From Bacteroidota bacterium (GTDB lineage: Bacteria; Bacteroidota; Bacteroidia; Bacteroidales; FEN-979): DNA of 64,000 bases. The notes beneath the pieces were generated by a model, which had not been told where the DNA came from, did no database searches, and saw only the letters and a program-made list of their open reading frames with translations. The stretch spans positions 16,883 through 80,882 of the forward strand of contig JAPLDL010000020.1 in the NCBI GenBank assembly GCA_026391735.1. The letters are read 5' to 3'. Shown piece after piece: positions 1 to 64,000 of the stretch. Numbering within the stretch: the first letter of the stretch is position 1; each line of letters begins with the position of its first letter. The position numbers and the translations under genes are program-made.

Positions 1-470
1 TGACCCAGCTGGTGAGGATCAAGCCGGGAAAGAATATCGAAGAGTCCCATATGCGCGACCGGGCCCTGATTGCTCATTGGGTGTATGAAAAAGGGAAGAA
101 TGAAAAAATAGTTGAGAGGTTCAGCAGGGATGGGAAGACATATTTCAGGATCAATGATTATGCAGGCCTTCGTGGGCTTTTCGGACAGTTGCTTAAAGAG
201 ATCCAGAGGATCACATCCGAAGGGGATTACCAGGCTGCAAAGGACCTTATAGAGACCTATGCAGTAAAAGTTGACCGGGAACTGCATAAGGAAGTCCTGG
301 AACGATATAAAAAGCTGAACATCGCACCCTATGCCGGGTTCATTAATCCATCCTATGAAATTGTTAAACAAGGAGATTCGATCTCAGATGTTAAGGTCAT
401 CTATCCCGACGATTTTGCAACCCAGATGATGGAATATTCAAAGAATTACTCGTTTCTTCCCGTAAGATAA
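1..470 (+). CDS. Dipeptidyl peptidase III (M49), C-terminal part
   Basis: This is the last ~156 residues of a gene that begins before the window; the frame is open from base 3 and stops at 468-470. The segment NIEESHMRDRALIAHWVYEK and the following Lys-rich region up to the PYAGFINP stretch match, from memory, the C-terminal end of Bacteroidota dipeptidyl peptidase III, a zinc peptidase that removes dipeptides from peptide N-termini. The zinc-binding HEXXGH-type motif lies upstream and cannot be seen. Such proteins have sometimes been mislabelled dihydrofolate reductase in databases; nothing here supports that. An apparent GTG start at base 12 is internal. Confidence 0.75.
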   Translation, partial: TQLVRIKPGKNIEESHMRDRALIAHWVYEKGKNEKIVERFSRDGKTYFRINDYAGLRGLFGQLLKEIQRITSEGDYQAAKDLIETYAVKVDRELHKEVLERYKKLNIAPYAGFINPSYEIVKQGDSISDVKVIYPDDFATQMMEYSKNYSFLPVR

Positions 471-532
471 TATAGCAGCAGGAACTTCCTTCATTCGCGA
501 CTTTCAACACGACCTTTCACAAGTCCTTACTG

Positions 533-1957
533 TCATTCTTTCACGAACTTGAAGGTTCCTGTAATGTCTTTTGAAATCACCCTGATAAAATACATTCCAG
601 GGAGAAGTTTCGAGAGGTTTATTTCGGTTTTAGGCTCGGAAACAGTTTGCTCCGAAAATTTCCTGCCATCCATGGACCAGACTTCAAGTTCGGCATTGTT
701 GCTTCCCGATACCGGGAGCATGACGATCATCTTGTCATGAACCGGATTCGGATAAGCCGATATTCCTTGTGAATTACCATCGTTTATACCTAAAGCAGCG
801 GCTGTCATAGAGTTTGATATGACCGATTCGTAGTTGCCGGATTTTAAAGAAGGATAACAAGGAGAATTTCGGATGACCTCAATGTAATATGTCATCAGCC
901 CCGGCTGAACATAAGGATCTGTGTAGGATATCTGATCGCTTGCAACTGAATCAAGAAGCATCCATGAACCTTGGTTGAGTTTCCGGTGAATGAGATAAGT
1001 GTAAAATGTAAAGCCTTCATAAGAATTCCAAATCAGGTTGAATCCCTGAACCCCCGGGCTCACTTCAAGGTGAACGGTTTTATGATAAGGGCATGTTACC
1101 GATTCATTACCTGCCGAATCGGTTACAGATAGTTCATATTTCTGGGCTATTACTATAGGATTGGTGGTGGTATCGACGAAAGCACTGAAACTGTTATAGG
1201 CGACTTCCCCGATTTTTGCAAATACATTCTCCCTCGAAGTCTGCCTGAAAACATTATAATGAGCAAGATGGTAACCGGTTATTTTATTCCAAACAATCTT
1301 GTTCCTTTGGGTTGTGGTATCAAAAGTGACCATACAAATGTACGGAGGCGGCACGTAACCTGATATGGTTACTACAGCGCTGTCATGCATGTTGACCAGG
1401 CAGGAAGACGAACTGCTGTCGACTTTTGCTTTGCAGTAATATGTTCCGGCTGTAGTAAATAAACCGAAGTTCAGGGGGTTCCCATCACCTGTCTTGTTGG
1501 CAATGCTTTGTGTAGTGTTATTAAGGAAGAGGTAATAATTGAAATGAGGCTGGGAACCGCTCAGGCCAACTGTAACCCCTGAACCTCCAACAGGATAACT
1601 TCCTCCACCGGTTACATTGTATACAGTGGGCGCAGGGATAATATGGATCGACCGGCTGGCATGACAGGAATCTCCCTGGTAAAACACATTAAGGGTTATG
1701 GTTTTGTAACCGGCATTGTCCCATATAATGTAATATGGTCCTTGTCCGGAACCCGACACTACTGCGCCGCCGTCAAAATCCCAGTGGTATGCGGCCGAAC
1801 TCGGGGCAGTGCCTGAGTATGAGACATAAGAATGACATCCCACCGAAGCTTTTGTATAACAGAAAACACTGCATGCCAGGGTGTCAGCCCCGGCATAAAG
1901 CCTTGCTGAACTGAGGCATAAAAGAAAAATAACCGAAAATGTAAAGATCTTTTTCAT
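533..1957 (-). CDS. Secreted multidomain protein with T9SS sorting domain
   Basis: 474-residue exported protein. Residues 1-22 form a signal peptide ending near LYAGA. A PKD-like beta-sandwich follows (about 45-110, with YHWDFDGG), then repeated Ig/FN3-like segments (about 205-380). The last ~80 residues, from SAYPNPVHDKMIV to the end, are a type A T9SS C-terminal sorting domain (YPNP start, GMYFIRV near the end). The protein is therefore expected to be exported by Sec and then carried across the outer membrane by the type IX system and anchored or released. No catalytic domain is visible; adhesion or surface display is inference. It is convergent with the DPP III gene, with a 62 bp gap. Confidence 0.85.
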   Translation of the reverse strand: MKKIFTFSVIFLLCLSSARLYAGADTLACSVFCYTKASVGCHSYVSYSGTAPSSAAYHWDFDGGAVVSGSGQGPYYIIWDNAGYKTITLNVFYQGDSCHASRSIHIIPAPTVYNVTGGGSYPVGGSGVTVGLSGSQPHFNYYLFLNNTTQSIANKTGDGNPLNFGLFTTAGTYYCKAKVDSSSSSCLVNMHDSAVVTISGYVPPPYICMVTFDTTTQRNKIVWNKITGYHLAHYNVFRQTSRENVFAKIGEVAYNSFSAFVDTTTNPIVIAQKYELSVTDSAGNESVTCPYHKTVHLEVSPGVQGFNLIWNSYEGFTFYTYLIHRKLNQGSWMLLDSVASDQISYTDPYVQPGLMTYYIEVIRNSPCYPSLKSGNYESVISNSMTAAALGINDGNSQGISAYPNPVHDKMIVMLPVSGSNNAELEVWSMDGRKFSEQTVSEPKTEINLSKLLPGMYFIRVISKDITGTFKFVKE

Positions 1958-2071
1958 GGCATAAGGGTTTGATATTATAAAGATCGAGTTTATTGCAATA
2001 CGTTGCCTGGCTGTTCATAAATCAATTGATAACAAACATTGAAGCGCACAAATTTCGTTGTCGAAAGGCAT

Positions 2072-2079
2072 TAATTTTG
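2072..2079 (+). promoter_or_regulatory. Candidate -7 box for the M23 peptidase gene
   Basis: TAATTTTG fits the Bacteroidota -7 consensus TAnnTTTG and lies 43 bp before the start codon of the M23 gene. No TTG at the usual 19-21 bp spacing was found, so the call is tentative. The octamer array at 2083-2114 would lie in the transcribed leader. Confidence 0.35.
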
Positions 2080-2082
2080 CCC

Positions 2083-2114
2083 GTAATCTCGTAATCTCGT
2101 AATCCCGTTATCCC
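2083..2114. repeat. Octamer tandem array, GTAATCYC x4
   Basis: Four consecutive 8-nt units: GTAATCTC, GTAATCTC, GTAATCCC, GTTATCCC. The array ends 8 bp before the ATG of the M23 peptidase gene, so it probably lies in its 5' leader. It is one of about ten short tandem arrays in the window. Confidence 0.8.
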
Positions 2115-2122
2115 TGTAACAA

Positions 2123-3853
2123 ATGTCCAAACTGTTTCTTCTTTCCGTACTCTCTTCAATGCTGTTTTTGCCATCGAATATCCCGATTGGTGCTGAAAAA
2201 TATCCCCAGAATTATTTCCGTTCCCCGGTGGATTTCCCTATAGCGCTGGCTGGTTCATTCGGGGAATTAAGGAAAAATCATTTTCATTCGGGAATAGACA
2301 TCCGTACCGGTGGAAAAACAGGGAAACCGGTATATGCAGCGGCTGACGGATATATTGCGAGGGTGTTTGTCTCTCCTGCCGGGTTCGGCAAGGCCCTGTA
2401 TATAGCACATCCGAACGGGTATACGACGGTTTATGGGCATTTACTGAGGTTTAGCGGGGCCATTGGAAACTGGATCGCGAAACAGCAATACATCCAGGAG
2501 AGCTTTGCGCTTGATATCGAGGTTCCAAAAGGGTTGCTGAAAGTAAAAAAAGGTGATGTCGTTGCACTCTCGGGCAATTCCGGAGCATCCGGAGGCCCCC
2601 ATCTTCATTTCGAGGTCAGGGAATCGGGCAGCCAGGAAGTGATCAATCCGCTGGAGTTCGGTTTTGATGTTCCTGATAACACGCCTCCAAAGATCACCGC
2701 TGTAAAAATCTACCCTTTCGACCCCCATGCCTTGGTCAATTATTCCGATAAGCCTTTGATGCTCGGAGTGACGGGGGGAGGCAAAAGCTATTCTGTTAAA
2801 AGCCCCGACACCATCAAGGTTTCAGGCAATATTATTTTCGGCCTGGAAACAACAGATTTTTCTGATAATTCGGGTATGAAAAACGGAGTTCCATCGCTTG
2901 CCCTAAGCATAGATAATGAACCGGTTTATTCACACCACCTTGAAAAGTTCGCATTTGCAAATACCCGTTATGTGAACAGCCTTCTGGATTATCCTTTGCT
3001 GATCCACAGTAACCGAAAGATCCAGCGCTCCTATGTGGCTCCCAATAATAAGAACGATATCTATAGCAAGGTGAAAAACCGGGGTGTCATTAATTTCAAT
3101 GATAACAAAGCACATAAAGTAGTCTATACGGTCACTGACCTCTATGGAAATGAATCCAGGCTGGTGTTTTGGGTGAAAAGTCATCCGCCTGCAGGGAAAC
3201 ATCCTGAAAAACCGATACTGAAAGGTGTGCAGATGATGCCCTGCCAGCAGGAAAATCATTTTGTCAGCACCGATATACTACTTGACATTCCCAAAGATGC
3301 ACTATATGAAGACCTGGATTTCGAATATTCCCCGGAACCGCCCGTAAGCGGAACATATGCAAGGCTTCACAAGGTTCATAACGAAGATACTCCCCTGCAT
3401 GTTAACTGCAGCCTTGCAATCAAGCCAACCAGCCTTCCGAAGGAACTGACTGATAAAGCAGTTATTGTAGCGATAGAACCAGGCCATAGGTTCTATTCCA
3501 AAGGCGGGGTATGGGAAAAAGGATTTCTGAAGACCCAGATAAAGGATTTCGGCGACTATAGCATTGCTGTTGACACCGAACCCCCTGTGATAAGGGCTGT
3601 GAATGTGAAACCGGGCAAAAACCTTGCAGGTCAGGGCAGCATCATGTTTAAGATCACCGATAACCTCGCTGGTATCAAATCATACAGGGGAACAATGAAC
3701 GGGAAGTGGATACTGATGGATTATGATGCAAAGACCAGCACCCTTACATACTTTATCGACGAACATATGCCCAAAGGCAAAAATAATTTTCTGCTGGTAG
3801 TAACCGATGCTGTAGGCAACCAGAGCAGATATGATGCAGTATTGGTGAGGTAA
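2123..3853 (+). CDS. M23 family metallopeptidase (LytM-type), exported
   Basis: 576-residue exported protein with a signal peptide (about 1-24). The LytM/M23 zinc peptidase domain covers about 50-185: HSGID at 55-59 gives the first His/Asp ligands, VYGHL follows near 106, and PHLHF at 159-163 carries the HxH motif. All metal and catalytic residues expected of the family are present, so an active peptidoglycan endopeptidase acting in the periplasm is likely. The ~390-residue C-terminal half is beta-rich and not recognised; it contains two segments with 'DTEPPVIRAVNVKPGKN'-like Ig features and may position the enzyme. The start was chosen at the ATG directly before the signal peptide. It is followed after 56 bp by a lipoprotein gene on the same strand. 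Confidence 0.88.
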   Translation: MSKLFLLSVLSSMLFLPSNIPIGAEKYPQNYFRSPVDFPIALAGSFGELRKNHFHSGIDIRTGGKTGKPVYAAADGYIARVFVSPAGFGKALYIAHPNGYTTVYGHLLRFSGAIGNWIAKQQYIQESFALDIEVPKGLLKVKKGDVVALSGNSGASGGPHLHFEVRESGSQEVINPLEFGFDVPDNTPPKITAVKIYPFDPHALVNYSDKPLMLGVTGGGKSYSVKSPDTIKVSGNIIFGLETTDFSDNSGMKNGVPSLALSIDNEPVYSHHLEKFAFANTRYVNSLLDYPLLIHSNRKIQRSYVAPNNKNDIYSKVKNRGVINFNDNKAHKVVYTVTDLYGNESRLVFWVKSHPPAGKHPEKPILKGVQMMPCQQENHFVSTDILLDIPKDALYEDLDFEYSPEPPVSGTYARLHKVHNEDTPLHVNCSLAIKPTSLPKELTDKAVIVAIEPGHRFYSKGGVWEKGFLKTQIKDFGDYSIAVDTEPPVIRAVNVKPGKNLAGQGSIMFKITDNLAGIKSYRGTMNGKWILMDYDAKTSTLTYFIDEHMPKGKNNFLLVVTDAVGNQSRYDAVLVR

Positions 3854-3909
3854 TCAAATTATGGCGCTCTCTATAAAAAGTGTTCATCCGTTTTCATAAC
3901 TTTACTGCC

Positions 3910-4881
3910 ATGAAATTATCAATATTGATCATCCAATGCTTCGTAATATGCTGTATTGCGATGCTGGTTTCGTGTAAAAAGAAATCAGACAATCAGGGCG
4001 AAAACTCCTCAACCGGTTACCGGATAATCCAGGAGAAGAACTATTACAATAATTTGTTGGAAGACAGGACTGACTTTTCCTACTCGGGAAACAACCTCAC
4101 TGAGATCTTTGGATATACCCAAGGCACAAAAGCCGGTCCAGACGGAAAGATCACACTTGAATACGAAGGGGGAAATATCTCCAGGGTTTCTGTATTCGCT
4201 AATATCAGCGGAGCATGGAGCATCATGGAAGAGGCTCTGGCGGTTAGCTATACAGGCAGTTTGCCGGCTGAACGTATAATTACTACCTATGATGATACAG
4301 GGTCGGTCACAAACCAGGTACGTTACACCGATACCTATCTCAACGGACAAGTGAATGAGGAGAAGTCGTATTCCATGCAGGATGGTTCCTGGGTGCTTGA
4401 ATACAGGGATCAATATATTTACAATGCCCAGGGACAGTTGCAAAACATAAGGAGTTATTTTGGCAGCGGTGATCAGAGAGCAGCCGTAACCTATTTATGG
4501 CAGAACAACCTTATTGTGGAGGAACAAAGCAGCAATACCGACAGTTCACTTCTTCACAAGGTTGAATACAGCTATTCAGGAACAAGCCTGACCGGAGAAG
4601 TAAGGTCGGTTTTTATTGACAATTCCTGGACGCAAACCGGCACTACCTCATATGTGTATGATACCCAGGGGAACCTGTCAAGCCAGACCGACAGATATAC
4701 GACGCCCTCCGATGTTTTCAGGCTGGATTTTACTTATGAAGCCGGCAAGGGGAACTTCCGCCAGTTGTATGTTGTTATGGGCGCTGCACCTTTATGGAAT
4801 GGCGCTCCCTTTCCTATGCCAACGAAAAGTTCGGGTTTGCCTGACGGTCAGCTCAGAGATGTTTTTCACCGGAACCGGTAA
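3910..4881 (+). CDS. Lipoprotein of unknown function, YD-repeat-like
   Basis: 323 residues from the ATG at 3910; an upstream in-frame ATG at 3880 would put 10 extra residues before the signal sequence and is less likely. A hydrophobic segment is followed by the lipobox LVSC, so this should be an outer-membrane or periplasmic lipoprotein. The rest is made of short beta-hairpin-like units rich in Tyr, Asp, Gly and Asn (YSYSGTSLTGEVRS, SYVYDTQGNLSSQ), reminiscent of YD/RHS-type repeats or DUF4595-like Bacteroidota lipoproteins. No enzyme motif is seen. It lies between the M23 gene and guaA on the same strand. Confidence 0.7.
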   Translation: MKLSILIIQCFVICCIAMLVSCKKKSDNQGENSSTGYRIIQEKNYYNNLLEDRTDFSYSGNNLTEIFGYTQGTKAGPDGKITLEYEGGNISRVSVFANISGAWSIMEEALAVSYTGSLPAERIITTYDDTGSVTNQVRYTDTYLNGQVNEEKSYSMQDGSWVLEYRDQYIYNAQGQLQNIRSYFGSGDQRAAVTYLWQNNLIVEEQSSNTDSSLLHKVEYSYSGTSLTGEVRSVFIDNSWTQTGTTSYVYDTQGNLSSQTDRYTTPSDVFRLDFTYEAGKGNFRQLYVVMGAAPLWNGAPFPMPTKSSGLPDGQLRDVFHRNR

Positions 4882-4925
4882 ATACAGCAATTTTATTCAG
4901 CCTTTTATCCTGAGAAATTTCTTGC

Positions 4926-4933
4926 TATTTTTG
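4926..4933 (+). promoter_or_regulatory. Candidate -7 box for guaA
   Basis: TATTTTTG matches TAnnTTTG and ends only 4 bp before the guaA ATG. If used, transcription would start on or beside the start codon, giving a leaderless or near-leaderless mRNA. No -33 TTG is seen at the right spacing. Confidence 0.4.
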
Positions 4934-4937
4934 CATT

Positions 4938-6467
4938 ATGCAGGAAACCATTCTAATTCTCGATTTCGGTTCCCAGTATACCCAGCTTATCGCACGCAGG
5001 GTAAGGGAACTGAATGTATTTTGTGATATCCATCCTTTCAATAATTTTCCTAAAGACATTCCCGGGCTCAAAGGCATTATCCTGTCGGGCAGCCCCTTCT
5101 CTGTGAGGGACCAGAATGCCCCTTACCCCAACCTGTCGGGGATCAAGGGGAAAGTCCCCGTTCTTGGGGTCTGTTATGGCGCACAATACCTGGTACATTC
5201 TTTGGGCGGTGAAGTAGCGCCTTCGAAGATTCGTGAATATGGCCGGGCTAACCTGGGTTTTATCGACCAGACCTGCCGCCTGCTCCGGGGTATGGCCACA
5301 GGCACCCAGGTTTGGATGTCCCATGCCGATACCATCCTGAAAGCCCCTGCTTCCTTCAGGATCACCGGATCCACTTCGGATGTTGAATATGCTGCATTTA
5401 AAATAGAAGGCGAAGAATCTTATGGCATACAGTTCCACCCTGAAGTCTACCATACCACTGAAGGCCTTACCTTACTAAAAAATTTCGTTGTCCACATTTG
5501 CGGATGCAAGCAGGACTGGACCCCCGAATTATTCGTTGAAACTACAGTTAAGGAACTCAGTGCCAAACTTGGTGACGATAAAGTAGTTTTGGGATTGAGC
5601 GGGGGAGTGGATTCATCGGTTACAGCCATGCTCCTTAACAAGGCTATACATAAAAACCTGTATTGTATATTTGTTGATAATGGTTTACTGCGGAAGGACG
5701 AATTTTCCAAAGTCATGGAGCGCTACAAAAAACTCGACCTGAATGTGACTGGTGTTGATGCCAGAGACCAGTTCCTGGATGCTCTCAAAGGGGTTTCCGA
5801 CCCGGAAAAGAAACGTAAAATCATTGGCAAGACATTCATTGATGTATTCGACCAGGAGGCACATAAGATACAGGGCATTTCCTGGCTTGCCCAGGGAACT
5901 ATTTATCCCGATGTGATAGAATCCCGCTCGGTCAAAGGGCCTTCAGCGACCATTAAATCCCATCATAATGTGGGCGGACTGCCTGAATACATGAAGCTCA
6001 AGATTGTTGAACCCCTGAATTTCCTTTTTAAAGATGAAGTGCGCCGTGTCGGCCTGAAACTCGGACTGGATCCCGAATTCATAAACCGGCATCCTTTTCC
6101 CGGACCGGGCCTGGCCGTGCGTATCATCGGAGACCTTACACGTGAAAAGATAAGCCTGCTGCAGGATGTGGATGATATTTATATTGCCGGATTACGTAAG
6201 TATGACCTCTATCATAAGGTTTGGCAGGCCTTCGCAGTGCTGCTTCCGGTTCAGTCGGTCGGTGTGATGGGAGATGAGAGGACATACGAAAATGTGGTAG
6301 CTTTGCGTGCAGTGACCTCTACCGACGGGATGACAGCCGACTGGGCACACCTGCCCCACGAATTTCTCGCGAAAGTCAGCAATGATATTATTAATAAGGT
6401 TAAAGGAGTGAACAGGGTGGTCTATGATATATCGTCCAAGCCTCCTGCCACGATTGAATGGGAATAA
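4938..6467 (+). CDS. guaA: GMP synthase (glutamine-hydrolysing)
   Basis: Converts XMP to GMP with ATP and glutamine, the last step of guanine nucleotide synthesis, in the cytoplasm. The 509 residues match the normal two-domain length. The class I amidotransferase domain has the nucleophile Cys79 in GVCYGAQ and His167/Glu169 in FHPEV. The ATP-pyrophosphatase domain carries the PP-loop SGGVDSS at 221-227, and the dimerisation domain contains [12 protein letters not shown]. The ATG at 4938 gives the standard N-terminus [20 protein letters not shown]. The downstream neighbour is a LysM-domain gene separated by an octamer array. No defects seen. Confidence 0.98.
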
Positions 6468-6469
6468 TA

Positions 6470-6517
6470 CTGGATAACTGGATGACTGGATAACTGGGTA
6501 ACTGGGTAACTGGAGAT
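6470..6517. repeat. Octamer tandem array, CTGGATAA-type x6
   Basis: Six 8-nt units: CTGGATAA, CTGGATGA, CTGGATAA, CTGGGTAA twice, and the degenerate CTGGAGAT. The array begins 3 bp after the guaA stop and fills most of the gap to the LysM gene. The same unit forms a 16-copy array at 46885-47012, 40 kb away. Confidence 0.88.
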
Positions 6518-6538
6518 CCCACATCAAAATTTGAATCA

Positions 6539-8065
6539 ATGTACCGTCTTTTTTGTTTCTTAACGCTTCTCTCAGTCCTACACTGTGTGCAGGCCCAAAC
6601 CTACCAGGAGCAGCTGAATGCAATTCATTCCAGCGTTACCCAACAGAAGGATGGTAAATCATTTTATGTTCATATCGTTAAAAAAGGCCAAACCCTGTAT
6701 ATGATATCAAAAGCATACGGGGTTGATGTGAATGATATTATTGAGGAGAACCCGGTAGTCAAAGAGGGACTGAAAGCCGATCAGAAACTCCTGATCCCAT
6801 TCCCGCTTCAGAAAAAAGAGGATCCCTCCGCAAAACCGGAAACCGTGAACCGAAAACCGGAACCCGGAAGCCAGAAACTGGAAACCGGAACCCGGAACCC
6901 GGAAACCGGAAACCAGAAACCAGAAACCGGGACCCGGAAACCGGAACCCGCCTCCTCGGTTATCCCCTGCGGCTCTGACACCTCAGCCCTGCATAAACAA
7001 TATAATGTGGTTTTGATCCTTCCTCTTTACCTGGAAGAAGTTGAAGCCATGAACCCCGAAACAGCAACCGAGGAAACAATCGATAACTGGAATTCACTGA
7101 AATACCTGCCTTTTTATGAAGGCTTCAGGCTGGCTGTGGATTCGTTGCAGAAGCAAGGGCTACATCTCTTGATCCATGTGTACGACCTGGCTAAGGATTC
7201 CCTGAAAACCCAGCAATTGCTGAAAAAAGATGAACTCAGATCGGCCGACCTGATCATCGGCTTGCTGTTTAATAAGAACTTCCAGGCTGTAGCAAAATTT
7301 GCACGTGACCATAAGATCCCCATTGTGAACCCCCTGAGCGAACGTTCAGATGTGGTGGTTAACAATGAAATGGTTTTCAAAGCCAATCCCTCAAGAAGCA
7401 CACAGATCGAAAGTCTGGCCGATTTTATGCAGAAGAGCATGTACCGCGGGCAGATCATTATCATCAGGAACGGGCAGTTTAAGGATAAGGATATTGCCGA
7501 TAAACTTAAAAAGGAATGTCTTGGGAGGAACCTGAATGTTATTTTGGCCGAGGGACAGGATGTAGCCATTGGAAAGTTGTCAAAGGGGAAAGAGAATGTC
7601 GTGGTTGCTTTTGCAGATAACAACGCTTATGCTCTTGACCTCATGCGCCGGTTTTATGAACTCAGGAACGATTATAACCTGAACCTTATCGGACTCACCG
7701 ACTGGGAAAAGATCGAAGGGCTGGAAACGGATTTTCTTAACGGCCTCAGCACACACCTTGTATCACCCTGTTTCGTTGACTATACCGATAAGGGTGTTAA
7801 AACGCTTGTACAGCGGTATCAGCAAGTTTATAAAGCTGATCCGGGATCACTGTCATTCCAGGGTTTCGATGTCGGTTATTATTTCCTCTCGGCACTGATG
7901 AAATTTGGAAAAAATTTTCCATCCTGCATACAGGATTACAGGCAGAAAACTTCCCAAACCAGCTTTGAATTCAGGAGAGCAGGAAATAATGCCTCCAATG
8001 GATTTGAGAACCGGCACTGGTCGGTTTATAAATATGAGAGTTTTAAACTGGTCAGAGTGAATTAA
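6539..8065 (+). CDS. LysM domain plus type 1 periplasmic-binding fold protein
   Basis: 508 residues. A signal peptide (1-20, ending VQAQ) is followed by a LysM domain (about 42-88: YVHIVKKGQTLYMISKAYGV), which binds peptidoglycan. Residues 99-138 are a linker made of heptapeptides of the type KPETGTR, encoded by a 7-nt DNA repeat. From about 150 to the end there is an ABC-transporter substrate-binding-like domain (type 1 periplasmic-binding fold, as in branched-chain amino acid receptors), with NVVLILPLYLEE at its start and ADLIIGLLFNKNFQ further on. No transporter lies nearby, so a structural or sensory role in the cell envelope is more likely than uptake. The guaA-LysM neighbourhood is, from memory, common in Bacteroidota. 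Its stop overlaps the stop of the convergent universal stress gene by 4 bp. Confidence 0.85.
   Translation: MYRLFCFLTLLSVLHCVQAQTYQEQLNAIHSSVTQQKDGKSFYVHIVKKGQTLYMISKAYGVDVNDIIEENPVVKEGLKADQKLLIPFPLQKKEDPSAKPETVNRKPEPGSQKLETGTRNPETGNQKPETGTRKPEPASSVIPCGSDTSALHKQYNVVLILPLYLEEVEAMNPETATEETIDNWNSLKYLPFYEGFRLAVDSLQKQGLHLLIHVYDLAKDSLKTQQLLKKDELRSADLIIGLLFNKNFQAVAKFARDHKIPIVNPLSERSDVVVNNEMVFKANPSRSTQIESLADFMQKSMYRGQIIIIRNGQFKDKDIADKLKKECLGRNLNVILAEGQDVAIGKLSKGKENVVVAFADNNAYALDLMRRFYELRNDYNLNLIGLTDWEKIEGLETDFLNGLSTHLVSPCFVDYTDKGVKTLVQRYQQVYKADPGSLSFQGFDVGYYFLSALMKFGKNFPSCIQDYRQKTSQTSFEFRRAGNNASNGFENRHWSVYKYESFKLVRVN
6835..6946. repeat. Heptamer tandem array inside a coding sequence, ACCGGAA x16
   Basis: Sixteen consecutive 7-nt units with consensus MCCGGAA lie inside the LysM gene. 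Because 3 x 7 = 21 nt, the reading frame repeats every seven residues and the DNA is read as about 5.3 heptapeptides of the type [KN]-[PL]-E-[TP]-[GV]-x-[RQ]. The reading frame stays open throughout. Two units of the same family occur outside genes at 28929-28942. Confidence 0.9.
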
Positions 8066-8940
8066 TGATGAGCCAGTGGCAATGCCAGTAACGGCACATT
8101 CGTTGCAAAAAGGTTCTTTTTAGTAATATTCCGTGTAAATACCATATATACAAGTGACCGCTTATGGGGCTGGAAGGCGATGAGGTTGATAAGTTTGCCT
8201 TTCACGAACTGGTCAATGGTATCCTGGTTTTCGCCTTCGATCTCTATGACATTGAAATGGATCCTGCCTTCAGCAGCTTCTTTGGCAAAACCTGACTGAA
8301 GTGCTTTCATCTTCACTTCCGCTTCGGGTAGCTTGGTCGAATGACAGAAATGCACTGCATGAACCTGGTTTTTAAAAGGCCTGAATAAATCCAGCAGGGT
8401 TCCAAGGGACTGGCGGTTCCCTTCGGAGAGATCGGCGGCGAACATCACGTTTTCGAAGCTTTTAAAGCCTTTCATGACAGGTATGGTGAAGACCGGGACC
8501 TTGACATGATCAATGATAAAAGTCGAAACCTTACCCCATACATTCAGATTGTTCCCTTTTCCCGTTGTGCCTATCACAATGATATCGGGTTTGAATTCAT
8601 TGCAGATCTCGATAAGTTCCTGTTCCACCTCGCCTCCGCTCACATGGGTTGTAACGGTAACATTTCCGAGATTCTTTTCCTTAATGCGGGCCTCAAGTTT
8701 TTCATGAAGCTCTTTCATGCTGGCTTCCGATTGTTTGAAAATTTCCCTCATCAGCTGCTCATTATAAAGCGTTGTCATATCGAGGGTGTCGGGGAAGCTG
8801 GTATCGGTAAGAATGATCTGGTCAAAATATGTGTGGAACAGCTTCAGCTCAGCCCCATAAGTGGCGGCAAGCTCCAGAGCGTACTGACAAGTGATGTCGG
8901 TATGCTGCGAAAAATCAACGGGGACTAATATTTTTTTCAT
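8062..8940 (-). CDS. Universal stress protein, tandem Usp domains
   Basis: 292 residues forming two Usp domains, about 1-145 and 150-292. The first begins KKILVPVDFSQHTDITCQYA and ends with the nucleotide-binding type motif GTTGKGN near 126-132, which suggests ATP binding by the first half. The second starts ENVMFAADLSEGNRQSL and lacks a clear G-x2-G-x9-G motif. The family acts in the cytoplasm in stress survival; the exact role is unknown. It is the last gene of a minus-strand run; its start overlaps the end of the upstream glycosyltransferase by 26 bp, indicating co-transcription. Confidence 0.9.
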   Translation of the reverse strand: MKKILVPVDFSQHTDITCQYALELAATYGAELKLFHTYFDQIILTDTSFPDTLDMTTLYNEQLMREIFKQSEASMKELHEKLEARIKEKNLGNVTVTTHVSGGEVEQELIEICNEFKPDIIVIGTTGKGNNLNVWGKVSTFIIDHVKVPVFTIPVMKGFKSFENVMFAADLSEGNRQSLGTLLDLFRPFKNQVHAVHFCHSTKLPEAEVKMKALQSGFAKEAAEGRIHFNVIEIEGENQDTIDQFVKGKLINLIAFQPHKRSLVYMVFTRNITKKNLFATNVPLLALPLAHH

Positions 8941-10066
8941 GATGTAAATTTAAGTAATTCAGCAGTTCTTTGCAATTTTTTTTATTCGAATAGGTTGCTT
9001 CCAGAAGCATCAGCCTGGCCTGAATCATCTCTTCGGTAAATTCCTCTTCGAAGCATCCCATGGCTTTTTCCCTCATCTCTGAAGGGGTGTTGGCGATTAT
9101 ACAAAGAGGTGCAAGACTGGTGCCTGCGACCATCTGTTCATTTACAATGCAGAACCTCCCGTTATACAAGGCATTCAGAAGTTTCAGCTTAAGGCCTGTC
9201 GGCTGGAATGTCACCATGATATGCATGTGGGCATCACGCATCAGCTCGAACATCTTTTCTTCTGAAGGGTTTGGCAGTATGCGGATATTCTTTTTCCCTC
9301 CTGCCAGCATGCTCAGGGCCGGCGAGGGATTCTGACCTGCCACGACCAGTTCAGGCATCGAAGGATCCCATACTTCCCGCATCAGGTAACTGGCGGCCTG
9401 TTCGTTCTCCGGAACGCTTAGCTTTCCGTGGTAGAGGGCATATCCGCCCTTGCCTTCCTTCATGAAGATCCCGTCCTCCTTATGAAAACTTGGCATGTAT
9501 TCTATGCGCTTCGATGGAAATATCCGCTTCAGGTATTTCCTGTCCTCTTCCGAAACCACCAGCATCAGGTCGGCATGCTTCAGTGTTTTCTGGAAATTCC
9601 TGAGGCGGAGGCTCTCAATCAGGAAAAAGGTTTTTTTCGTGAGTTGTTTTTCGGCTTTATAAAGATGATAATAATACTGGTGTTCAATATTGCTTTCCCG
9701 GTAGATCTTAAGACGGTTCGTAAACTTCTTGTCATTCAGGAAATGACAGGTATGCAATCCTTCGAAGAGTATGGGATGCCTGTCTTTTAACAGGTTTTTT
9801 TCAAGGTCTGCGGATGTCCTGCTCCCAACGATAAACGGCTGGGTGCTGAGATGTGTTTTAAGGTCATTCTTCCTCGGGTAATAGTGTACACTGGCGCATA
9901 ACTCTTCCAGCTTCTTTTCAGGCTTGCGGTTATATTGGAAACAATGTAAATGGATTTTCACCCCCGCCTCACTCAGTATTTTAATTTTGTAATACACATC
10001 AATTACTCCCCCGTAATCGGGAGGATAGGGGATATCGAATGAAATGATGTGCAACTGTAGCTCCAT
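8915..10066 (-). CDS. Glycosyltransferase, GT-B type (GT1/GT4-like)
   Basis: 383 residues with a GT-B appearance: the N-terminal Rossmann half begins LQLHIISFDIPYPPDYGGVI, which has the acceptor-domain signature of family 4-like enzymes (short loop with PPDYGG). The C-terminal half contains YALYHGKLSVPENEQAASYL and a nucleotide-sugar region (GLKLKLLNALYNGRFCIVNE), the place of the usual EX7E motif in degenerate form. It probably transfers a sugar to a surface glycan or glycolipid on the cytoplasmic side; donor and acceptor are unknown. Its ATG overlaps the stop of the upstream glycosyltransferase by one base (TGATG), so the two are translationally coupled. Confidence 0.8.
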   Translation of the reverse strand: MELQLHIISFDIPYPPDYGGVIDVYYKIKILSEAGVKIHLHCFQYNRKPEKKLEELCASVHYYPRKNDLKTHLSTQPFIVGSRTSADLEKNLLKDRHPILFEGLHTCHFLNDKKFTNRLKIYRESNIEHQYYYHLYKAEKQLTKKTFFLIESLRLRNFQKTLKHADLMLVVSEEDRKYLKRIFPSKRIEYMPSFHKEDGIFMKEGKGGYALYHGKLSVPENEQAASYLMREVWDPSMPELVVAGQNPSPALSMLAGGKKNIRILPNPSEEKMFELMRDAHMHIMVTFQPTGLKLKLLNALYNGRFCIVNEQMVAGTSLAPLCIIANTPSEMREKAMGCFEEEFTEEMIQARLMLLEATYSNKKNCKELLNYLNLHHEKNISPR

Positions 10067-11202
10067 CAGTTTGATTTTAAATTTTCAAGTACGCCCATCA
10101 GAGTCTTAACTTCATTTTCCCAGCAAAGGTCTTCGGCTGCAAGTGTAAGGTTTTGCCGGTAAAGCTCTATCCGCCCGGTATTCATGAGCATGGCATCGAT
10201 GCGCCCGGCCAGATACCGTGGATCGTGGTTTTCGATTGTTTCGCCAATGAAATACTTGTCGACAACTGCTTTCATTTCAGGAAACGGCGAAATGAGCACC
10301 GGTACTCCGGCCTGGATATAATCCATAAACTTATTAGGCAGTGCGTAATGGTAATTCAGGCTGACGTCTTTTTCAATCGACAAACCAAGGTCGGCCATCA
10401 GGGTGATGGGATGAAGTTCCTGGAATGGCAGTTGTCCCAGGAAAACCACTTTCCCATTCACTTTCTGGTCGGAGGCAAACTTTTTTATTTTTTCAAACAC
10501 ATCTCCGGTCCCCGCAATGACGAGTTTAGCATCACTCCTCAGGAACTTCATAGCCTGGATAGCTTCCTCCAGTCCGCGGTCAACATTGACCGCCCCCTGG
10601 TAAAGGATCACTTTTTCACCGGGCTTAATCCCGAACTTCGCTTTGTCAGCCGCAACACCTGGTTGGTGCCTGAAAGGGACATTCCGGATCACCGTGACAG
10701 GTATACTGTATTCCTGCTCATACAGGCGGGCTATGCTTTGGTTCACACCGATAACTGCCCTGAGTCTTGGGAAAATAGTATCTTCAATGATTTTCCAGAT
10801 GCGCGTTGTAATCCCTCGTCCAACCAGTTCGGGCACTCCCCTGAAATATTCATGGCAATCGTGAAGCATTCGTGCTTTGTGTCCAAAAAACCTCTTCCAT
10901 TTTAAGGCTGTGTAACATCCTGCAAGGGTGTCCAGGTCATTGGAAACGATAAGGTCGGTATGCCTGCGTATCAGGAAAAAAAACAACCGGAGGTTATAGT
11001 TTGCATAAAACAACGGGCCTTTGTCGAAACTCAGGCTCATCCGGTGCATGCCATAATCACGGGCAGCCAGCGGAAGGCTGCTTTTCCGTTGCCTGCCAAC
11101 GAGAAGCACTTCGTAACCTGCCTTGCCAAGCGCCATGCAGGTTCGGTGAACCCTCTGGTCGGTGGTGAGGTCGTTGGTAACCGAAACAATGGCTTTCTGC
11201 AT
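10066..11202 (-). CDS. Glycosyltransferase family 4
   Basis: 378 residues from the ATG at 11202, where the sequence QKAIVSVTNDLTTDQRVHRT begins as in family 4 enzymes with a T-D-QRV-R motif. The open frame continues upstream to 11568, but that extension is antisense to the murB N-terminus and is not credible. The C-terminal half shows EKVILYQGAVNVDRGLEEAI, the donor-site region, and ALPNKFMDYIQAGVPVLISP, a standard GT4 motif. It is a retaining GT-B enzyme, probably in surface polysaccharide assembly. It is the first gene of a three-gene unit with a second glycosyltransferase and a Usp gene, and is divergent from murB. Confidence 0.88.
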   Translation of the reverse strand: MQKAIVSVTNDLTTDQRVHRTCMALGKAGYEVLLVGRQRKSSLPLAARDYGMHRMSLSFDKGPLFYANYNLRLFFFLIRRHTDLIVSNDLDTLAGCYTALKWKRFFGHKARMLHDCHEYFRGVPELVGRGITTRIWKIIEDTIFPRLRAVIGVNQSIARLYEQEYSIPVTVIRNVPFRHQPGVAADKAKFGIKPGEKVILYQGAVNVDRGLEEAIQAMKFLRSDAKLVIAGTGDVFEKIKKFASDQKVNGKVVFLGQLPFQELHPITLMADLGLSIEKDVSLNYHYALPNKFMDYIQAGVPVLISPFPEMKAVVDKYFIGETIENHDPRYLAGRIDAMLMNTGRIELYRQNLTLAAEDLCWENEVKTLMGVLENLKSN

Positions 11203-11229
11203 CAGGTTATTGATCCCGTGTTTACATAG

Positions 11230-11237
11230 CAAAGTTA
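11230..11237 (-). promoter_or_regulatory. Candidate -7 box for the glycosyltransferase-usp unit
   Basis: On the minus strand this reads TAACTTTG (TAnnTTTG). It lies 27 bp before the ATG at 11202. The divergent box for murB lies 7 bp away at 11245-11252, so both promoters share a 55 bp gap. Confidence 0.45.
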
Positions 11238-11244
11238 ATTTTTT

Positions 11245-11252
11245 TACTTTTG
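11245..11252 (+). promoter_or_regulatory. Candidate -7 box for murB
   Basis: TACTTTTG matches TAnnTTTG and ends 4 bp before the murB ATG at 11257, predicting a transcript with no or almost no leader. Confidence 0.4.
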
Positions 11253-11256
11253 ATGC

Positions 11257-12270
11257 ATGCAAGTACGTAATAACATCTCCCTGAAACCTTATAATACCTT
11301 CGGCATTGACGTCAAGGCGAAATATTTTGCCGAACTCCATTCCGATGATGAAATTGTGAAATTCTACAGCAGCCTGGGGCCTGAACACCTGCCGGTACTC
11401 ATCCTGGGAACCGGTAGCAATATCCTGTTTACGAAGGACTATCCCGGCGCAGTGGCCTGCATCCGAAGCAAAGGCATGGTCAAACTTATGGAGGATGAAA
11501 AGTACATCTACCTGAAGGTAGCTGCCGGTGAAATCTGGGACGATGTCGTAAAATATGCTGTGGAGCATGGCTGGGGTGGGATTGAGAATCTCTCGCTGAT
11601 ACCCGGGACTGCAGGGGCTGCACCGATACAGAACATCGGTGCCTATGGTGTGGAGATCAAAGACGTTCTCTGGTCGGTTGAGGTCGCCGATATCCTTGCC
11701 AGAAATTACAGGGCATTCAGGCCATCAGACTGCAATTTCGGATACCGTTCCAGCATATTCAAAACAAAGGGGATGAGCCGGATGGTTATTACTGGGATCT
11801 GTCTGAAGCTTCGCAAAGATCCGGTTCTCAGGCTTGATTACGGAGATATCCGCAAGGAGTTGGATATAGCCGGTATTAAAGACCCTTCATTATCCGCAGT
11901 AAGAGATATAATAATTAAAATACGAAGCAGTAAGCTCCCCGATCCTTCGGTGGTTGGGAATGCCGGCAGTTTTTTTATGAATCCTTTTGTTGCTGCGGAT
12001 GAGTACGCCCGTTTGATCAAAGAGTTCCCTCACATGCCTTCATTCAAAAGCGGGGATGCTGTCAAGATTCCAGCCGCCTGGCTCATCGAACGCTGCGGTT
12101 TTAAAGGCAAACGAGTCGGAGATGCCGGTGTGCATGAGAACCAGCCCTTGGTGCTGGTGAATCACGGTTCAGCTACCGGGAAGCAGATTCTGGATCTGGC
12201 AGAGAAAATAATAGCCTCTGTGAAGGAGAAGTTCGGTATCACGCTTGAGACTGAGGTAAATGTATTTTAG
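11257..12270 (+). CDS. murB: UDP-N-acetylenolpyruvoylglucosamine reductase
   Basis: FAD enzyme that reduces UDP-GlcNAc-enolpyruvate to UDP-MurNAc in peptidoglycan synthesis. The 337 residues are the length of the type I (E. coli-like) form. Recognisable segments are [12 protein letters not shown], the FAD-binding [36 protein letters not shown], and near the C-terminus [12 protein letters not shown], whose Ser is the proton donor. The C-terminal Glu region (ENQPLVLVN) is also present. The ATG at 11257 gives the expected N-terminus; an out-of-frame ATG lies at 11253. The stop overlaps the pyrD stop of the opposite strand by 4 bp. Confidence 0.96.
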
Positions 12271-13181
12271 CAGACTTTCAGCGCCCCGATGATATCGCGG
12301 GCCGAAGGGATGTTATGGCGGTCGAGATACTCGTTAATTCCTTCAACGATTTTAGGGGCGACCATGGGGTTGATGAAATTTGCGGTGCCCACCTGGATCA
12401 CCGAAGCCCCGGCAAGCATGAATTCTATGGCATCGGAGGCATTCATGATACCACCCAATCCGACGATAGGGACTTTCACAGCTTTGAATACCTGCCAAAC
12501 CATGCGAAGCGCTACCGGCTTGATGGCAGGGCCGGATAAGCCGCCGGTTACTGTAGAGATTACCGGTCTTTGAGTTTCAGAATTGATTGCCATTCCCAGC
12601 AGGGTGTTGATCAGGGTGAGCACATCGGCTCCACCTTCAACAACGGCTTTAGCCATTTCGGTGATGCTGGTGACATTGGGAGAAAGTTTTACCATCAGCA
12701 CTTTTTTGTAAACATCCCGAACGGCCCTGGTGACCTCGGTTGCCGTGGAAGGCACTACTCCGAAAGCCATACCTCCTTCTTTAACGTTGGGACAAGAGAT
12801 GTTCAACTCTATGGCGGGGATCCCCTCGAGTTCGTTGATCCGTTCGGCCACCTTAACGTATTCTTCGATAGTCGAGCCTGAAACATTCACAATAATCTGT
12901 GTATTGAAATTCTTCAGCCTGGGATAAATGACCTCGCAGAAATTATCGACGCCTTTGTTTTGCAGGCCTACCGAGTTGAGCATGCCCGAAGGAGTTTCGG
13001 CCATCCTGGGATATTTGTTCCCTTCACGGTTCGACCCGGTGACGGCTTTCACAAATATACCGCCAAGCAAGCCCAGGTCATAGAAGTCCTTGAACTCCTC
13101 ACCATACCCGAAGCAGCCGGAAGCTGTTGTTACCGGGTTTTTGAACTGCATGCCCGCGATGTTTATTTTCAGGTCAGCCAT
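12267..13181 (-). CDS. pyrD: Dihydroorotate dehydrogenase B, catalytic subunit
   Basis: Oxidises dihydroorotate to orotate in pyrimidine synthesis; class 1B enzymes use FMN here and pass electrons to the PyrK partner. The start at 13181 gives [20 protein letters not shown] and a normal 304 residues; the open frame to 13358 is a spurious extension over pyrK. Visible motifs are [13 protein letters not shown], with the catalytic Cys region nearby, [10 protein letters not shown], and the FMN-phosphate site [14 protein letters not shown]. The first bases overlap the end of pyrK by 8 bp, so PyrK and PyrD are co-translated, as in other 1B systems. Confidence 0.96.
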
Positions 13182-13956
13182 TGGATTGCCATTTAAGTCT
13201 TTCCGTATCAAACACCGGTCCTTCCATGCATACCCGCTCATTCCCTTTATCAGTTTGGGTGATGCAACATAAACAAACCCCGTAACCGCAGGCCATATAG
13301 TTTTCAAGTGAGACCTCACAGGGAACACCTTTTTCGGCAGCCAGTTTTGAAACGGCATGCATCATGGCCTCCGGGCCGCAGCAATAGATGCGGTCGTAGG
13401 GCAGGGGGGCCTGGTTAAAGACCGGATGTTGTGTCACAAATCCCTTTTCTCCCATGCTGCCGTCATCAGTGCTGAGGTGAACCTTGCCAAACTTCGAATA
13501 TTCATCGATCTGGGATACCTCATCCGCCGACCTGAACCCGACAAGAAAATCAGGTCTTATGTTTTTGCGGTTCAGGAAGTCGCCCATGAACATCAGAGGA
13601 GCAACGCCTGCACCTCCGCCAATAAGCAATACCTTATCGGAAGATGGCAACGAAAAGGAGTTTCCCAGGGGGTATACGAGGTTGAGTAAATCTCCTGAAG
13701 CAAGCATTCCCATATGCCTCGTCCCTTCCCCTTTGACCTGGACAAGCAATCTCAGGGTGTTGGTTGAATAATCTACGAAATGGATTGAAAAAGGCCTTCT
13801 CAGGAAAGTTGAAGGGGAATTATGAACAAGCACCTGTACGAACTGCCCGGGAAGTATTTCGGGCAGTGGCAAAGGTGCCTGCAGTTCTAAAACAAAATGT
13901 CTTGTATTGAGCCTGGTGTTCCCTACAACTTTAAAATCATGTGCAAATTTCTTCAT
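13174..13956 (-). CDS. pyrK: Dihydroorotate dehydrogenase B, electron transfer subunit
   Basis: 260 residues from the ATG at 13956 (upstream frame to 14043 runs into the preceding gene). This FAD/[2Fe-2S] subunit carries electrons from PyrD to NAD+. The FAD-binding RRPFSIHF motif, the NAD site [14 protein letters not shown], and a C-terminal Cys cluster (CGYGVCLCC, then Cys after ~11 residues) for the [2Fe-2S] centre are all present, so the protein appears complete. It is preceded at a 20 bp gap by the PEGA-like gene and followed directly by pyrD. Confidence 0.95.
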
Positions 13957-13976
13957 TGGCAGATTTGATATCCGTT

Positions 13977-14651
13977 TTAGCTGCCGAGCCTGGTCTGTGC
14001 TTCTCGTATGACCTCTTTGAATTTTCTGAGAATACGGTCCCATTCCTTAAACAGCTCGTCGCTTTTCACGCTCACCTGGCTGGCATTTGCCACTTCGCTT
14101 ACCAGCTTGATTTTATAGGCCAGGGGATCGGTTGAAGCAAGCTTCACGATGATCCTGGTGCGGATGGTCTTCTGTTTAAATGTCTGAACTACCCATGCTG
14201 TGCGCAAATAACCCGTGTTCTTGTCCGTGACTTCGATCACGTCGAAATAAGTGGTGATGATCTGGCTCAGTAGCTTCCATGCATCATCTTCCTTTTTGGT
14301 TGTTTTGATCTCAATATCGACATTCGCTACATCGGTCGCTTCAGAGGCATCATAAGCATCGTCTTTCTCCATCTGGTAAAAATATGTTTTTGGAGGAGGA
14401 CTGTAATCGGGTTTGTTACAGAATTCGATAAGACCGATCAGGTAACCGATCTTTTCTACCTTGACATTCACGCAGGCATATGAAGGAATTGTTATTTCAA
14501 GTTGCCCTCCCCCCATAAGCTTACCGTCAACATAGATCTTTGCATCCGGTTCGGAAACAGTGAAACGGACAACTTTTTTCCCCGCTGATGCCGTTAGGCT
14601 GAGGGCCATCAAAACTATGACCAGCAGGCTGCTCTTCAATAGAGTTTTCAT
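13977..14651 (-). CDS. Exported PEGA-like protein of unknown function
   Basis: 224 residues from the ATG at 14651 with a clear signal peptide (KTLLKSSLLVIVLMALSLTASAG). The start of the mature part, VVRFTVSEPDAKIYVDGKLMGGG, resembles a PEGA domain, a small beta-sandwich found in surface and envelope proteins. The rest (about 95-224) is an alpha/beta segment with many charged residues and is not recognised. It lies between DUF5606 and pyrK, but nothing suggests a role in pyrimidine synthesis. Confidence 0.7.
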   Translation of the reverse strand: MKTLLKSSLLVIVLMALSLTASAGKKVVRFTVSEPDAKIYVDGKLMGGGQLEITIPSYACVNVKVEKIGYLIGLIEFCNKPDYSPPPKTYFYQMEKDDAYDASEATDVANVDIEIKTTKKEDDAWKLLSQIITTYFDVIEVTDKNTGYLRTAWVVQTFKQKTIRTRIIVKLASTDPLAYKIKLVSEVANASQVSVKSDELFKEWDRILRKFKEVIREAQTRLGS

Positions 14652-14685
14652 AGGATGTGTCTTTTCAATATCCAATATTACAAAA

Positions 14686-15213
14686 TTATTCTGTCTTCTT
14701 TTTCTTTGGGACTTTTTTTTCAGGTTTTGGTTCTGCGGCAGATTCCCCGGTTTTCACCTCAGCAGCTTCTCCGGATTTCACTTCGGCAGGTTCAATAGTT
14801 GCTGCCAGGGCTTTTTCTTCTTCCGGCTCTGTGAAATCAAGCAGGTTTTGGGTTTGTAAGGTATTATACCAGCTCACCATCTTTCGGATGTCCGACACAT
14901 AAACCCTTTCCTCGTCGAAATCGGGAACCATCTCCTTGAAGAATTTAAGCAGGGTGGCATTATCTGCTTTCGGGTCAATGCCTGCCTTCCCTTCCAGTTT
15001 CTCATTCAACGCTTTGAAAACTTCTTTCAATGGACGGTCTTCACCCGTTGTGAAAACGCTGATTTCCTCAAGGGAGCTCATTTTTTCATGGCCGAAAGCA
15101 GGTATCCGCTTCTGGTCGGCAAGAGACTCAACGATCACCGCATTCTTGCCCTGGGAAACGACTTTAAACAAACCGCTTTTGCCCGAGATAGATACAATTT
15201 TAGTGAGATCCAT
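14686..15213 (-). CDS. DUF5606 family protein
   Basis: 175 residues. The first ~125 match a family confined to Bacteroidota, annotated DUF5606 (start LTKIVSISGKSGLFKVVSQ). No function is established. The last ~45 residues are low-complexity, rich in Glu, Ala, Pro and Lys, and end in a basic run (KKVPKKKKTE); this tail is probably disordered. It has its own well-formed promoter at 15230-15260, and the next gene downstream (PEGA-like) begins 34 bp later. Confidence 0.85.
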   Translation of the reverse strand: MDLTKIVSISGKSGLFKVVSQGKNAVIVESLADQKRIPAFGHEKMSSLEEISVFTTGEDRPLKEVFKALNEKLEGKAGIDPKADNATLLKFFKEMVPDFDEERVYVSDIRKMVSWYNTLQTQNLLDFTEPEEEKALAATIEPAEVKSGEAAEVKTGESAAEPKPEKKVPKKKKTE

Positions 15214-15229
15214 AAAGTATTATTTTGTG

Positions 15230-15260
15230 CAAATATACAATGATCCTGCGATTTTTGCAA
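15230..15260 (-). promoter_or_regulatory. Two-box Bacteroidota promoter for the DUF5606 gene
   Basis: On the minus strand: TTG (15258-15260), 20 bp spacer, TATATTTG (15230-15237). Both boxes and spacing fit the -33/-7 consensus of the Bacteroidota primary sigma factor. The expected start of transcription is about 10-14 bp before the ATG at 15213. Confidence 0.65.
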
Positions 15261-15301
15261 TTTGAGAAATGGTCAGTTCGGCCTCAATCAAAAAAACCTG
15301 C

Positions 15302-16171
15302 TTAGATAATTTTGTAGTTTTTATATTCACCGATACGCCAGCCTATCAACCTTTCCACAGTTTGTAATGCTTTCTGAGCAGGCTGAAGGTTATTTTTTAA
15401 GGGGTCAGGCCGGAAGTCCCAATTTTTTAATGTAATGCGTTTTTTCATTACTTCAGGATGGGTGCCTGTGAATTTGTTCAGACCCCCGATGATGTTATAA
15501 TCGAATTCGCTTGAAAGTGCGACATTTTCCTGAACCCAAAGATCATCGTGCCAGTGCTTATGGAATGCCTCCTGTTTGGCCTGCTGAAACCCCGGAGGTT
15601 TTACCCAACCGTAATGGTACATCCATGCTTCTATTGACTTTACGTTCAGTTTCCGGCCGTCCTTACGAAAACCCTGAGCATCCTTGTATGACCTGATCCC
15701 CGATTGTTTCCTTATGATCCTGACTTCACGGCGGTACCAGTCTCGTGAAGTAGCTACAAAGTCGTAGGATCCGAAGAAATGACGGTAGTTGAACAAGAGT
15801 CCTTCCACCCGGGCATTGTCTTTCCATTGTTCCATGCTTTCTCGTATTACGGGCAGGTATTGTTCAGGGACAACCTCATCCGCCTGTATATAGAAAGCCC
15901 AATCAGCATCTTCGGAAACCTGATCAAGAGCCTTGTTTGTCTCGACGGCAAGAACACTTCCGCCTTCCCTGAGATTGTCGTCCCAGACCGTATCAATGAT
16001 GCGAACTTTTGCAGGATCAATTGAAGCAAGCAATTCCCTGGTCGAGTCATCCGAATTTCCGGCCGCCACAACAAATTCATCGCACAAAGGTAAAATTGAG
16101 CGGATGGCTTCTTCGATGGGGTAATCGAACTTGACAGCATTCCTTACAAAAGTAAATCCGCTGACTTTCAT
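15302..16171 (-). CDS. Glycosyltransferase family 2
   Basis: 289 residues with a GT-A fold: KVSGFTFVRNAVKFDYPIEE at the start, AAGNSDDSTRELL as the nucleotide-sugar region, and a DxD-like QADE motif near 97-100 (ADWAFYIQADEVVP). A His-Trp-rich segment (FHKHWHDDLWV) follows in the C-terminal third. It is a probable inverting sugar transferase for a surface glycan; the substrate is unknown. Its ATG lies 1 bp after the purB stop, so it is probably transcribed with purB. Confidence 0.85.
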   Translation of the reverse strand: MKVSGFTFVRNAVKFDYPIEEAIRSILPLCDEFVVAAGNSDDSTRELLASIDPAKVRIIDTVWDDNLREGGSVLAVETNKALDQVSEDADWAFYIQADEVVPEQYLPVIRESMEQWKDNARVEGLLFNYRHFFGSYDFVATSRDWYRREVRIIRKQSGIRSYKDAQGFRKDGRKLNVKSIEAWMYHYGWVKPPGFQQAKQEAFHKHWHDDLWVQENVALSSEFDYNIIGGLNKFTGTHPEVMKKRITLKNWDFRPDPLKNNLQPAQKALQTVERLIGWRIGEYKNYKII

Positions 16172-16172
16172 T

Positions 16173-17522
16173 TCAGAACGATATAATACCCGTATAGTTT
16201 TCAGGGCTGATCTTTTTCAGCTCGTTTTTAACCTTTTTACTTATTTTCAGACTGTCGATGAACTCATGAATCACATCTTTTGTCACTTGCCTGTTGCCTC
16301 TTGTAAGGTCTTTGAGAGCTTCATACGGATTTGGATATTTTTCACGCCTTAGTATGGTTTGAATTGCTTCGGAAACCACGGCCCAGTTGTTGTTAAGGTC
16401 CTGCTTTAGTTTGACTTCGTTAAGTATCAGTTTGTCAAGGCCTTTTAAAAGAGATCTGAAACCTATTAGAGAATGAGCAAATGGCATGCCTATGTTCCTG
16501 ATCACAGTGGAATCGGTAAGGTCTCTTTGGAGCCGGCTTATCGGAAGCTTGGCCGAGAGGTATTCGAACAGGGCGTTGGCAATCCCAAGGTTTCCCTCGG
16601 AATTCTCAAAATCAATAGGGTTCACCTTATGTGGCATAGTGGATGAGCCTGTTTCGCCTTTCTTTACTTTTTGCCTGAAATACTCCATGGATATATAGGC
16701 CCAGATGTCACGATCAAGGTCAATGAGGATGGTATTGATCCGTTTAAGATTGTCGAAAAATGCCGACAGGTTGTCGTAATGCTCGATTTGCGTTGTGGTT
16801 TTCTGACGTCTGAGGCCAAAGGTCTTTTCAAGGAATGTATCGGCAAAACCATTCCAGTCGATCCCCGGATAGGCTGCCTTATGAGCGTTGAAATTTCCTG
16901 TAGCACCTCCGAATTTACCTTCAAACCTGAGCGATCCAAGCATTGCGATCTGGCTTCCAAGCCTTTCGGTAAATACATACAGTTCTTTGCCTACAGTGGT
17001 AGGAGATGCAGGCTGCCCGTGGGTATGAGCCATCATGGGTACCTCCTTCCATTCCTGGGAACGGGCGTAAAGCACATTGAAAACTTCTTCCAGCAAGGGA
17101 AGATAAACTTCTACAAAAGCATCCCTTGCAGCCATGGGGAAGGCCGTATTATTCACATCTTGGGAAGTCAGTCCGAAATGGACAAATTCAGAATATTCCG
17201 ACAGTCCCAGATCCCTGAATTTTTCTTTCAGAAAATATTCAATGGCCTTGACGTCATGGTTCGTCTCCTTTTCGATATCCTTGACCCGCAGTACATCTGC
17301 ATCGCTAAAACGCTTGCAGATTCGCCGTAATTTGGCAAAAGCTTTGGGGTCAATTCCACCCAGTTCGGGCAAGGGGAGCTTGCATAATGCAATAAAATAT
17401 TCGATTTCGACTACAACCCGGTATTGAATGATGGCCGCTTCTGAAAAAAACAATGCCAGGTTTTCAGTGGCTTTCCTGTACCTTCCGTCTACAGGTGAAA
17501 TTGCAAAAAGAGCAGAGTCCAT
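16173..17522 (-). CDS. purB: Adenylosuccinate lyase
   Basis: 449 residues from the ATG at 17522 (DSALFAISPVDGRYRK, the usual N-terminus); an in-frame ATG 15 bp upstream is also possible. It cleaves SAICAR and adenylosuccinate in purine synthesis. The fumarase-superfamily signature GSSTMPHKVNPIDFEN is intact, as are FGLTSQDVNNTA and the general base region MAHTHGQPA. Together with guaA, pyrD and pyrK it is one of several nucleotide genes in the window, but they are not in one operon. Confidence 0.97.
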   Translation of the reverse strand: MDSALFAISPVDGRYRKATENLALFFSEAAIIQYRVVVEIEYFIALCKLPLPELGGIDPKAFAKLRRICKRFSDADVLRVKDIEKETNHDVKAIEYFLKEKFRDLGLSEYSEFVHFGLTSQDVNNTAFPMAARDAFVEVYLPLLEEVFNVLYARSQEWKEVPMMAHTHGQPASPTTVGKELYVFTERLGSQIAMLGSLRFEGKFGGATGNFNAHKAAYPGIDWNGFADTFLEKTFGLRRQKTTTQIEHYDNLSAFFDNLKRINTILIDLDRDIWAYISMEYFRQKVKKGETGSSTMPHKVNPIDFENSEGNLGIANALFEYLSAKLPISRLQRDLTDSTVIRNIGMPFAHSLIGFRSLLKGLDKLILNEVKLKQDLNNNWAVVSEAIQTILRREKYPNPYEALKDLTRGNRQVTKDVIHEFIDSLKISKKVKNELKKISPENYTGIISF

Positions 17523-17590
17523 AAAATGGGAATTCAATTAATTTTCCATACGAAAATACGAATTACTTAAACAACCTTATTAATCTCTAT

Positions 17591-17598
17591 TATCTTTG
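17591..17598 (+). promoter_or_regulatory. Candidate -7 box for the Omp28-type gene
   Basis: TATCTTTG fits TAnnTTTG and lies 24 bp before the ATG at 17623. No TTG at -33; confidence rests on the one box and its position. Confidence 0.45.
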
Positions 17599-17622
17599 TA
17601 TCAACCAAAATATTGAAATCCT

Positions 17623-19689
17623 ATGAAAAAACTATTACCTCTTTTTCTTGCATGTATGCTTACGTGCAGTATCTCGCATAGTTTTGCCCAGGCCAAGCAA
17701 TACGTGTTGTTTGACCACTTCACCAATTCAAGTTGTCCTCCCTGTGCAGCTCAGAACCCATTCATGGAAGCCACTTTTGCCGTGAACTTCGGGCGGTATC
17801 ACCAGATTTCTTATCATACCTGGTGGCCAGGACCTACCGATCCCATGTATACCTACGATAAAAAGGATAACCACAAGCGCACAACTTATTATGGTGTAAG
17901 CGGGGTGCCTGATGTGTTTATGCTGGGAAATACTGAAATCGGAAGCCCTACAGGGGTGACCCAGTCCTTGATAAACAATGCAGCCTATGCATCATCACCT
18001 ATCCGCATCAGGGTGACAGAATCTTCGAGCGGGACGACCAGAACGGCAACCATCAAGGTGTATACGGTTGGCACCGTTCCTGCTTCCAGCAATTACAGGA
18101 TATTTGGCTGTGTAAACGAAGAACATATTCATTACAACACAGCTCCCGGGACCAACGGTGAGAAAGATTTTTACAACGTTATGAGGAAACTGCTTCCCGA
18201 TTCCCTCGGCGCTGCGTTTACACCTGCTGCACTCGGTGATTCGGTGACCGTAAGCTATTCCTATACTCTGGATTATGCCCATTGGGATACTACCAAGATA
18301 TATACACTGGCATTTATACAGGAGAACGTTACAAAGCATATACTCAATTCGGGAGCATCTATTGATCCTGACTGGGAACTGGTTCCCACCGACCCCGGGT
18401 TCATGAAAGGTGAACCGGGCGGAATGAAAACTTTTCATTATAAAGTATTTAACCTTGGAGGACACTCCCAGAACTTCCGTTTTAAATTAGCAACAACTCA
18501 ACCGGCCGACTGGACTGCCGAATTTGTGCTGAATGGATCAACCTATCCCGATTCGGTGGATGTTTCTGTCCCCGGTAAAGCCCAATGGGACCTTGCTGTA
18601 AATATATCCATCGGGAATTCAAACTCAGTCGGGATTCATAGTATTAGCATGCAATCCCTCGACAATACAGATTTTGCTCCTAATGTGCTTCCTGCCTACC
18701 TGATATCAGGTATCAATGAATTGGTTATCAATAATGACGGAGGATGGGGAACCAGCAACGGGCAATCTACTGTCACATTCCAGGGTTGTTATACAGGCGG
18801 ACTCGCTTATGCCGGAGCCAGTGCTTATTCCGTGATAGACCGGAGTGCTTTTCTGAAGGGATATGCTTCGGGTTGTATGACCGATGTCCAGAATTATTAT
18901 TATAATGTTGGATGGTCATTCCCCGCCCTTACCGATGATTTTGTTGCCATAATGACTTCCGAGCTGAACGCCGGCAAACGCATGCTTATCTCCGGACAGG
19001 ATGTGGGTTGGGATGTAAATACGGCTTCAAGCAGTGGCGGACACTCCACTCCTGCAACCGTTGCCTTTTACAACAATTATCTCGGAGCGGCTTTTTCAGC
19101 TGATGGAGGCACCACAAATACTCAGTACATAGCAAACACCACCGACCCTGTTTTCGGAGGGATACCCACTTCGCCATTGGTTAATGTATATGGTTCAGGC
19201 AACTTCTACCCGGATCAGATAAACGCCTACGGCCCGGGTACGATAACGTTCTATTATGACGCGGCAAAAACCAAGAAAAGCGGAGTAAGGGCTTTTGCTA
19301 ACAACTGGAAGACGGTTTATCTTGCAGCCAGCCTTGAACAGATATCCGACTCCATGGTCCGCAAAGCCATCATTAAAGAGGCCCATGTCTGGTTCGGAGG
19401 GATCCCCGCTGGAATTTCAAATGCCAATGCAGGCCACAAAGAATACCTTGGACAGAATTATCCGAATCCCGCTTCGGGGACAACAACCATACTGCTCAAT
19501 AATATCGATACGGATATGAACCTGCAGTTAATTGATCCCCTGGGACGTATCGTCCTCACTGAGTCTGTCTCGCAAGGATCGTCATTCATCCTGATCCCTG
19601 TTTCAGGTCTGAACTCAGGAGTGTATTTTTACCGCCTTGTTTCCAACGGTAAGATCCTTGAAACAAAACGAATGCAGGTCGTCCGTTAG
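17623..19689 (+). CDS. Omp28-type secreted protein with T9SS sorting domain
   Basis: 688 residues. The signal peptide (1-23) is followed by a thioredoxin-like region of the Omp28 type: LFDHFTNSSCPPCAAQN carries Cys38-Pro-Pro-Cys41, and GVSGVPDVFM the cis-Pro loop, so a redox-active or disulfide-forming site is possible. The middle (about 215-340) is an Ig-like region, then a mixed domain near 370-600 with GYASGCMTDVQNYYYN, and the last ~80 residues from NYPNPASGTTT to the C-terminus are a T9SS type A sorting domain. It is expected at the cell surface or outside. The substrate is unknown. Confidence 0.85.
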   Translation: MKKLLPLFLACMLTCSISHSFAQAKQYVLFDHFTNSSCPPCAAQNPFMEATFAVNFGRYHQISYHTWWPGPTDPMYTYDKKDNHKRTTYYGVSGVPDVFMLGNTEIGSPTGVTQSLINNAAYASSPIRIRVTESSSGTTRTATIKVYTVGTVPASSNYRIFGCVNEEHIHYNTAPGTNGEKDFYNVMRKLLPDSLGAAFTPAALGDSVTVSYSYTLDYAHWDTTKIYTLAFIQENVTKHILNSGASIDPDWELVPTDPGFMKGEPGGMKTFHYKVFNLGGHSQNFRFKLATTQPADWTAEFVLNGSTYPDSVDVSVPGKAQWDLAVNISIGNSNSVGIHSISMQSLDNTDFAPNVLPAYLISGINELVINNDGGWGTSNGQSTVTFQGCYTGGLAYAGASAYSVIDRSAFLKGYASGCMTDVQNYYYNVGWSFPALTDDFVAIMTSELNAGKRMLISGQDVGWDVNTASSSGGHSTPATVAFYNNYLGAAFSADGGTTNTQYIANTTDPVFGGIPTSPLVNVYGSGNFYPDQINAYGPGTITFYYDAAKTKKSGVRAFANNWKTVYLAASLEQISDSMVRKAIIKEAHVWFGGIPAGISNANAGHKEYLGQNYPNPASGTTTILLNNIDTDMNLQLIDPLGRIVLTESVSQGSSFILIPVSGLNSGVYFYRLVSNGKILETKRMQVVR

Positions 19690-19693
19690 CAGA

Positions 19694-20542
19694 TTACTTT
19701 GCAGGAATAACAAGTTTAGCGTAGGAATTGGAGTAGGCAGCGAAAAAGCCTACTCCTCCTTCACTTACGTTCCCTTCAACATTAGCCGGTGGGCCCGAAA
19801 AGAACGGGATCTGGTAACCGGCTTGCTGCACCTGCTGTATGAAATCATAATATTCCTTGGTAATCCCGCTCATTTGGACTAACAGGGTGTCACCGGGATG
19901 AAGAGTTTCCCATTTGTGGCTGTTGTTGATATAAAACGCTGTAAGCCCCCTGATATAACTTCCATTGAAATACTTGTCATCGGAGGTTGACCATTTCTGA
20001 ATGGAGTCAGATATCAGCAACCCGTTACGGTAATACTTAAGCATGTAAAAATTCATTTCATCTCCTGGTTCCTGGGCAAATATTTTGACCAGCCAATGCC
20101 CGTCTTTACCAATGTCGGGGTTGAATTCCGCCTGGACTGAATCGAGCCTTGCAACCTTCATGATCTTGCAGGTGGATGTATATTCAGCGCTGTTTCCGAT
20201 GACTTCCGACAGCTTTACATCAAGGCTGTATGTTTTACCGATCACTCCCCTGAAAGTACTGTCAAGCATATAATACCCGGGCTTACCTGGAAGCTGCTCC
20301 CTTAGTGTATCCAGGAATGAACCATCGGTAAGTGTTACAATTGCATGACTCACCATCGGTGGGGGCTGGTTATAGAAATAACTGGCCGACTTGCTCAGGA
20401 TCACTGTCCTCTGCAAGCTGTCATTGGTAATTCCTCCATCAACAACAAGGCGAATGTATGAATTATCAAGGTTGACATTGATGCTCTCTGTACATCCGGC
20501 AGCAAGCAGGAGAATGAACAGGCCTGAGAAGAGCTTAACCAT
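19694..20542 (-). CDS. DUF4249 lipoprotein
   Basis: 282 residues with lipobox LLAAGC, so a lipoprotein. The start VNLDNSYIRLVVDGGITNDS and the following VILSKSASYFYN match DUF4249, a Bacteroidota family of Ig-like proteins regularly encoded next to SusC-like TonB receptors. It is inferred to sit on the receptor at the outer membrane, as SusD-like partners do, though its ligand is unknown. Its ATG overlaps the end of the TonB receptor gene by 8 bp. No SusD gene is present. Confidence 0.88.
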   Translation of the reverse strand: MVKLFSGLFILLLAAGCTESINVNLDNSYIRLVVDGGITNDSLQRTVILSKSASYFYNQPPPMVSHAIVTLTDGSFLDTLREQLPGKPGYYMLDSTFRGVIGKTYSLDVKLSEVIGNSAEYTSTCKIMKVARLDSVQAEFNPDIGKDGHWLVKIFAQEPGDEMNFYMLKYYRNGLLISDSIQKWSTSDDKYFNGSYIRGLTAFYINNSHKWETLHPGDTLLVQMSGITKEYYDFIQQVQQAGYQIPFFSGPPANVEGNVSEGGVGFFAAYSNSYAKLVIPAK

Positions 20543-22886
20543 GTTTGAAATGAAAGTTAAAAGTTATAGAAGGGATGATACCAAAAAGATAGACCTTTTC
20601 GGCGTAGGTGACATTTGGATCAGTATTGTCCTGAACGAAATTAATAGACCAGGTGTTGTGACGGTTATAGGCATTATAAACTGAAAAATTAAGGTCCCAG
20701 GAGAATTTCCTGTTTGGCTTTTCTTTGGAATAAAACGTTACAGCAAGGTCAAGCCGGTGATAATCCTGATACCGGTAAGCATTCCGGTCGGAGTAAATAG
20801 GAATGACCTTTCCCCCAATGGTAGCCCGTCCCGTAGGAAATGTGACCGGCGCCCCTGTAGCATAAACCCAATTGGCGCTGATGCTCCATCGTTTGGCCAG
20901 CTGGAAGTTCAGGACAACACTGATATTGTTGGGTTTGTCGTAAGGTGCAGGATAAGGGTTCGGATCTATCTCGGGAATCAGCCTGAATGACCTGGAATAG
21001 GTATAACTCACCCAACCGCTGACGATCTTTTCGTTAAGCCTTACAAGAAATTCGACCCCGTAAGAATAACCCTTGCCGGTCCTCACCTGTCCTTCAAGTG
21101 TATCGACAAGCAACAGCTGAGCGAAATTTTTAAAATCTATCACGTTCTGCATCCACTTATAATATACTTCAACGGATGTCTCAATGGTGTTATGACGGAA
21201 GTTCCTGAAATAGCCAAGCGCTACCTGGTCTCCGATCTGGGGCTTTATATTGGGACTGGCAGGGAACCATATATCCAGGGGAGTCCCGGCCGATGAATTC
21301 TGGGCAAGTTGTAAGTACTGGTAAGTGCGGGCATAACTTGCTTTCACCGAGGATTTACCGTTGATATCATACAATAGCCCTAATCTCGGCTCAATCCCGC
21401 CATAAGTGTTATATATAATCCCTGCCTTGTAAACCGTAGAATCAATTACAACATGGTTCGGCGTGTAATGGTAAACAGTTCCCGGGCCAATACTCTGAAA
21501 AAGGGAAAGCCTGAGCCCGTAGGTTGCAATAAAATGTGACCCGATCTTTTGCTCGTTGGTGGCGTAAATCCCCGACTCGATGGAATAGTTTTTCGGTACC
21601 TGTATGCTGGTGTATACAGTTTCACTGCCTGTCCCGCTTGCAGTACCCGGATTTATCATGTGATAGGTGACAGCTCCTCCGAATTTCAAGGTGTTTTTCG
21701 TGTTGATATACCATGAGAAATCGCCTTTTATTCCAATGTCTTTGAGATTCGCATTCCATTCGAAAGAGTTTGAAGTGCCTGTGGGAGTCCCCAGAAGATA
21801 CCTGTAGTCGCTGTATACTGATGTCAGGTTGAAAAACAGTTTCTTGGAAAATACATGGTTCCAGCGAAAAGTCCCTGTCCCGTTGCCCCAGCTCATCCTG
21901 GCAAACTGGTTGCTGAATACATCCCTTCCAAAGTAGCCTGATAAAAAGACTGTGTTATTGTCGTCGATCACGTAATTGATCTTGGCGTTTATATCATAAA
22001 AATAAAGACGGTTATTCTGAAGCGCCTTATTCGAAGAGAGGGGGAGAAACAGATCCGCATAAGTGCGCCTGCCTGATACAATAAAGGAACAACGGTCTTT
22101 CTTTATAGGGCCTTCCACCGTGATCCTGCTGGCGATAATGCCAATACCTCCGTTTACCTCGAACCCCTTGGAATCTCCTTCATCCATTCTTACGTCAAGA
22201 ACCGATGCGAGCCTGCCGCCGTAATTAGCAGGAATATCACCCTTGTATAATTTGACATCCTTCACGGCATCATTGTTGAACACTGAGAAAAAACCCATCA
22301 AATGAGAGGCATTATATACAGTAGCTTCATCGAGCAATATCAGGTTCTGGTCGGGCGCTCCGCCACGTACGCTATACCCGCTTGAACCTTCGCTCACACT
22401 CTGAACCCCAGGGAGCAACTGGATCGCCTTGATCACATCCACCTCACCCATGAGGGCAGGGATCTTTTGAATGGTGTGTATATCCATTTTGAACACGCTC
22501 ATTTCGGGTTTAGCCACGTTTTGATCGCTCTTTTCGCTTTTAACAACAACCTCATGCAACTCTTTCTGCTCTGTAGCAAGTTCCATCTTCAGACTGATAT
22601 CTTTATCAAGATCGATCTCCTTACTGGTCGATGTATAGCCGATAAAAGAAAACGTAATAGTATAACGCCCTTCAGGAAGTGTAAGTGAAAACCGGCCATA
22701 TTGGTCGGTTGTCGTACCGGTTTTGAGCTCCTGAATGAATATAGTGGCCCCCACCAGGGACTCCCCATCGTTCTTGTCAGTGACCTTGCCCGAAATGGTA
22801 TATTTCTTTAAATTCTCAGGAAAGGCATGCGCTGACCACGCCGTCAGCATTAAAAAAATAAGAAAACAGAAGGTAAAAAACTTCAT
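20535..22886 (-). CDS. TonB-dependent outer-membrane receptor (DUF4249-linked)
   Basis: 783 residues: signal peptide (1-22), carboxypeptidase-regulatory-like domain (about 30-115, KYTISGKVTDKNDGESLVGA), plug domain (about 120-240, with PALMGEVDVIKAIQLLPGVQ and YSVRGGAPDQNLILLDEATV), then a 22-strand-type beta barrel ending in IPSITFNFHFKHG with the terminal aromatic pattern. It imports a ligand across the outer membrane using TonB energy. The ligand cannot be read from sequence; coupling to DUF4249 distinguishes it from SusC/SusD glycan systems. It lies 14 bp after tsaC. Confidence 0.93.
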   Translation of the reverse strand: MKFFTFCFLIFLMLTAWSAHAFPENLKKYTISGKVTDKNDGESLVGATIFIQELKTGTTTDQYGRFSLTLPEGRYTITFSFIGYTSTSKEIDLDKDISLKMELATEQKELHEVVVKSEKSDQNVAKPEMSVFKMDIHTIQKIPALMGEVDVIKAIQLLPGVQSVSEGSSGYSVRGGAPDQNLILLDEATVYNASHLMGFFSVFNNDAVKDVKLYKGDIPANYGGRLASVLDVRMDEGDSKGFEVNGGIGIIASRITVEGPIKKDRCSFIVSGRRTYADLFLPLSSNKALQNNRLYFYDINAKINYVIDDNNTVFLSGYFGRDVFSNQFARMSWGNGTGTFRWNHVFSKKLFFNLTSVYSDYRYLLGTPTGTSNSFEWNANLKDIGIKGDFSWYINTKNTLKFGGAVTYHMINPGTASGTGSETVYTSIQVPKNYSIESGIYATNEQKIGSHFIATYGLRLSLFQSIGPGTVYHYTPNHVVIDSTVYKAGIIYNTYGGIEPRLGLLYDINGKSSVKASYARTYQYLQLAQNSSAGTPLDIWFPASPNIKPQIGDQVALGYFRNFRHNTIETSVEVYYKWMQNVIDFKNFAQLLLVDTLEGQVRTGKGYSYGVEFLVRLNEKIVSGWVSYTYSRSFRLIPEIDPNPYPAPYDKPNNISVVLNFQLAKRWSISANWVYATGAPVTFPTGRATIGGKVIPIYSDRNAYRYQDYHRLDLAVTFYSKEKPNRKFSWDLNFSVYNAYNRHNTWSINFVQDNTDPNVTYAEKVYLFGIIPSITFNFHFKHG

Positions 22887-22900
22887 CAGGGATAGGAGAG

Positions 22901-23494
22901 TTAAGGTCTAATAACGTTGAATTCCCCGTTTTCGTATAGTTTTATAATTTGGGAAGGTCTCACCGAAGTTAACGCATCATGGTACAAACCTACAGTATAA
23001 TCCACATGTTTCAGTATCTCAGGGTTGATGTCATGGAAACTACGGGGATTGGCGTTCCCGCTCAGATTAGCAGAGGTTGAAACCAGGGGTCGCCCGAATT
23101 CTTTGATGAGCTCCCTGCAGAATTCATGATTGGCAATACGGATGGCAACCGACCCGTCCTCACCCAACAATACCGGGGCAAGGTTCCTGCCTTTGGGATA
23201 AATGATGGTGAGAGGAGACGTGATGTTTTTTAATAAGTCCCAGGTGATCAAAGGGATGTTATCGACATACAGGGGAAGCTTATTGGGGCTGTCAAGCAAT
23301 ACGATAAGGGTTTTGCGCCCCATGCGCTTTTTGATCTGGTAGATCTTGCTCACCGCATCCGGAAGTGTGGCATCACACCCGATACCCCAAATCGTATCGG
23401 TGGGATATAAAATGGTACCTCCCGAATTCAGGATGTTCAGGCTTGCTGATATTTCCGCTTTAAAAGAGTCGCTCGACAAGGTAGCTGATAACAA
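22901..23494 (-). CDS. tsaC: Threonylcarbamoyl-AMP synthase (Sua5/YrdC/TsaC)
   Basis: 197 residues including the start given. It makes threonylcarbamoyl-AMP from Thr, bicarbonate and ATP for the t6A37 modification of ANN-decoding tRNAs. The YrdC signature GGTILYPTDTIWGIGCDA is intact, followed by KIYQIKKRMGRKTLIVLLD and PLVSTSANLSG. No ATG precedes the conserved region: the frame opens after a TAA, and only TTG codons at 23494 or 23479 can serve as starts. It is a single-domain (TsaC-like) form without the Sua5 C-terminal extension. Confidence 0.92.
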   Translation of the reverse strand: MLSATLSSDSFKAEISASLNILNSGGTILYPTDTIWGIGCDATLPDAVSKIYQIKKRMGRKTLIVLLDSPNKLPLYVDNIPLITWDLLKNITSPLTIIYPKGRNLAPVLLGEDGSVAIRIANHEFCRELIKEFGRPLVSTSANLSGNANPRSFHDINPEILKHVDYTVGLYHDALTSVRPSQIIKLYENGEFNVIRP

Positions 23495-23528
23495 TAAGGT
23501 ACAAAATTACCTATAATTCCGGAATATT

Positions 23529-24530
23529 TTAAAGCAAAGAGGGAAATTGGTCAGGAGTGATGCCGGCAGCACATTCAAAATGCTGCAACGGGCATTCCCT
23601 TTTCCCATGCAGGCCGCAGGGGCGGCATCTGAGCTCTTTACGGGTCTGGATGATCCAATGCTGGCGGGAGAGCGGACCGAAACCGAATTCGGGGATTGTA
23701 CTGCAATACACCACGGATGTCGGAGCATCAACAGCTGTTGCTAAATGCATAGGAGCCGAATCATTGGTATAATTCATCCTTGCATCCTTCATGAGAGCTG
23801 CAGATTCAAGAAAGCTAAGCTGTCCGGCCAATACTGAAACATTGTCCCTCCCCGCTGCCGTTTTTATCTCATCACAGAGGGACACGTCTGAACCTGAACC
23901 GAGGAGGTAAACAGGGAGTTTGGCGGGCAGTGTGCCAATCAGCTCCACCCATTTCTCAGCAGGGTACTGCTTCGTAAACCATAAAGAAGCAGGGGAAACG
24001 GTTGCATAAGGAATGGCTTTATATGATGAAACAGTGGCTTCATCAGCAGGGGATGGGTAAAGCTTTGGGCGGGGAATACTGCCGAATTCCTCGGCTCTCT
24101 GTCCTGCCGATATCACTGGCCTGATAAGTGAAACGTTTCGTTCAACCTCATGGATGCCTTTGCCGATCCTGTGAGAAATTTGTTTTGAGAAAAAAAACGA
24201 GAAGGGGTTCTTGCTGAAACCTATCGTGGTCTTTGCTCCGGAGAACGCCGTAAGCAGCCCGGTGGTTGCAAACCTTTGAATATTTATAATGAGATCGTAC
24301 CTCGACTTTCTGACTTGTAAAAGGATTCTCAGGAAATCACTGTATTTTGATTTCTTATCCCAGACTATAAGATGTCGGATAAAAGGATGGCCTGTAAATA
24401 AACCTTCCATTCCTTTTTTTAAAAGTAAATCTATTTCTGCGGATGGGTATGCGTGATGCAACCCTTCAAGTACCGGAGTGGCAAGAATAACATCGCCTAT
24501 TGAGGCAGTTTGAATTACCAGTATTTTCAT
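23529..24530 (-). CDS. Glycosyltransferase family 9 (heptosyltransferase-like)
   Basis: 333 residues from the ATG at 24530 (KILVIQTASIGDVILATPVL, the GT9 N-terminus; an upstream in-frame ATG at 24569 would reach back into dapD). The C-terminal half has the donor-binding features VYLLGSGSDVSLCDEIK and NDSAPMHLATAVDAPTSVV, typical of ADP-heptose:LPS heptosyltransferases. It probably adds a sugar to the lipopolysaccharide core on the inner face of the membrane. Several cysteines near the C-terminus (LRCRPCGLHGKRECPLQHFECA) look like those in other GT9 proteins and could bind metal. Confidence 0.9.
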   Translation of the reverse strand: MKILVIQTASIGDVILATPVLEGLHHAYPSAEIDLLLKKGMEGLFTGHPFIRHLIVWDKKSKYSDFLRILLQVRKSRYDLIINIQRFATTGLLTAFSGAKTTIGFSKNPFSFFFSKQISHRIGKGIHEVERNVSLIRPVISAGQRAEEFGSIPRPKLYPSPADEATVSSYKAIPYATVSPASLWFTKQYPAEKWVELIGTLPAKLPVYLLGSGSDVSLCDEIKTAAGRDNVSVLAGQLSFLESAALMKDARMNYTNDSAPMHLATAVDAPTSVVYCSTIPEFGFGPLSRQHWIIQTRKELRCRPCGLHGKRECPLQHFECAAGITPDQFPSLL

Positions 24531-24561
24531 TACACTATCACCCTCTTCAACACGCCCTTCA

Positions 24562-25380
24562 TTAAGCACTTACATTAAAATCCCTCAATGCCTGGTTCAG
24601 GGAAGTCTTCAGGTCGGTCGATGCTTTTCGCTTACCGATGATCAGTGCGCAACTTACCTGGTATTTCCCGGCAGGAAACTCTTTCTCAAAGCTACCCGGA
24701 ATGACCACCGACCGTGATGGCACTAATCCTTTATATTCCACAGGCTTGGGGCCTGAGACATCGATAATGCGTGTTGATGAAGTAAGCACCACATTTGCAC
24801 CCAAAACTGCTTCTTTGCAAACTCTCACACCTTCAACAATGATACATCTGGACCCGATGAAGCAACCATCCTCGATAATCACAGGGGCTGCTTGTACAGG
24901 TTCCAGCACTCCACCCAAACCTACACCTCCGCTGAGATGGACATTTTTACCTACCTGGGCACATGAACCAACCGTAGCCCAGGTATCAACCAGGCTGCCC
25001 TGGTCAATGTATGCACCTATATTGATATAAGATGGCATAAGAACCACACCCTCAGAGATATATGACCCATGACGTGCAACTGCATGGGGCACGACTCTGA
25101 CCCCCAGAGATTTGTATCCTTTTTTCAGGGGTATTTTATCGTAGAATTCAAGAGGCCCGGCTTCAGTGACCGACATTTTCTGGATCGGGAAATATAAAAT
25201 GACAGCTTTTTTTATCCATTCGTTGATGATCCATCCTTCCATTACGGGCTCGGCAATCCGAAGACTACCCTTGTCGAGAAGCCGAACTACCTCGCGAATT
25301 GCTTTCTGAGTCTCCGGTCTGCTCAGGAGGTCCCTGTTCACCCAGGCCGATTCTATTGTTGAACGTAGCTGATCAGGCAT
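24562..25380 (-). CDS. dapD: Tetrahydrodipicolinate N-succinyltransferase
   Basis: 272 residues, the family length. It succinylates tetrahydrodipicolinate in the lysine/diaminopimelate pathway. Hexapeptide-repeat (left-handed beta-helix) sequence fills the middle: ARHGSYISEGVVLMPSYINI, GAYIDQGSLVDTWATVGSCA, GGVLEPVQAAPVIIEDGCFI. The start is the ATG at 25380. Its product feeds peptidoglycan and lysine synthesis, while genes at 52131-54874 break lysine down. A -7 box lies at 25401-25408. Confidence 0.96.
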   Translation of the reverse strand: MPDQLRSTIESAWVNRDLLSRPETQKAIREVVRLLDKGSLRIAEPVMEGWIINEWIKKAVILYFPIQKMSVTEAGPLEFYDKIPLKKGYKSLGVRVVPHAVARHGSYISEGVVLMPSYINIGAYIDQGSLVDTWATVGSCAQVGKNVHLSGGVGLGGVLEPVQAAPVIIEDGCFIGSRCIIVEGVRVCKEAVLGANVVLTSSTRIIDVSGPKPVEYKGLVPSRSVVIPGSFEKEFPAGKYQVSCALIIGKRKASTDLKTSLNQALRDFNVSA

Positions 25381-25400
25381 GTTAAGGTTTTATTGGGGCT

Positions 25401-25408
25401 CAAAGGTA
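25401..25408 (-). promoter_or_regulatory. Candidate -7 box for dapD
   Basis: Minus-strand TACCTTTG, 20 bp before the dapD ATG. No -33 TTG seen at consensus spacing. Confidence 0.4.
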
Positions 25409-25508
25409 CAATTTTTTTGAAGGATACCGGGGTAAAATGCGGAGAAGCCCTTTCTCACGATCTTCCCAATGTCGTTCCCCACGCCCTTCATCACGTTTTA
25501 AAATTTTA

Positions 25509-25516
25509 TACCTTTG
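25509..25516 (+). promoter_or_regulatory. Candidate -7 box for ruvX-def
   Basis: TACCTTTG ends 14 bp before the ATG at 25531. A purine-rich GGAG at 25521-25524 could act as a ribosome-binding site, unusual for this window. Together they decide the start at 25531 and reject the longer frame from 25393. Confidence 0.45.
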
Positions 25517-25530
25517 TACCGGAGAAAAAT

Positions 25531-25968
25531 ATGGGAAGAATCCTTGCAATAGATTACGGACAAAAAAGAACGGGCCTGGCCGTTTCAGATGAGCTTAAAC
25601 TGATTGCCACTGCCCTGGGCACTGTTCCTTCCATGGAAGTGATGGACTTTCTTAAGAAATATGTTGCCGGTAATCCAGTAGAGTGTTTTGTGGTGGGTGA
25701 GCCAAAGCGGATGGATAATTCCCCTTCAGAATCCTCAAAATATATTGATCCTTTCGTGAAACAACTTACCAGATCTTTCCCTGATATAAGGGTTGAAAGA
25801 ATGGATGAGCGTTTTACTTCTTTGATTGCAGGCAGGACTATACTTGAATCGGGCGTCAGGAAGATGGCCCGGCGCAATAAAAGCCTTGTCGATACAGTAA
25901 GTGCAACCATCATTCTGCAATCATTCATGGAATCAGAAAGCAATAAACAAGAACACAGAACTTCATGA
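25531..25968 (+). CDS. ruvX: Putative pre-16S rRNA nuclease / Holliday junction resolvase-like (YqgF)
   Basis: 145 residues from the ATG at 25531, where the RNase H-like fold begins: GRILAIDYGQKRTGLAV with the catalytic Asp, then VERMDERFTS with the Glu and a C-terminal DTVSATIIL with the last Asp. The family matures the 16S rRNA 5' end in E. coli; Holliday junction cleavage has also been proposed. The larger frame from 25393 is explained by chance. The stop overlaps the def start (ATGA), so the two are coupled. Confidence 0.93.
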   Translation: MGRILAIDYGQKRTGLAVSDELKLIATALGTVPSMEVMDFLKKYVAGNPVECFVVGEPKRMDNSPSESSKYIDPFVKQLTRSFPDIRVERMDERFTSLIAGRTILESGVRKMARRNKSLVDTVSATIILQSFMESESNKQEHRTS

Positions 25969-26537
25969 TACTTCCGGTTGTCGCATATGGCCATCCTGTA
26001 TTGAGGAAAAAGGCCCTGGAAATAGGTCCCGATTATCCCGAGCTGAAACAGTTTATCGATGATTTCTGGGAAACCATGTACCAGGCTGATGGGGTTGGGT
26101 TGGCGGCTCCCCAGGTGAACCGTTCCATCAGAGTCTTTGTTGTAGATGCTTCTCCCTTTATTAAGGATCATCCGGAGGCAGATGGATTTAAAAAGCTGTT
26201 TATCAATGCCGAAATATATGCAGAAGAAGGAGAGGAATGGATCTTCAATGAAGGCTGCCTGAGTTTCCCGGGTATGCGTGAGGACATCTCACGAAAACCC
26301 TTGATACGGATCAGATGGGTTGATGAGGATTTTCAACCTCATGACGAGAAGTTCGACGGGATTCTGGCCAGGATCATCCAACACGAATACGACCATATCG
26401 AAGGCATCCTGATGGTCGACAGGATCAACTCCCTCAAAAGGGTGCTTCTGAACAGAAAGCTAAGCGATATCTCAAAAGGTAATGTTGAGACCTCCTATAA
26501 AATGATTTTTCCTCAACTTAAAAAACGAAAGATATAA
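25965..26537 (+). CDS. def: Peptide deformylase
   Basis: 190 residues. It removes the formyl group from nascent proteins. All three motifs are present: GVGLAAPQV (about 43-51), EGCLSFPGM with the metal-binding Cys, and QHEYDHIEG with the two His ligands and catalytic Glu. The overlap with ruvX and 3 bp gap to the following lipoprotein gene indicate one transcript of three genes. Confidence 0.97.
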   Translation: MILPVVAYGHPVLRKKALEIGPDYPELKQFIDDFWETMYQADGVGLAAPQVNRSIRVFVVDASPFIKDHPEADGFKKLFINAEIYAEEGEEWIFNEGCLSFPGMREDISRKPLIRIRWVDEDFQPHDEKFDGILARIIQHEYDHIEGILMVDRINSLKRVLLNRKLSDISKGNVETSYKMIFPQLKKRKI

Positions 26538-26540
26538 ACC

Positions 26541-27107
26541 ATGAACGTTAAATCCCTGTTATTCCCTCTTTTACTTACCATGCTGGTTTCATGCGGTCCG
26601 TCAAGGACAAAGGAAGTTGCCAGGATTAAGGCTATTGAAAACAGGCTGTTCTCTCCGACGGCTACGACTATGGATATCGAAGCGACCGACAGCCTTCTTG
26701 TCCTTTATGCTGATTTTATTAAAACCTTTCCCGGGGACTCCATGACGCAAAAATATATTTTTAAAGCCGGAAACCTCTATATGAATTCGGGTAAGGGAAA
26801 AGCAGCCATTGAGATGTTCGATCTGTACAGGTCAAACTACCCCAATGATCCCCGTTCGGCCATGTGTCTTTTCTTTACCGCTTATATCTATGAGAACATT
26901 TTAAAGAACCTGGATAAAGCGCAGGAATTGTACATTCTTTTTATTGAAAAATATCCCAGGCATGATTTTGCCGATGATGCGCAAATGGCATTGAATAACC
27001 TCGGAAAAACGCCAGACCAGATGGTGAAGGAATTTGAACAAAGAAAGAAAGCCGACAGTGCCAGGGTTGCTGATTCCCTTAGAAAATCAACTAAAAAAAG
27101 GAAGTAA
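26541..27107 (+). CDS. TPR-type lipoprotein
   Basis: 188 residues with a signal sequence and lipobox LVSC (Cys18), so anchored in the envelope. The helical middle (about 45-165) has TPR-like repeats, best seen in YIFKAGNLYMNSGKGKAAIE and AQELYILFIEKYPRHDFADD, as in BamD/YbgF-type proteins. The tail is basic (KKADSARVADSLRKSTKKRK). A scaffolding role in the envelope is inferred; it is too short for BamD. It is convergent with cdaA, gap 3 bp. Confidence 0.8.
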   Translation: MNVKSLLFPLLLTMLVSCGPSRTKEVARIKAIENRLFSPTATTMDIEATDSLLVLYADFIKTFPGDSMTQKYIFKAGNLYMNSGKGKAAIEMFDLYRSNYPNDPRSAMCLFFTAYIYENILKNLDKAQELYILFIEKYPRHDFADDAQMALNNLGKTPDQMVKEFEQRKKADSARVADSLRKSTKKRK

Positions 27108-27110
27108 CAG

Positions 27111-27908
27111 TTATTTATTAAAGGTTTGTACAAGGAACTCCGAAAGTTCTGAGGCGCTTACCCTCTCAACCATTTTTCCGTCCATACTGTAAGAGATAGT
27201 TCCACGTTCTTCGGAGATCACAATGGCGATTGCATCTGATTTTTCGGTGAGTCCAATCGCGGCTCTGTGCCTGAGACCATACCATGAAGGGATGGAACTT
27301 TGTTTTGAGACAGGGAGGATACATCTTGCGGCCATGATTGTATCGCCTACGATCACCACGGCGCCGTCATGCAGAGGGCCATTCTTGAAAAATATGGATT
27401 CAAGCATGATTTCCGATATCCTCGAACCAACAAGCTGACCTGTTTCAATAAATGACGCGAGCTGGCTTTCTCTTGCGATAACTATTAGCGCTCCGGTTTT
27501 TGCCTCGGCCATTTTCTGGCAAGCCATGACAATGATATCTATACTTGCAATGAAGGGATCGTTGACTTTGAGTTTCCAGAAAAGGAATCTGCGGGTGCGG
27601 TTATGGATGATCCTTGTATTCCCAAGCATAAGAAGAAATTGCCTGATCTCTGGCTGGAAAACCACGACCAGTGCAATAACCCCGACACTGATAAACTGAC
27701 CCAGAATCTCGCTTAAGAGCTGCATCTGGAAAGCCTTAACTACTTTCCATATAAGGTAAACAGCTATAATCCCTATGAAAATCCTGATGGCAGCGGTCCC
27801 TTTCACAAGATTGTATACTTCATAAAGCAGGATGGCAAACAGGATGATATCGACCAGGTCGACAACTCTGAGATTAAATAATCCGCTGATAGTTAATAAA
27901 TGAAACAT
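27111..27908 (-). CDS. cdaA: Diadenylate cyclase, CdaA-type
   Basis: 265 residues. Makes the second messenger c-di-AMP from two ATP. Three membrane helices (about 17-90) precede a DisA_N (DAC) domain with the two catalytic motifs DGA (181-183, PLHDGAVVI) and RHR (213-215, LRHRAAIG). This is the membrane-bound CdaA/DacA layout. It follows folP by 12 bp on the same strand, a pairing I recall from other Bacteroidota; in Firmicutes cdaA instead neighbours cdaR and glmM. No c-di-AMP phosphodiesterase was seen here. Confidence 0.96.
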   Translation of the reverse strand: MFHLLTISGLFNLRVVDLVDIILFAILLYEVYNLVKGTAAIRIFIGIIAVYLIWKVVKAFQMQLLSEILGQFISVGVIALVVVFQPEIRQFLLMLGNTRIIHNRTRRFLFWKLKVNDPFIASIDIIVMACQKMAEAKTGALIVIARESQLASFIETGQLVGSRISEIMLESIFFKNGPLHDGAVVIVGDTIMAARCILPVSKQSSIPSWYGLRHRAAIGLTEKSDAIAIVISEERGTISYSMDGKMVERVSASELSEFLVQTFNK

Positions 27909-27920
27909 TTCCCGGGCTGT

Positions 27921-28772
27921 TTATTGTTCGATAGAATTTTCTTTTAATATTCCAATCAGTTTAACCGCTTCTGCTGCTTCTTTAACATCATGGACCCTCA
28001 GGATGGATGCCCCTTTCATCAGGGCTATTGTGTTCAGAATACTGGTGCCGTTCAGCATATCTTCCGGGCTTCCTCCCAGTACTTTGCAGATCATGGATTT
28101 CCTTGAAAGGCCTGCCAAAACGGGTACTTCAAGGGAACATAGACTGTCGAGGCCCGAAAGAAGCCTGTAGTTGTGTCCAATGGTTTTGCCAAACCCGAAC
28201 CCGGGATCAATGATGATATCCCGAATGCCATGAGACCTGGCCTCAGCGATCTTTTTTTCAAAAAAGTAAGTGACCTCGGCCAGTACATTGGAATACGAGG
28301 GACTGACCTGCATATTCCAAGGATCTCCTTTCATATGCATAATGATATAAGGAACCTTAAGGGAGGCAACCGTTTCAAACATACCGGGTTCAAACCTGCC
28401 GCCGTAAATGTCATTTACGATATCGGCTCCCTGTTCAACAACTGCCCGGGCGATCAGTGGTCTGTATGTGTCAACGGAAAGTATGACTGAAGGAAAACTA
28501 TGGCGGATGGCCTTTACCGCAGGAAGAATCCTTTCCAGTTCACCGGTCTGGCATACATCACCAGCACCGGGCCGCGTTGAAACTGCGCCTATATCGATAA
28601 TTGCAGCCCCCTCCCTGAGCATACATTCCACCTGTTTCAACTGGGAATCAACGGAAATAAACTGTCCTCCGTCGAAAAATGAATCGGGAGTGATGTTCAA
28701 AATGCCCATAATTGCAGGGACCGACAGGTTTAAAGGTTTGCCGTTGCAATGTATTATGCGCGGGGAATTCAT
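27921..28772 (-). CDS. folP: Dihydropteroate synthase
   Basis: 283 residues. Joins para-aminobenzoate to the pterin pyrophosphate in folate synthesis. The signature segments are PAIMGILNITPDSFFDGGQF, GAAIIDIGAVSTRPGA, and FGKTIGHNYRLLSGLD, ending with LRVHDVKEAAEAVKLI. The whole enzyme is present. Its -7 box at 28777-28784 lies 4 bp before the ATG. Divergent from the DUF1599 gene. Confidence 0.97.
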   Translation of the reverse strand: MNSPRIIHCNGKPLNLSVPAIMGILNITPDSFFDGGQFISVDSQLKQVECMLREGAAIIDIGAVSTRPGAGDVCQTGELERILPAVKAIRHSFPSVILSVDTYRPLIARAVVEQGADIVNDIYGGRFEPGMFETVASLKVPYIIMHMKGDPWNMQVSPSYSNVLAEVTYFFEKKIAEARSHGIRDIIIDPGFGFGKTIGHNYRLLSGLDSLCSLEVPVLAGLSRKSMICKVLGGSPEDMLNGTSILNTIALMKGASILRVHDVKEAAEAVKLIGILKENSIEQ

Positions 28773-28776
28773 TATA

Positions 28777-28784
28777 CAAAGGTA
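28777..28784 (-). promoter_or_regulatory. Candidate -7 box for folP-cdaA
   Basis: Minus-strand TACCTTTG followed by TATA and then the folP ATG. Transcription would start on the start codon or within 2-3 bases of it. An imperfect inverted repeat (ATCACCA, loop, TGGTGAT) at 28800-28826 sits just upstream and could be an operator. Confidence 0.4.
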
Positions 28785-28928
28785 GGTAAAATCATGATCA
28801 TCACCAGCTGCCGAAGCAATTGGTGATCATGACATCACGACCGTTGTTAACTTATTTTTATAATTACAGGCAGGCCCGGCACTCTCCATACGGCAATTTT
28901 TTGTAATTTAGTCCACCAGAAACCTGCA

Positions 28929-28942
28929 ACCGGAAACCGGGA
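28929..28942. repeat. Short heptamer pair, ACCGGAA-ACCGGGA
   Basis: Two 7-nt units of the family that makes the coding array at 6835-6946, preceded by a degenerate unit. It lies in the gap between folP and DUF1599. Confidence 0.4.
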
Positions 28943-28998
28943 CCCCATTTCAATACGGGGAACCTATGGGACCCGGGGCAAACCTCATCAGCAATCAC

Positions 28999-29553
28999 AT
29001 GAGCGGAAATCCAAAAACAGAAAAGGAATTTGAACATATTATAAGCCTGTGCCGAGATGTATTCATCACCAAGATGAAGGATTACGGTACAGCATGGCGA
29101 ATACTTCGCACTCCTTCCGTCACCGACCAGATATATATCAAAGCCCGGAGGATCCGTAGCATAGACGACAAAGGGGTTCGGAAAGTTGAGGAAGGTGTGA
29201 AACCTGAATACATTGGGATCGTCAATTATTCTGTCATGGCCCTGATCCAGCTCGAGCTGGGGACAGATGATAAACTTGAACTGACTGCCGATGAGGGGGA
29301 GAAGCTTTATACCAGGTACATCTATGCTGCCCGTGATCTGATGCTTAATAAAAACCATGATTACGGGGAAGCCTGGAGAAATATGAGGATAAGTTCCCTT
29401 AACGATATTATTCTGATGAAACTCCTGAGAATAAAGCAGATCGAGGATAACAAGGGAATGACATTCATCTCAGAGGGTCTGGATGCCAACTATTATGATA
29501 TTATTAACTATGCGATATTCGCCCTGATCAGATTGGAATATGAAGGTTCTTAG
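28999..29553 (+). CDS. DUF1599 protein with two tandem copies
   Basis: 184 residues from the ATG at 28999 (the frame from 28966 adds 11 residues of no evident function). The protein consists of two copies of an about 80-residue helical module: the first has TKMKDYGTAWRILRTPSVTD and IVNYSVMALIQLEL, the second LNKNHDYGEAWRNMRISSLN and IINYAIFALIRLEY. It belongs to DUF1599, which I recall is also listed as a nucleotide-modification-associated domain; the biochemical role is not established. The end overlaps the DoxX-like gene by 14 bp. It leads a seven-gene run. Confidence 0.85.
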   Translation: MSGNPKTEKEFEHIISLCRDVFITKMKDYGTAWRILRTPSVTDQIYIKARRIRSIDDKGVRKVEEGVKPEYIGIVNYSVMALIQLELGTDDKLELTADEGEKLYTRYIYAARDLMLNKNHDYGEAWRNMRISSLNDIILMKLLRIKQIEDNKGMTFISEGLDANYYDIINYAIFALIRLEYEGS

Positions 29554-30646
29554 AAACTGTTTCCGCATACTTATCGGACTGGTATTCATTTTCAGTAGTT
29601 TTGTCAAAGGTGTTGATCCCCTGGGAACAGCTTTCCGGATAGAAGATTATTTTGTCGCTTTTGGCATCCCCTGGGCTGGACAATTCGCCCTGGGTATTGC
29701 TATTGTCATGTGCATGCTGGAATTCATAACAGGAATCAGCCTTCTCCTGAACCTCTGGATTAAAAAGTCGGCTTGGTTGCTTCTCCTGCTCATGACTTAT
29801 TTTACAGTCCTTACATTTATCGATGCCATATGGAACCTGGTGCCCGATTGCGGTTGTTTCGGCGATGCGATCAAACTGACAAATGTCCAGACCTTTCTCA
29901 AGAACCTTGTGCTGATGGTCTTCGTTGTCCCCATTTTTATGTGGCGTAAAAAATACCGATCGGCCCATACTCTTCCATTTGATATAGCGCTTCTGTCTCT
30001 TGCAGCTTTTGCGTTTATTTGGATGTCGGTATACAGTGTACGTCATCTCCCACTCATCGACTTTATGGCCTGGGGAAGAGGGAACAAAGTGAATAAGTCG
30101 GAAAGCCTTCCTGTTAAGTTCTTCGTGACTTATAAGAATAAAATGACAGGAGAGAAAAAGGAATATCTCGCTTCCAACTATCCATGGAACGACACGGTGT
30201 GGATGTCACAATGGGTATTCGAAAGCCAGAGAGTTGAAGATCCAAATGCAGAGAAATCGGCAGGTCTGCTGGTTGAAGACATGCAGGGAAATGATGTTAC
30301 GGCTTCGATACTTCAGAAAACAGATTACCAGTTTTTACTGATAATCTATAACCTTAAGGAAACAAACACTGAAGCTCTTCTTCGTATCCTGCCTTTCTAT
30401 AAAAAGGCCCAGGCCAGCGGCATCTCTTTCATTTGCATAACCTCTGCCATGCCTGCCGAGGTCCGCAAATTCCGGTTTGCCCATGGTACGGCATTTGAGT
30501 TTTATAATGCCGATGACGTTATACTGAAAACCATGGTCAGGTCAAATCCGGGGCTGATCCTTCTCAAAGACGGTGTTGTAATCAATAAATGGGCATTCAG
30601 GGATTTTCCTGATTGGAACCTCGTCAGTGAGAAATATTTTAAATGA
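29540..30646 (+). CDS. DoxX-like membrane protein with C-terminal thioredoxin-like region
   Basis: 368 residues. Four membrane helices (about 5-135) resemble the DoxX/MauE group, and PDCGCFGDAIK is the Cys-containing loop characteristic of Bacteroidota members. A fifth helix (about 150-172) leads to a ~190-residue extracytoplasmic domain ending in a segment resembling a thioredoxin-like fold (YQFLLIIYNLKETNTEAL, NPGLILLKDGVVINKW), but without a CXXC motif. A redox or quinone-linked role is inferred from the family. From memory, DUF1599-DoxX-tpiA order is conserved in Bacteroidota; here an ABC permease sits between. Confidence 0.82.
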   Translation: MKVLRNCFRILIGLVFIFSSFVKGVDPLGTAFRIEDYFVAFGIPWAGQFALGIAIVMCMLEFITGISLLLNLWIKKSAWLLLLLMTYFTVLTFIDAIWNLVPDCGCFGDAIKLTNVQTFLKNLVLMVFVVPIFMWRKKYRSAHTLPFDIALLSLAAFAFIWMSVYSVRHLPLIDFMAWGRGNKVNKSESLPVKFFVTYKNKMTGEKKEYLASNYPWNDTVWMSQWVFESQRVEDPNAEKSAGLLVEDMQGNDVTASILQKTDYQFLLIIYNLKETNTEALLRILPFYKKAQASGISFICITSAMPAEVRKFRFAHGTAFEFYNADDVILKTMVRSNPGLILLKDGVVINKWAFRDFPDWNLVSEKYFK

Positions 30647-31731
30647 TAAGCTTTATTTTCCAGCGGCTCGGCTATGGATTCCTTGTCCTTCTTGGAGTGG
30701 TTGTCGTGATATTCTTTCTGTTCAACATACTCCCGGGGGATCCTGCCCGGATGATGCTTGGGCAGAGGGCCGACAGCTCTTCTGTGGCGGCATTGAAAAA
30801 GGAACTTGGGACCGACAAACCTTTGGCTGTTCAGTTTGTCTCTTACCTGAACGACCTCAGCCCTGTCTCATTCCACACGCTCAACCAGCCTGGAGGCAGC
30901 TTTAATTACGATCCAGCCAAATATGGCCTGCCCGTTTATTTCCTGGGGTCGCAAAAATACATGGTAGCCGTAAAATATCCCTGCCTGAGAAAGAGTTACC
31001 AGACCCGGAGAAATGTTTCCGAGTTGTTAATCGAAAGTTTCATCAATACATTCATTCTCGCGGTCGTGGCCATGCTCTTTGCACTTTTCGTGGGGATAGG
31101 CCTTGGTATCATTTGCGCCCTGCACAAGAATTCATTTATCGACCGTATTTCACTTGTGATTTCAGTTTTAGGTATGTCCCTCCCTTCTTTTTTTGCTGCC
31201 ATCCTCATTGCCTGGATTTTTGCTTTCCTGCTTGGACATTATACCCACCTGAATATGGCAGGCAGCCTTTTCTCGGTCGATGACCTGGGACGAGGAGAAT
31301 ACCTGGATCTGAAGAACCTGATCCTTCCGGCATTGACCCTGGGCATAAGGCCTCTTGCAATCATTGTGGAACTCACACGGAATTCTCTGCTTGAAGTATT
31401 GTCGCAGGATTACATCCGCACAGCAAAGGCTAAAGGATTAAGCCCTCGCAGGATAATCCTGAAGCATGCCCTTAAGAATGCCCTTAACCCTGTTGTCACT
31501 GCGGCGACAGGATGGCTTGCATCCCTTTTGGCAGGAGCAGTTTTCGTGGAATATATTTTTGACTGGAAAGGAATAGGGCTTGTGATCGTGAACGCATTGG
31601 ATAAATATGACTTTCCCGTGATCATGGGCGCGGTGCTGTTTATTTCGGTAATATTAATTTTAATTAATATATTGGCGGATATCCTTTACGGTGTAATCGA
31701 TCCGAGAGTGAGATTAACAAATGAAAAATAG
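30643..31731 (+). CDS. ABC transporter permease, DppB/OppB type
   Basis: 362 residues with six membrane helices. The N-terminal signature FNILPGDPARMMLGQRADSS and the C-terminal EAA region (RTAKAKGLSPRRIILKHALK, followed by NALNPVVTAATGW) identify a peptide/nickel-type importer permease (BPD_transp_1). It starts inside the stop region of the DoxX gene (ATGA overlap) and is followed by tpiA after 6 bp. No partner permease, ATP-binding proteins or substrate-binding protein are near, so they must be encoded elsewhere or the protein works alone. Confidence 0.9.
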   Translation: MISFIFQRLGYGFLVLLGVVVVIFFLFNILPGDPARMMLGQRADSSSVAALKKELGTDKPLAVQFVSYLNDLSPVSFHTLNQPGGSFNYDPAKYGLPVYFLGSQKYMVAVKYPCLRKSYQTRRNVSELLIESFINTFILAVVAMLFALFVGIGLGIICALHKNSFIDRISLVISVLGMSLPSFFAAILIAWIFAFLLGHYTHLNMAGSLFSVDDLGRGEYLDLKNLILPALTLGIRPLAIIVELTRNSLLEVLSQDYIRTAKAKGLSPRRIILKHALKNALNPVVTAATGWLASLLAGAVFVEYIFDWKGIGLVIVNALDKYDFPVIMGAVLFISVILILINILADILYGVIDPRVRLTNEK

Positions 31732-31737
31732 AAAATT

Positions 31738-32496
31738 ATGAGAAAAAAAATCGTTGCCGGGAACTGGAAAATGAACAAGACCTTCCTGGAAGCCGAAGAA
31801 CTGGTCGCACAAGTGGCAGAAGCCTTGGAAAAACGCAAACTGGATAATAAGGCTGTTGTATTGTGCCCCCCTTTCCCATACCTGGAGCTTACGACTGATA
31901 TAGCTAAGGAGTCGAAATTCCAGGTAGGCGCACAAAATGTATACCCCGAAGACAACGGCGCCTATACTGGAGAAGTAAGCCCCCCCATGCTGGAGTCTAT
32001 GGAAGTTGAATACTGCATCATAGGCCATTCAGAGCGAAGAAAATATTTTGCCGAGAACCATGATTTTCTGGCCCGTAAGCTGGATGCTCTTCTCAAACAT
32101 AATATCATACCTATTTTCTGTTGCGGAGAGGTTCTGTCGGAACGCAAGGCTAAAAAACATTTCAAGGTGGTTGAAACGCAACTCAACGAATCCCTGTTCC
32201 ACCTTAAAAAGGACGAGGTTTCAAATGTGGTCATTGCTTATGAACCCGTATGGGCAATTGGAACAGGGGTGAATGCTACAGCAGAAGAAGCCCAGGAAAT
32301 GCATGCTTTCATACGTGGCCTGGTTGCAAAAAAATATTCAAAGAAACTTTCCGAAGAGATATCTATCCTCTACGGAGGAAGCTGTAATGCAAAAAATGCC
32401 AAAGAACTATTCAGCAATCCCGACGTAGATGGCGGACTGATAGGCGGAGCTTCCCTTAAGTCTGAAGACTTTTTAGCTATTGTTGATGCTCTCTGA
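31738..32496 (+). CDS. tpiA: Triose-phosphate isomerase
   Basis: 252 residues. Interconverts dihydroxyacetone phosphate and glyceraldehyde 3-phosphate. Catalytic residues are visible: Lys13 in AGNWKMNK, His in CIIGHSERR (about 95), and Glu in IAYEPVWAIGTG (about 168); the phosphate loop GGSCNAKNAKEL and GGASL close the barrel. The ATG at 31738 follows the permease gene by 6 bp, and the stop shares one base with the prmA start. Confidence 0.98.
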   Translation: MRKKIVAGNWKMNKTFLEAEELVAQVAEALEKRKLDNKAVVLCPPFPYLELTTDIAKESKFQVGAQNVYPEDNGAYTGEVSPPMLESMEVEYCIIGHSERRKYFAENHDFLARKLDALLKHNIIPIFCCGEVLSERKAKKHFKVVETQLNESLFHLKKDEVSNVVIAYEPVWAIGTGVNATAEEAQEMHAFIRGLVAKKYSKKLSEEISILYGGSCNAKNAKELFSNPDVDGGLIGGASLKSEDFLAIVDAL

Positions 32497-33326
32497 TGGA
32501 ATACATTGAAGTCAGCATAAGCGGGATTTTAGCGGAAAATGCAGAGATCCTGACAGCCAGGTTAAGCGATCTCGGATTCGAGAGTTTTACAGAAGAATGC
32601 GGAGGCGCCTTTTCCGCATTCATTCCTCTGGATACTTTCGATATTTTGCAGGTTGCAAATTTTCTTGAGGACTATGCCGTCAAACTTGGGTTCCGTTATA
32701 AAGTCGAAAAGATTGCCCAGCAGAACTGGAACGCATTGTGGGAGTCGGAATACCAGGCTGTTAAAATCGGCAGGTGTTTTATACGTGCTCCCTTTCATGA
32801 ACCTGATCCCGGCTCTGAACTTGACCTGGTTATCGAACCAAAAATGTCGTTCGGAACAGCCCATCATGAGACGACACGCCTTATGATTGAGACCATGCTT
32901 CAGATCAGATTTAATGGCTGCCGGGTACTTGATATGGGAACCGGTACCGGGGTTCTGGGCATCATCGCTGCAAAATTAGGTGCAGCAGAGGTTGTGGCGA
33001 TTGACAATGACGAATGGTCATTTCTGAACGCGCAGGAAAATGCAGCCAGGAATAATGTACCATCAATGACTGTCATTCATGGTGATGCTGCTGATATCCC
33101 TTCGGGCCGGTACAGTTTTATATTCGCCAATATCAATCGTAATGTTTTGCTGGACGATATGCCGGTTTATAACAGCTTTCTTGAAGATGGTGGATCACTT
33201 ATACTTAGCGGATTTTATGCCGAAGACATGGAAATTATTAAGCATGCCGCTGAATCCCTGGGGATGAAACAAATGCAATACAATACCCTGAATTATTGGG
33301 CCGTGGTCAGGTTTGAAAAATGCTAA
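32496..33326 (+). CDS. prmA: Ribosomal protein L11 methyltransferase
   Basis: 276 residues. Methylates Lys and the N-terminus of L11. The N-terminal ~100-residue substrate domain (MEYIEVSISGILAENAEILT) is followed by the SAM-binding fold: PKMSFGTAHHETTRLMIE, VLDMGTGTGVLGIIAAKLGA, and FIFANINRNVLLDDM, the NINR post-motif of the family. It starts in the last base of the tpiA stop. The stop overlaps the next gene by 7 bp. Confidence 0.94.
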   Translation: MEYIEVSISGILAENAEILTARLSDLGFESFTEECGGAFSAFIPLDTFDILQVANFLEDYAVKLGFRYKVEKIAQQNWNALWESEYQAVKIGRCFIRAPFHEPDPGSELDLVIEPKMSFGTAHHETTRLMIETMLQIRFNGCRVLDMGTGTGVLGIIAAKLGAAEVVAIDNDEWSFLNAQENAARNNVPSMTVIHGDAADIPSGRYSFIFANINRNVLLDDMPVYNSFLEDGGSLILSGFYAEDMEIIKHAAESLGMKQMQYNTLNYWAVVRFEKC

Positions 33327-36300
33327 AAAAAAGAATCTCTTTTTTTATATTGGTGTTGTTGCTGATGATTCTGCCTGGGCTGAAAGTTCAGTCTCAGAAC
33401 CAGAGGACGACAAAATTTTCAGGCGATTCAACCAAATTTATCGGGGAATTGAACGGCCTCCTTTTTGGACTTTCCGATAACGACCAAAAGCTGGTACAAC
33501 CGATCATGACCGGATTTGTCCAGAAATGGAACCAGGAAGCATTTAACCCTGCCACGAAAAAATTCATTTATTTTCTCTGCAACGAAATGCTTAAAAAGAA
33601 GATCCGGGCATTTCCTGATTTTTTTAACTACATCAAAGCTTTGAATGTCTTCATGGATTCTCATCAGACCGAGTCAGTGTTTATCCCCTGGTCTGCCATC
33701 CTGAGACAGCTGATCCTGGATAAGAGCTCCAGAAATTTTATAAGCTTCCTGGATATAACTACCACCCTGTTTGGAGAGGGTGTGATGTACAAATCCCAGT
33801 CCACACAATGGAAAATGTTTCCTTCGAATTTTACTCTCCGCATGGATTCTGTTCCTGTTATTGAATTTTCAAAGGCCGACCTCATATGCCATGTCAATAA
33901 AGATTCCATGTTGATATATGGCACACGTGGTGTGTTTTTCCCACTCTCCCTGCGCTGGGCAGGGCATGAAGGCAGAGTCGACTGGCAAAGGGCAGGACTT
34001 GAACCGGACCGCGTTTTTGCTGAACTCGATCAGTACCAGATAATGATGAGGTATTCAAAAATCACCGCCGATTCGGTCCACCTGTTTAATAAAAAATATT
34101 TCTCATCTCCCATATGCGGCCGCCTCATCGATAAAGTTCTCGTGGATGTGGATGAAGAAAAGGCTTCTTATCCCAGGTTTTATTCATACGATAAGGATAT
34201 CAGCATACAAAACCTCTTCCATAATATGGATTATATTGGAGGTTTTTCGATGGAAGGCTCAAGGGTGCTGGGCTCAGGATCCCATAAAAGGGATGCAAGG
34301 ATCATTTTAAGGAAAGGAGGTGAGGATTTTATCCTGATCAAGTCTCCTTCTTTTGTGATCCGCCCCAAAAAGGTCAATGCGGCGTCTGCATCCATTTCGA
34401 TTTACCATGAATCGGATTCCATCTTCCATCCCGGGTTGGAAATGAAATATTTTGATTCTCTCAAGGAACTGACATTTACAAAAGATGTAAGGCTGAATTC
34501 AATCACCCCCTGGTTTGATTCCTGGCATAAAATTGAGATCTACTGCGAGCAGGTACAGTGGAAACTGGATAGCCTGAAGCTTAATTTCAAGATGATGCCT
34601 GGACCGAATAAGCAAAGCAACGCGATTTTCGAATCATCAAATTATTATTCGCGAAACAGGTATGACAGACTGCAGGGAATGGATGATATTAATATTCTTA
34701 GCGTAATCAAGTCTTATACCGACAAAAAGAAAACCAGGGACATCACTCTCGAAGAGCTCACCATACATATGCAAAAACCTACCGAACAAATCGAGGCTCA
34801 ATTGCTGAAGCTTGCCGACCGTGGCTTTTTAGTTTATGATTACGAAGATAAAGTTGCAAGAGTAAAAGACAAACTATACAATTATGTCAAGGCCAGGGAT
34901 GGCAAAGCTGACTATGATGAGATATTCTTTAATTCCAGTGTGACAAATGCAAGCAATGCTATTCTTGACCTGAGAAATTTCGACCTTAAAATCCAGGGTG
35001 TTAAGAGTGTTTTCATAAGTGATTCTCAGCATGTTGCAATTTATCCTCATGGCGATAGCCTGCGCCTTAAGAAAGACATGGATATGGCTTTTAACGGTTT
35101 GGTCAGAGCTGGATTTTTTGATTTTAAAGGCAAGGGGTTCTCTTTTGAATACAGTAGATTCAGGCTGAACCTACCCAATATAGATACCATGGAGTTTTAC
35201 GTCCAAAGTAAAACCTGGGATCCGAAGACAGGAAAATTCCCTATAGTAAAGGTTAAAACCTCTCTACGGGATCTCGAAGGTAATATCGATATTGACCAGC
35301 CGGATAATAAAGCCGGACTGAAAGCTCTTAAAGAGTACCCTATCTTTTATAATAAGAAAATTGCAAAGGTATTCTGGGACAAAAAGTATATTCAAAAAGG
35401 CGTATATGCCAAGGATAAGTTTTTCTTTGATGTAAATCCTTTCACGATTCAGAGCCTTGATGTTGTGCATACCGACAGCCTGAATTTCGGAGGTGCACTG
35501 ACATCCGCGGGTATTTTTCCGCAAATAGTCCAGCCTCTGAAGGTCCGCCCGGATTATTCTCTTGGGTTTGAAAAAGATACCGGGCCCTCAGGACTACCTG
35601 TATACGGTGGTAAGGGTACGTTCATTTCGAAAGTTGACCTGAGCGAACATGGGTTAAGGGGAGTAGGTACCTTGTTGTACCTTAATTCTACAGCCCATTC
35701 TGATTCTATCCTGTTTCTTCCCGACTCATTAAAGGCGTTTACAAAGAAGTTCTCCATGACCGAACAGCTTGCTGCTGTCGAGTATCCTGCTGTCGCTGCA
35801 GATTCGGTGAGACAGTTCTGGATGCCTTACAGGGATTCCATGATTGTGAGAACGGTTAAGAAGGAGATCCATATGTATAATGACCAGTCTACCTTTGGCG
35901 GGATGCTTGCACTGACTCCAAACCTGCTCTCGGGAAATGGCACGGTAAAGATAAAGGACGCTGAAATGGATTCAAAAGGCTTCAGGTTTAAGCGAAGGAC
36001 TTTCGATGCACTGATAGCTAACTTCAGAATCAAATCATATGACCTCAACGACCTCACGATCTCTACTAAAAATTACCAGACCCATTTCGATTTTGATAAG
36101 AGGAGGGGTGAATTCAGATCAAATGTGGGTATTTCAAAAGTCGAATTCCCGCTTAATAAATATGTGTGTTCAATGGATCGTTTCGATTGGATGATTGATA
36201 ACGAGGAAATCTCACTTGCAAATGAGCAGAGCCGGAAAGCGATCTCCGATTCCTTAAGCCTCTCCCAGCTGATTGATGTGGGTTATACAGGCTCTGAATT

Positions 36301-37825
36301 TATTTCAGTTCATCCCCTTCAGGACTCTCTGAAATTTTTTGCAGCCCGTGCCAGGTATAACCTCCGGACAAATGTGATCAATGCGGAAGATGTAAGGATC
36401 ATCAAGGTAGCTGATGCTGCAGTTTTTCCAGATTCAGGGAATGTCGTCATATTCAGGGATGCACAAATGCAGTCACTTAAACATGCTATAATCATTGCAA
36501 ATACCAGGTCGAGATTTCACCAGTTTTACCAAGCGGAGGTCTCAATCGCTTCCCGCAAACGATATACAGGAAGGGGAACTCTGGATTACACAGACCGGGA
36601 CGGATTGCACGAAAGCATAGATTTTAACAATATCAGGGTTGATTCCAGCGAAGAGACCATAGCTGAAGGTTTTATCCCCGATTCAGCGTACTTTAAACTC
36701 AGTCCGGAATTCATGTTCAGGGGTAATGTTACCGTGAATGCAGCCAGAAAAGATCTTAATTTCGACGGAGGTTTTAAAGCTGTTTCGGATTGTTTTCATA
36801 AAATAAAACCCGAATGGATTAAATTCAGGGCGGATATCAACCCGTATAAAATTATGATACCCGTTTCATCCCAGCCTGCGAATATGCTGGGAGAGAAACT
36901 GGCCCTCACTCTGGCTTTTTCTACATCGGAAGCTTCCATTTACCCTGCATTTTTTATTCGCAGGAACAGTTTTAGTGATTCCGCGATGGCGATTGCTTCG
37001 GGGATGTTGACGTATTATGTGCCTGCCACTGAGTTCAGAATAGCCGATACAGCCAAACTCAGGGATCTTTCCCTGCCTGGCGATTTTATATCATTTAACC
37101 AGACACTTTGCAGGATGAGAGGAGATGGCAGGTTGAAACTGGGGGTGAACGGTGGCCCCCTTAACCTTGAAGCTTACGGAACAATGGATCATTATCTTCT
37201 CAATGATTCCACACATGCACACATTGCCCTATCAATGGATTTTCCATTTCCTGAAGATGCATTACAAAATCTGAGCACGGCGCTTAGCAGTATGAACCTG
37301 AGCGGTCTGACGATCGACAGAACTCCGTATAATGAAGCTTTGCAGCTTATCCTGGACCCCAAAGAACTTGACCGGTTCAAAAATGAGCTTTCACTCACCG
37401 GCCGGCTGCGAAAATTCCCGGAAGCACTTGAAAAATCAATATTTTTCGGCGATATCAACCTTCACTGGGACACCACTTCCAGGTCATGGCTTTCGGCAGG
37501 TTCCATCGGGATCTCCACGATCGGCAAAAATCAGATTTACCGTTATGTTAACGGAATGATGGAGTTCACAAAAAAACGAAACGGAGATGAATTTACATTC
37601 TATTTTCAACTTACTGGCCAGGACTGGTATTTTTTCAATTACCGCAACAATATCCTTCAGGCCATATCATCTGATATCGCTTTTAACGACAGGATAATCA
37701 ATGCACGAAAATCAAAAGCCGATCAGAAGAAAGTGGATAAACAGTCCAAGGGTTTCACTTTTACTATTTCCACCGAAAGGAAAAAAAGAGATTTTCTCAG
37801 AAAATTTGAAAAAACGGATGAATAA
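33320..37825 (+). CDS. Very large exported protein of unknown function
   Basis: 1501 residues with an N-terminal signal sequence or anchor (about 1-25, SFFILVLLLMILPGLKVQS). I do not recognise the family. Segments in order: a helical N-terminal region (about 30-150); an alternating alpha/beta region to about 450 in which SLRWAGHEGRVDWQRAGLEP is notable; a winged-helix-like stretch (about 455-525, TLEELTIHMQKPTEQIEAQL then a basic wing); and from about 540 a long beta-rich region. The latter has recurring aromatic and Asp/Ser-rich strands (GTVKIKDAEMDSKGFRF, DFDKRRGEFRSNVGISK) reminiscent of OstA/LptD- or AsmA-type repeats. The tail is basic (KADQKKVDKQSKG). It sits in a tight run between prmA and plsY, overlapping prmA by 7 bp, so it is likely expressed with housekeeping genes. 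A role in envelope biogenesis is a guess. Confidence 0.75.
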   Translation: MLKKRISFFILVLLLMILPGLKVQSQNQRTTKFSGDSTKFIGELNGLLFGLSDNDQKLVQPIMTGFVQKWNQEAFNPATKKFIYFLCNEMLKKKIRAFPDFFNYIKALNVFMDSHQTESVFIPWSAILRQLILDKSSRNFISFLDITTTLFGEGVMYKSQSTQWKMFPSNFTLRMDSVPVIEFSKADLICHVNKDSMLIYGTRGVFFPLSLRWAGHEGRVDWQRAGLEPDRVFAELDQYQIMMRYSKITADSVHLFNKKYFSSPICGRLIDKVLVDVDEEKASYPRFYSYDKDISIQNLFHNMDYIGGFSMEGSRVLGSGSHKRDARIILRKGGEDFILIKSPSFVIRPKKVNAASASISIYHESDSIFHPGLEMKYFDSLKELTFTKDVRLNSITPWFDSWHKIEIYCEQVQWKLDSLKLNFKMMPGPNKQSNAIFESSNYYSRNRYDRLQGMDDINILSVIKSYTDKKKTRDITLEELTIHMQKPTEQIEAQLLKLADRGFLVYDYEDKVARVKDKLYNYVKARDGKADYDEIFFNSSVTNASNAILDLRNFDLKIQGVKSVFISDSQHVAIYPHGDSLRLKKDMDMAFNGLVRAGFFDFKGKGFSFEYSRFRLNLPNIDTMEFYVQSKTWDPKTGKFPIVKVKTSLRDLEGNIDIDQPDNKAGLKALKEYPIFYNKKIAKVFWDKKYIQKGVYAKDKFFFDVNPFTIQSLDVVHTDSLNFGGALTSAGIFPQIVQPLKVRPDYSLGFEKDTGPSGLPVYGGKGTFISKVDLSEHGLRGVGTLLYLNSTAHSDSILFLPDSLKAFTKKFSMTEQLAAVEYPAVAADSVRQFWMPYRDSMIVRTVKKEIHMYNDQSTFGGMLALTPNLLSGNGTVKIKDAEMDSKGFRFKRRTFDALIANFRIKSYDLNDLTISTKNYQTHFDFDKRRGEFRSNVGISKVEFPLNKYVCSMDRFDWMIDNEEISLANEQSRKAISDSLSLSQLIDVGYTGSEFISVHPLQDSLKFFAARARYNLRTNVINAEDVRIIKVADAAVFPDSGNVVIFRDAQMQSLKHAIIIANTRSRFHQFYQAEVSIASRKRYTGRGTLDYTDRDGLHESIDFNNIRVDSSEETIAEGFIPDSAYFKLSPEFMFRGNVTVNAARKDLNFDGGFKAVSDCFHKIKPEWIKFRADINPYKIMIPVSSQPANMLGEKLALTLAFSTSEASIYPAFFIRRNSFSDSAMAIASGMLTYYVPATEFRIADTAKLRDLSLPGDFISFNQTLCRMRGDGRLKLGVNGGPLNLEAYGTMDHYLLNDSTHAHIALSMDFPFPEDALQNLSTALSSMNLSGLTIDRTPYNEALQLILDPKELDRFKNELSLTGRLRKFPEALEKSIFFGDINLHWDTTSRSWLSAGSIGISTIGKNQIYRYVNGMMEFTKKRNGDEFTFYFQLTGQDWYFFNYRNNILQAISSDIAFNDRIINARKSKADQKKVDKQSKGFTFTISTERKKRDFLRKFEKTDE

Positions 37826-37839
37826 TTAACTTTGCCGAT

Positions 37840-38472
37840 ATGATTCTGATACTGATACAGATTATTCTTGCATACCTTATAGGTTCCATCCCTTCGGCGG
37901 TATGGATTGGCAAGGCTGTTTACGGCATCGATGTCAGGCAGCACGGAAGCGGGAATGCCGGGGCAACGAATGTGATCCGTGTGCTTGGTTATAAGGCCGG
38001 GATTCCGGTAATGCTGTTCGATGTATTCAAAGGCTGGCTGGCTGTATTTATAACCAGCCTTTTCCCTGACCAGGGCATGACACCCGATCAGATTGTTTAC
38101 GTTGAGATAGGGGCAGCAGTTGCTGCCGCTCTCGGTCATGTTTTTCCTGTATTTGCCGGTTTCAGGGGGGGGAAAGGTGTTGGAACGATGGCCGGGGTCG
38201 GTATTGCACTTTACTGGCAGGCCTTGCTCATTGTGCTGGGAATATTCATTATCGTCCTGGTGATTTCAAGATATGTCTCGCTTTCGTCCTGTATTGCTGC
38301 AACGGCTTTCCCTTTCATTGTTGTATTTATAACCGGGACCCGACATCCCGGCCTGGTAATCCTTTCGGTGTTTGTTGCTGTATTTGTGCTGTTTACACAC
38401 CGGTCAAATATCCTCCGCCTTGCAAAAGGCCAGGAGAATAAATTCAATTTCAAAGGTGGTGGTAAAAAGTGA
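37840..38472 (+). CDS. plsY: Acyl-phosphate:glycerol-3-phosphate acyltransferase
   Basis: 210 residues with five to six membrane helices. First acylation step of phospholipid synthesis using acyl-phosphate. The three PlsY motifs are visible: GSIPSAVWIGK, HGSGNAGATNVIRVLG, and FPVFAGFRGGKGVGTM. The last ~15 residues are basic. It is the last gene of the run that began at 28999; 14 bp separate it from the 1501-residue gene. Confidence 0.95.
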   Translation: MILILIQIILAYLIGSIPSAVWIGKAVYGIDVRQHGSGNAGATNVIRVLGYKAGIPVMLFDVFKGWLAVFITSLFPDQGMTPDQIVYVEIGAAVAAALGHVFPVFAGFRGGKGVGTMAGVGIALYWQALLIVLGIFIIVLVISRYVSLSSCIAATAFPFIVVFITGTRHPGLVILSVFVAVFVLFTHRSNILRLAKGQENKFNFKGGGKK

Positions 38473-38491
38473 AAATTTGAATCTGCCTGGC

Positions 38492-38522
38492 TTGTCATAA
38501 AAAATTAAAAACTGTATATTTA
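38492..38522 (+). promoter_or_regulatory. Two-box promoter for dnaN
   Basis: TTG (38492-38494), 20 bp spacer, TATATTTA (38515-38522). Only the last base of the -7 box departs from TAnnTTTG. The ATG of dnaN is 29 bp downstream, leaving a short leader. Confidence 0.5.
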
Positions 38523-38551
38523 CAGCCGTATTTAAATAAATATATCGTAGT

Positions 38552-39676
38552 ATGAAATTCATCATTTCCAGTTCTTTGCTGTTAAAAAATCTGCAGGCAG
38601 TCATTGGCGTGATCAACAGCACAAACACTTTGCCCATCCTTGATGATTTTTTGTTTGACCTCAGGGAAGATGTGCTTACGGTCACTACATCTGACCTTGA
38701 GACGACGATGAGCGTTACAGTGAAACCTGATAAATCTGAAGCAGACGGCTCCGTTGCAATACCTGCCAAGATACTGGTCGACACGTTAAAGACCCTTCCA
38801 GATATTCCGGTTTCCTTCTCAATTGACCTTGGAACCCTGCTTGTAGAGATCTCTGCAGGTGAAGGCAAATATAAACTCAGTGGCCACCGCAGTGACGAAT
38901 ATCCACGGACCCCGCCACTGGAAAATCCGACCGCTATCGCAATCCCTTCAGGCGTGCTGTCCAAAGCTATTACCAAAACAATTTTTGCAACCGGGAATGA
39001 CGAACTCAGGCTGGTGCTTTCAGGCGTCTTCTGTCAGCTTTCGCCCGAGGATATCACTTTTGTAGCTACAGATGCACATAAGCTTGTTCGGTATACCCGT
39101 TTTGATACAAAAGCTGAAGCGTCTGCAGCATTCATTCTCCCAAAGAAACCGCTGAACCTGCTGAAAAATATTCTTGCCGCCCAGGATACCGAAGTGACCC
39201 TGGAATATAACCGCACCAATGCATTCTTCTCATTTTTGAACGTCAACCTGATCTGCAGGCTCATCGACGGCAAATATCCGAATTATGATGCGGTAATCCC
39301 CAAGGATAATCCTAATCATATGGTTATAGACCGATTATCTCTTCTTAACTCCATCAAACGGGTATCTATTTTTGCAAACCAGTCTACACATCAGGTCAGG
39401 TTTAAAATTACTGGCAAAGAACTCCTGCTTACTGCAGAGGATGTGGATTTCTCAAACGAAGGCAAGGAAAGGCTTACTTGCGCATACGACGGCGAAGACC
39501 TGGAGATTGGCTTCAATTCGAAGTTCCTTATGGAAATGCTTGGCAACGTCGATGCTGATGAAGTGAAGATGGAAATGTCGGGCCCGAACCGTGCCGGTCT
39601 CCTTCTCCCGGCCAACCTGGAAAACAAGGATGAAGATATCCTGATGCTTGTAATGCCGGTGATGCTTAATAAGTAA
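38552..39676 (+). CDS. dnaN: DNA polymerase III beta subunit (sliding clamp)
   Basis: 374 residues, full length for the three-domain clamp. It starts KFIISSSLLLKNLQAVIGVI and contains KYKLSGHRSDEYPRTP in domain I-II and IDGKYPNYDAVIPKDNPNHM in domain II; the C-terminus ILMLVMPVMLNK is the usual clamp end. It is not beside dnaA or recF here, as is common in this phylum. It is followed by a shared hairpin terminator at 39697-39730 and a convergent cold shock gene. Confidence 0.97.
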   Translation: MKFIISSSLLLKNLQAVIGVINSTNTLPILDDFLFDLREDVLTVTTSDLETTMSVTVKPDKSEADGSVAIPAKILVDTLKTLPDIPVSFSIDLGTLLVEISAGEGKYKLSGHRSDEYPRTPPLENPTAIAIPSGVLSKAITKTIFATGNDELRLVLSGVFCQLSPEDITFVATDAHKLVRYTRFDTKAEASAAFILPKKPLNLLKNILAAQDTEVTLEYNRTNAFFSFLNVNLICRLIDGKYPNYDAVIPKDNPNHMVIDRLSLLNSIKRVSIFANQSTHQVRFKITGKELLLTAEDVDFSNEGKERLTCAYDGEDLEIGFNSKFLMEMLGNVDADEVKMEMSGPNRAGLLLPANLENKDEDILMLVMPVMLNK

Positions 39677-39696
39677 TGTTAAAAATGGTGTCAAAC

Positions 39697-39730
39697 AAAA
39701 AAGCCGACCTGTTTGAGGACGGCTTTTTTT
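39697..39730. terminator. Bidirectional terminator between dnaN and csp
   Basis: Hairpin AAAAGCCG-A-CCT, loop GTTTG, AGG-A-CGGCTTTT, with one A-A mismatch and U-tracts on both strands. It would terminate dnaN transcription rightward and csp leftward. Confidence 0.85.
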
Positions 39731-39752
39731 ATGCATTCAAAGTAAGTGAGGA

Positions 39753-39944
39753 TTATCCCCTTTTTACATTGATTGCTTTTTTACCTCTTTTATCTTCTGT
39801 AACATCAAAAGAAACTACATCATCCTGCTTGATTTTATCAATCAAACCACTGACATGTACGAAAATTTCCTGCTGGTTAGAGTCATCAACGATGAACCCA
39901 AAACCTTTTCTTTCATTGAAGAATTTAACTTTACCTGTAGACAT
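39753..39944 (-). CDS. Cold shock domain protein
   Basis: 63 residues from the ATG at 39944, which starts STGKVKFFNERKGFGFIV; the frame runs to 39974 but the extra residues contain no CSD features. RNP1 (KGFGFIV) and RNP2 (IFVHVSGL) are intact, so a single-stranded nucleic-acid-binding cold shock protein. The C-terminus KRGKKAINVKRG is basic. It has a strong two-box promoter at 39972-40003 and ends at the shared terminator. Confidence 0.95.
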   Translation of the reverse strand: MSTGKVKFFNERKGFGFIVDDSNQQEIFVHVSGLIDKIKQDDVVSFDVTEDKRGKKAINVKRG

Positions 39945-39971
39945 AATAACAAATTTTAAGTAATTAATTGA

Positions 39972-40003
39972 CAAAGTTACACAATTATTTATTTATTTTA
40001 CAA
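39972..40003 (-). promoter_or_regulatory. Two-box promoter for the cold shock gene
   Basis: Minus strand: TTG (40001-40003), 21 bp spacer, TAACTTTG (39972-39979). The ATG is 28 bp after the -7 box. The spacer is AT-rich. The malic enzyme gene begins at 40015 on the other strand, so the promoter sits in a 70 bp divergent gap. Confidence 0.65.
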
Positions 40004-40014
40004 AAAACATTTTT

Positions 40015-41469
40015 ATGAAAGAGATAAGTCCGAACCTTGAAAATTTGAACGAAGTATTCCCTGATAATTTCACTCAGGAGCAAATTGCTAAAGGCAAAAC
40101 CTTGTTTTTAAAGAAACTTTCTGAAGCAGCCCATGCGTTCTATTCGGGCAAAATACAGACCGTCCCCAAAGCTCCGGTTCCGGGCTTTAACTGGTTTAAT
40201 GTGTGGTATACCCCAGGGGTTTCCAAAGTGTCGACAAATATTAGGGACCGAAACGACAGTTCTTTTGAGCTGACGAACCGGGGCAACCTTGTTGCTGTTG
40301 TAAGTGATTCGACCAGGGTTCTCGGCGACGGGGATTGCACCCCTTCGGGCGGGCTTGGTGTTATGGAAGGAAAGGCTTTTCTGATGAAATACCTGGGAGG
40401 GGTCGATGGTGTCGCGTTATGTGTCGACAGCAAGGATGAAAACGGTAAAAATGATCCTGAAAGGATCATTCAGTTTGTTAAAATGGTGCAACATAGTTTT
40501 GGAGCCATCAACCTTGAAGACATTTCCCAGCCTAATTGTTTCAGAGTGCTGGATGTGCTCAGGGAAGAATGTGATATCCCGGTATGGCATGATGATGCCC
40601 AGGGTACTGCATGCGTTACGCTGGCAGGGGTTATCAATTCATTGAAACTTGCAGGAAAGAAGATAGGGGAGGTCCGCATCGTATTACATGGCGCAGGTGC
40701 TTCTAATACTACTATCGCACGTCTTCTGATAACCGATGGGGCCGATCCCGCAAAGATCGTCATGTTTGACACCAGAGGCTCTCTTCATTCAGACAGAAAG
40801 GATATTGAGGCCGATAAACGTTTTTACCGCAAATGGGAGCTCTGCCTGTCAACAAACCCTGGCAAGATCCCGACAATGGAAGAAGCCATGAAAGATGCCG
40901 ATGTGCTGATCTCTCTGTCAACCCCAGGCCCTGATGTGATCAAGAGACCATGGATCAAAAGTATGGCAGCGAAATCTATTGTTTTCTGTTGTGCCAACCC
41001 GGTTCCGGAGATCTACCCTTATGCTGCGAAGGAAGAAGGTGCATATATTGTTGCTACCGGTCGCGGAGACTTCCCAAACCAGGTCAATAACTCTATTGGA
41101 TTCCCGGGTATCCTGAAAGGAGCCCTGATGGTAAGAGCACGAAAGATAACTGACAACATGGCTATAAGGGCTGCTCACTCACTTGCCGATTATGCCGAGA
41201 AGAGAGGAATATCGCCTGAAGATATCGTACCGACCATGGAAGAGGCAGGAGTATTTCCGCACGAAGCAGCCGATGTCGCAATGCAAGCCATTGCCGACGG
41301 GGTTGCACGAGTTACGATGACACGCGAAGAGGCATTTGAAAAAGCCAGCAAGGATATTGATTATTCCAGGTCTTTGACACGTTCTTTAACTGATAACGGG
41401 TTTATTGAAAAGCCACCTCTCGGTATGATCAAGGACGCATTAAGCTGGGCGGTGGAACAAGTGAAATAA
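40015..41469 (+). CDS. Malic enzyme, NAD(P)-dependent
   Basis: 484 residues. Oxidative decarboxylation of malate to pyruvate. The malic N-terminal domain has WYTPGVSKVSTNI and VVSDSTRVLGDGD (metal site), then LMKYLGGVDGVALCVDS. The metal- and substrate-binding VWHDDAQGTACVTLAGVI leads to the NAD-binding domain with IVLHGAGASNTTIARLL. It lacks the phosphotransacetylase domain of the ~760-residue MaeB form, and at 484 residues is a short bacterial type. Stop at 41467-41469; a weak heptamer array follows. Confidence 0.93.
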   Translation: MKEISPNLENLNEVFPDNFTQEQIAKGKTLFLKKLSEAAHAFYSGKIQTVPKAPVPGFNWFNVWYTPGVSKVSTNIRDRNDSSFELTNRGNLVAVVSDSTRVLGDGDCTPSGGLGVMEGKAFLMKYLGGVDGVALCVDSKDENGKNDPERIIQFVKMVQHSFGAINLEDISQPNCFRVLDVLREECDIPVWHDDAQGTACVTLAGVINSLKLAGKKIGEVRIVLHGAGASNTTIARLLITDGADPAKIVMFDTRGSLHSDRKDIEADKRFYRKWELCLSTNPGKIPTMEEAMKDADVLISLSTPGPDVIKRPWIKSMAAKSIVFCCANPVPEIYPYAAKEEGAYIVATGRGDFPNQVNNSIGFPGILKGALMVRARKITDNMAIRAAHSLADYAEKRGISPEDIVPTMEEAGVFPHEAADVAMQAIADGVARVTMTREEAFEKASKDIDYSRSLTRSLTDNGFIEKPPLGMIKDALSWAVEQVK

Positions 41470-41493
41470 GGCCCCATGCCGGATTGAAAATTT

Positions 41494-41514
41494 TATCCGA
41501 CATCCGACATCTGA
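41494..41514. repeat. Short heptamer array, YATCYGA x3
   Basis: TATCCGA, CATCCGA, CATCTGA, then degenerate. It sits in the gap between the convergent malic enzyme and alpha-galactosidase genes, and belongs to the CATCYG family seen at 51983, 53434 and 54884. Confidence 0.55.
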
Positions 41515-41522
41515 CGTCTCTC

Positions 41523-43787
41523 TTACTTCCTGAGCACCAGCAGTCGTGTACCATGCGGGAGAACATTCATCTCAAAATGGGTCATGACCATGCCAAGGTC
41601 CTTCTGAGTCCATACGTCACGCATCATCCATTTCCCTTTAAACCCCAAATCGTCGAGTTTTACATTGACGGGTAAGGGGGTGTCTTTAAGATTGAACAAC
41701 CCGATGGCCTTTGACCCATCGGCTAGATCTCTTATCCATATCTGGCAATCCTGGTCCTTCCATGCCTGTCTTGCCTGTTTGCCAACCGGATCCTGATCTA
41801 TTGCAATCACCTCGTCGTTGGTGAGCAGGTTTAAAGTGAACTCATCAAGCTGGGTGAGGTCGCAGCCGATCAGCAAGGGAGCAGCCAGCAAAGACCACAA
41901 GCTGATATGTGTATACTGTTCATTGGGAGTGAGCCTTGTATAATGCAGCCTGGGCCCCCAGCCAACCCAACCCACAACTAACATGTCCGGATCATTCCAA
42001 CGTCCCGGAGCTGAATAAGGCGAGCATTTATCCTGTGTAAATCCTATACCGGAAAGACTTTCCCAGCTGTCTTCAATATCACCGGTAGTCCTCCAGGAAT
42101 TCCCATCCACTTCATTCCCCCATTTCCATACATCCCCCATGCCGTACTGGCAAAGACTGTAGTGGATATCCCGTTTCACCTTGCGGAGATACCTGCGCAT
42201 TTCCTTATAAGGGAATTTTAATTCACGGTCGGTCGGATTCGGGGCAATCCCTCCATAAGAACACCAGTCATATTTTAAATAATCAATTCCCCAATCGGCA
42301 TAATGCTGTGCATCTTTTTCCTCAAAGCTGTAACTGCCTTCATATCCACCGCAGGTTTTTGGCCCTGGCGAGGAATAAATGCCGACTTTAAGCCCCAGGG
42401 AATGTATATAATCACACATCTCTTTCATGTTGGGGAACTTTGAATTGGGAAGGATATTTCCGTTCCTGTCATGAGTATCTTCCCATCCGTCATCAATATT
42501 GATATAAGTCCATCCATGGTTGATCAGGCCGCTGGCTGCAAATGCATCCCCGGCTTGCCTCACTTTTTTATCGCTCACACTCAACCCCCATACATTCCAG
42601 CTGTTCCAGCCAAGGGGAGGAGTCAGGGATATAATATCCCCGCACTTTATGATGAGATCCCTTTCGGCTGTTCCTAAAGCGTTTGCCACTTTAATCTTCA
42701 CAGTATAGTCACCTTTCTTCGACATCATTCCCGTGATCAGCCCGTCAACTGCACGTATCCTCAGTCCATTGGGAAGACCTTCGGCGCCGTATGTAAGCGG
42801 AGGCTCTCCTGTTGCCGCAATCTTAAAGAGGAAAGGAGACCAGGGTCTTACTCCGAACACGGAAGCTCCGTTTATTCTTGGGGCTTTGCCGGGTTTTGGA
42901 GTTAGAATATACGGCATTTCTATCTGATCCCTCACTTCCTTGCCTGATGCACTCTCCCTGTATGTAAAGTAAATCGTTGCAGGTACCGAAAGGTCCTTGA
43001 TAACGTTAACCGTAAATACTGTCCGTATTCCCGGAGGCATGTTAAGCACCGTCTCCTGTTTGAACAACTGACTGCCGTTATCGCAACGGTTGGCGTGGAT
43101 TAACAGCTTACCATGGAATTCTTCCTTCGCTGAGATGTTGTATACTGCAAATTGCTTGCTTATCAAGGTGTCTCCAGTAAATTTAAATCCGCTCTCAGTA
43201 AAGTCGAATTTTATATGATCAGACAGGTCTACCATACTGATCTCGAAAGGTTTGGAGAACATCCCTCCTGCGCCTCCCTGGTCATAAGCTCTGACAGCTA
43301 TTACATTCTCCTGGTCCCAGTGAACTCTGGAGTCACCGACCCCCAAAACATATCTCCTTTCCGTATCCCACTGGCTGGCACCCTTGAAGAAGTCTGGCCT
43401 GGGGTCGGTTTTTACAGGAAGCGTTTTCCCGTTTTCGCCAATCAGTTCCCCGTTCAGGAAAACCTGGTCGTAATCGTCTATCTTGCCCAGTTTGAATTGA
43501 ATACTGTCTTTAATAAAAGCATTGTCGATAAGACTGTGAGGAATAATAACCCTGATCCTGTACCAGGCAAACCCGTCAAGGTTTTTATACCCCTGCTTTT
43601 CCCATATTTCAGTTGGATTTATTAACTCCCATCTGGAATCGTCAAATGCGGCTGTGGACCATGACGGGTCGTCACCGCTATGGAATTTCCATGGAGTACT
43701 GAGGTCAATTTTGTTTTCGGATGTAGGCCTCTGGCAGGCAAAAATCAGCAATAAGACTCCAAACAAGGCAACATTCAGCTTCTTCAT
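41523..43787 (-). CDS. Alpha-galactosidase GH27 lipoprotein, multidomain
   Basis: 754 residues. Signal sequence with lipobox IFAC (Cys18). An N-terminal jelly-roll sugar-binding-like domain (about 30-190, with PWKFHSGDDPSWSTAAFDDS) is followed by a region with an Ig-type He_PIG module (about 300-375, TYGAEGLPNGLRIRAVDGLI), the GH27 barrel (about 388-680), and a beta-sandwich. The nucleophile Asp is in YLKYDWCSYGG (near 505) and the acid/base in RWNDPDMLVV (near 599). It removes terminal alpha-galactose, or related residues, from glycans outside the cytoplasm. No SusC/SusD pair or regulator is adjacent, so it is not part of a visible polysaccharide utilisation locus. Start at 43787, with a -7 box at 43826-43833. 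Confidence 0.93.
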   Translation of the reverse strand: MKKLNVALFGVLLLIFACQRPTSENKIDLSTPWKFHSGDDPSWSTAAFDDSRWELINPTEIWEKQGYKNLDGFAWYRIRVIIPHSLIDNAFIKDSIQFKLGKIDDYDQVFLNGELIGENGKTLPVKTDPRPDFFKGASQWDTERRYVLGVGDSRVHWDQENVIAVRAYDQGGAGGMFSKPFEISMVDLSDHIKFDFTESGFKFTGDTLISKQFAVYNISAKEEFHGKLLIHANRCDNGSQLFKQETVLNMPPGIRTVFTVNVIKDLSVPATIYFTYRESASGKEVRDQIEMPYILTPKPGKAPRINGASVFGVRPWSPFLFKIAATGEPPLTYGAEGLPNGLRIRAVDGLITGMMSKKGDYTVKIKVANALGTAERDLIIKCGDIISLTPPLGWNSWNVWGLSVSDKKVRQAGDAFAASGLINHGWTYINIDDGWEDTHDRNGNILPNSKFPNMKEMCDYIHSLGLKVGIYSSPGPKTCGGYEGSYSFEEKDAQHYADWGIDYLKYDWCSYGGIAPNPTDRELKFPYKEMRRYLRKVKRDIHYSLCQYGMGDVWKWGNEVDGNSWRTTGDIEDSWESLSGIGFTQDKCSPYSAPGRWNDPDMLVVGWVGWGPRLHYTRLTPNEQYTHISLWSLLAAPLLIGCDLTQLDEFTLNLLTNDEVIAIDQDPVGKQARQAWKDQDCQIWIRDLADGSKAIGLFNLKDTPLPVNVKLDDLGFKGKWMMRDVWTQKDLGMVMTHFEMNVLPHGTRLLVLRK

Positions 43788-43825
43788 GTCGGTGAATTTT
43801 GATTGGGTAAAACCATACTATTTCT

Positions 43826-43833
43826 CAAAAATA
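43826..43833 (-). promoter_or_regulatory. Candidate -7 box for the GH27 gene
   Basis: Minus-strand TATTTTTG, 38 bp before the ATG at 43787. No -33 TTG at standard spacing. Confidence 0.35.
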
Positions 43834-43875
43834 GGAATTTTTACAATCTTCTGGTATAACGATTCAAGTATTTAT

Positions 43876-43883
43876 TAATTTTG
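43876..43883 (+). promoter_or_regulatory. Candidate -7 box for the HYC_CC_PP-like gene
   Basis: TAATTTTG, 29 bp before the ATG at 43913. Divergent from the GH27 promoter in the same 125 bp gap. No -33 box recognised. Confidence 0.4.
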
Positions 43884-43912
43884 CAATTGAATACTGAATT
43901 AATGAATTCTTT

Positions 43913-44395
43913 ATGCGGATGAGGACGATATTCAAAAATGCGATTTCCATAATGCTCCTTCTGCCATTGATGGCCGGGGTGCTCGGGATTTCAGCCAGGG
44001 AACATCGTTGCAGTTCCAGCAATAAAACCAGAGTCGCGCTTTTTCCTGAACTGACGGGCATGGTTGAATCCTGTTGCTGTTCCGTAGAACCTGCTTTTCC
44101 CGCCATAACAGGAAATGATGCCAGTGAAAATCTTGATTCACCTGATTGCTGTAAAACCATAAGACTTTATATTAAAGCGGATTTTCAGTCTACAAGAGCG
44201 CAAGCTGATTTACCTCGGGTTATCAGCCAGCCGGTTCAAAACCTGGTCTTCCCGGATGAAATGTTTGCTCATCCAGACATTGATTGTAAAATTATTTCTT
44301 CTTATACTGATACCGGACCGCCTTTGACAGGCCGTGAGCGCATTATTTCTTTCCAGCAAGCTAAAATTCCCTGTCCTTCATTCTGCATAAGCTGA
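43913..44395 (+). CDS. HYC_CC_PP-like exported cysteine-rich protein
   Basis: 160 residues. Signal/anchor helix at 1-27, then His31-x-Cys33 (EHRCSS), Cys54-56 (ESCCCSV), Cys79-80 (DCCK), and a PP motif (GPPLTGRERI) near 134. This spacing of H-x-C, CC, CC and PP is the pattern of the HYC_CC_PP family, small Bacteroidota proteins found with metal-linked TonB receptors. The canonical Tyr is Arg here. The Cys/His sites suggest binding of copper or another soft metal; no experiment is known to me. It leads the set HYC_CC_PP, TonB receptor, HMA. A weak hairpin lies at 44458-44486. Confidence 0.7.
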   Translation: MRMRTIFKNAISIMLLLPLMAGVLGISAREHRCSSSNKTRVALFPELTGMVESCCCSVEPAFPAITGNDASENLDSPDCCKTIRLYIKADFQSTRAQADLPRVISQPVQNLVFPDEMFAHPDIDCKIISSYTDTGPPLTGRERIISFQQAKIPCPSFCIS

Positions 44396-44457
44396 GACCG
44401 GCAGGTATTCCAATCGTATTTCTTTTGTTTTCTGAATTGCCTGAGGGTCTTTGATTC

Positions 44458-44486
44458 AGGGGGATGTTTAAAAACACCATTCCCCT
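44458..44486 (+). promoter_or_regulatory. Imperfect hairpin before the TonB receptor gene
   Basis: Stem GGGG/CCCC and TGTTT/AAACA with a bulged centre. It lies between the HYC_CC_PP-like stop and the TonB receptor start. It lacks a long U-tract, so is not a clear terminator; it might be a processing or attenuation site. Confidence 0.25.
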
Positions 44487-44523
44487 TATCCGCAGTCATA
44501 ATCTTATTCTCTAATTTTTAAAG

Positions 44524-46872
44524 ATGAATTCAGGAACAGGTATTAAAATAGTAATGCTTTCTGTTTTTTCAGTACTGTTAATCCGGCCAGTTGGGGCACA
44601 GGCCGTATCGGGCTATGTTTACGAAAAAACCGGAGATGGAAAGCAGGGAGCCCTCCCCGGTGTAAATGTTTACTGGGCGGGAACCACCAAAGGAACATTC
44701 ACAGATGAAAACGGGAAATTCCGCCTTTCCCGCACCGGAAACGGGAATTCCAGGCTTGTCGTGAGCCTGCTGGGATACCGCAGGGATACTCTGCTGGTGT
44801 CAAAGGATAAATCAAAGCTTGACATCGAGATGCAGCCAGGCGACAGGGAATTGTCAGAAGTTGAGATTAAAGCAAGACAGGATAATTCGTATGTCTCTAA
44901 AATGAAGACCCAGGCGACGACGGTCATTAACATAGGCGAACTCCAGAGAGCAGCCTGCTGTAACCTGGCCGAGAGTTTTGAAACAAATGCCTCAGTCGAC
45001 GTTTCATACAGTGATGCCGTGTCGGGAGCCAGGCAGATCCAATTGCTGGGTCTCAGCGGGATCTATAGCCAGATCATGACCGAAAATGTACCGCTTATCC
45101 GTGGGCTTGCAACACCTTATGGCCTTAATTATGTACCTGGTCCCTGGATGGAATCCATCCAGGTGGCTAAAGGCACTTCATCAGTTGTTCAGGGATATGA
45201 ATCCATCACCGGGCAGATCAATGTAGAGTATAAAAAACCGGAGAGTGTTGAGAAGTTCTACTTGAATCTGTATGGCAACAGTAACCTCAGGTTTGAAGCC
45301 AATGCCAACGGGTCGGTAAAGATCACCGATAAACTGAGTACATCCCTTCTTGTTCATGCCGATGATTTCAGGTTCCCGTTCGACAGGAACGGAGACGGGT
45401 TTATGGACATGCCCAAGCTGACCAATGTCAATGTGTTTAACCGATGGGATTTTATTAACCCGGGTAAATGGGTATCCAGGCTCGGAGTAAAATACCTTTA
45501 CGAGGAACGTAACGGTGGGCAGATGGATTTTGTGAAAAACAGCTGGAATACCGATACTACCGGTATCACCAACGATTCCAAGAAATACGGGATAGGTATT
45601 AAAACTAACCGCTTCGAAGCATTCTGGAAGAACGGCATATTCTTTAAGGGAACTGCCGGCTCAAGTCTCGGTTTGATATTGTCGTTCATTAATCATGAAC
45701 AGGATGCATTTTACGGCATCAATCTGTACCATGGCCATGAACAGAATTTCAATGCTAACCTTATCTATACAGCCCAGTTCAACGGTGAAAAGCATAAGAT
45801 CTCGGCCGGCGGAAGTTATTTTATTGATGGTTATTCCGAGAATTTTATCCAGACCAGGCTGGCATATCGGTACCAGTACCTGCCCGATACGGTAAGCCCT
45901 ACTTATGCCGATAAGTTCACCCTGGTCAATGATTCCTTATATACATATGTGATGGACCGTTCGGAATGGGCTGCTGGTGGTTTTATGGAATACACTTTCA
46001 ATCTCAAGGATAAGTTCACTCTTATTGCCGGTGTTCGGGGTGATTATAACAGCCGTTGGGGGTTTTTGTTCACACCCAGGCTTCATTTGAGGGTAACACT
46101 CGCCAAGGGGCTTGCCTTGAGGGGATCGGTCGGAAAGGGGTACCGCTCACCCAACCTTCTTGCCGAGAATTCCCCCATGCTGATCAGCCAGAGGGTCCTG
46201 TATTTTGCACCCTCACTTTCGAATGAGGAAGCCTGGAATTTCGGGCTCAGCCTCACCTGGGATTTTAACCTTTTCAGCCGTAAAGCCCAGTTCACAATCG
46301 ATGGTTACAGCACCCAGTTTGTAAAACAGGTGGTCGTTGACCAGGATAGCCTCCCCACAGCTGTATTCTTTTACAACCTTAACGGTTCATCCTATGCAAA
46401 CGTAGCCCAGGCACAATTCAGTTTTCAGCCTGTCAAACAATTTACAATACTGGCTGCTTTCCGATACAATGACGTGAAAGTGACCGAAGGGAGCCAGCTC
46501 AGGCAAAAAGCCCTCGTTAACCAGTATAAGGCGCTACTGACCCTGAGTTACGCAACCCGTTTCGACAAGTGGAAGTTTGACCTCACAGGGCAGATGAACG
46601 GTAATTCACGCATTCCTGATACAAAGAAAATGCCTGCTGTGCTTCAGCTTCCTGAGAAATCACCGGTTTGGTTTAATTTGCTGGCCCAGGTAACCAGAAA
46701 ATTCAAGAACTTTGAAGTTTACATCGGGGGTGAAAACCTGCTTAATGTACGACAGGACAATCCGATTGTTGAGTATTTCAAACCTTATCATACACATTTT
46801 GATGCCTCCATGGCCTGGGGACCGGTGGTTGGGATCACAGGGTACGCGGGGATACGGCTGACGATAAAGTGA
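44524..46872 (+). CDS. TonB-dependent receptor, metal-set type
   Basis: 782 residues: signal peptide (about 1-25), carboxypeptidase-regulatory-like domain (30-115, YVYEKTGDGKQGALPGVNVY), plug (about 130-235, with LQRAACCNLAESFETNASVD and IQLLGLSGIYSQIMTENVPL), then a barrel ending GYAGIRLTIK. The Cys-Cys in AACCNLAESFETN is, from memory, typical of receptors adjacent to HMA-domain proteins in Bacteroidota and may bind metal at the plug. Neighbours upstream (HYC_CC_PP-like) and downstream (HMA) support a role in copper or related metal traffic. The ligand has not been shown. Octamer and heptamer arrays follow the stop. Confidence 0.9.
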   Translation: MNSGTGIKIVMLSVFSVLLIRPVGAQAVSGYVYEKTGDGKQGALPGVNVYWAGTTKGTFTDENGKFRLSRTGNGNSRLVVSLLGYRRDTLLVSKDKSKLDIEMQPGDRELSEVEIKARQDNSYVSKMKTQATTVINIGELQRAACCNLAESFETNASVDVSYSDAVSGARQIQLLGLSGIYSQIMTENVPLIRGLATPYGLNYVPGPWMESIQVAKGTSSVVQGYESITGQINVEYKKPESVEKFYLNLYGNSNLRFEANANGSVKITDKLSTSLLVHADDFRFPFDRNGDGFMDMPKLTNVNVFNRWDFINPGKWVSRLGVKYLYEERNGGQMDFVKNSWNTDTTGITNDSKKYGIGIKTNRFEAFWKNGIFFKGTAGSSLGLILSFINHEQDAFYGINLYHGHEQNFNANLIYTAQFNGEKHKISAGGSYFIDGYSENFIQTRLAYRYQYLPDTVSPTYADKFTLVNDSLYTYVMDRSEWAAGGFMEYTFNLKDKFTLIAGVRGDYNSRWGFLFTPRLHLRVTLAKGLALRGSVGKGYRSPNLLAENSPMLISQRVLYFAPSLSNEEAWNFGLSLTWDFNLFSRKAQFTIDGYSTQFVKQVVVDQDSLPTAVFFYNLNGSSYANVAQAQFSFQPVKQFTILAAFRYNDVKVTEGSQLRQKALVNQYKALLTLSYATRFDKWKFDLTGQMNGNSRIPDTKKMPAVLQLPEKSPVWFNLLAQVTRKFKNFEVYIGGENLLNVRQDNPIVEYFKPYHTHFDASMAWGPVVGITGYAGIRLTIK

Positions 46873-46884
46873 GATGCAGGATGA

Positions 46885-47012
46885 CTGGATAGCTGGATGA
46901 CTGGATAGCTGGATAGCTGGATAGCTGGATGGCTGGATGACTGGATGGCTGGATAACTGGATAGCTGGATAGCTGGATGACTGGATTACTGGATTACTGG
47001 ATTACTGGATAT
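46885..47012. repeat. Octamer tandem array, CTGGATNN x16
   Basis: Sixteen perfectly in-phase 8-nt units; the first six bases (CTGGAT) are invariant and only the last two vary (AG, GA, GG, AA, TA, AT). The last four copies all have T at position 7. It starts 13 bp after the TonB receptor stop. The same unit occurs at 6470-6517. Confidence 0.95.
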
Positions 47013-47040
47013 CTTGTATCCTGCATCCAGAAATATAAAA

Positions 47041-47096
47041 ACATAAAACATAAAACATAAAACATAAAACATAAACCATAAATCATAAACCATAAA
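47041..47096. repeat. Heptamer tandem array, ACATAAA x8
   Basis: Five ACATAAA units, then CCATAAA, TCATAAA, CCATAAA. It ends 4 bp before the HMA gene ATG, so if transcribed from upstream it forms its leader. It lies 28 bp after the octamer array, giving two unrelated units in one 228 bp gap. Confidence 0.9.
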
Positions 47097-47100
47097 AACA

Positions 47101-47472
47101 ATGAAACCAATGAAAACAAAAATCAAAATTCTAAGCAGCATGATGCTGTTGATCTTTATTCTGGCATCCGGAACAACTTTCAGCCAGGATAAAAAGACAG
47201 AAACAATAAAAATAAAGACTTCTGCAGTTTGCGATATGTGCAAAGACCGAATTGAACAGGGGATGGCTTTTGAGAAAGGAGTGAAGAACGTGGTGTTGGA
47301 TGTGAAAACCAAAATCGTCACTATTACCTATGTCCCATCCAAAACAACTCCTGACGACCTTCGTAAGGCTATTTCAAAGTTGGGATATGATGCGGATAAC
47401 GTTGCTGCAGATAAAGCTGCCTATTCAAAGTTGCCGGCCTGCTGCAAAAAGGACGCAGCTACAAAGAAGTAA
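47101..47472 (+). CDS. Exported heavy-metal-associated (HMA) domain protein
   Basis: 123 residues. Signal peptide (about 1-29, ending TTFSQ), then a ferredoxin-like HMA domain (about 34-100) with the metal-binding Cys44-x-x-Cys47 in SAVCDMCKDR; the second half ISKLGYDADNV closes the fold. A second Cys pair (Cys114-115) lies in the Lys-rich tail. It resembles periplasmic MerP/CopZ-type metallochaperones and probably binds Cu(I), Hg or a similar ion outside the inner membrane. A GXXCXXC consensus is partly lost (Ala-Val before the first Cys). No metal ATPase or MerR regulator is in the window. A terminator lies at 47498-47533. Confidence 0.88.
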   Translation: MKPMKTKIKILSSMMLLIFILASGTTFSQDKKTETIKIKTSAVCDMCKDRIEQGMAFEKGVKNVVLDVKTKIVTITYVPSKTTPDDLRKAISKLGYDADNVAADKAAYSKLPACCKKDAATKK

Positions 47473-47497
47473 TAATGCAAATCAGCTAACCAAAAGC

Positions 47498-47533
47498 AAA
47501 ACGGCCCCCTGGTTTCCCATGAGGCCGTTTTTT
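47498..47533. terminator. Hairpin terminator between HMA gene and ppdK
   Basis: AAAACGGCC, 16-nt loop, GGCCGTTTT followed by two more T. The stem is 9 bp with A/U flanks on both sides, so it can end both convergent transcripts. Confidence 0.8.
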
Positions 47534-47552
47534 AATTCTGGTAGTCTAAAGG

Positions 47553-50375
47553 TTATTTTTTCCTTGCAACCTTCTTCACAGGTTTAGCAGGGGCTTTCGT
47601 TACCTTCTTAGCTTTGGCAACAGGTTTGGCGGCTGCTTTTGCTTTCATGTCCTTGATATATGCATGAGCTGCTGCAAGACGGGCAATGGGAACGCGGAAA
47701 GGTGAACAGCTTACATAGCTGAATCCAAGCTGGTAGCAGAATTCAACAGATGAAGGCTCGCCTCCGTGTTCTCCGCAAATACCGATCTTAAGATCTTTGC
47801 GAGCACTGCGCCCTTTATCAACGGCAATCTTCATCAGCTGGCCCACGCCTTCGCGGTCAAGTACGTTGAAGGGGTCAACCGGGAGCACCTTCTTGTCGAG
47901 GTATTCGGGAAGGAAACTGCCGATATCGTCGCGGCTGAAGCCAAAACTCATCTGGGTAAGGTCGTTGGTCCCAAATGAGAAGAACTGTGCAAGATTCGCG
48001 ATCTTGTCGGCAGTCAGCGCGGCTCTCGGGATCTCGATCATTGTGCCGATCATGTGAGGTATTTCCTTCATCTTGAACTTGGCTAAAACTTCCTTGTATA
48101 CCATCTCTATGATAGCGTACTGATCTTTCAGCTCTGTGTCCACGCAGGTTACCGGGATCATGATCTCCGGGAAAGGTTTTTTCTTTTCCTTCATCAGTTC
48201 GGCAGTGGCTTCGAAAATAGCCCTTACCTGCATCTCGGTGATCTCGGGATAAGTGATCCCAAGGCGAACGCCGCGGTGACCCATCATGGGGTTGGTCTCA
48301 TGCAGGGCATTTGCACGCTTGTCGAACTCCTCCATCGAGATATTCAGGCTGTCGGCGATTTGCTTCCTGCCTTCGGGATTCTGGGGAATGAACTCATGCA
48401 AAGGTGGATCCAGGGTGCGGATGGTAACAGGATATCCATCCATAGCAGCCATCGTCTGCTTGATGTCTTCCTTTACATACGGGAAAAGTTCATTCAAAGC
48501 CTTGCGCCTTTCTTCCACAGATTTGGAAGCTATCATTTTACGCAGGATGAATAAAGGTTTCTCAGCATTCTTTCCGTAGAACATATGCTCGGTGCGGAAC
48601 AGCCCGATACCTTCGGCTCCGAAAGCACGTGCCTTGGCGGCATCGTCGGGAGTGTCGGCATTCGTGCGGACCTTCATGGTACGTGTTGCATCGCAGAGTT
48701 TCATGAATTTCTGGAAATCGGGGTTCTCCTCGGCTGCCTTTATCATATTTATGGCGCCATTATAGATGTATCCCTTTGATCCGTTCAGAGAAATGTAATC
48801 ACCTTCTTTTAGAATGATGTTGTCGATTTTCATAGTCTTTTTTGAAGCTTCGATCTTCAGGGTGCCTGCACCAACGATGCAGCATTTGCCCCAACCGCGT
48901 GCTACAAGGGCTGCGTGAGAGGTCATGCCTCCGCGGGCAGTAAGGATAGCCTCAGCAGAGCGCATCCCTTCGATGTCTTCAGGGTTGGTTTCTTCGCGGA
49001 CCAGGATCACGGTCTTGCCTTTTTTTGCCCATGCCACAGCTTCTTCAGATGTAAACACGATCTGTCCTGAAGCTCCGCCAGGGCCTGCAGGCAGACCTTT
49101 TGCAACAGGTTTGGTTTTCTTCTCAGCTGCAGGGTCAAGGATGGGATGCAGAAGTTCGTCAAGCTGCGAAGGCTCAACGCGCAGTACTGCCTCTTCGCGG
49201 GTGATCAGCTTATCGGCATACATGTCGAGGGCCATCTTTACAGCTGCCGGACCGTTACGTTTACCAACGCGGCACTGCAGCATGTAAAGCTTGCCGTCCT
49301 GTATGGTAAATTCGATGTCGAGCATGTTGCGGTAATGCTTCTCCAATTTCTTCTGAATAGCGTCAAGTTCTTTGTAAACAACCTTCATCGAAGTCTCAAG
49401 TGAAGGAAGATGGCGGGTATGTTCATTCTTGCCGACCTCGTTGATGGGATTCGGTGTGCGGATACCTGCAACAACATCCTCTCCCTGTGCATTCGGAAGC
49501 CATTCTCCGTAGAAATAATTCTCGCCAGTAGCCGGGTTGCGGGTGAAAGCAACTCCGGTTGCTGAAGTGTCGCCCATATTGCCGAATACCATGGACTGCA
49601 CATTCACAGCGGTTCCCCATGAATCGGGAATACCTTCAAATCTGCGATAGGAGATGGCACGTTTTCCGTTCCAGCTCTGGAATACAGCGCCCACGGCTCC
49701 CCATAACTGTTCCATGGCATCTTCGGGGAAAGGCTTGCCCAAAACTTCCTTTACTTTCTTCTTATATATCTCGATAAGCTTCTTGAGATCATCGGAGGTC
49801 AGGTCGGTATCACTCTTGGCTTTCTTTGCTTCCTTCATCCTGTGAAGTTCGCGCTCAAGTTGAACCCTTACACCCATACCTTCCTTCGGTTCAATGCCGG
49901 CTGCTTTTTCCATGACCACATCAGAATACATCTGGATGAGGCGGCGCTGTGAATCATATACGAACCTGGGGTTCTTGGTCTTTTTGATGAGAGCTTCGCG
50001 GGTGATATCGTTCAAACCTACGTTCAGAACGGTCTCCATCATGCCCGGCATCGAAGCGCGTGCTCCTGAACGAACCGAAACGAGCAACGGGTTCGTCTTG
50101 TCACCAAAAATAGCGCCCATTTCCTTTTCGGTCCTTTTGAGTGCGTCAAGAACCTGTTTCTTCAATTCCTTCGGGTAGTTTCTCTTGTTGTCGTAGTAAG
50201 CTGTGCATACTTCGGTTGAGAGCGTGAACCCTGCCGGAACCGGCAGTCCGATGTTCACCATTTCGGCAAGGTTTGCTCCCTTGCCACCGAGCAGATTCTT
50301 CATGTCGGAATCGCCTTCGGCATTTTTACCGCCGAAGTAGTATACGTACTTCTTTTCTTTCAGTGATTTAGCCAT
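47553..50375 (-). CDS. ppdK: Pyruvate, phosphate dikinase
   Basis: 940 residues. Interconverts pyruvate + ATP + Pi and PEP + AMP + PPi. Domains in order: ATP-grasp (1-340, LLGGKGANLAEMVNIGLPVP), the swivelling phosphohistidine domain with the catalytic His in GGMTSHAALVARGWGKCC (near 485), and the C-terminal PEP/pyruvate barrel (GLFRTEHMFY, GTNDLTQMSFGFSRDD, GICGEHGGEPSSVEFCYQL with the catalytic Cys-like region). About 30 extra residues at the C-terminus are almost all Lys, Ala, Pro and Val. With malic enzyme in the window, the two could feed PEP from malate. Start at 50375. Confidence 0.97.
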   Translation of the reverse strand: MAKSLKEKKYVYYFGGKNAEGDSDMKNLLGGKGANLAEMVNIGLPVPAGFTLSTEVCTAYYDNKRNYPKELKKQVLDALKRTEKEMGAIFGDKTNPLLVSVRSGARASMPGMMETVLNVGLNDITREALIKKTKNPRFVYDSQRRLIQMYSDVVMEKAAGIEPKEGMGVRVQLERELHRMKEAKKAKSDTDLTSDDLKKLIEIYKKKVKEVLGKPFPEDAMEQLWGAVGAVFQSWNGKRAISYRRFEGIPDSWGTAVNVQSMVFGNMGDTSATGVAFTRNPATGENYFYGEWLPNAQGEDVVAGIRTPNPINEVGKNEHTRHLPSLETSMKVVYKELDAIQKKLEKHYRNMLDIEFTIQDGKLYMLQCRVGKRNGPAAVKMALDMYADKLITREEAVLRVEPSQLDELLHPILDPAAEKKTKPVAKGLPAGPGGASGQIVFTSEEAVAWAKKGKTVILVREETNPEDIEGMRSAEAILTARGGMTSHAALVARGWGKCCIVGAGTLKIEASKKTMKIDNIILKEGDYISLNGSKGYIYNGAINMIKAAEENPDFQKFMKLCDATRTMKVRTNADTPDDAAKARAFGAEGIGLFRTEHMFYGKNAEKPLFILRKMIASKSVEERRKALNELFPYVKEDIKQTMAAMDGYPVTIRTLDPPLHEFIPQNPEGRKQIADSLNISMEEFDKRANALHETNPMMGHRGVRLGITYPEITEMQVRAIFEATAELMKEKKKPFPEIMIPVTCVDTELKDQYAIIEMVYKEVLAKFKMKEIPHMIGTMIEIPRAALTADKIANLAQFFSFGTNDLTQMSFGFSRDDIGSFLPEYLDKKVLPVDPFNVLDREGVGQLMKIAVDKGRSARKDLKIGICGEHGGEPSSVEFCYQLGFSYVSCSPFRVPIARLAAAHAYIKDMKAKAAAKPVAKAKKVTKAPAKPVKKVARKK

Positions 50376-50534
50376 AGTTTTATAGTTTTAAAAAAGGATT
50401 TTTTTTGCTAAAATTTGAACCTGCAAAATTACAAGAAATTTCGACTTAAAGAATTAATCCTCAGGGAAAATTCATTGCTTAATGGTCGGCGGATAAGGTT
50501 TCCCCCTGTTCTCGCATACTCGGGTTTCAAGCTC

Positions 50535-51230
50535 CTAATAATCGAGCTTCCCGATATTTTCCATATTCCACAAGATCCACTCCTTCCTGGATTGGATATA
50601 CGCTGTTGGGTATCGAGGATCCCATTTCTGGGGATTCGGCAGGACTGCGGCAAGCAAAGCTGATTCGGTACGGGTGAGTGAAATGGCATGCTTGTTGAAA
50701 TATGCACTGGCAGCTGCTTCCACACCATAAATACCTTTACCGGTTTCAATTACATTCAGGTATACCTCCATGATGCGTTTTTTGCTCCAGGTTAACTCAA
50801 TAAGGAAAGTGAAATAGACCTCAAGTCCTTTGCGTAACCATGAACGCTGAGGCCAGAGAAAAACATTTTTAGCGGTCTGCTGGGAAATCGTGCTGGCTCC
50901 TCTTATCTTTTTCCCCTTATGGAGACTGTTATATTCCTTCGCCTTATCGATAGCATCCAGGTCGAACCCGTGATGCTCAAGAAAACGGTTGTCCTCAGAA
51001 GCTACAACGGCAAGCTGGAGTGAAGGTGCAATGTTTTCAAGAGGGACCCATTCCTTTTTTAACTTCAGGGCCTGGCCTGAGAAATTCTGCTCTCCCAGGC
51101 GCATGACCATAAGGGGTGTAACAGGCGGGTTTACAAATTTATAAAGAAGGGCACAAAAAGTTGATGTGACAATAAATGCCAGGAAAATGTATAAAATAAA
51201 CTTTAATATCTTTTTAACCAGCTGCCACAT
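50535..51230 (-). CDS. mtgA: Monofunctional peptidoglycan transglycosylase
   Basis: 231 residues. Membrane anchor (about 8-29), then a GT51 transglycosylase domain: ASEDNRFLEHHGFDLDAI with the catalytic Glu, RGASTISQQTAKNVFLWPQR, and WSKKRIMEVYLNVIETGKGI with the second Glu. It polymerises lipid II without a transpeptidase domain. Start at 51230. A heptamer array occupies the whole gap to the next gene upstream on its strand. Between its stop and ppdK (50376-50534) I see nothing. Confidence 0.95.
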   Translation of the reverse strand: MWQLVKKILKFILYIFLAFIVTSTFCALLYKFVNPPVTPLMVMRLGEQNFSGQALKLKKEWVPLENIAPSLQLAVVASEDNRFLEHHGFDLDAIDKAKEYNSLHKGKKIRGASTISQQTAKNVFLWPQRSWLRKGLEVYFTFLIELTWSKKRIMEVYLNVIETGKGIYGVEAAASAYFNKHAISLTRTESALLAAVLPNPQKWDPRYPTAYIQSRKEWILWNMENIGKLDY

Positions 51231-51232
51231 TT

Positions 51233-51281
51233 GTAATTCGTACTTTGTAATTCGTAAATCGTAAATCGTAAATCGTAATTT
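51233..51281. repeat. Heptamer tandem array, GTAAWTC x7
   Basis: GTAATTC, GTACTTT, GTAATTC, GTAAATC three times, GTAATTT. It fills essentially the entire 50 bp gap between the mtgA start and the stop of the upstream gene, and its last base is part of that stop codon. Confidence 0.85.
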
Positions 51282-51922
51282 TATTTATCATACTTCCCTT
51301 TCCAACTCCAGTATAAATTCTTCTTGACGTCTTTCACCAGGTTGTACAACGAACCGGCCCAGTAATTTCGCATTCCTATCCCTCCGGCCTTTTCAATCAC
51401 GTTTTCACAAAGCAGGACATCCCTGGTGTTCAGGTTGAACACCACAACGAAGTATGCTGCGGTTTCGCTTCCTTTGTCAAGCAGATCTGCGATAATCACG
51501 ATGCCCAGTCCTTCGTTACCTTTGAGCGGATAGCTCCCTACAAATTTGGTAATATCCCTGCAACTGAACTTGTTGACAGTCCCGTCCTTGATTTTATCTG
51601 CATCGGTAGCCGAGTTCAGGATTGTGACCATGCTGATATCCGGCGTAAGGGCCGACAGCATGAACATGCCTTTTATATCGTATTTGCTGGCTTCAGTGAG
51701 GACCAGGGAGTTCCATCCGGGGAAATATTTATCACGTATTTCAGCAGGACCGATTGGTCCTGCATCTTTGAACTGGGTGTATTCCCCCACAAGTTTGACA
51801 TGTGAATAATCGATGCCCAGCCATGTTACTGCCCCTGCTTTATCCTCAAAAAAGTCCTGAATAGTCTGAGCTTCACATGCCAGGCCGGACAGGATAAAAT
51901 ATAAAACAATGACGTGTTTCAT
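51281..51922 (-). CDS. Exported protein of unknown function
   Basis: 213 residues with a signal peptide (about 1-19, KHVIVLYFILSGLACEAQT). A Cys at 16 stands in a position resembling a weak lipobox (GLAC), so a lipoprotein is possible. The mature part is alpha/beta (TWLGIDYSHVKLVGEYTQF, GLGIVIIADLLDKGSETAAY, VVFNLNTRDVLLCENVIEKA), and the C-terminal NLVKDVKKNLYWSWKGKYDK is basic. I do not recognise the family or any active-site motif. It probably shares a transcript with mtgA. Confidence 0.7.
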   Translation of the reverse strand: MKHVIVLYFILSGLACEAQTIQDFFEDKAGAVTWLGIDYSHVKLVGEYTQFKDAGPIGPAEIRDKYFPGWNSLVLTEASKYDIKGMFMLSALTPDISMVTILNSATDADKIKDGTVNKFSCRDITKFVGSYPLKGNEGLGIVIIADLLDKGSETAAYFVVVFNLNTRDVLLCENVIEKAGGIGMRNYWAGSLYNLVKDVKKNLYWSWKGKYDK

Positions 51923-51982
51923 GGTTTGCTTTTTGTTTTAAAATTAATCCTTTCCTACCTGGCCTGCAAAGAATTTTATCAA

Positions 51983-52073
51983 CATCCGCCATCCGCCATC
52001 CGCCATCTGCCATCCGCCATCCGCCATCCGCCATCTGCCATCCGCCATCTGCCATCTGCCATCCGACATCCCT
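51983..52073. repeat. Heptamer tandem array, CATCYGC x11-13
   Basis: Eleven perfect units of CATCCGC or CATCTGC (51983-52059) and two degenerate ones (CATCCGA, CATCCCT). It ends 2 bp before the -33 TTG of the LKR promoter at 52076. The reverse complement of its unit forms the array after LKR at 53462-53489. Confidence 0.93.
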
Positions 52074-52075
52074 CC

Positions 52076-52105
52076 TTGCTTTCTCAGGCGCTTTTCGTAC
52101 TTTTG
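52076..52105 (+). promoter_or_regulatory. Two-box promoter for the lysine-degradation pair
   Basis: TTG (52076-52078), 19 bp spacer, TACTTTTG (52098-52105), both boxes matching the Bacteroidota consensus. The ATG of the LKR gene lies 25 bp downstream. Confidence 0.6.
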
Positions 52106-52130
52106 CTGTGAATTCCTTAACTACTATACT

Positions 52131-53438
52131 ATGAGTAACTATATTGGCATCAGACACGAGGATAAATACGAGCATGAACGCCGTGCCCCGCTTACCCCCA
52201 AGCATGTTGCAAGGCTTGTGAAGCAGAAAAAACTTGATATTGTGGTGGAAACTTCGGCTAAAAGAATTTTCACCGATACTGAATATGTCGAAGCCGGAGC
52301 AACGATCTGTGATAACCTGAACGACTGCTCGGTGATCTTTGGTGTGAAGGAGATCCCCGAACATTATTTCGAGATGGAGAAAACGTATGTGTTTTTCTCT
52401 CATGTCATCAAAGGGCAGAAATATAATATGCCCATGCTTAAACGGATGATGGAACTGAAATGCAATCTCATCGAATATGAAAAGATCGTGGATGAGCAGG
52501 GCAAACGGCTTATTTTCTTCGGACGTTTTGCAGGAATGGCCGGGATGATCAATTCATTCTGGTCACTGGGTCTTCGCCTGAAGGATTTTGGCTACCAAAC
52601 CGAATTACTTAAGATCAGGCAGGCTCATGAATATGCCTCCCTGAAAGAAGCCAAAGATGCCATATCCTACGTTGGGGAACTGATCGCCGAAAATGGGATC
52701 AATCCACTTTTTCGCCCCTTCGTTATCGGATTTACTGGTTACGGAAATGTTTCCCAGGGGGCACAGGAGATCTGCGGACTTCTTCCTGTTAAAGAAATAT
52801 CGGCTGAGAAATTGCTTGAGCTTCAAAAGCGAAAACATGTACCCAATAATATTGTTTACAAGGTTGTATTCAGGGAAGAAGACCTGTATGAGAACATCCA
52901 CGGTCATCCCTTTGACCTTCATGAATACATGCATAACCCCCAGGATTTTAAAAGTAAATTTGACCAATACATTCCTTATTTGTCATTGCTCATCAATTGC
53001 ATATATTGGGATAAGCGTTTTCCAAGGCTGGTTACCAAGGATTATCTTGAAAAACTGTTTTCGAAAGGAAGGCCCAAACTAACAGTCATTGGAGATATCA
53101 GCTGCGATGTTGAAGGCTCTGTTGAATGTACCCTGCATCCTACTATAATCTCTGATCCTTTTTTTATTTATGACCCCCTGAGCCGTACTTCCAAACCAGG
53201 GCATAAGGGTGATGGTTTGCTTGTTATGGCTGTTGATATTCTTCCTGCCGAATTGCCCAGGGATGCATCCGATGGCTTTGCCGACGCACTTGTTAATTTT
53301 GTCAAACCTATTGCCGATGCCGATTTTGACGAACCTTTCGAGGACCTTGACCTGCCGCGTGCAATAAAGAAAGGGCTTATCCTTCATAAGGGAGAACTTA
53401 CCCCCGATTTCAAGTATCTCGAGGAATTTTTAATCTGA
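52131..53438 (+). CDS. Lysine-ketoglutarate reductase (saccharopine-forming) domain protein
   Basis: 435 residues. The start YIGIRHEDKYEHERRAPLTP is the alanine-dehydrogenase/PNT-like N-terminal domain seen in the LKR half of the eukaryotic bifunctional enzyme AASS. GFTGYGNVSQGAQEICGLLP near 209-228 is the pyridine-nucleotide site; DISCDVEGSVECTL follows in the C-terminal part. It joins lysine and 2-oxoglutarate to saccharopine. The next gene supplies the partner saccharopine dehydrogenase. This two-gene arrangement is known from several Bacteroidota. Preceded and followed by heptamer arrays. Confidence 0.88.
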   Translation: MSNYIGIRHEDKYEHERRAPLTPKHVARLVKQKKLDIVVETSAKRIFTDTEYVEAGATICDNLNDCSVIFGVKEIPEHYFEMEKTYVFFSHVIKGQKYNMPMLKRMMELKCNLIEYEKIVDEQGKRLIFFGRFAGMAGMINSFWSLGLRLKDFGYQTELLKIRQAHEYASLKEAKDAISYVGELIAENGINPLFRPFVIGFTGYGNVSQGAQEICGLLPVKEISAEKLLELQKRKHVPNNIVYKVVFREEDLYENIHGHPFDLHEYMHNPQDFKSKFDQYIPYLSLLINCIYWDKRFPRLVTKDYLEKLFSKGRPKLTVIGDISCDVEGSVECTLHPTIISDPFFIYDPLSRTSKPGHKGDGLLVMAVDILPAELPRDASDGFADALVNFVKPIADADFDEPFEDLDLPRAIKKGLILHKGELTPDFKYLEEFLI

Positions 53439-53489
53439 TATCCGATATCTGATATCTGATGGCAGATGGCAGATGGCAGATGGCAGATA
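53434..53489. repeat. Composite heptamer array, TCYGATA x4 then GCAGATG x4
   Basis: TCTGATA, TCCGATA, TCTGATA, TCTGATG, then GCAGATG three times and GCAGATA. The array starts in the last codons of LKR, so the first TCTGATA contains the LKR stop codon TGA. GCAGATG is the reverse complement of CATCTGC from the array at 51983. Confidence 0.92.
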
Positions 53490-53515
53490 ACATAATCTCT
53501 TAACCCATACTAATT

Positions 53516-54874
53516 ATGACTCAGAAAGTACTCATCCTCGGAGCCGGGCTGGTAGCCAGGCCAATCGTTAAACACCTCTTGTCAAAGGGTTTTTTTGTTA
53601 CAGTTGCATCCAATACACCCGACCGGGCTACCGGGATGATCGGCGATCATCCTTCAGGTAAAACTGTTTACTGGGAGGCAACAGATGAACCTGCACTGGA
53701 TTCTTTAATTGCCGCTCATGACCTGACGGTAAGCATTCTCCCATATACATTTCACGTTATGGTGGCACGTCACTGCATAGCCCATAAAAAGAATATGGTG
53801 ACGACTTCCTATGTCAAACCTGAAATGCGCGAACTGGATGGAAAGGCAAAAGAAGCAGGTATAATCATTCTCAATGAAATAGGACTTGATCCGGGTATTG
53901 ATCATATGTCGGCGATGCGCATCATTGACCGTATTCATTCAAAAGAGGGTGCAGTCCTTGAATTCTACAGCATCTGCGGGGCATTACCGGCGCCGGAAGC
54001 GGCCGGTAATCCATTCAGATACAAGTTTTCATGGAGCCCAAAAGGGGTGGTTATGGCGGGGAATAATGATGCATTGTATCTCAGGCAGGGCAAGATCGTG
54101 AATGTCCCGACAAGAGAACTTTTCAATGACCCGTTCACTGTCCAATTTCCTTCAGTGGGAAAACTTGAAGTTTACCCCAACCGTGATTCAATAGCCTACA
54201 GGGATATTTATTGCATCCCGGAAGCCCGGTCGGTTTACCGGGGCACCTTCCGCTTTAAAGGCTGGTGCGAAAGCCTGAATGTTATAAAACAACTCGGATT
54301 GATCTCGTATGAGAAATCCGACCTGTCGGGCATGAGCTTTGCTGATATGGTCGGGAAACAGCTGAAGAGTCTTGGATATAAAGCAGGTATTGCAAACCGT
54401 AATATACGATTTGATGTGTCTGATTGCCTGGGGATCCCCGTTGATTCACATGCCCTTGATGCCATGGAATGGCTGGGATTGTTTGAGGATAAACCTATGA
54501 ACCGTGCAACAGACAGCACATTTGAGGTGGTATCGGATCTTATGATTGAGAAAATGGGCCTGGGAGAGAATGAAAGGGATATGGTCGTCCTGCAGCATAC
54601 TTTTCTTGCAGCTTATTCGGATGGAAGAAAGGAGGTCATCCGTTCCCGCATGCTTGATTTCGGAACACCCTCTACTGATACGTCCATTGCCCGTACGGTG
54701 GCGCTGCCTGCTGCGATCGGAGTCGAAATGATCCTGAAAGGGGAGATCCGCGAAACCGGGGTTCATATTCCTGTTATCCCTTCAATTTATGAACCGGTGT
54801 TGAATGCCCTGGAAGCTCTTGGCATTAAAATGACAGAGGAATTTGGACTTCCGCTATCAGAAAATATAAAATGA
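53516..54874 (+). CDS. Saccharopine dehydrogenase
   Basis: 452 residues. Rossmann start KVLILGAGLVARPIVKHLLS, then the substrate-binding domain with EIGLDPGIDHMSAMRIIDRI and the C-terminal half resembling the SDH part of AASS/Lys9 (DMVVLQHTFLAAYSDGRKEV, ARTVALPAAIGVEMILKGEI). It oxidises saccharopine to glutamate and 2-aminoadipate semialdehyde. It lies 77 bp after LKR with a heptamer array in between, so co-transcription is likely but not certain. With dapD also in the window, this cell both makes and breaks down lysine. Confidence 0.92.
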   Translation: MTQKVLILGAGLVARPIVKHLLSKGFFVTVASNTPDRATGMIGDHPSGKTVYWEATDEPALDSLIAAHDLTVSILPYTFHVMVARHCIAHKKNMVTTSYVKPEMRELDGKAKEAGIIILNEIGLDPGIDHMSAMRIIDRIHSKEGAVLEFYSICGALPAPEAAGNPFRYKFSWSPKGVVMAGNNDALYLRQGKIVNVPTRELFNDPFTVQFPSVGKLEVYPNRDSIAYRDIYCIPEARSVYRGTFRFKGWCESLNVIKQLGLISYEKSDLSGMSFADMVGKQLKSLGYKAGIANRNIRFDVSDCLGIPVDSHALDAMEWLGLFEDKPMNRATDSTFEVVSDLMIEKMGLGENERDMVVLQHTFLAAYSDGRKEVIRSRMLDFGTPSTDTSIARTVALPAAIGVEMILKGEIRETGVHIPVIPSIYEPVLNALEALGIKMTEEFGLPLSENIK

Positions 54875-54883
54875 AATTTCGGG

Positions 54884-54911
54884 ATATCCGACATCTGATA
54901 TCCGACATCCA
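54884..54911. repeat. Short heptamer array, RYATCYG x4
   Basis: ATATCCG, ACATCTG, ATATCCG, ACATCCA, alternating two unit types. It lies between saccharopine dehydrogenase and the TerB/DnaJ gene and shares the TCYGATA-type core of the array at 53434. Confidence 0.7.
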
Positions 54912-54923
54912 AACTGAATTAAT

Positions 54924-55802
54924 ATGGGAAAACTCATTGCCGTTATCATTCTTGCCATAGTTCTCTATGCAGTGCTGACAATGCGCAAAAAGCCCGGAGG
55001 TTCATCGGGCGGTACAGCTGATAAAGATTCAGGAGGGAAGGCAGAAAAACCTTCGAAAGGCGCAGGCCCTTTCCAGTCAACCTCATCGGGTGGCTACGGC
55101 AAATGGGTCGGCGGAGGGCTTGGCTGGGTGTTTGGCGGTCCCATCGGCGGCATCCTTGGCTTCGCCTTAGGTTCCATGTTTGAGGGAATGAATAAAGGAA
55201 CATATTCATACAGGGGTACTTCCCGGGGTGACTTTGCAATGAGCCTGCTAGTGTTATCCGCCGCGGTCATGAAAGCCGACAATAAGATCGTAAAATCGGA
55301 GCTCGATTATGTAAGGAGCTTTTTCATCCGCCAGTTTGGTGAAGAAGAAGGTTCACGACTTATGCTCATGCTCAGGGAAATTCTTAAACAGGATATAAAA
55401 CTTCAGGAAGTCAGTTCCCAGGTTGGTCAGTTTATGGATTATTCTTCCAGGCTTACCCTGCTTCACTTCCTCTTTGGAATCGCAGCTGCTGATGGGGAAT
55501 ACCATCCCGATGAAGTTTCGGTGATAGGAAATATCTCAGCCTATATGGGGATCAGCATCGAGGACTTCACTTCTGTGAAAGCGATGTTTGTAAAAGACAC
55601 GAACTGGGCTTATACCATACTCGAGATCACACCCTCCGCCACAGATGATGAGGTTAAAAAAGCCTACCGGGAAATGGCAAAAAAACATCATCCCGATATG
55701 GTGGCTCAACTCGGTGACGATATAAAACGTGCAGCAACAGAGAAATTTCAGAAAATCAGTGCGGCATATGAAGAAATCAGGAAACAACGAGGTATGATCT
55801 GA
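54924..55802 (+). CDS. TerB-like and DnaJ-domain membrane protein (DjlA-like)
   Basis: 292 residues. N-terminal membrane helix (2-20), a Lys/Gly-rich linker (about 22-60), a glycine-rich hydrophobic patch (GGGLGWVFGGPIGGILGFAL) that may be a second membrane segment, a TerB-like helical domain (about 98-215, with MKADNKIVKSELDYVRSFFI and HFLFGIAAADGEYHPDEVSV), and a C-terminal J-domain (about 228-290) with the HPD motif in AKKHHPDMVA. The layout matches DjlA, a co-chaperone of DnaK at the inner membrane. It is convergent with the VanX-type gene after 13 bp. Confidence 0.9.
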   Translation: MGKLIAVIILAIVLYAVLTMRKKPGGSSGGTADKDSGGKAEKPSKGAGPFQSTSSGGYGKWVGGGLGWVFGGPIGGILGFALGSMFEGMNKGTYSYRGTSRGDFAMSLLVLSAAVMKADNKIVKSELDYVRSFFIRQFGEEEGSRLMLMLREILKQDIKLQEVSSQVGQFMDYSSRLTLLHFLFGIAAADGEYHPDEVSVIGNISAYMGISIEDFTSVKAMFVKDTNWAYTILEITPSATDDEVKKAYREMAKKHHPDMVAQLGDDIKRAATEKFQKISAAYEEIRKQRGMI

Positions 55803-55815
55803 TATTCAGTATTAC

Positions 55816-56526
55816 CTAATGACTTGAAATACTGTCCAGTGCTTCAAACGAAAGATCCATCAGTTCATAGTTTTGCCATCCTCTGAAATCAAAATGCCAC
55901 CATTCGCTCGGATAGACGGTGAAACCAAAGTTTCCCATCATCTTGATCAGCAGTTCCCTGTTTTGCCTGGCTTCATCAGGAACCGGCTCAAATCCCGAGC
56001 CGGCCTTCGGAGTGAAATCGTCAAAAGGCGTTGGCATCACCAACTCTTTTCCGGTTTTTAAATCTACCAGGGTAACATCCACTGCACATCCCCGGTTATG
56101 CCTTGAGCCTGTGGAAGGTGAGGCGACATAGGCCGTATCATGAACAAGTTCCCAGAATAACAAGGTCGCAGCATAGGGCCGGTAGGCGTCAAAAATCTTT
56201 AATCCCAGACCTTCCATTGCCAGTCGGGCCTGCACAAGCTCAAGAGCCCTTGCGACGCTCAGCCTGGCAAAAGCACGGGCCGAAGTATAGACTTTTTTGT
56301 GAGTAAAATTGTTACTCGTTGCATACCGAATGTCTGGAATTATCCCTTTTACATAGTACTGAAGGTCTACAAGTCGTTTAAGGCTGTCCTTTCTGATCAG
56401 CATGGTATATTCTTCCTTGGTCGAGATGATATTAAGATTATATGGATTCTTGTTGTTTTGCTGGGCATGCAGGCTGCCCACTAAAAGAACAAGAAGAAGC
56501 AGAGATATGATACGGATAGGCCTCAT
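55816..56526 (-). CDS. D-Ala-D-Ala dipeptidase, VanX/DdpX type (M15D)
   Basis: 236 residues with signal peptide (1-21). Zinc ligands are His143 and Asp150 in SRHNRGCAVD and His211 in EWWHFDF; Glu208 is the catalytic base and Arg116 (DAYRP) the transition-state residue. All are present, so hydrolysis of D-Ala-D-Ala in the periplasm is expected. No vanH, vanA ligase or two-component system is nearby, so this is peptidoglycan recycling or turnover rather than a vancomycin resistance cluster. Confidence 0.9.
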   Translation of the reverse strand: MRPIRIISLLLLVLLVGSLHAQQNNKNPYNLNIISTKEEYTMLIRKDSLKRLVDLQYYVKGIIPDIRYATSNNFTHKKVYTSARAFARLSVARALELVQARLAMEGLGLKIFDAYRPYAATLLFWELVHDTAYVASPSTGSRHNRGCAVDVTLVDLKTGKELVMPTPFDDFTPKAGSGFEPVPDEARQNRELLIKMMGNFGFTVYPSEWWHFDFRGWQNYELMDLSFEALDSISSH

Positions 56527-56606
56527 GTGTTTTTTGTTTTTATATCTTCGCAGCCGAAGATTTATTCCAATCTCAAAGTTCTGGAAAATATACTCATCTT
56601 TTTTCT

Positions 56607-57809
56607 ATGGCTGAACTTTTGTTTACTCCATTCAGGCTTGGCCCTCTGACCTTGCGTAACCGTTCCATCCGCTCGGCTGCTTTTGAAGGCATGTGCCCGG
56701 GGCAATTGGTATCAGAAGATCTGGTTAATTATCATAAAGCGGTCGCTGAAGGCGGGATAGGCATGACAACCGTTGCATATGCTGCAGTTTCTCAAAGCGG
56801 GCTTTCTTTTGACCATCAGCTTTGGCTCAGAAAGGAAGCAATACCCTCACTGAGAACCCTTACCGGGGCTGTTCACAAAGCCGGGGCTGCGGCCTCCATC
56901 CAGATTGGTCACTGCGGACAAATGGCTAAAACCTCCATAAGCGGGAAATGTTTTTCTCCTTCAGGGAGGTTTAATCTTTACGGCCCTACCTGGCCCAGAG
57001 CTATGAAGAAAACCGACATCCGGTCAGTGGTCGCCGACTTCAGGCAGGCTGTCACCCTGGCCAGGGAAAGCGGTTTCGATGCTGTGGAGGTGCATGCAGG
57101 ACATGGTTACCTGATCAGCCAGTTCATTTCGGAGTATACCAATAAACGCCGGGATGAATACGGAGGCAGTTTTGAAAACAGAAGCCGTTTCATGAAAGAA
57201 GTAATCGGAGAGGTAATGGATTCAGCAGGTTCTGATGTTGCGGTCCTGGTTAAAATGAATCTCCGCGACGGTTTCAGTGGAGGAATGGAACTCGAAGAAT
57301 CAGTTGAAGTGGCGAAGATTCTCGCGAACATGGGAGTTCACGCCCTGGTTCTGAGCGGAGGATTTGTGAGCAAAGCCCCAATGTATGTTATGAGAGGCCG
57401 GATGCCTGTTAAAGTGATGGCCTATTATATGCATGAAAAATGGATGAGCCCCTTTGTAAAATGGTTTGGAAACATTCTGATGAAGCCTGAGCCATATACT
57501 GAGGCCTATTTTCTTGAAGATGCACTTAAGATAAGAAAAGCAGTGAAAATACCACTGGTTTATGTAGGAGGTCTGGTCTCAAAAGCAGGAATTGAAATGG
57601 TACTTGGGGAAGGCTTCGAATTTGTTCAAATCGCACGCGCCCTGATCCACGATCCCGCATTCATCAATAAATTAAAAACCGGAGAACTTTCGGTCTCCGG
57701 TTGTAATCATGCTAATTATTGCATTGCAGTTATGTATTCAGGTAAAATGGCCTGCTATCAGAATGAAAAAGACCGCTCTGAACGATGGCTGAAATACCTT
57801 GAAGGATAA
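56607..57809 (+). CDS. NADH:flavin oxidoreductase, Old Yellow Enzyme family
   Basis: 400 residues forming one FMN barrel. Features: LFTPFRLGPLTLRNRSIRSA at the start, QIGHCGQMAK, VEVHAGHGYLISQFISEYTN and RDEYGGSFENRSRFMKEVIG, which is the standard OYE motif. The FMN-phosphate region is LVYVGGLVSKAGIEMVLGEG and FVQIARALIHDPAF. The C-terminus has a short Cys-rich patch (CNHANYC, then MAC 12 residues on) like the iron-sulfur region of 2,4-dienoyl-CoA reductase types, but the second FAD/NAD domain of that group is absent. Substrate unknown; reduction of activated C=C bonds is expected. Confidence 0.9.
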   Translation: MAELLFTPFRLGPLTLRNRSIRSAAFEGMCPGQLVSEDLVNYHKAVAEGGIGMTTVAYAAVSQSGLSFDHQLWLRKEAIPSLRTLTGAVHKAGAAASIQIGHCGQMAKTSISGKCFSPSGRFNLYGPTWPRAMKKTDIRSVVADFRQAVTLARESGFDAVEVHAGHGYLISQFISEYTNKRRDEYGGSFENRSRFMKEVIGEVMDSAGSDVAVLVKMNLRDGFSGGMELEESVEVAKILANMGVHALVLSGGFVSKAPMYVMRGRMPVKVMAYYMHEKWMSPFVKWFGNILMKPEPYTEAYFLEDALKIRKAVKIPLVYVGGLVSKAGIEMVLGEGFEFVQIARALIHDPAFINKLKTGELSVSGCNHANYCIAVMYSGKMACYQNEKDRSERWLKYLEG

Positions 57810-57813
57810 GGTG

Positions 57814-58947
57814 TTATCGGGTTTTAATAATCCTCTTTACAGTGCCGCTGCCATCCTTGCCTATCCTGATAAAGTAAACTCCTTCGGAAAGTGTACTAAC
57901 ATCAACCGAAACCGGACTGCCCGAAATTGTTACCGGGCCCATTACCTTCATCCCACTGATGCTGTATATAGTTATTTCGTCGGCTGATGATTTTAATGAT
58001 TCCGAAGCTATTGTCAGTGTCGACCTCACAGGGTTCGGATAGATCAGGTAGGTCTGGGCAGGCTGATCGTTAATTCCAAGAGCTGCATCCTGACTTACTG
58101 TTACCATCTGGTCGGGAAGGCCGCTTACACTTACTGTGATCATCGCCATTCTCTGACTTCCGGTAGTGTTGGCCGTATATACGGCTGTTATTGTTCCATT
58201 TCCTGTTCCGGAAGAAGTGACCGTACACCAGGATTGGCTGCTAACGGAAGTCCAATCTGTATTTGATGTTACATTGAAATTCACTGAACCTGCAAGCTGT
58301 GTTACATTCTGGGATGCCGGTGTGACTGTGAGTGTTGGAGCGGCACCGGCCTGCGTAACAGTAACGGTTTGGGTGGGGGCTCCGGTCGCAATCACGGTAA
58401 TTGAAGCTACACGCTGGCTTACTGAAGTGTTTTCGGAATAAGTCACATCAATTGTACCATTTCCGGTTCCAGAAGGAGAGCAGGAACACCATGCCTTGTT
58501 ACAACTGGCATTCCAGCTGGTGTTTGAGACTACTGAGAAGCTTGTGCTTCCTCCAGCAGCACCGACATTCTGATTCGAAGGTGTCACCGAAAGAGTGTTG
58601 GAGGGATTTGTAGCCACAAAACTGGCTACCATTCCCATCGCTGCATGCGGTGTGCATTTGTAGCTATAGGTCCCTGCATTAGTTACAGTATATGAATAGG
58701 TCGTATTGGATGAAGTAATCGGCTGATCCCAGCTGGCTGCGCCTGCCGGGATGCTCGTTGAAGTTGTTGTATGTGTTCCTGATACCCAGATCCACTTCAC
58801 AGTGTCTCCAACAGTAATATTCATACTGGCTGGATTGAAAAAATAATTTCCCACCTGTACTTGGTGAACAGTAGCTGATGCTTCCGTTGCTGCTAATATG
58901 ACTGCCAGAAAAATCAGAGCAGTCAAAGTGTATATTTTCGTTTTCAT
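57814..58947 (-). CDS. Secreted cupredoxin-BACON-T9SS protein
   Basis: 377 residues. Signal peptide (1-25), a plastocyanin-like domain (about 27-115) with type I copper ligands His59 (SGTHTTT), Cys98, His101 and Met104 or 106 (YKCTPHAAMGM), two BACON modules (about 118-205 and 207-295, each with TSWNA/TDWTS and SGTGNGTI), and a T9SS type A sorting domain (about 300-377, YPNPVRSTLTI). It is thus predicted to be a surface or secreted copper electron carrier or copper-binding protein attached to glycan-binding-like modules. It has a strong two-box promoter and is convergent with the OYE gene. Confidence 0.92.
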   Translation of the reverse strand: MKTKIYTLTALIFLAVILAATEASATVHQVQVGNYFFNPASMNITVGDTVKWIWVSGTHTTTSTSIPAGAASWDQPITSSNTTYSYTVTNAGTYSYKCTPHAAMGMVASFVATNPSNTLSVTPSNQNVGAAGGSTSFSVVSNTSWNASCNKAWCSCSPSGTGNGTIDVTYSENTSVSQRVASITVIATGAPTQTVTVTQAGAAPTLTVTPASQNVTQLAGSVNFNVTSNTDWTSVSSQSWCTVTSSGTGNGTITAVYTANTTGSQRMAMITVSVSGLPDQMVTVSQDAALGINDQPAQTYLIYPNPVRSTLTIASESLKSSADEITIYSISGMKVMGPVTISGSPVSVDVSTLSEGVYFIRIGKDGSGTVKRIIKTR

Positions 58948-58984
58948 AAGGCGTCTTTATAAATTAATTTAGACTAATTAAATG

Positions 58985-59014
58985 CAAAGATACAATAAAA
59001 AACATGCTTGTCAA
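58985..59014 (-). promoter_or_regulatory. Two-box promoter for the cupredoxin gene
   Basis: Minus strand: TTG (59012-59014), 19 bp spacer, TATCTTTG (58985-58992). Leader of about 30-35 bp to the ATG at 58947. Confidence 0.65.
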
Positions 59015-59124
59015 GAATTATTCTAAATAATTTATAAAGAATTTATACTGTCAGGGGAATGATGTTATGAACCAGTCAGCTTTCTCCATTGCCATCTATG
59101 CTATGGCTACTTCATAATAATGTT

Positions 59125-59132
59125 TATTTTTG
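59125..59132 (+). promoter_or_regulatory. Candidate -7 box for the fucosidase gene
   Basis: TATTTTTG, 23 bp before the ATG at 59156. No -33 TTG found. The 208 bp gap 58948-59155 holds the two divergent promoters and nothing else I recognise. Confidence 0.4.
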
Positions 59133-59155
59133 GACAAAATTAATCCACATACCCG

Positions 59156-60577
59156 ATGAAAAAAAAGTTTAACATTTTCATTCTGAGTGTTTTTTTTATT
59201 CTGCGGATGACGATTCTCTCGTACCCTGTTTTCTCACAGGAAAACAAAGCACGGGATAATGAAACTGACCCTCTAGTCCTTGATAAAATTGAACAATGGA
59301 AGGACCTTAAGTTCGGACTGCTGATGCATTGGGGGACTTATTCTCAGTGGGGGATCGTTGAATCCTGGTCTCTTTGCAGCGAAGACGAACCATGGTGTAC
59401 GCGCAAGATTAAAAATTATATGGATTATTGCAAATCCTATATCCAATTGAAAAACACCTTCAATCCTGTAAAATTCGACCCGGAAAGATGGGCTGCTGCA
59501 GCGAAATATGCCGGGATGAAGTATGTTATTTTCACTACCAAACATCACGATGGCTTTTGCATGTTCGATACAAAGCAAACCGATTATAAAATAACCTCTA
59601 TATCTTGCCCTTTCCATGTAAATCCCAAAGCCAATGTCGCCAAAGAGATCTTCGATGCTTTCAGGAAGCAGGGTTTCTGGACAGGGGCTTATTTCTCCAA
59701 GCCCGACTGGCATTCGAACGATTACTGGGCCGAAGAATGGGCAACCCCAAACCGGAACGTGAATTACAGCATTAAAAAATATCCGGAACGCTGGCAGAGG
59801 TTCTGTGATTTTACCTTCAGCCAGATCAATGAGCTCACAACAGAATACGGGAAGCTCGATATACTGTGGCTGGATGGTGGATGGGTTTGTTCTCAAAACG
59901 GTCAGGATATAAACATGCCGAAGATAGCTGCAATGGCAAGGAAAAATCAGCCCGGGATGATCGTGGTGGACAGGGCTGTAGGGGGCAGGTATGAAAACTA
60001 CCGAACTCCCGAGCAGGAGATACCTGAAACCCCTCCCGGTTATCCCTGGGAAACCTGCATGACCATGGCAAGCTCATGGTCCTATGTCGCGGGTGATATA
60101 TACAAACCTGCCAATAAGATCATCCATATGCTTGCCGATATTGTATGCAAGGGAGGTAATTATCTGCTGAATATCGGTCCTTCGCCTGAAGGGACCTGGG
60201 CCGACACAGCCTATGCACGGTTACATGAGATCGGTGACTGGATGAAAATCAACAGCGAAGCTATTTATCATTCTCGGCCTGTCAATCCGCCGAAATATAA
60301 AAATATCTGCTTTACATCAAATCCCGATGGCAGCATTTACTGTCTGTATCTTGCAGCAACTGATGAACAAACCATGCCTGCCAGCCTTTTTATTGATGGG
60401 TTCCAGCCTTCGAAAGGATCTGTGATCACATTGCTGGGAAAAGCAGGTTCATTGAAATGGAAGCAGGAGGGGACCGGTTTCAGGATCTTCATCAGGTCTG
60501 CGGATCAGAAATCCCCGCCCTGCCGTCATGCCTGGGTTTTCAGGGTAAAAATGAATAACAGGGACATCATAAAATAA
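59156..60577 (+). CDS. Alpha-L-fucosidase-like glycoside hydrolase, GH29
   Basis: 473 residues with a signal peptide (about 1-28, ending YPVFS). The GH29 barrel starts DLKFGLLMHWGTYSQWGIVE and includes YVIFTTKHHDGFCMFDTKQT and the nucleophile region LDILWLDGGWV (Asp near 240). A C-terminal beta-sandwich follows the conserved GNYLLNIGPSPEGTWADTAY. The enzyme removes alpha-linked fucose outside the cytoplasm or in the periplasm. It stands alone, with no sulfatase, SusC/D or other fucose genes beside it. It is convergent with the aldo/keto reductase. Confidence 0.92.
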   Translation: MKKKFNIFILSVFFILRMTILSYPVFSQENKARDNETDPLVLDKIEQWKDLKFGLLMHWGTYSQWGIVESWSLCSEDEPWCTRKIKNYMDYCKSYIQLKNTFNPVKFDPERWAAAAKYAGMKYVIFTTKHHDGFCMFDTKQTDYKITSISCPFHVNPKANVAKEIFDAFRKQGFWTGAYFSKPDWHSNDYWAEEWATPNRNVNYSIKKYPERWQRFCDFTFSQINELTTEYGKLDILWLDGGWVCSQNGQDINMPKIAAMARKNQPGMIVVDRAVGGRYENYRTPEQEIPETPPGYPWETCMTMASSWSYVAGDIYKPANKIIHMLADIVCKGGNYLLNIGPSPEGTWADTAYARLHEIGDWMKINSEAIYHSRPVNPPKYKNICFTSNPDGSIYCLYLAATDEQTMPASLFIDGFQPSKGSVITLLGKAGSLKWKQEGTGFRIFIRSADQKSPPCRHAWVFRVKMNNRDIIK

Positions 60578-60581
60578 TCAT

Positions 60582-61463
60582 TTAGACTAGTCCTGACCAG
60601 CTATTGTCGTGGATTTTGAAGGTGTCCTTCAGGTAACCATATACTTCGGCAGGCAGTTCTCCTTTGCTAAATGCTTCAGCTCCAGCTAGGAGATGCTCCA
60701 GACTTGAAGTCCCCAGGATGCATGTATCCACTCCGGGTGAAAAAGCGGTGAATCTGAGAGCAAGCTCATCCCATGGCAGGCCATGGGGATCAGGATTCAT
60801 CTGTTTCCAGCGGTGCCAGTATTCTTCACTGTAATGCCCAACCGGAGGATTGGCATGCCTCCAGGGAGCATTTGCAATAGGTCGCTTGGCGATAACTCCC
60901 ATCCCGGCAGCTTTCGCCAAGGGGAGGTAATCAGAGATTCCCCTCTGGTCGCAGAAATTTACAGAAGTTTGCAGGCTGGCAAATCGCTTACTGTTTATTG
61001 CATGGCCAAGAGCTTCGTTTTCTCCTGAATAAGCCACAACCCTTATTTTCCCCTCTTCCTTTGCCTTTTCCAGAGCAGATGTGGCTTCGCCTTTCTCCAG
61101 TACATCCTTAGCGCACGAATGAAGGTGAACAATATCCAGATAATCGGTATGCATCAGTTTCAACGCTTCATCCACATTTGCAATAACAGTATTATACGAC
61201 CAGTCGGGATTCCATTGGTCGTTATACCCGACTTTTGTTGAAAGGATAAATTCACTTCTCCGGTGGGAAATATACCGGCCAATATGTTTTTCAGAGGAGC
61301 CATAAGCCCTTGCGGTATCAATGAGATTTATCCCCAGGTTGAGAACTGTATTCAGCAGGGATTCAATTAGTTTACTGTCGGCATTGTTGTCGCCGATATG
61401 CCCGGCGCCGAATCCCAGGGCCGAAACTCTTAATCCGGTATTCCCAAAATCTCTGTATTCCAT
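60582..61463 (-). CDS. Aldo/keto reductase
   Basis: 293 residues, a single TIM barrel. YRDFGNTGLRVSALGFGAGH is the family start; NLIDTARAYGSSEKHIGRYI holds the catalytic Asp and Tyr, STKVGYND the Lys, and DIVHLHSC the His. The cofactor loop is CILGTSSLEHLLAGAEAF. An NADPH-dependent carbonyl reductase of unknown substrate. It resembles the L-fucose/L-galactose dehydrogenase-like group and faces a fucosidase gene, but a functional link is only suggestive. Followed by the porin gene at 63 bp further from its start on the same strand. Confidence 0.9.
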   Translation of the reverse strand: MEYRDFGNTGLRVSALGFGAGHIGDNNADSKLIESLLNTVLNLGINLIDTARAYGSSEKHIGRYISHRRSEFILSTKVGYNDQWNPDWSYNTVIANVDEALKLMHTDYLDIVHLHSCAKDVLEKGEATSALEKAKEEGKIRVVAYSGENEALGHAINSKRFASLQTSVNFCDQRGISDYLPLAKAAGMGVIAKRPIANAPWRHANPPVGHYSEEYWHRWKQMNPDPHGLPWDELALRFTAFSPGVDTCILGTSSLEHLLAGAEAFSKGELPAEVYGYLKDTFKIHDNSWSGLV

Positions 61464-61526
61464 AAATCCAGGTTAAATCAAATTCTTCATCACGTCATAA
61501 CGCTTAAAACGCCATCACGATCTTAA

Positions 61527-63479
61527 TCAGTCATGAAACCTCCAGCTTATCCCGAATTTAAAGGTTGCATCCTGGTTTGGATAGTGGGGGGATGCCCAGT
61601 AATTTCTTCCTTCGAAAAATGAACCCCAGTTTGTATATGCGACAAAGAACCTGGCTCTCTGGATCTTTATATTGATAAATACATCCATATAAAGGTAATT
61701 TCCAATCTGCTTCTGATCCTGCAGGTAATATGATCTGAGGGCAGGCATATAGCTGTCGGCGTAATACATGGTATTATAATAGAAACTGAGGCCCGGTTGC
61801 AACAATGCAGCTCCTTTAAATAATGGCTGAGTATAGTAAACGCTGAGATTCCCCATGAAAGCGGGAAGCCTCAAAACTGTTGTCCCCTGTACGGTCTGAT
61901 ACACGAGCTGGGATTTGATTTTAAACCTCCAAAGGTGCACATCAGTATTGAAATAAACATACAGGTAGCCGAATTCATTTTTAAATTGTTTAGGTAGAGC
62001 GTTGGAGTCGAGGTAAACAAAATTCGTGATACGGTTGAAATTAAAGCCGGTACTCAGGAATTTATATCTATAATCGAACCCACCCGAAATCAGGCCAAGT
62101 TTGTTAAAGGCGGTATCCCATTTGAAGTTATTGCCGAGATAATGATTGTAATACCAACCGGGTTGCTGGTAGGAATAAATTCCCGACAAGGTGATAATAC
62201 CACCGTTTTTATCCTGTTTCCCCAGTATTGTACTGAGGTTAACCCTCAGAGAAAAGTCGCCCTCATTATAATCTCCGAGAACATAATCCCCATGCGCTTC
62301 CAGCAACAGGCTTGAAAATGGCTGAAAATACAAAGCAGCTTTAGGTATGTATTGGATGAAATATCGATGCTGGAAGGCAGCGCTGTCCTTGAACGAGAGA
62401 TGGATATATTGTTGCCGTATGCCGGCTTCAATCTGAAGCAGCCTGAGCTTCTTGTCTTTCCTGAAAGTTGGGTTTGACCAGATAAGTTCGTTCGAGATTC
62501 TGTCGACGGTTATGGAGTCCCTGGTGTTTATCGAATCGAGGTATATATGGTTGTAGAATCCTGTATCGGCAATGCCATCCATATAGTTTTGTACCTGGCG
62601 GTTAAAATAAAAGGCATAGGATAAACGACCCAGGTCCACATGGTGGCTGTTGAGGAAGGCGGTATCTTTTTCGTCCTTTGCGTGCCTGGAAAGGTTGAAA
62701 TAATGTTTAGTGTAGAATCCCGTTTCCTTCATCCTGTTTTGAGCTGTTTGGAGATTCACCGGGATGGTTTGCCTGTTCTTTTCAATACTTTGTTCGAACA
62801 GGCTGTCTTTGGTAATTCCACCATTTTCGAGATTAAGGATCCGGTTGAAAATAAAGTTTGCAATAAATCCATATCGTCTATCCTTGGTGATATACTGCAG
62901 GGTAAGGGTGAAGTTAATATCGTTTGTCCGCTGCCGGATGTAAGCGCCGGGGGCATTCATAACCCGAAAATCGAATCCCAGATTAAGGCTGCGATAAAGA
63001 TTTCTGCTGAAAATGGCGTGGAAGGTATTTTCCTTTTTAGAGCCCTGGAAGTAAGAAACTTCAGTGAAGGTTTTAAAAATCTTATAATACCTGACACTGT
63101 CGTTAAGGTACATAAAGGCATCGAAAGAATGGATCCCGAAGTCCCAACCGCTGGCTCTCATGAAAGGGTAGGGGATGAGGCTTTTGTAGTTTGATCCTAT
63201 ATTGCCGAGGTTGGCCGAGAATCTGTCTTTTTTATAGGCAGGGTCGTAATTCTGGAAGCCTGCAATAGCTGTATCATAAGCATGGGTATTAAGCTGTCCG
63301 ATTTTTTCAAAGTCGTTGTAGAAGAAGGAGACTATTGTTGAGTCTCTAAGGGCTTTAGGTTTTTTAAGTTTTTTGGAAAACGCGGTTGTGTCAACATCTC
63401 CCGGGTTTGCAAGGCAATGATGAATAGCTGGGAACAGCAGTATCAGCAGGATGATAATTATTCTCGGGCAGGTTGACAT
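61527..63479 (-). CDS. Putative porin, Bacteroidota Porin_10-type
   Basis: 650 residues. Signal peptide (about 1-24, ending LANPG), then a periplasmic stretch and a beta barrel rich in alternating Tyr, Phe and Asp/Asn strands (YGFIANFIFNR, LLEAHGDYVLGDYNEGDFSL, YLYMDVFINIKIQRARFFVA). The end TFKFGISWRFHD has the aromatic terminal strand of an outer-membrane protein. It matches the 'putative porin' family of Bacteroidota. Solute specificity is unknown. Its ATG lies only 32 bp after the rRNA terminator on the same strand, so it needs its own promoter there or read-through. Confidence 0.87.
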   Translation of the reverse strand: MSTCPRIIIILLILLFPAIHHCLANPGDVDTTAFSKKLKKPKALRDSTIVSFFYNDFEKIGQLNTHAYDTAIAGFQNYDPAYKKDRFSANLGNIGSNYKSLIPYPFMRASGWDFGIHSFDAFMYLNDSVRYYKIFKTFTEVSYFQGSKKENTFHAIFSRNLYRSLNLGFDFRVMNAPGAYIRQRTNDINFTLTLQYITKDRRYGFIANFIFNRILNLENGGITKDSLFEQSIEKNRQTIPVNLQTAQNRMKETGFYTKHYFNLSRHAKDEKDTAFLNSHHVDLGRLSYAFYFNRQVQNYMDGIADTGFYNHIYLDSINTRDSITVDRISNELIWSNPTFRKDKKLRLLQIEAGIRQQYIHLSFKDSAAFQHRYFIQYIPKAALYFQPFSSLLLEAHGDYVLGDYNEGDFSLRVNLSTILGKQDKNGGIITLSGIYSYQQPGWYYNHYLGNNFKWDTAFNKLGLISGGFDYRYKFLSTGFNFNRITNFVYLDSNALPKQFKNEFGYLYVYFNTDVHLWRFKIKSQLVYQTVQGTTVLRLPAFMGNLSVYYTQPLFKGAALLQPGLSFYYNTMYYADSYMPALRSYYLQDQKQIGNYLYMDVFINIKIQRARFFVAYTNWGSFFEGRNYWASPHYPNQDATFKFGISWRFHD

Positions 63480-63511
63480 CCGGGTATGGGAAAACGGAGT
63501 GCTAAGGTAAA

Positions 63512-63540
63512 AAAAAATCCCGGTCTTTTGGACCGGGATT
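63512..63540 (-). terminator. rRNA operon terminator
   Basis: Perfect 10 bp stem AATCCCGGTC/GACCGGGATT with a 5-base loop, followed on the minus strand by about nine T. It lies just past the 5S gene and ends the rRNA operon transcript. Confidence 0.92.
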
Positions 63541-63548
63541 TAGAAAGG

Positions 63549-63660
63549 ATCGGCGACGACATACTCTCCCGCTTGGTATAGCAGTACCATCTGCGCAAGT
63601 GGGCTTAACGATTCTGTTCGGAAAGGGAAGAAGTGATCACCACTGCAATAGTCACCGTAA
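63549..63660 (-). rRNA. rrf: 5S ribosomal RNA
   Basis: About 112 nt. On the minus strand the core is recognisable from CCGAACAGAA, GTTAAGCCC and GCAGATGGTACTGC, and the terminal stem pairs GGTGAC (63651-63656) with GTCGCC (63552-63557). Ends are set by that stem and are approximate. It follows the 23S gene by about 70 bp. Confidence 0.93.
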
Positions 63661-63731
63661 GATCTTGAATATCATATGACATATATTAGAAAGAAAATAC
63701 ACAGTTATTTTAAGAACAACACGTAGACGAA

Positions 63732-64000
63732 AGCTTACGGGTAATTAGTACTACTCGGCTTTGACATTACTGCCTTTAGACCTATAGCCTATCAACGTCG
63801 TAATCTACAACGACCCTTAAAGGAAGCCTAATCTTGGTCTGAGTTTCGCACTTAGATGCTTTCAGCGCTTATCTCATCCAGACATAGCTACTCTGCGATG
63901 CAGTTGGCACCACAACAGATGCACTAGCGGTCTGTCCAACTCGGTCCTCTCGTACTAGAGTCAGGTGACCTCAAGCTTCCAACGCCCATAACAGATAGGG
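63732..64000 (-). rRNA. rrl: 23S ribosomal RNA, 3' end
   Basis: The last ~270 nt of 23S, reading leftward from the window edge. The sarcin-ricin loop AGTACGAGAGGACC, GATAAGCGCTGAAAGCATCTA and GACGTTGATAGGC are exact universal segments. The 3' boundary, just after GTACTAATTACCCGTAAGC, is estimated from homology and may be off by a few bases. The rest of the operon lies outside the window. Confidence 0.95.

What the first reader, a model, noticed from the sequence alone, without database searches (positions are those of the whole stretch)
2083..54911. A dispersed system of heptamer and octamer tandem arrays between genes
At least ten arrays of 7-nt or 8-nt units lie in the window, nearly all in gaps: GTAATCYC at 2083, CTGGATNN at 6470 and 46885, ACCGGAA at 6835 and 28929, YATCYGA at 41494, ACATAAA at 47041, GTAAWTC at 51233, CATCYGC at 51983, TCYGATA plus GCAGATG at 53434, RYATCYG at 54884. 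Units are kept in phase while their sequence differs between sites, and several units recur far apart. In form this is like the heptanucleotide STRR repeats known in heterocystous cyanobacteria; I know of no named equivalent in Bacteroidota. A slippage- or template-based process that seeds 7/8-nt units in gaps would explain it. Possible effects include mRNA spacing, phase variation of expression, or a nucleoid or repair protein that recognises them.
Basis: partly seen in the sequence, partly recalled or inferred. Interest (0 to 1): 0.75.

Follow-up and report, generated by a model that had tools for sequence, protein, structure and literature searches.

The report
Heptamer arrays rewritten between bacterial species
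Uncultured Bacteroidales bacteria of one family carry many short runs of 7- or 8-letter DNA words between genes and inside loops of core enzymes, and related species can hold different words at the same spot, which likely reflects local stuttering of DNA copying plus exchange of words between sites.

Summary
The window belongs to a 2.8 Mb Bacteroidales genome in which 7- and 8-nt arrays are the only common short tandem repeats: 33 + 10 in 861 kb, none in five shuffles. The host and four congeners together show 75 arrays of period 7 and 32 of period 8; no other period from 1 to 16 exceeds 4 in any genome. Such arrays are a known kind (cyanobacterial STRR, 'LSSR', Xanthomonas/Nostoc GGGNATC, and TAACTGA, also in five Bacteroidetes). 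New here: (1) arrays lie in frame in loops of AlaRS, PurL and MutS (25 of 39 family genes, 0 of 24 from other families; genes chosen because the host has arrays there); (2) orthologous gaps and loops can hold different words in different species; (3) arrays of one genome share words more than arrays of different genomes (215/1747 against 174/3924 pairs, 0 of 2000 permutations as high); (4) isolated words are not clearly enriched, on small counts. Likely mechanism: tandem growth in 7/8-nt steps plus word exchange between sites, tolerated where DNA or protein is unconstrained. Regulatory, RT- or RAYT-written origins are disfavoured. The exchange step is inferred; no strain data were available.

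The parts
2080..2119 (.). 8-nt array CCCGTAAT/GTAATCYC, 4.9 copies, in a divergent gap just before the ORF at 2123
   Evidence: no orthologous gap found in the three relatives
6469..6514 (+). 8-nt array CTGGATRR, 5.8 copies, starting 2 bp after the stop of a GMP-synthase gene
   Evidence: orthologous gap in G007 holds a TCAATCAA-type array
6833..6950 (+). 7-nt array AACCGGA, 16.9 copies, in frame inside ORF 6539-8065, between LysM and a periplasmic-binding-like stretch
   Evidence: the G001 ortholog has GGATCCC units at this linker
28915..28940 (.). short ACCGGAA array (3.7 copies, weak) in a divergent gap
   Evidence: G007 has a weak different array, CGAAATAG (score 10), in this gap
41495..41515 (.). 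7-nt array ATCYGAC (3 copies) in a convergent gap
   Evidence: G001 has GGATCAC, G007 GATTGATTGA at the same gap
46885..47011 (+). 8-nt array CTGGATRR, 16 copies, preceded by GATGCAGGAT and followed by ATCCTGCATC (inverted word pair)
   Evidence: the G001 gap is 15 bp, G002 has ATGTACA plus AATAACGC
47038..47097 (.). 7-nt array AAAACAT, 8.6 copies, in the same gap
51233..51280 (.). 7-nt array GTAAWTC that fills nearly the whole 50-bp gap between two - strand genes
51983..52071 (.). 7-nt array CATCYGC, 12.7 copies, divergent gap; C/T at one unit position is almost the only variation
   Evidence: G001 and G007 show no array here
53433..53488 (.). two abutting 7-nt arrays, ATCYGAT then GATGGCA (words in inverted relation), at a gene end and gap
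   Evidence: no gap in G001, TTGTACA in G007, ATGTACA in G002
54883..54909 (.). 7-nt array RYATCYG, about 4 copies, 49-bp gap
   Evidence: L065 (= G007) has TATCCGATATCCGACATCC, L053 has AGTCACC

Best explanation
These are STRR/LSSR-like 7- and 8-nt tandem arrays of one Bacteroidales family, which likely grow by local copying errors in steps of one to three units and are likely converted toward a genome-typical word by short copying between arrays at different sites. Shown: the sharp 7/8 period, presence in several genera of the family, different words at orthologous sites, the excess of shared words within a genome, and arrays in frame in loops of core enzymes. Inferred: that growth is replication slippage (from the higher-order 14/16/21/24-nt periods), that words pass between sites (from word sharing without clear enrichment of isolated words), and that the arrays are neutral passengers kept only where a gap, a linker or a surface loop tolerates them.
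For: Period: 75 arrays at 7 and 32 at 8 in five genomes (host and four congeners, 1.97 Mb), at most 4 per genome at any other period 1-16. Spread: TRF arrays of period 7/8 number 19 in 360 kb of seven congeners, 24 in 191 kb of ten genomes of other genera of the family (7 of the 10 have one), 0 in 149 kb of nine genomes of other families. Whole AlaRS/PurL/MutS genes: period-7 self-match in 25 of 39 family genes (22 of 36 without the host, whose arrays led to these genes), 0 of 24 outgroup genes. Different words at one site: AlaRS loop GCWTCCC (G000), GATCCAG (G001), GATGTAC (G003), GATGCAG plus its inverse (G004), GCATCCA (G010), GACGAGG plus GCATCAG (G011); gaps at window 6467, 41469, 46872, 53438. 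Word sharing: 215 of 1747 same-genome pairs against 174 of 3924 different-genome pairs, 0 of 2000 permutations as high; without the stretches picked around CTGGAT matches 116/1070 against 101/2846 (0 of 2000), and period 7 alone 62/517 against 71/1374 (1 of 2000). Random-word control 11.1 same-genome pairs against 225 observed. Isolated lexicon words not clearly enriched, e.g. CTGGATRR 5 seen, 3.6 expected in G000. Higher-order units, e.g. a 16-nt unit of 11 copies (C6:50358). In AlaRS, G000 and G001 have loops of equal length whose first four units all differ at unit positions 2 and 7.
Against: The order of CTGGATRR unit variants is not shared between the 16 arrays above shuffles (k = 4 to 7), so no copying of long tracts is seen. 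In the coding loops the dialect effect is small (shared 6-mers 0.107 within genome, 0.079 otherwise, 0 of 2000 permutations; same site in another genome 0.108, so inheritance is as strong). In the whole-genome pattern search GATGCAG recurs in most congeners, so the lexicon is largely shared and differs in weight. The second PurL array of G003, G004 and G007 is plainly inherited, not rewritten. Some isolated words run above expectation on very small counts (TCGTAAWT 7 against 3.4 in G000 and 3 against 0.8 in G006; MATAACGC 2 against 0.5 in G002; CTGGATRR 3 against 1.0 in G007; GATCCCGG 2 against 0.7 in G006; GATGCAGG 2 against 0.6 in G007), and the test has little power (8-32 kb per genome). 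18 of 51 coding loops have no clear period-7 array. Samples of G004 and G005 (20 and 16 kb), and of 3 of 10 genomes of other genera, had none by TRF. No strain-level copy-number data.
Confidence: 0.55

Rival explanations
1. Local slippage alone: a DNA polymerase contact of about 7 nt favours 7/8-nt duplications (the idea of Mrazek 2007 as cited in PMC4679880 and PMC4692102; not read here); words recur only because of sequence preference and common ancestry, with no exchange between sites.
For: Sharp 7/8 period, higher-order periods, unit order not shared between arrays, some arrays inherited in place.
Against: Word sharing within genomes far above random words (225 against 11.1) without clear enrichment of isolated words; words differ between congeneric species at one site; no array in 149 kb sampled from nine other families of the order, so a general polymerase property does not suffice.
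Confidence: 0.27
2. Functional sites: the words are bound by a regulator, nucleoid or RNA-binding protein, or set mRNA spacing or phase variation.
For: Site re-use between species (48 gaps: 4 shared, 2 G000 only, 3 other only, 39 neither, Fisher p 0.0024); the 7 CTGGATRR arrays (of 16) that begin within 12 bp of a stop codon are all in sense (counted).
Against: Words differ or are missing at orthologous gaps; arrays lie in loops of AlaRS, PurL, MutS; isolated words not clearly enriched. The 7 of 7 follows from the unit itself: CTGGA+TAA/TAG/TGA puts stops in all frames in sense and none in antisense, so genes end where a sense array begins.
Confidence: 0.08
3. Written or moved by a dedicated enzyme: a REP-type Y1 transposase (RAYT) or a reverse transcriptase that makes tandem-repeat DNA.
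For: Inverted word pairs near arrays (23 of 53, swap null mean 11.8, max 21 of 300; loops 26 of 51, null mean 10.6, max 20 of 1000); DRT10 makes tandem-repeat cDNA (PMC12632851, abstract and outline seen). Each of the 8 genomes of the genus has one Y1_Tnp match.
Against: Y1_Tnp (PF01797) has no match in G011, which has arrays, and has one in 19 of 24 genomes of other families. RVT_1 (PF00078) has no match in six of the seven congeners. Absence rests on draft genomes.
Confidence: 0.08
4. Assembly artefact.
For: Draft genomes; copy numbers of tandem arrays are error-prone.
Against: Arrays recur at orthologous sites in separate assemblies and stay in frame in core enzymes; reversed-pattern controls are 0 in the genus.
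Confidence: 0.02

Closest known systems
STRR heptanucleotide repeats of heterocystous cyanobacteria (recalled; search listing only)
   Same: 7-nt units, tandem, dispersed in gaps
   Different: other words; an 8-nt class is prominent here; in-frame arrays in core enzymes and word replacement between species are shown here
GGGNATC/GGGGAYT repeats of Xanthomonas and Nostoc (PMC4692102; abstract, sections 14 and 16 read)
   Same: heptamers, intergenic bias, single or inverted pairs, same gaps re-used between species; its discussion also notes length and sequence variation between close relatives
   Different: there 83% of the repeats of one species keep a G-rich pattern in the same gene context of the other; here sister species can carry unrelated-looking words at a site
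TAACTGA repeats of Beggiatoaceae, cyanobacteria and five Bacteroidetes (PMC4679880; abstract, sections 3 and 10 read)
   Same: 7-nt direct repeats in gaps, patchy spread, presence in Bacteroidetes, other heptamers mixed in, some sets inside ORFs (one in a putative purC), arrays absent from shorter gaps of relatives
   Different: one word followed, mostly just upstream of start codons in the type genome; here many words and no fixed place; TAACTGA arrays absent from the held sample (0 of 111 arrays)
Rickettsia palindromic elements (recalled; search listing only)
   Same: dispersed repeats that invade loops of essential proteins in frame, with inverted structure (recalled)
   Different: RPEs keep a family sequence (recalled); here the sequence is a variable 7-nt array

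Membership tests
STRR/LSSR-type 7-nt tandem repeats | tandem units of 5-11 nt, mostly 7, above chance | tested here: met
STRR/LSSR-type 7-nt tandem repeats | excess in non-coding DNA | tested here: met
   47 of 73 under 20% coding where 89-96% of each contig stretch is called coding
STRR/LSSR-type 7-nt tandem repeats | copy number varies between strains | not testable with these tools
   no second strain of the species was available
TAACTGA repeats (MacGregor) | unit TAACTGA | tested here: not met
   0 of 111 arrays hold that unit and TAACTGA twice in tandem occurs 0 times in the 1.97 Mb held from five genomes
REP/RAYT system | Y1 transposase accompanies the repeats | tested here: not met
   no Y1_Tnp match in array-bearing G011, though one in each of the 8 genomes of the genus; draft genomes
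REP/RAYT system | conserved palindrome sequence | tested here: not met
   words vary between and within genomes
RT-written tandem repeat DNA (DRT10-like) | reverse transcriptase present | tested here: not met
   no RVT_1 match in 6 of 7 congeners; draft genomes
Phase-variable SSR | copy-number switching that alters expression | not testable with these tools
   no expression or strain data
Rickettsia palindromic elements | in-frame presence in protein loops | tested here: met
   feature recalled
Rickettsia palindromic elements | conserved element sequence | tested here: not met
   words differ per genome; feature recalled

The most novel reading that the evidence does not exclude
A Bacteroidales family has a trans-acting process that writes and rewrites 7/8-nt words genome-wide in phase, in gaps and in loops of essential enzymes, so that each genome speaks its own heptamer dialect: a bacterial concerted evolution of dispersed satellites.
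Probability: 0.25. Interest if true: 0.85.

Novelty: new variant of a known kind. Interest (0 to 1): 0.6.

Why it matters
Heptamer repeats have been described in scattered bacteria without an agreed origin (PMC4679880, PMC4692102). Here a set of related genomes shows the same gap or protein loop with arrays of different words, which makes the origin testable: it can set slippage, word exchange and selection apart. It also shows core enzymes (AlaRS, PurL, MutS) tolerating repeat-encoded peptide in a loop, a possible route to new protein sequence.

Tried and rejected
Stop-codon function of CTGGATRR: variants AA/AG/GA dominate and GG is rare (3 seen, 14.4 expected among 167 RR units of G000), but two-step mutation and amplification explain this equally well, and the sense orientation at stop codons follows from the unit. 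Copying of whole arrays: unit order not shared. RAYT and reverse transcriptase as writers: not needed, as far as draft genomes tell. Single-word motif hypothesis: isolated words not clearly enriched, several small excesses told in the Against line. The Markov null for inverted words in loops (476 against 165) was dropped as too lax because it does not keep periodicity; the swap nulls are given instead. Outgroup loops by regular expression: only 7 of 27 could be parsed, and 0 of those 7 held an array; the whole-gene scan is used instead. One PurL loop of G005 (contig start) could not be parsed and is left out of the 51. Of the ten outgroup stretches one (G055, 422 bases) was dropped before counting.

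Choice of sequence: the G000 contigs came from those that the CTGGAT search listed, and C3, C10 and G006 C1 were picked around such matches; one search repeats the word test without C1, C2, C3, C10 and G006 C1. Five of ten other-genus stretches and eight of nine outgroup stretches lie on contigs that carry the PurL, AlaRS or MutS matches.

What is not in print rests on listings only. Searches (a further search; passages of PMC12632851) failed on their arguments and were not repeated; of PMC12632851 only abstract and outline were seen. One search timed out and was redone; one search failed and was redone; one search ended in an error after printing the G000 and G006 results used here.
Full report
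What was checked. The window lies in contig C17 of an unnamed 2,811,682-base genome in 25 contigs, 80% complete. Its nearest named relatives are uncultured Bacteroidales MAGs. In 860,882 bases of this genome, merged TRF arrays number 33 at period 7 and 10 at period 8, against 0 and 0 in five Markov shuffles. An ungapped self-match scan of the host and four congeners (861, 266, 269, 279 and 292 kb) gives 75 arrays of period 7 and 32 of period 8; no other period from 1 to 16 exceeds 4 in any genome. The pattern CTGGATNN repeated three times gives 283 overlapping matches in the host, 413 and 86 in two congeners, 0 to 4 in the five others, up to 164 in one sister genus, and 0 in 24 genomes of other families; 12 of 61 genomes have a match. 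The spread is patchy.

Where the arrays are. By my own codon-usage gene caller, 47 of 73 arrays of period 7/8/14/16/21/24 are intergenic. Of 33 TRF arrays whose best period is 7, 11 lie inside called genes; of 10 with best period 8, none does (counted). The coding ones include the window array 6833-6950, in frame between LysM and a periplasmic-binding-like stretch, and arrays in PurL (two sites), AlaRS, MutS, a GH92 enzyme, a chorismate-binding enzyme and a DegT-type aminotransferase. The octamer CTGGA+TAA/TAG/TGA carries stops in all frames in sense, which explains its absence from genes and why the 7 CTGGATRR arrays (of 16) that begin within 12 bp of a stop codon are all in sense; one antisense array lies 19 bp from a stop (counted).

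Related genomes. Of 49 window gaps, 48 have an orthologous gap in at least one of three congeners. Gaps with an array in both G000 and a congener number 4, G000 only 2, congener only 3, neither 39 (score 10 or more). At the four shared sites the words differ: at 41469 ATCYGAC, GGATCAC and GATTGATTGA; at 53438 ATCYGAT/GATGGCA, TTGTACA, ATGTACA, and no gap at all in G001; at 46872 CTGGATRR/ACATAAA against ATGTACA/AATAACGC, with 15 bp in G001; at 6467 CTGGATRR against TCAATCAA. At 31731 G000 has 6 bp and G002 about 22 copies of MATAACGC.

Loops of core enzymes. PurL, AlaRS and MutS queries matched in all 21 genomes searched, though PurL only distantly (26-29% identity) in G037 and G044. These genes were chosen because the host has arrays there. 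In the 13 family genomes the AlaRS loop, two PurL sites and the MutS linker give 51 loops; 33 have a period-7 self-match of 10 or more, 26 at 14, 1 at 8, 1 at 13 and none at other periods from 4 to 15. Whole genes: 25 of 39 in the family (22 of 36 without the host), 0 of 24 outside it, at score 11 or more. Words per genome are quoted in the For line. The solved AlaRS 3htz aligns through the loop without a gap, so in AlaRS the array replaces loop sequence rather than adding much. G003, G004 and G007 share an inherited array at the second PurL site, so replacement is not constant.

Dialects. Arrays of one genome share a word class in 215 of 1747 pairs, arrays of different genomes in 174 of 3924; no permutation of 2000 reached the former. 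Without stretches picked around CTGGAT matches the figures are 116/1070 and 101/2846 (0 of 2000); period 7 alone, 62/517 and 71/1374 (1 of 2000). Random words from the same non-coding DNA give 11.1 same-genome pairs (max 15) against 225 of 1817, and 24.9 (max 41) against 174 of 4288. Coding loops alone: 0.107 against 0.079 shared 6-mers, 0 of 2000; but the same site in another genome scores 0.108. A whole-genome pattern search in 8 genomes shows few words re-used with differing weight: GATGCAG on 19 of 20 matching contigs of G003 and in most congeners, GATCACG on 5 contigs of G005, GATCCCG on 4 of G000 and 2 of G006 (counted). Isolated words are not clearly enriched; the excesses, all on small counts, are told in the Against line.

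Inverted pairs. 23 of 53 G000 arrays have the reverse-complement word within 120 bp, swap null mean 11.8, maximum 21 of 300; direct words beyond the array 12, null 11.5. 26 of 51 coding loops hold at least two inverted 7-mers, null mean 10.6, maximum 20 of 1000. Inverted pairs are known for the Xanthomonas repeats (PMC4692102, section 14).

Mechanism. Higher-order periods (14, 16, 21, 24) point to tandem growth in unit steps. That alone does not explain one word at many sites when isolated words are not clearly enriched. I therefore infer an additional exchange of short stretches between arrays. Unit order gives no support to long-tract copying. Neither a Y1 transposase nor a reverse transcriptase tracks the arrays. 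Function as regulatory sites is unlikely because words differ between species and arrays also sit in enzyme loops.

Novelty. 7-nt tandem arrays in gaps are known, also in Bacteroidetes, with some sets inside ORFs (PMC4679880) and with sequence variation between close species (PMC4692102). I saw no report of word replacement at orthologous sites on this scale, of genome dialects, or of arrays in loops of AlaRS, PurL and MutS in the listings; subscription papers, Mrazek 2007 among them, were not read. I rate it a new variant of a known kind.

Noticed in passing
L128 (G011 PurL) and L150 (G011 AlaRS): The same permissive loops hold other repeat sequences in G011, in frame: a palindromic GGGGCGGGTTTGGAACCCGCCCC stretch and an 18-nt array in PurL, and CATTGCGAGGAGCGAAGCGACG in AlaRS.
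   Followed up: no
gap orthologous to window 46872-47101 in G007 (L100): Three copies of a REP-like GGCGCTTCGCGCC hairpin unit stand where G000 has arrays.
   Followed up: no
L038:4038-6761: The mismatch-repair gene mutS itself carries heptamer arrays in its C-terminal linker in 10 of 13 family genomes (score 10 or more).
   Followed up: partly
AlaRS loop, L131 (G000) and L132 (G001): Loops of equal length whose first four units all differ at unit positions 2 and 7, as if the word changed without a change in copy number.
   Followed up: partly
G008: The reversed control pattern of CTGGATNN gives 24 matches in this genome of another genus, so a different octamer family may be amplified there.
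   Followed up: no
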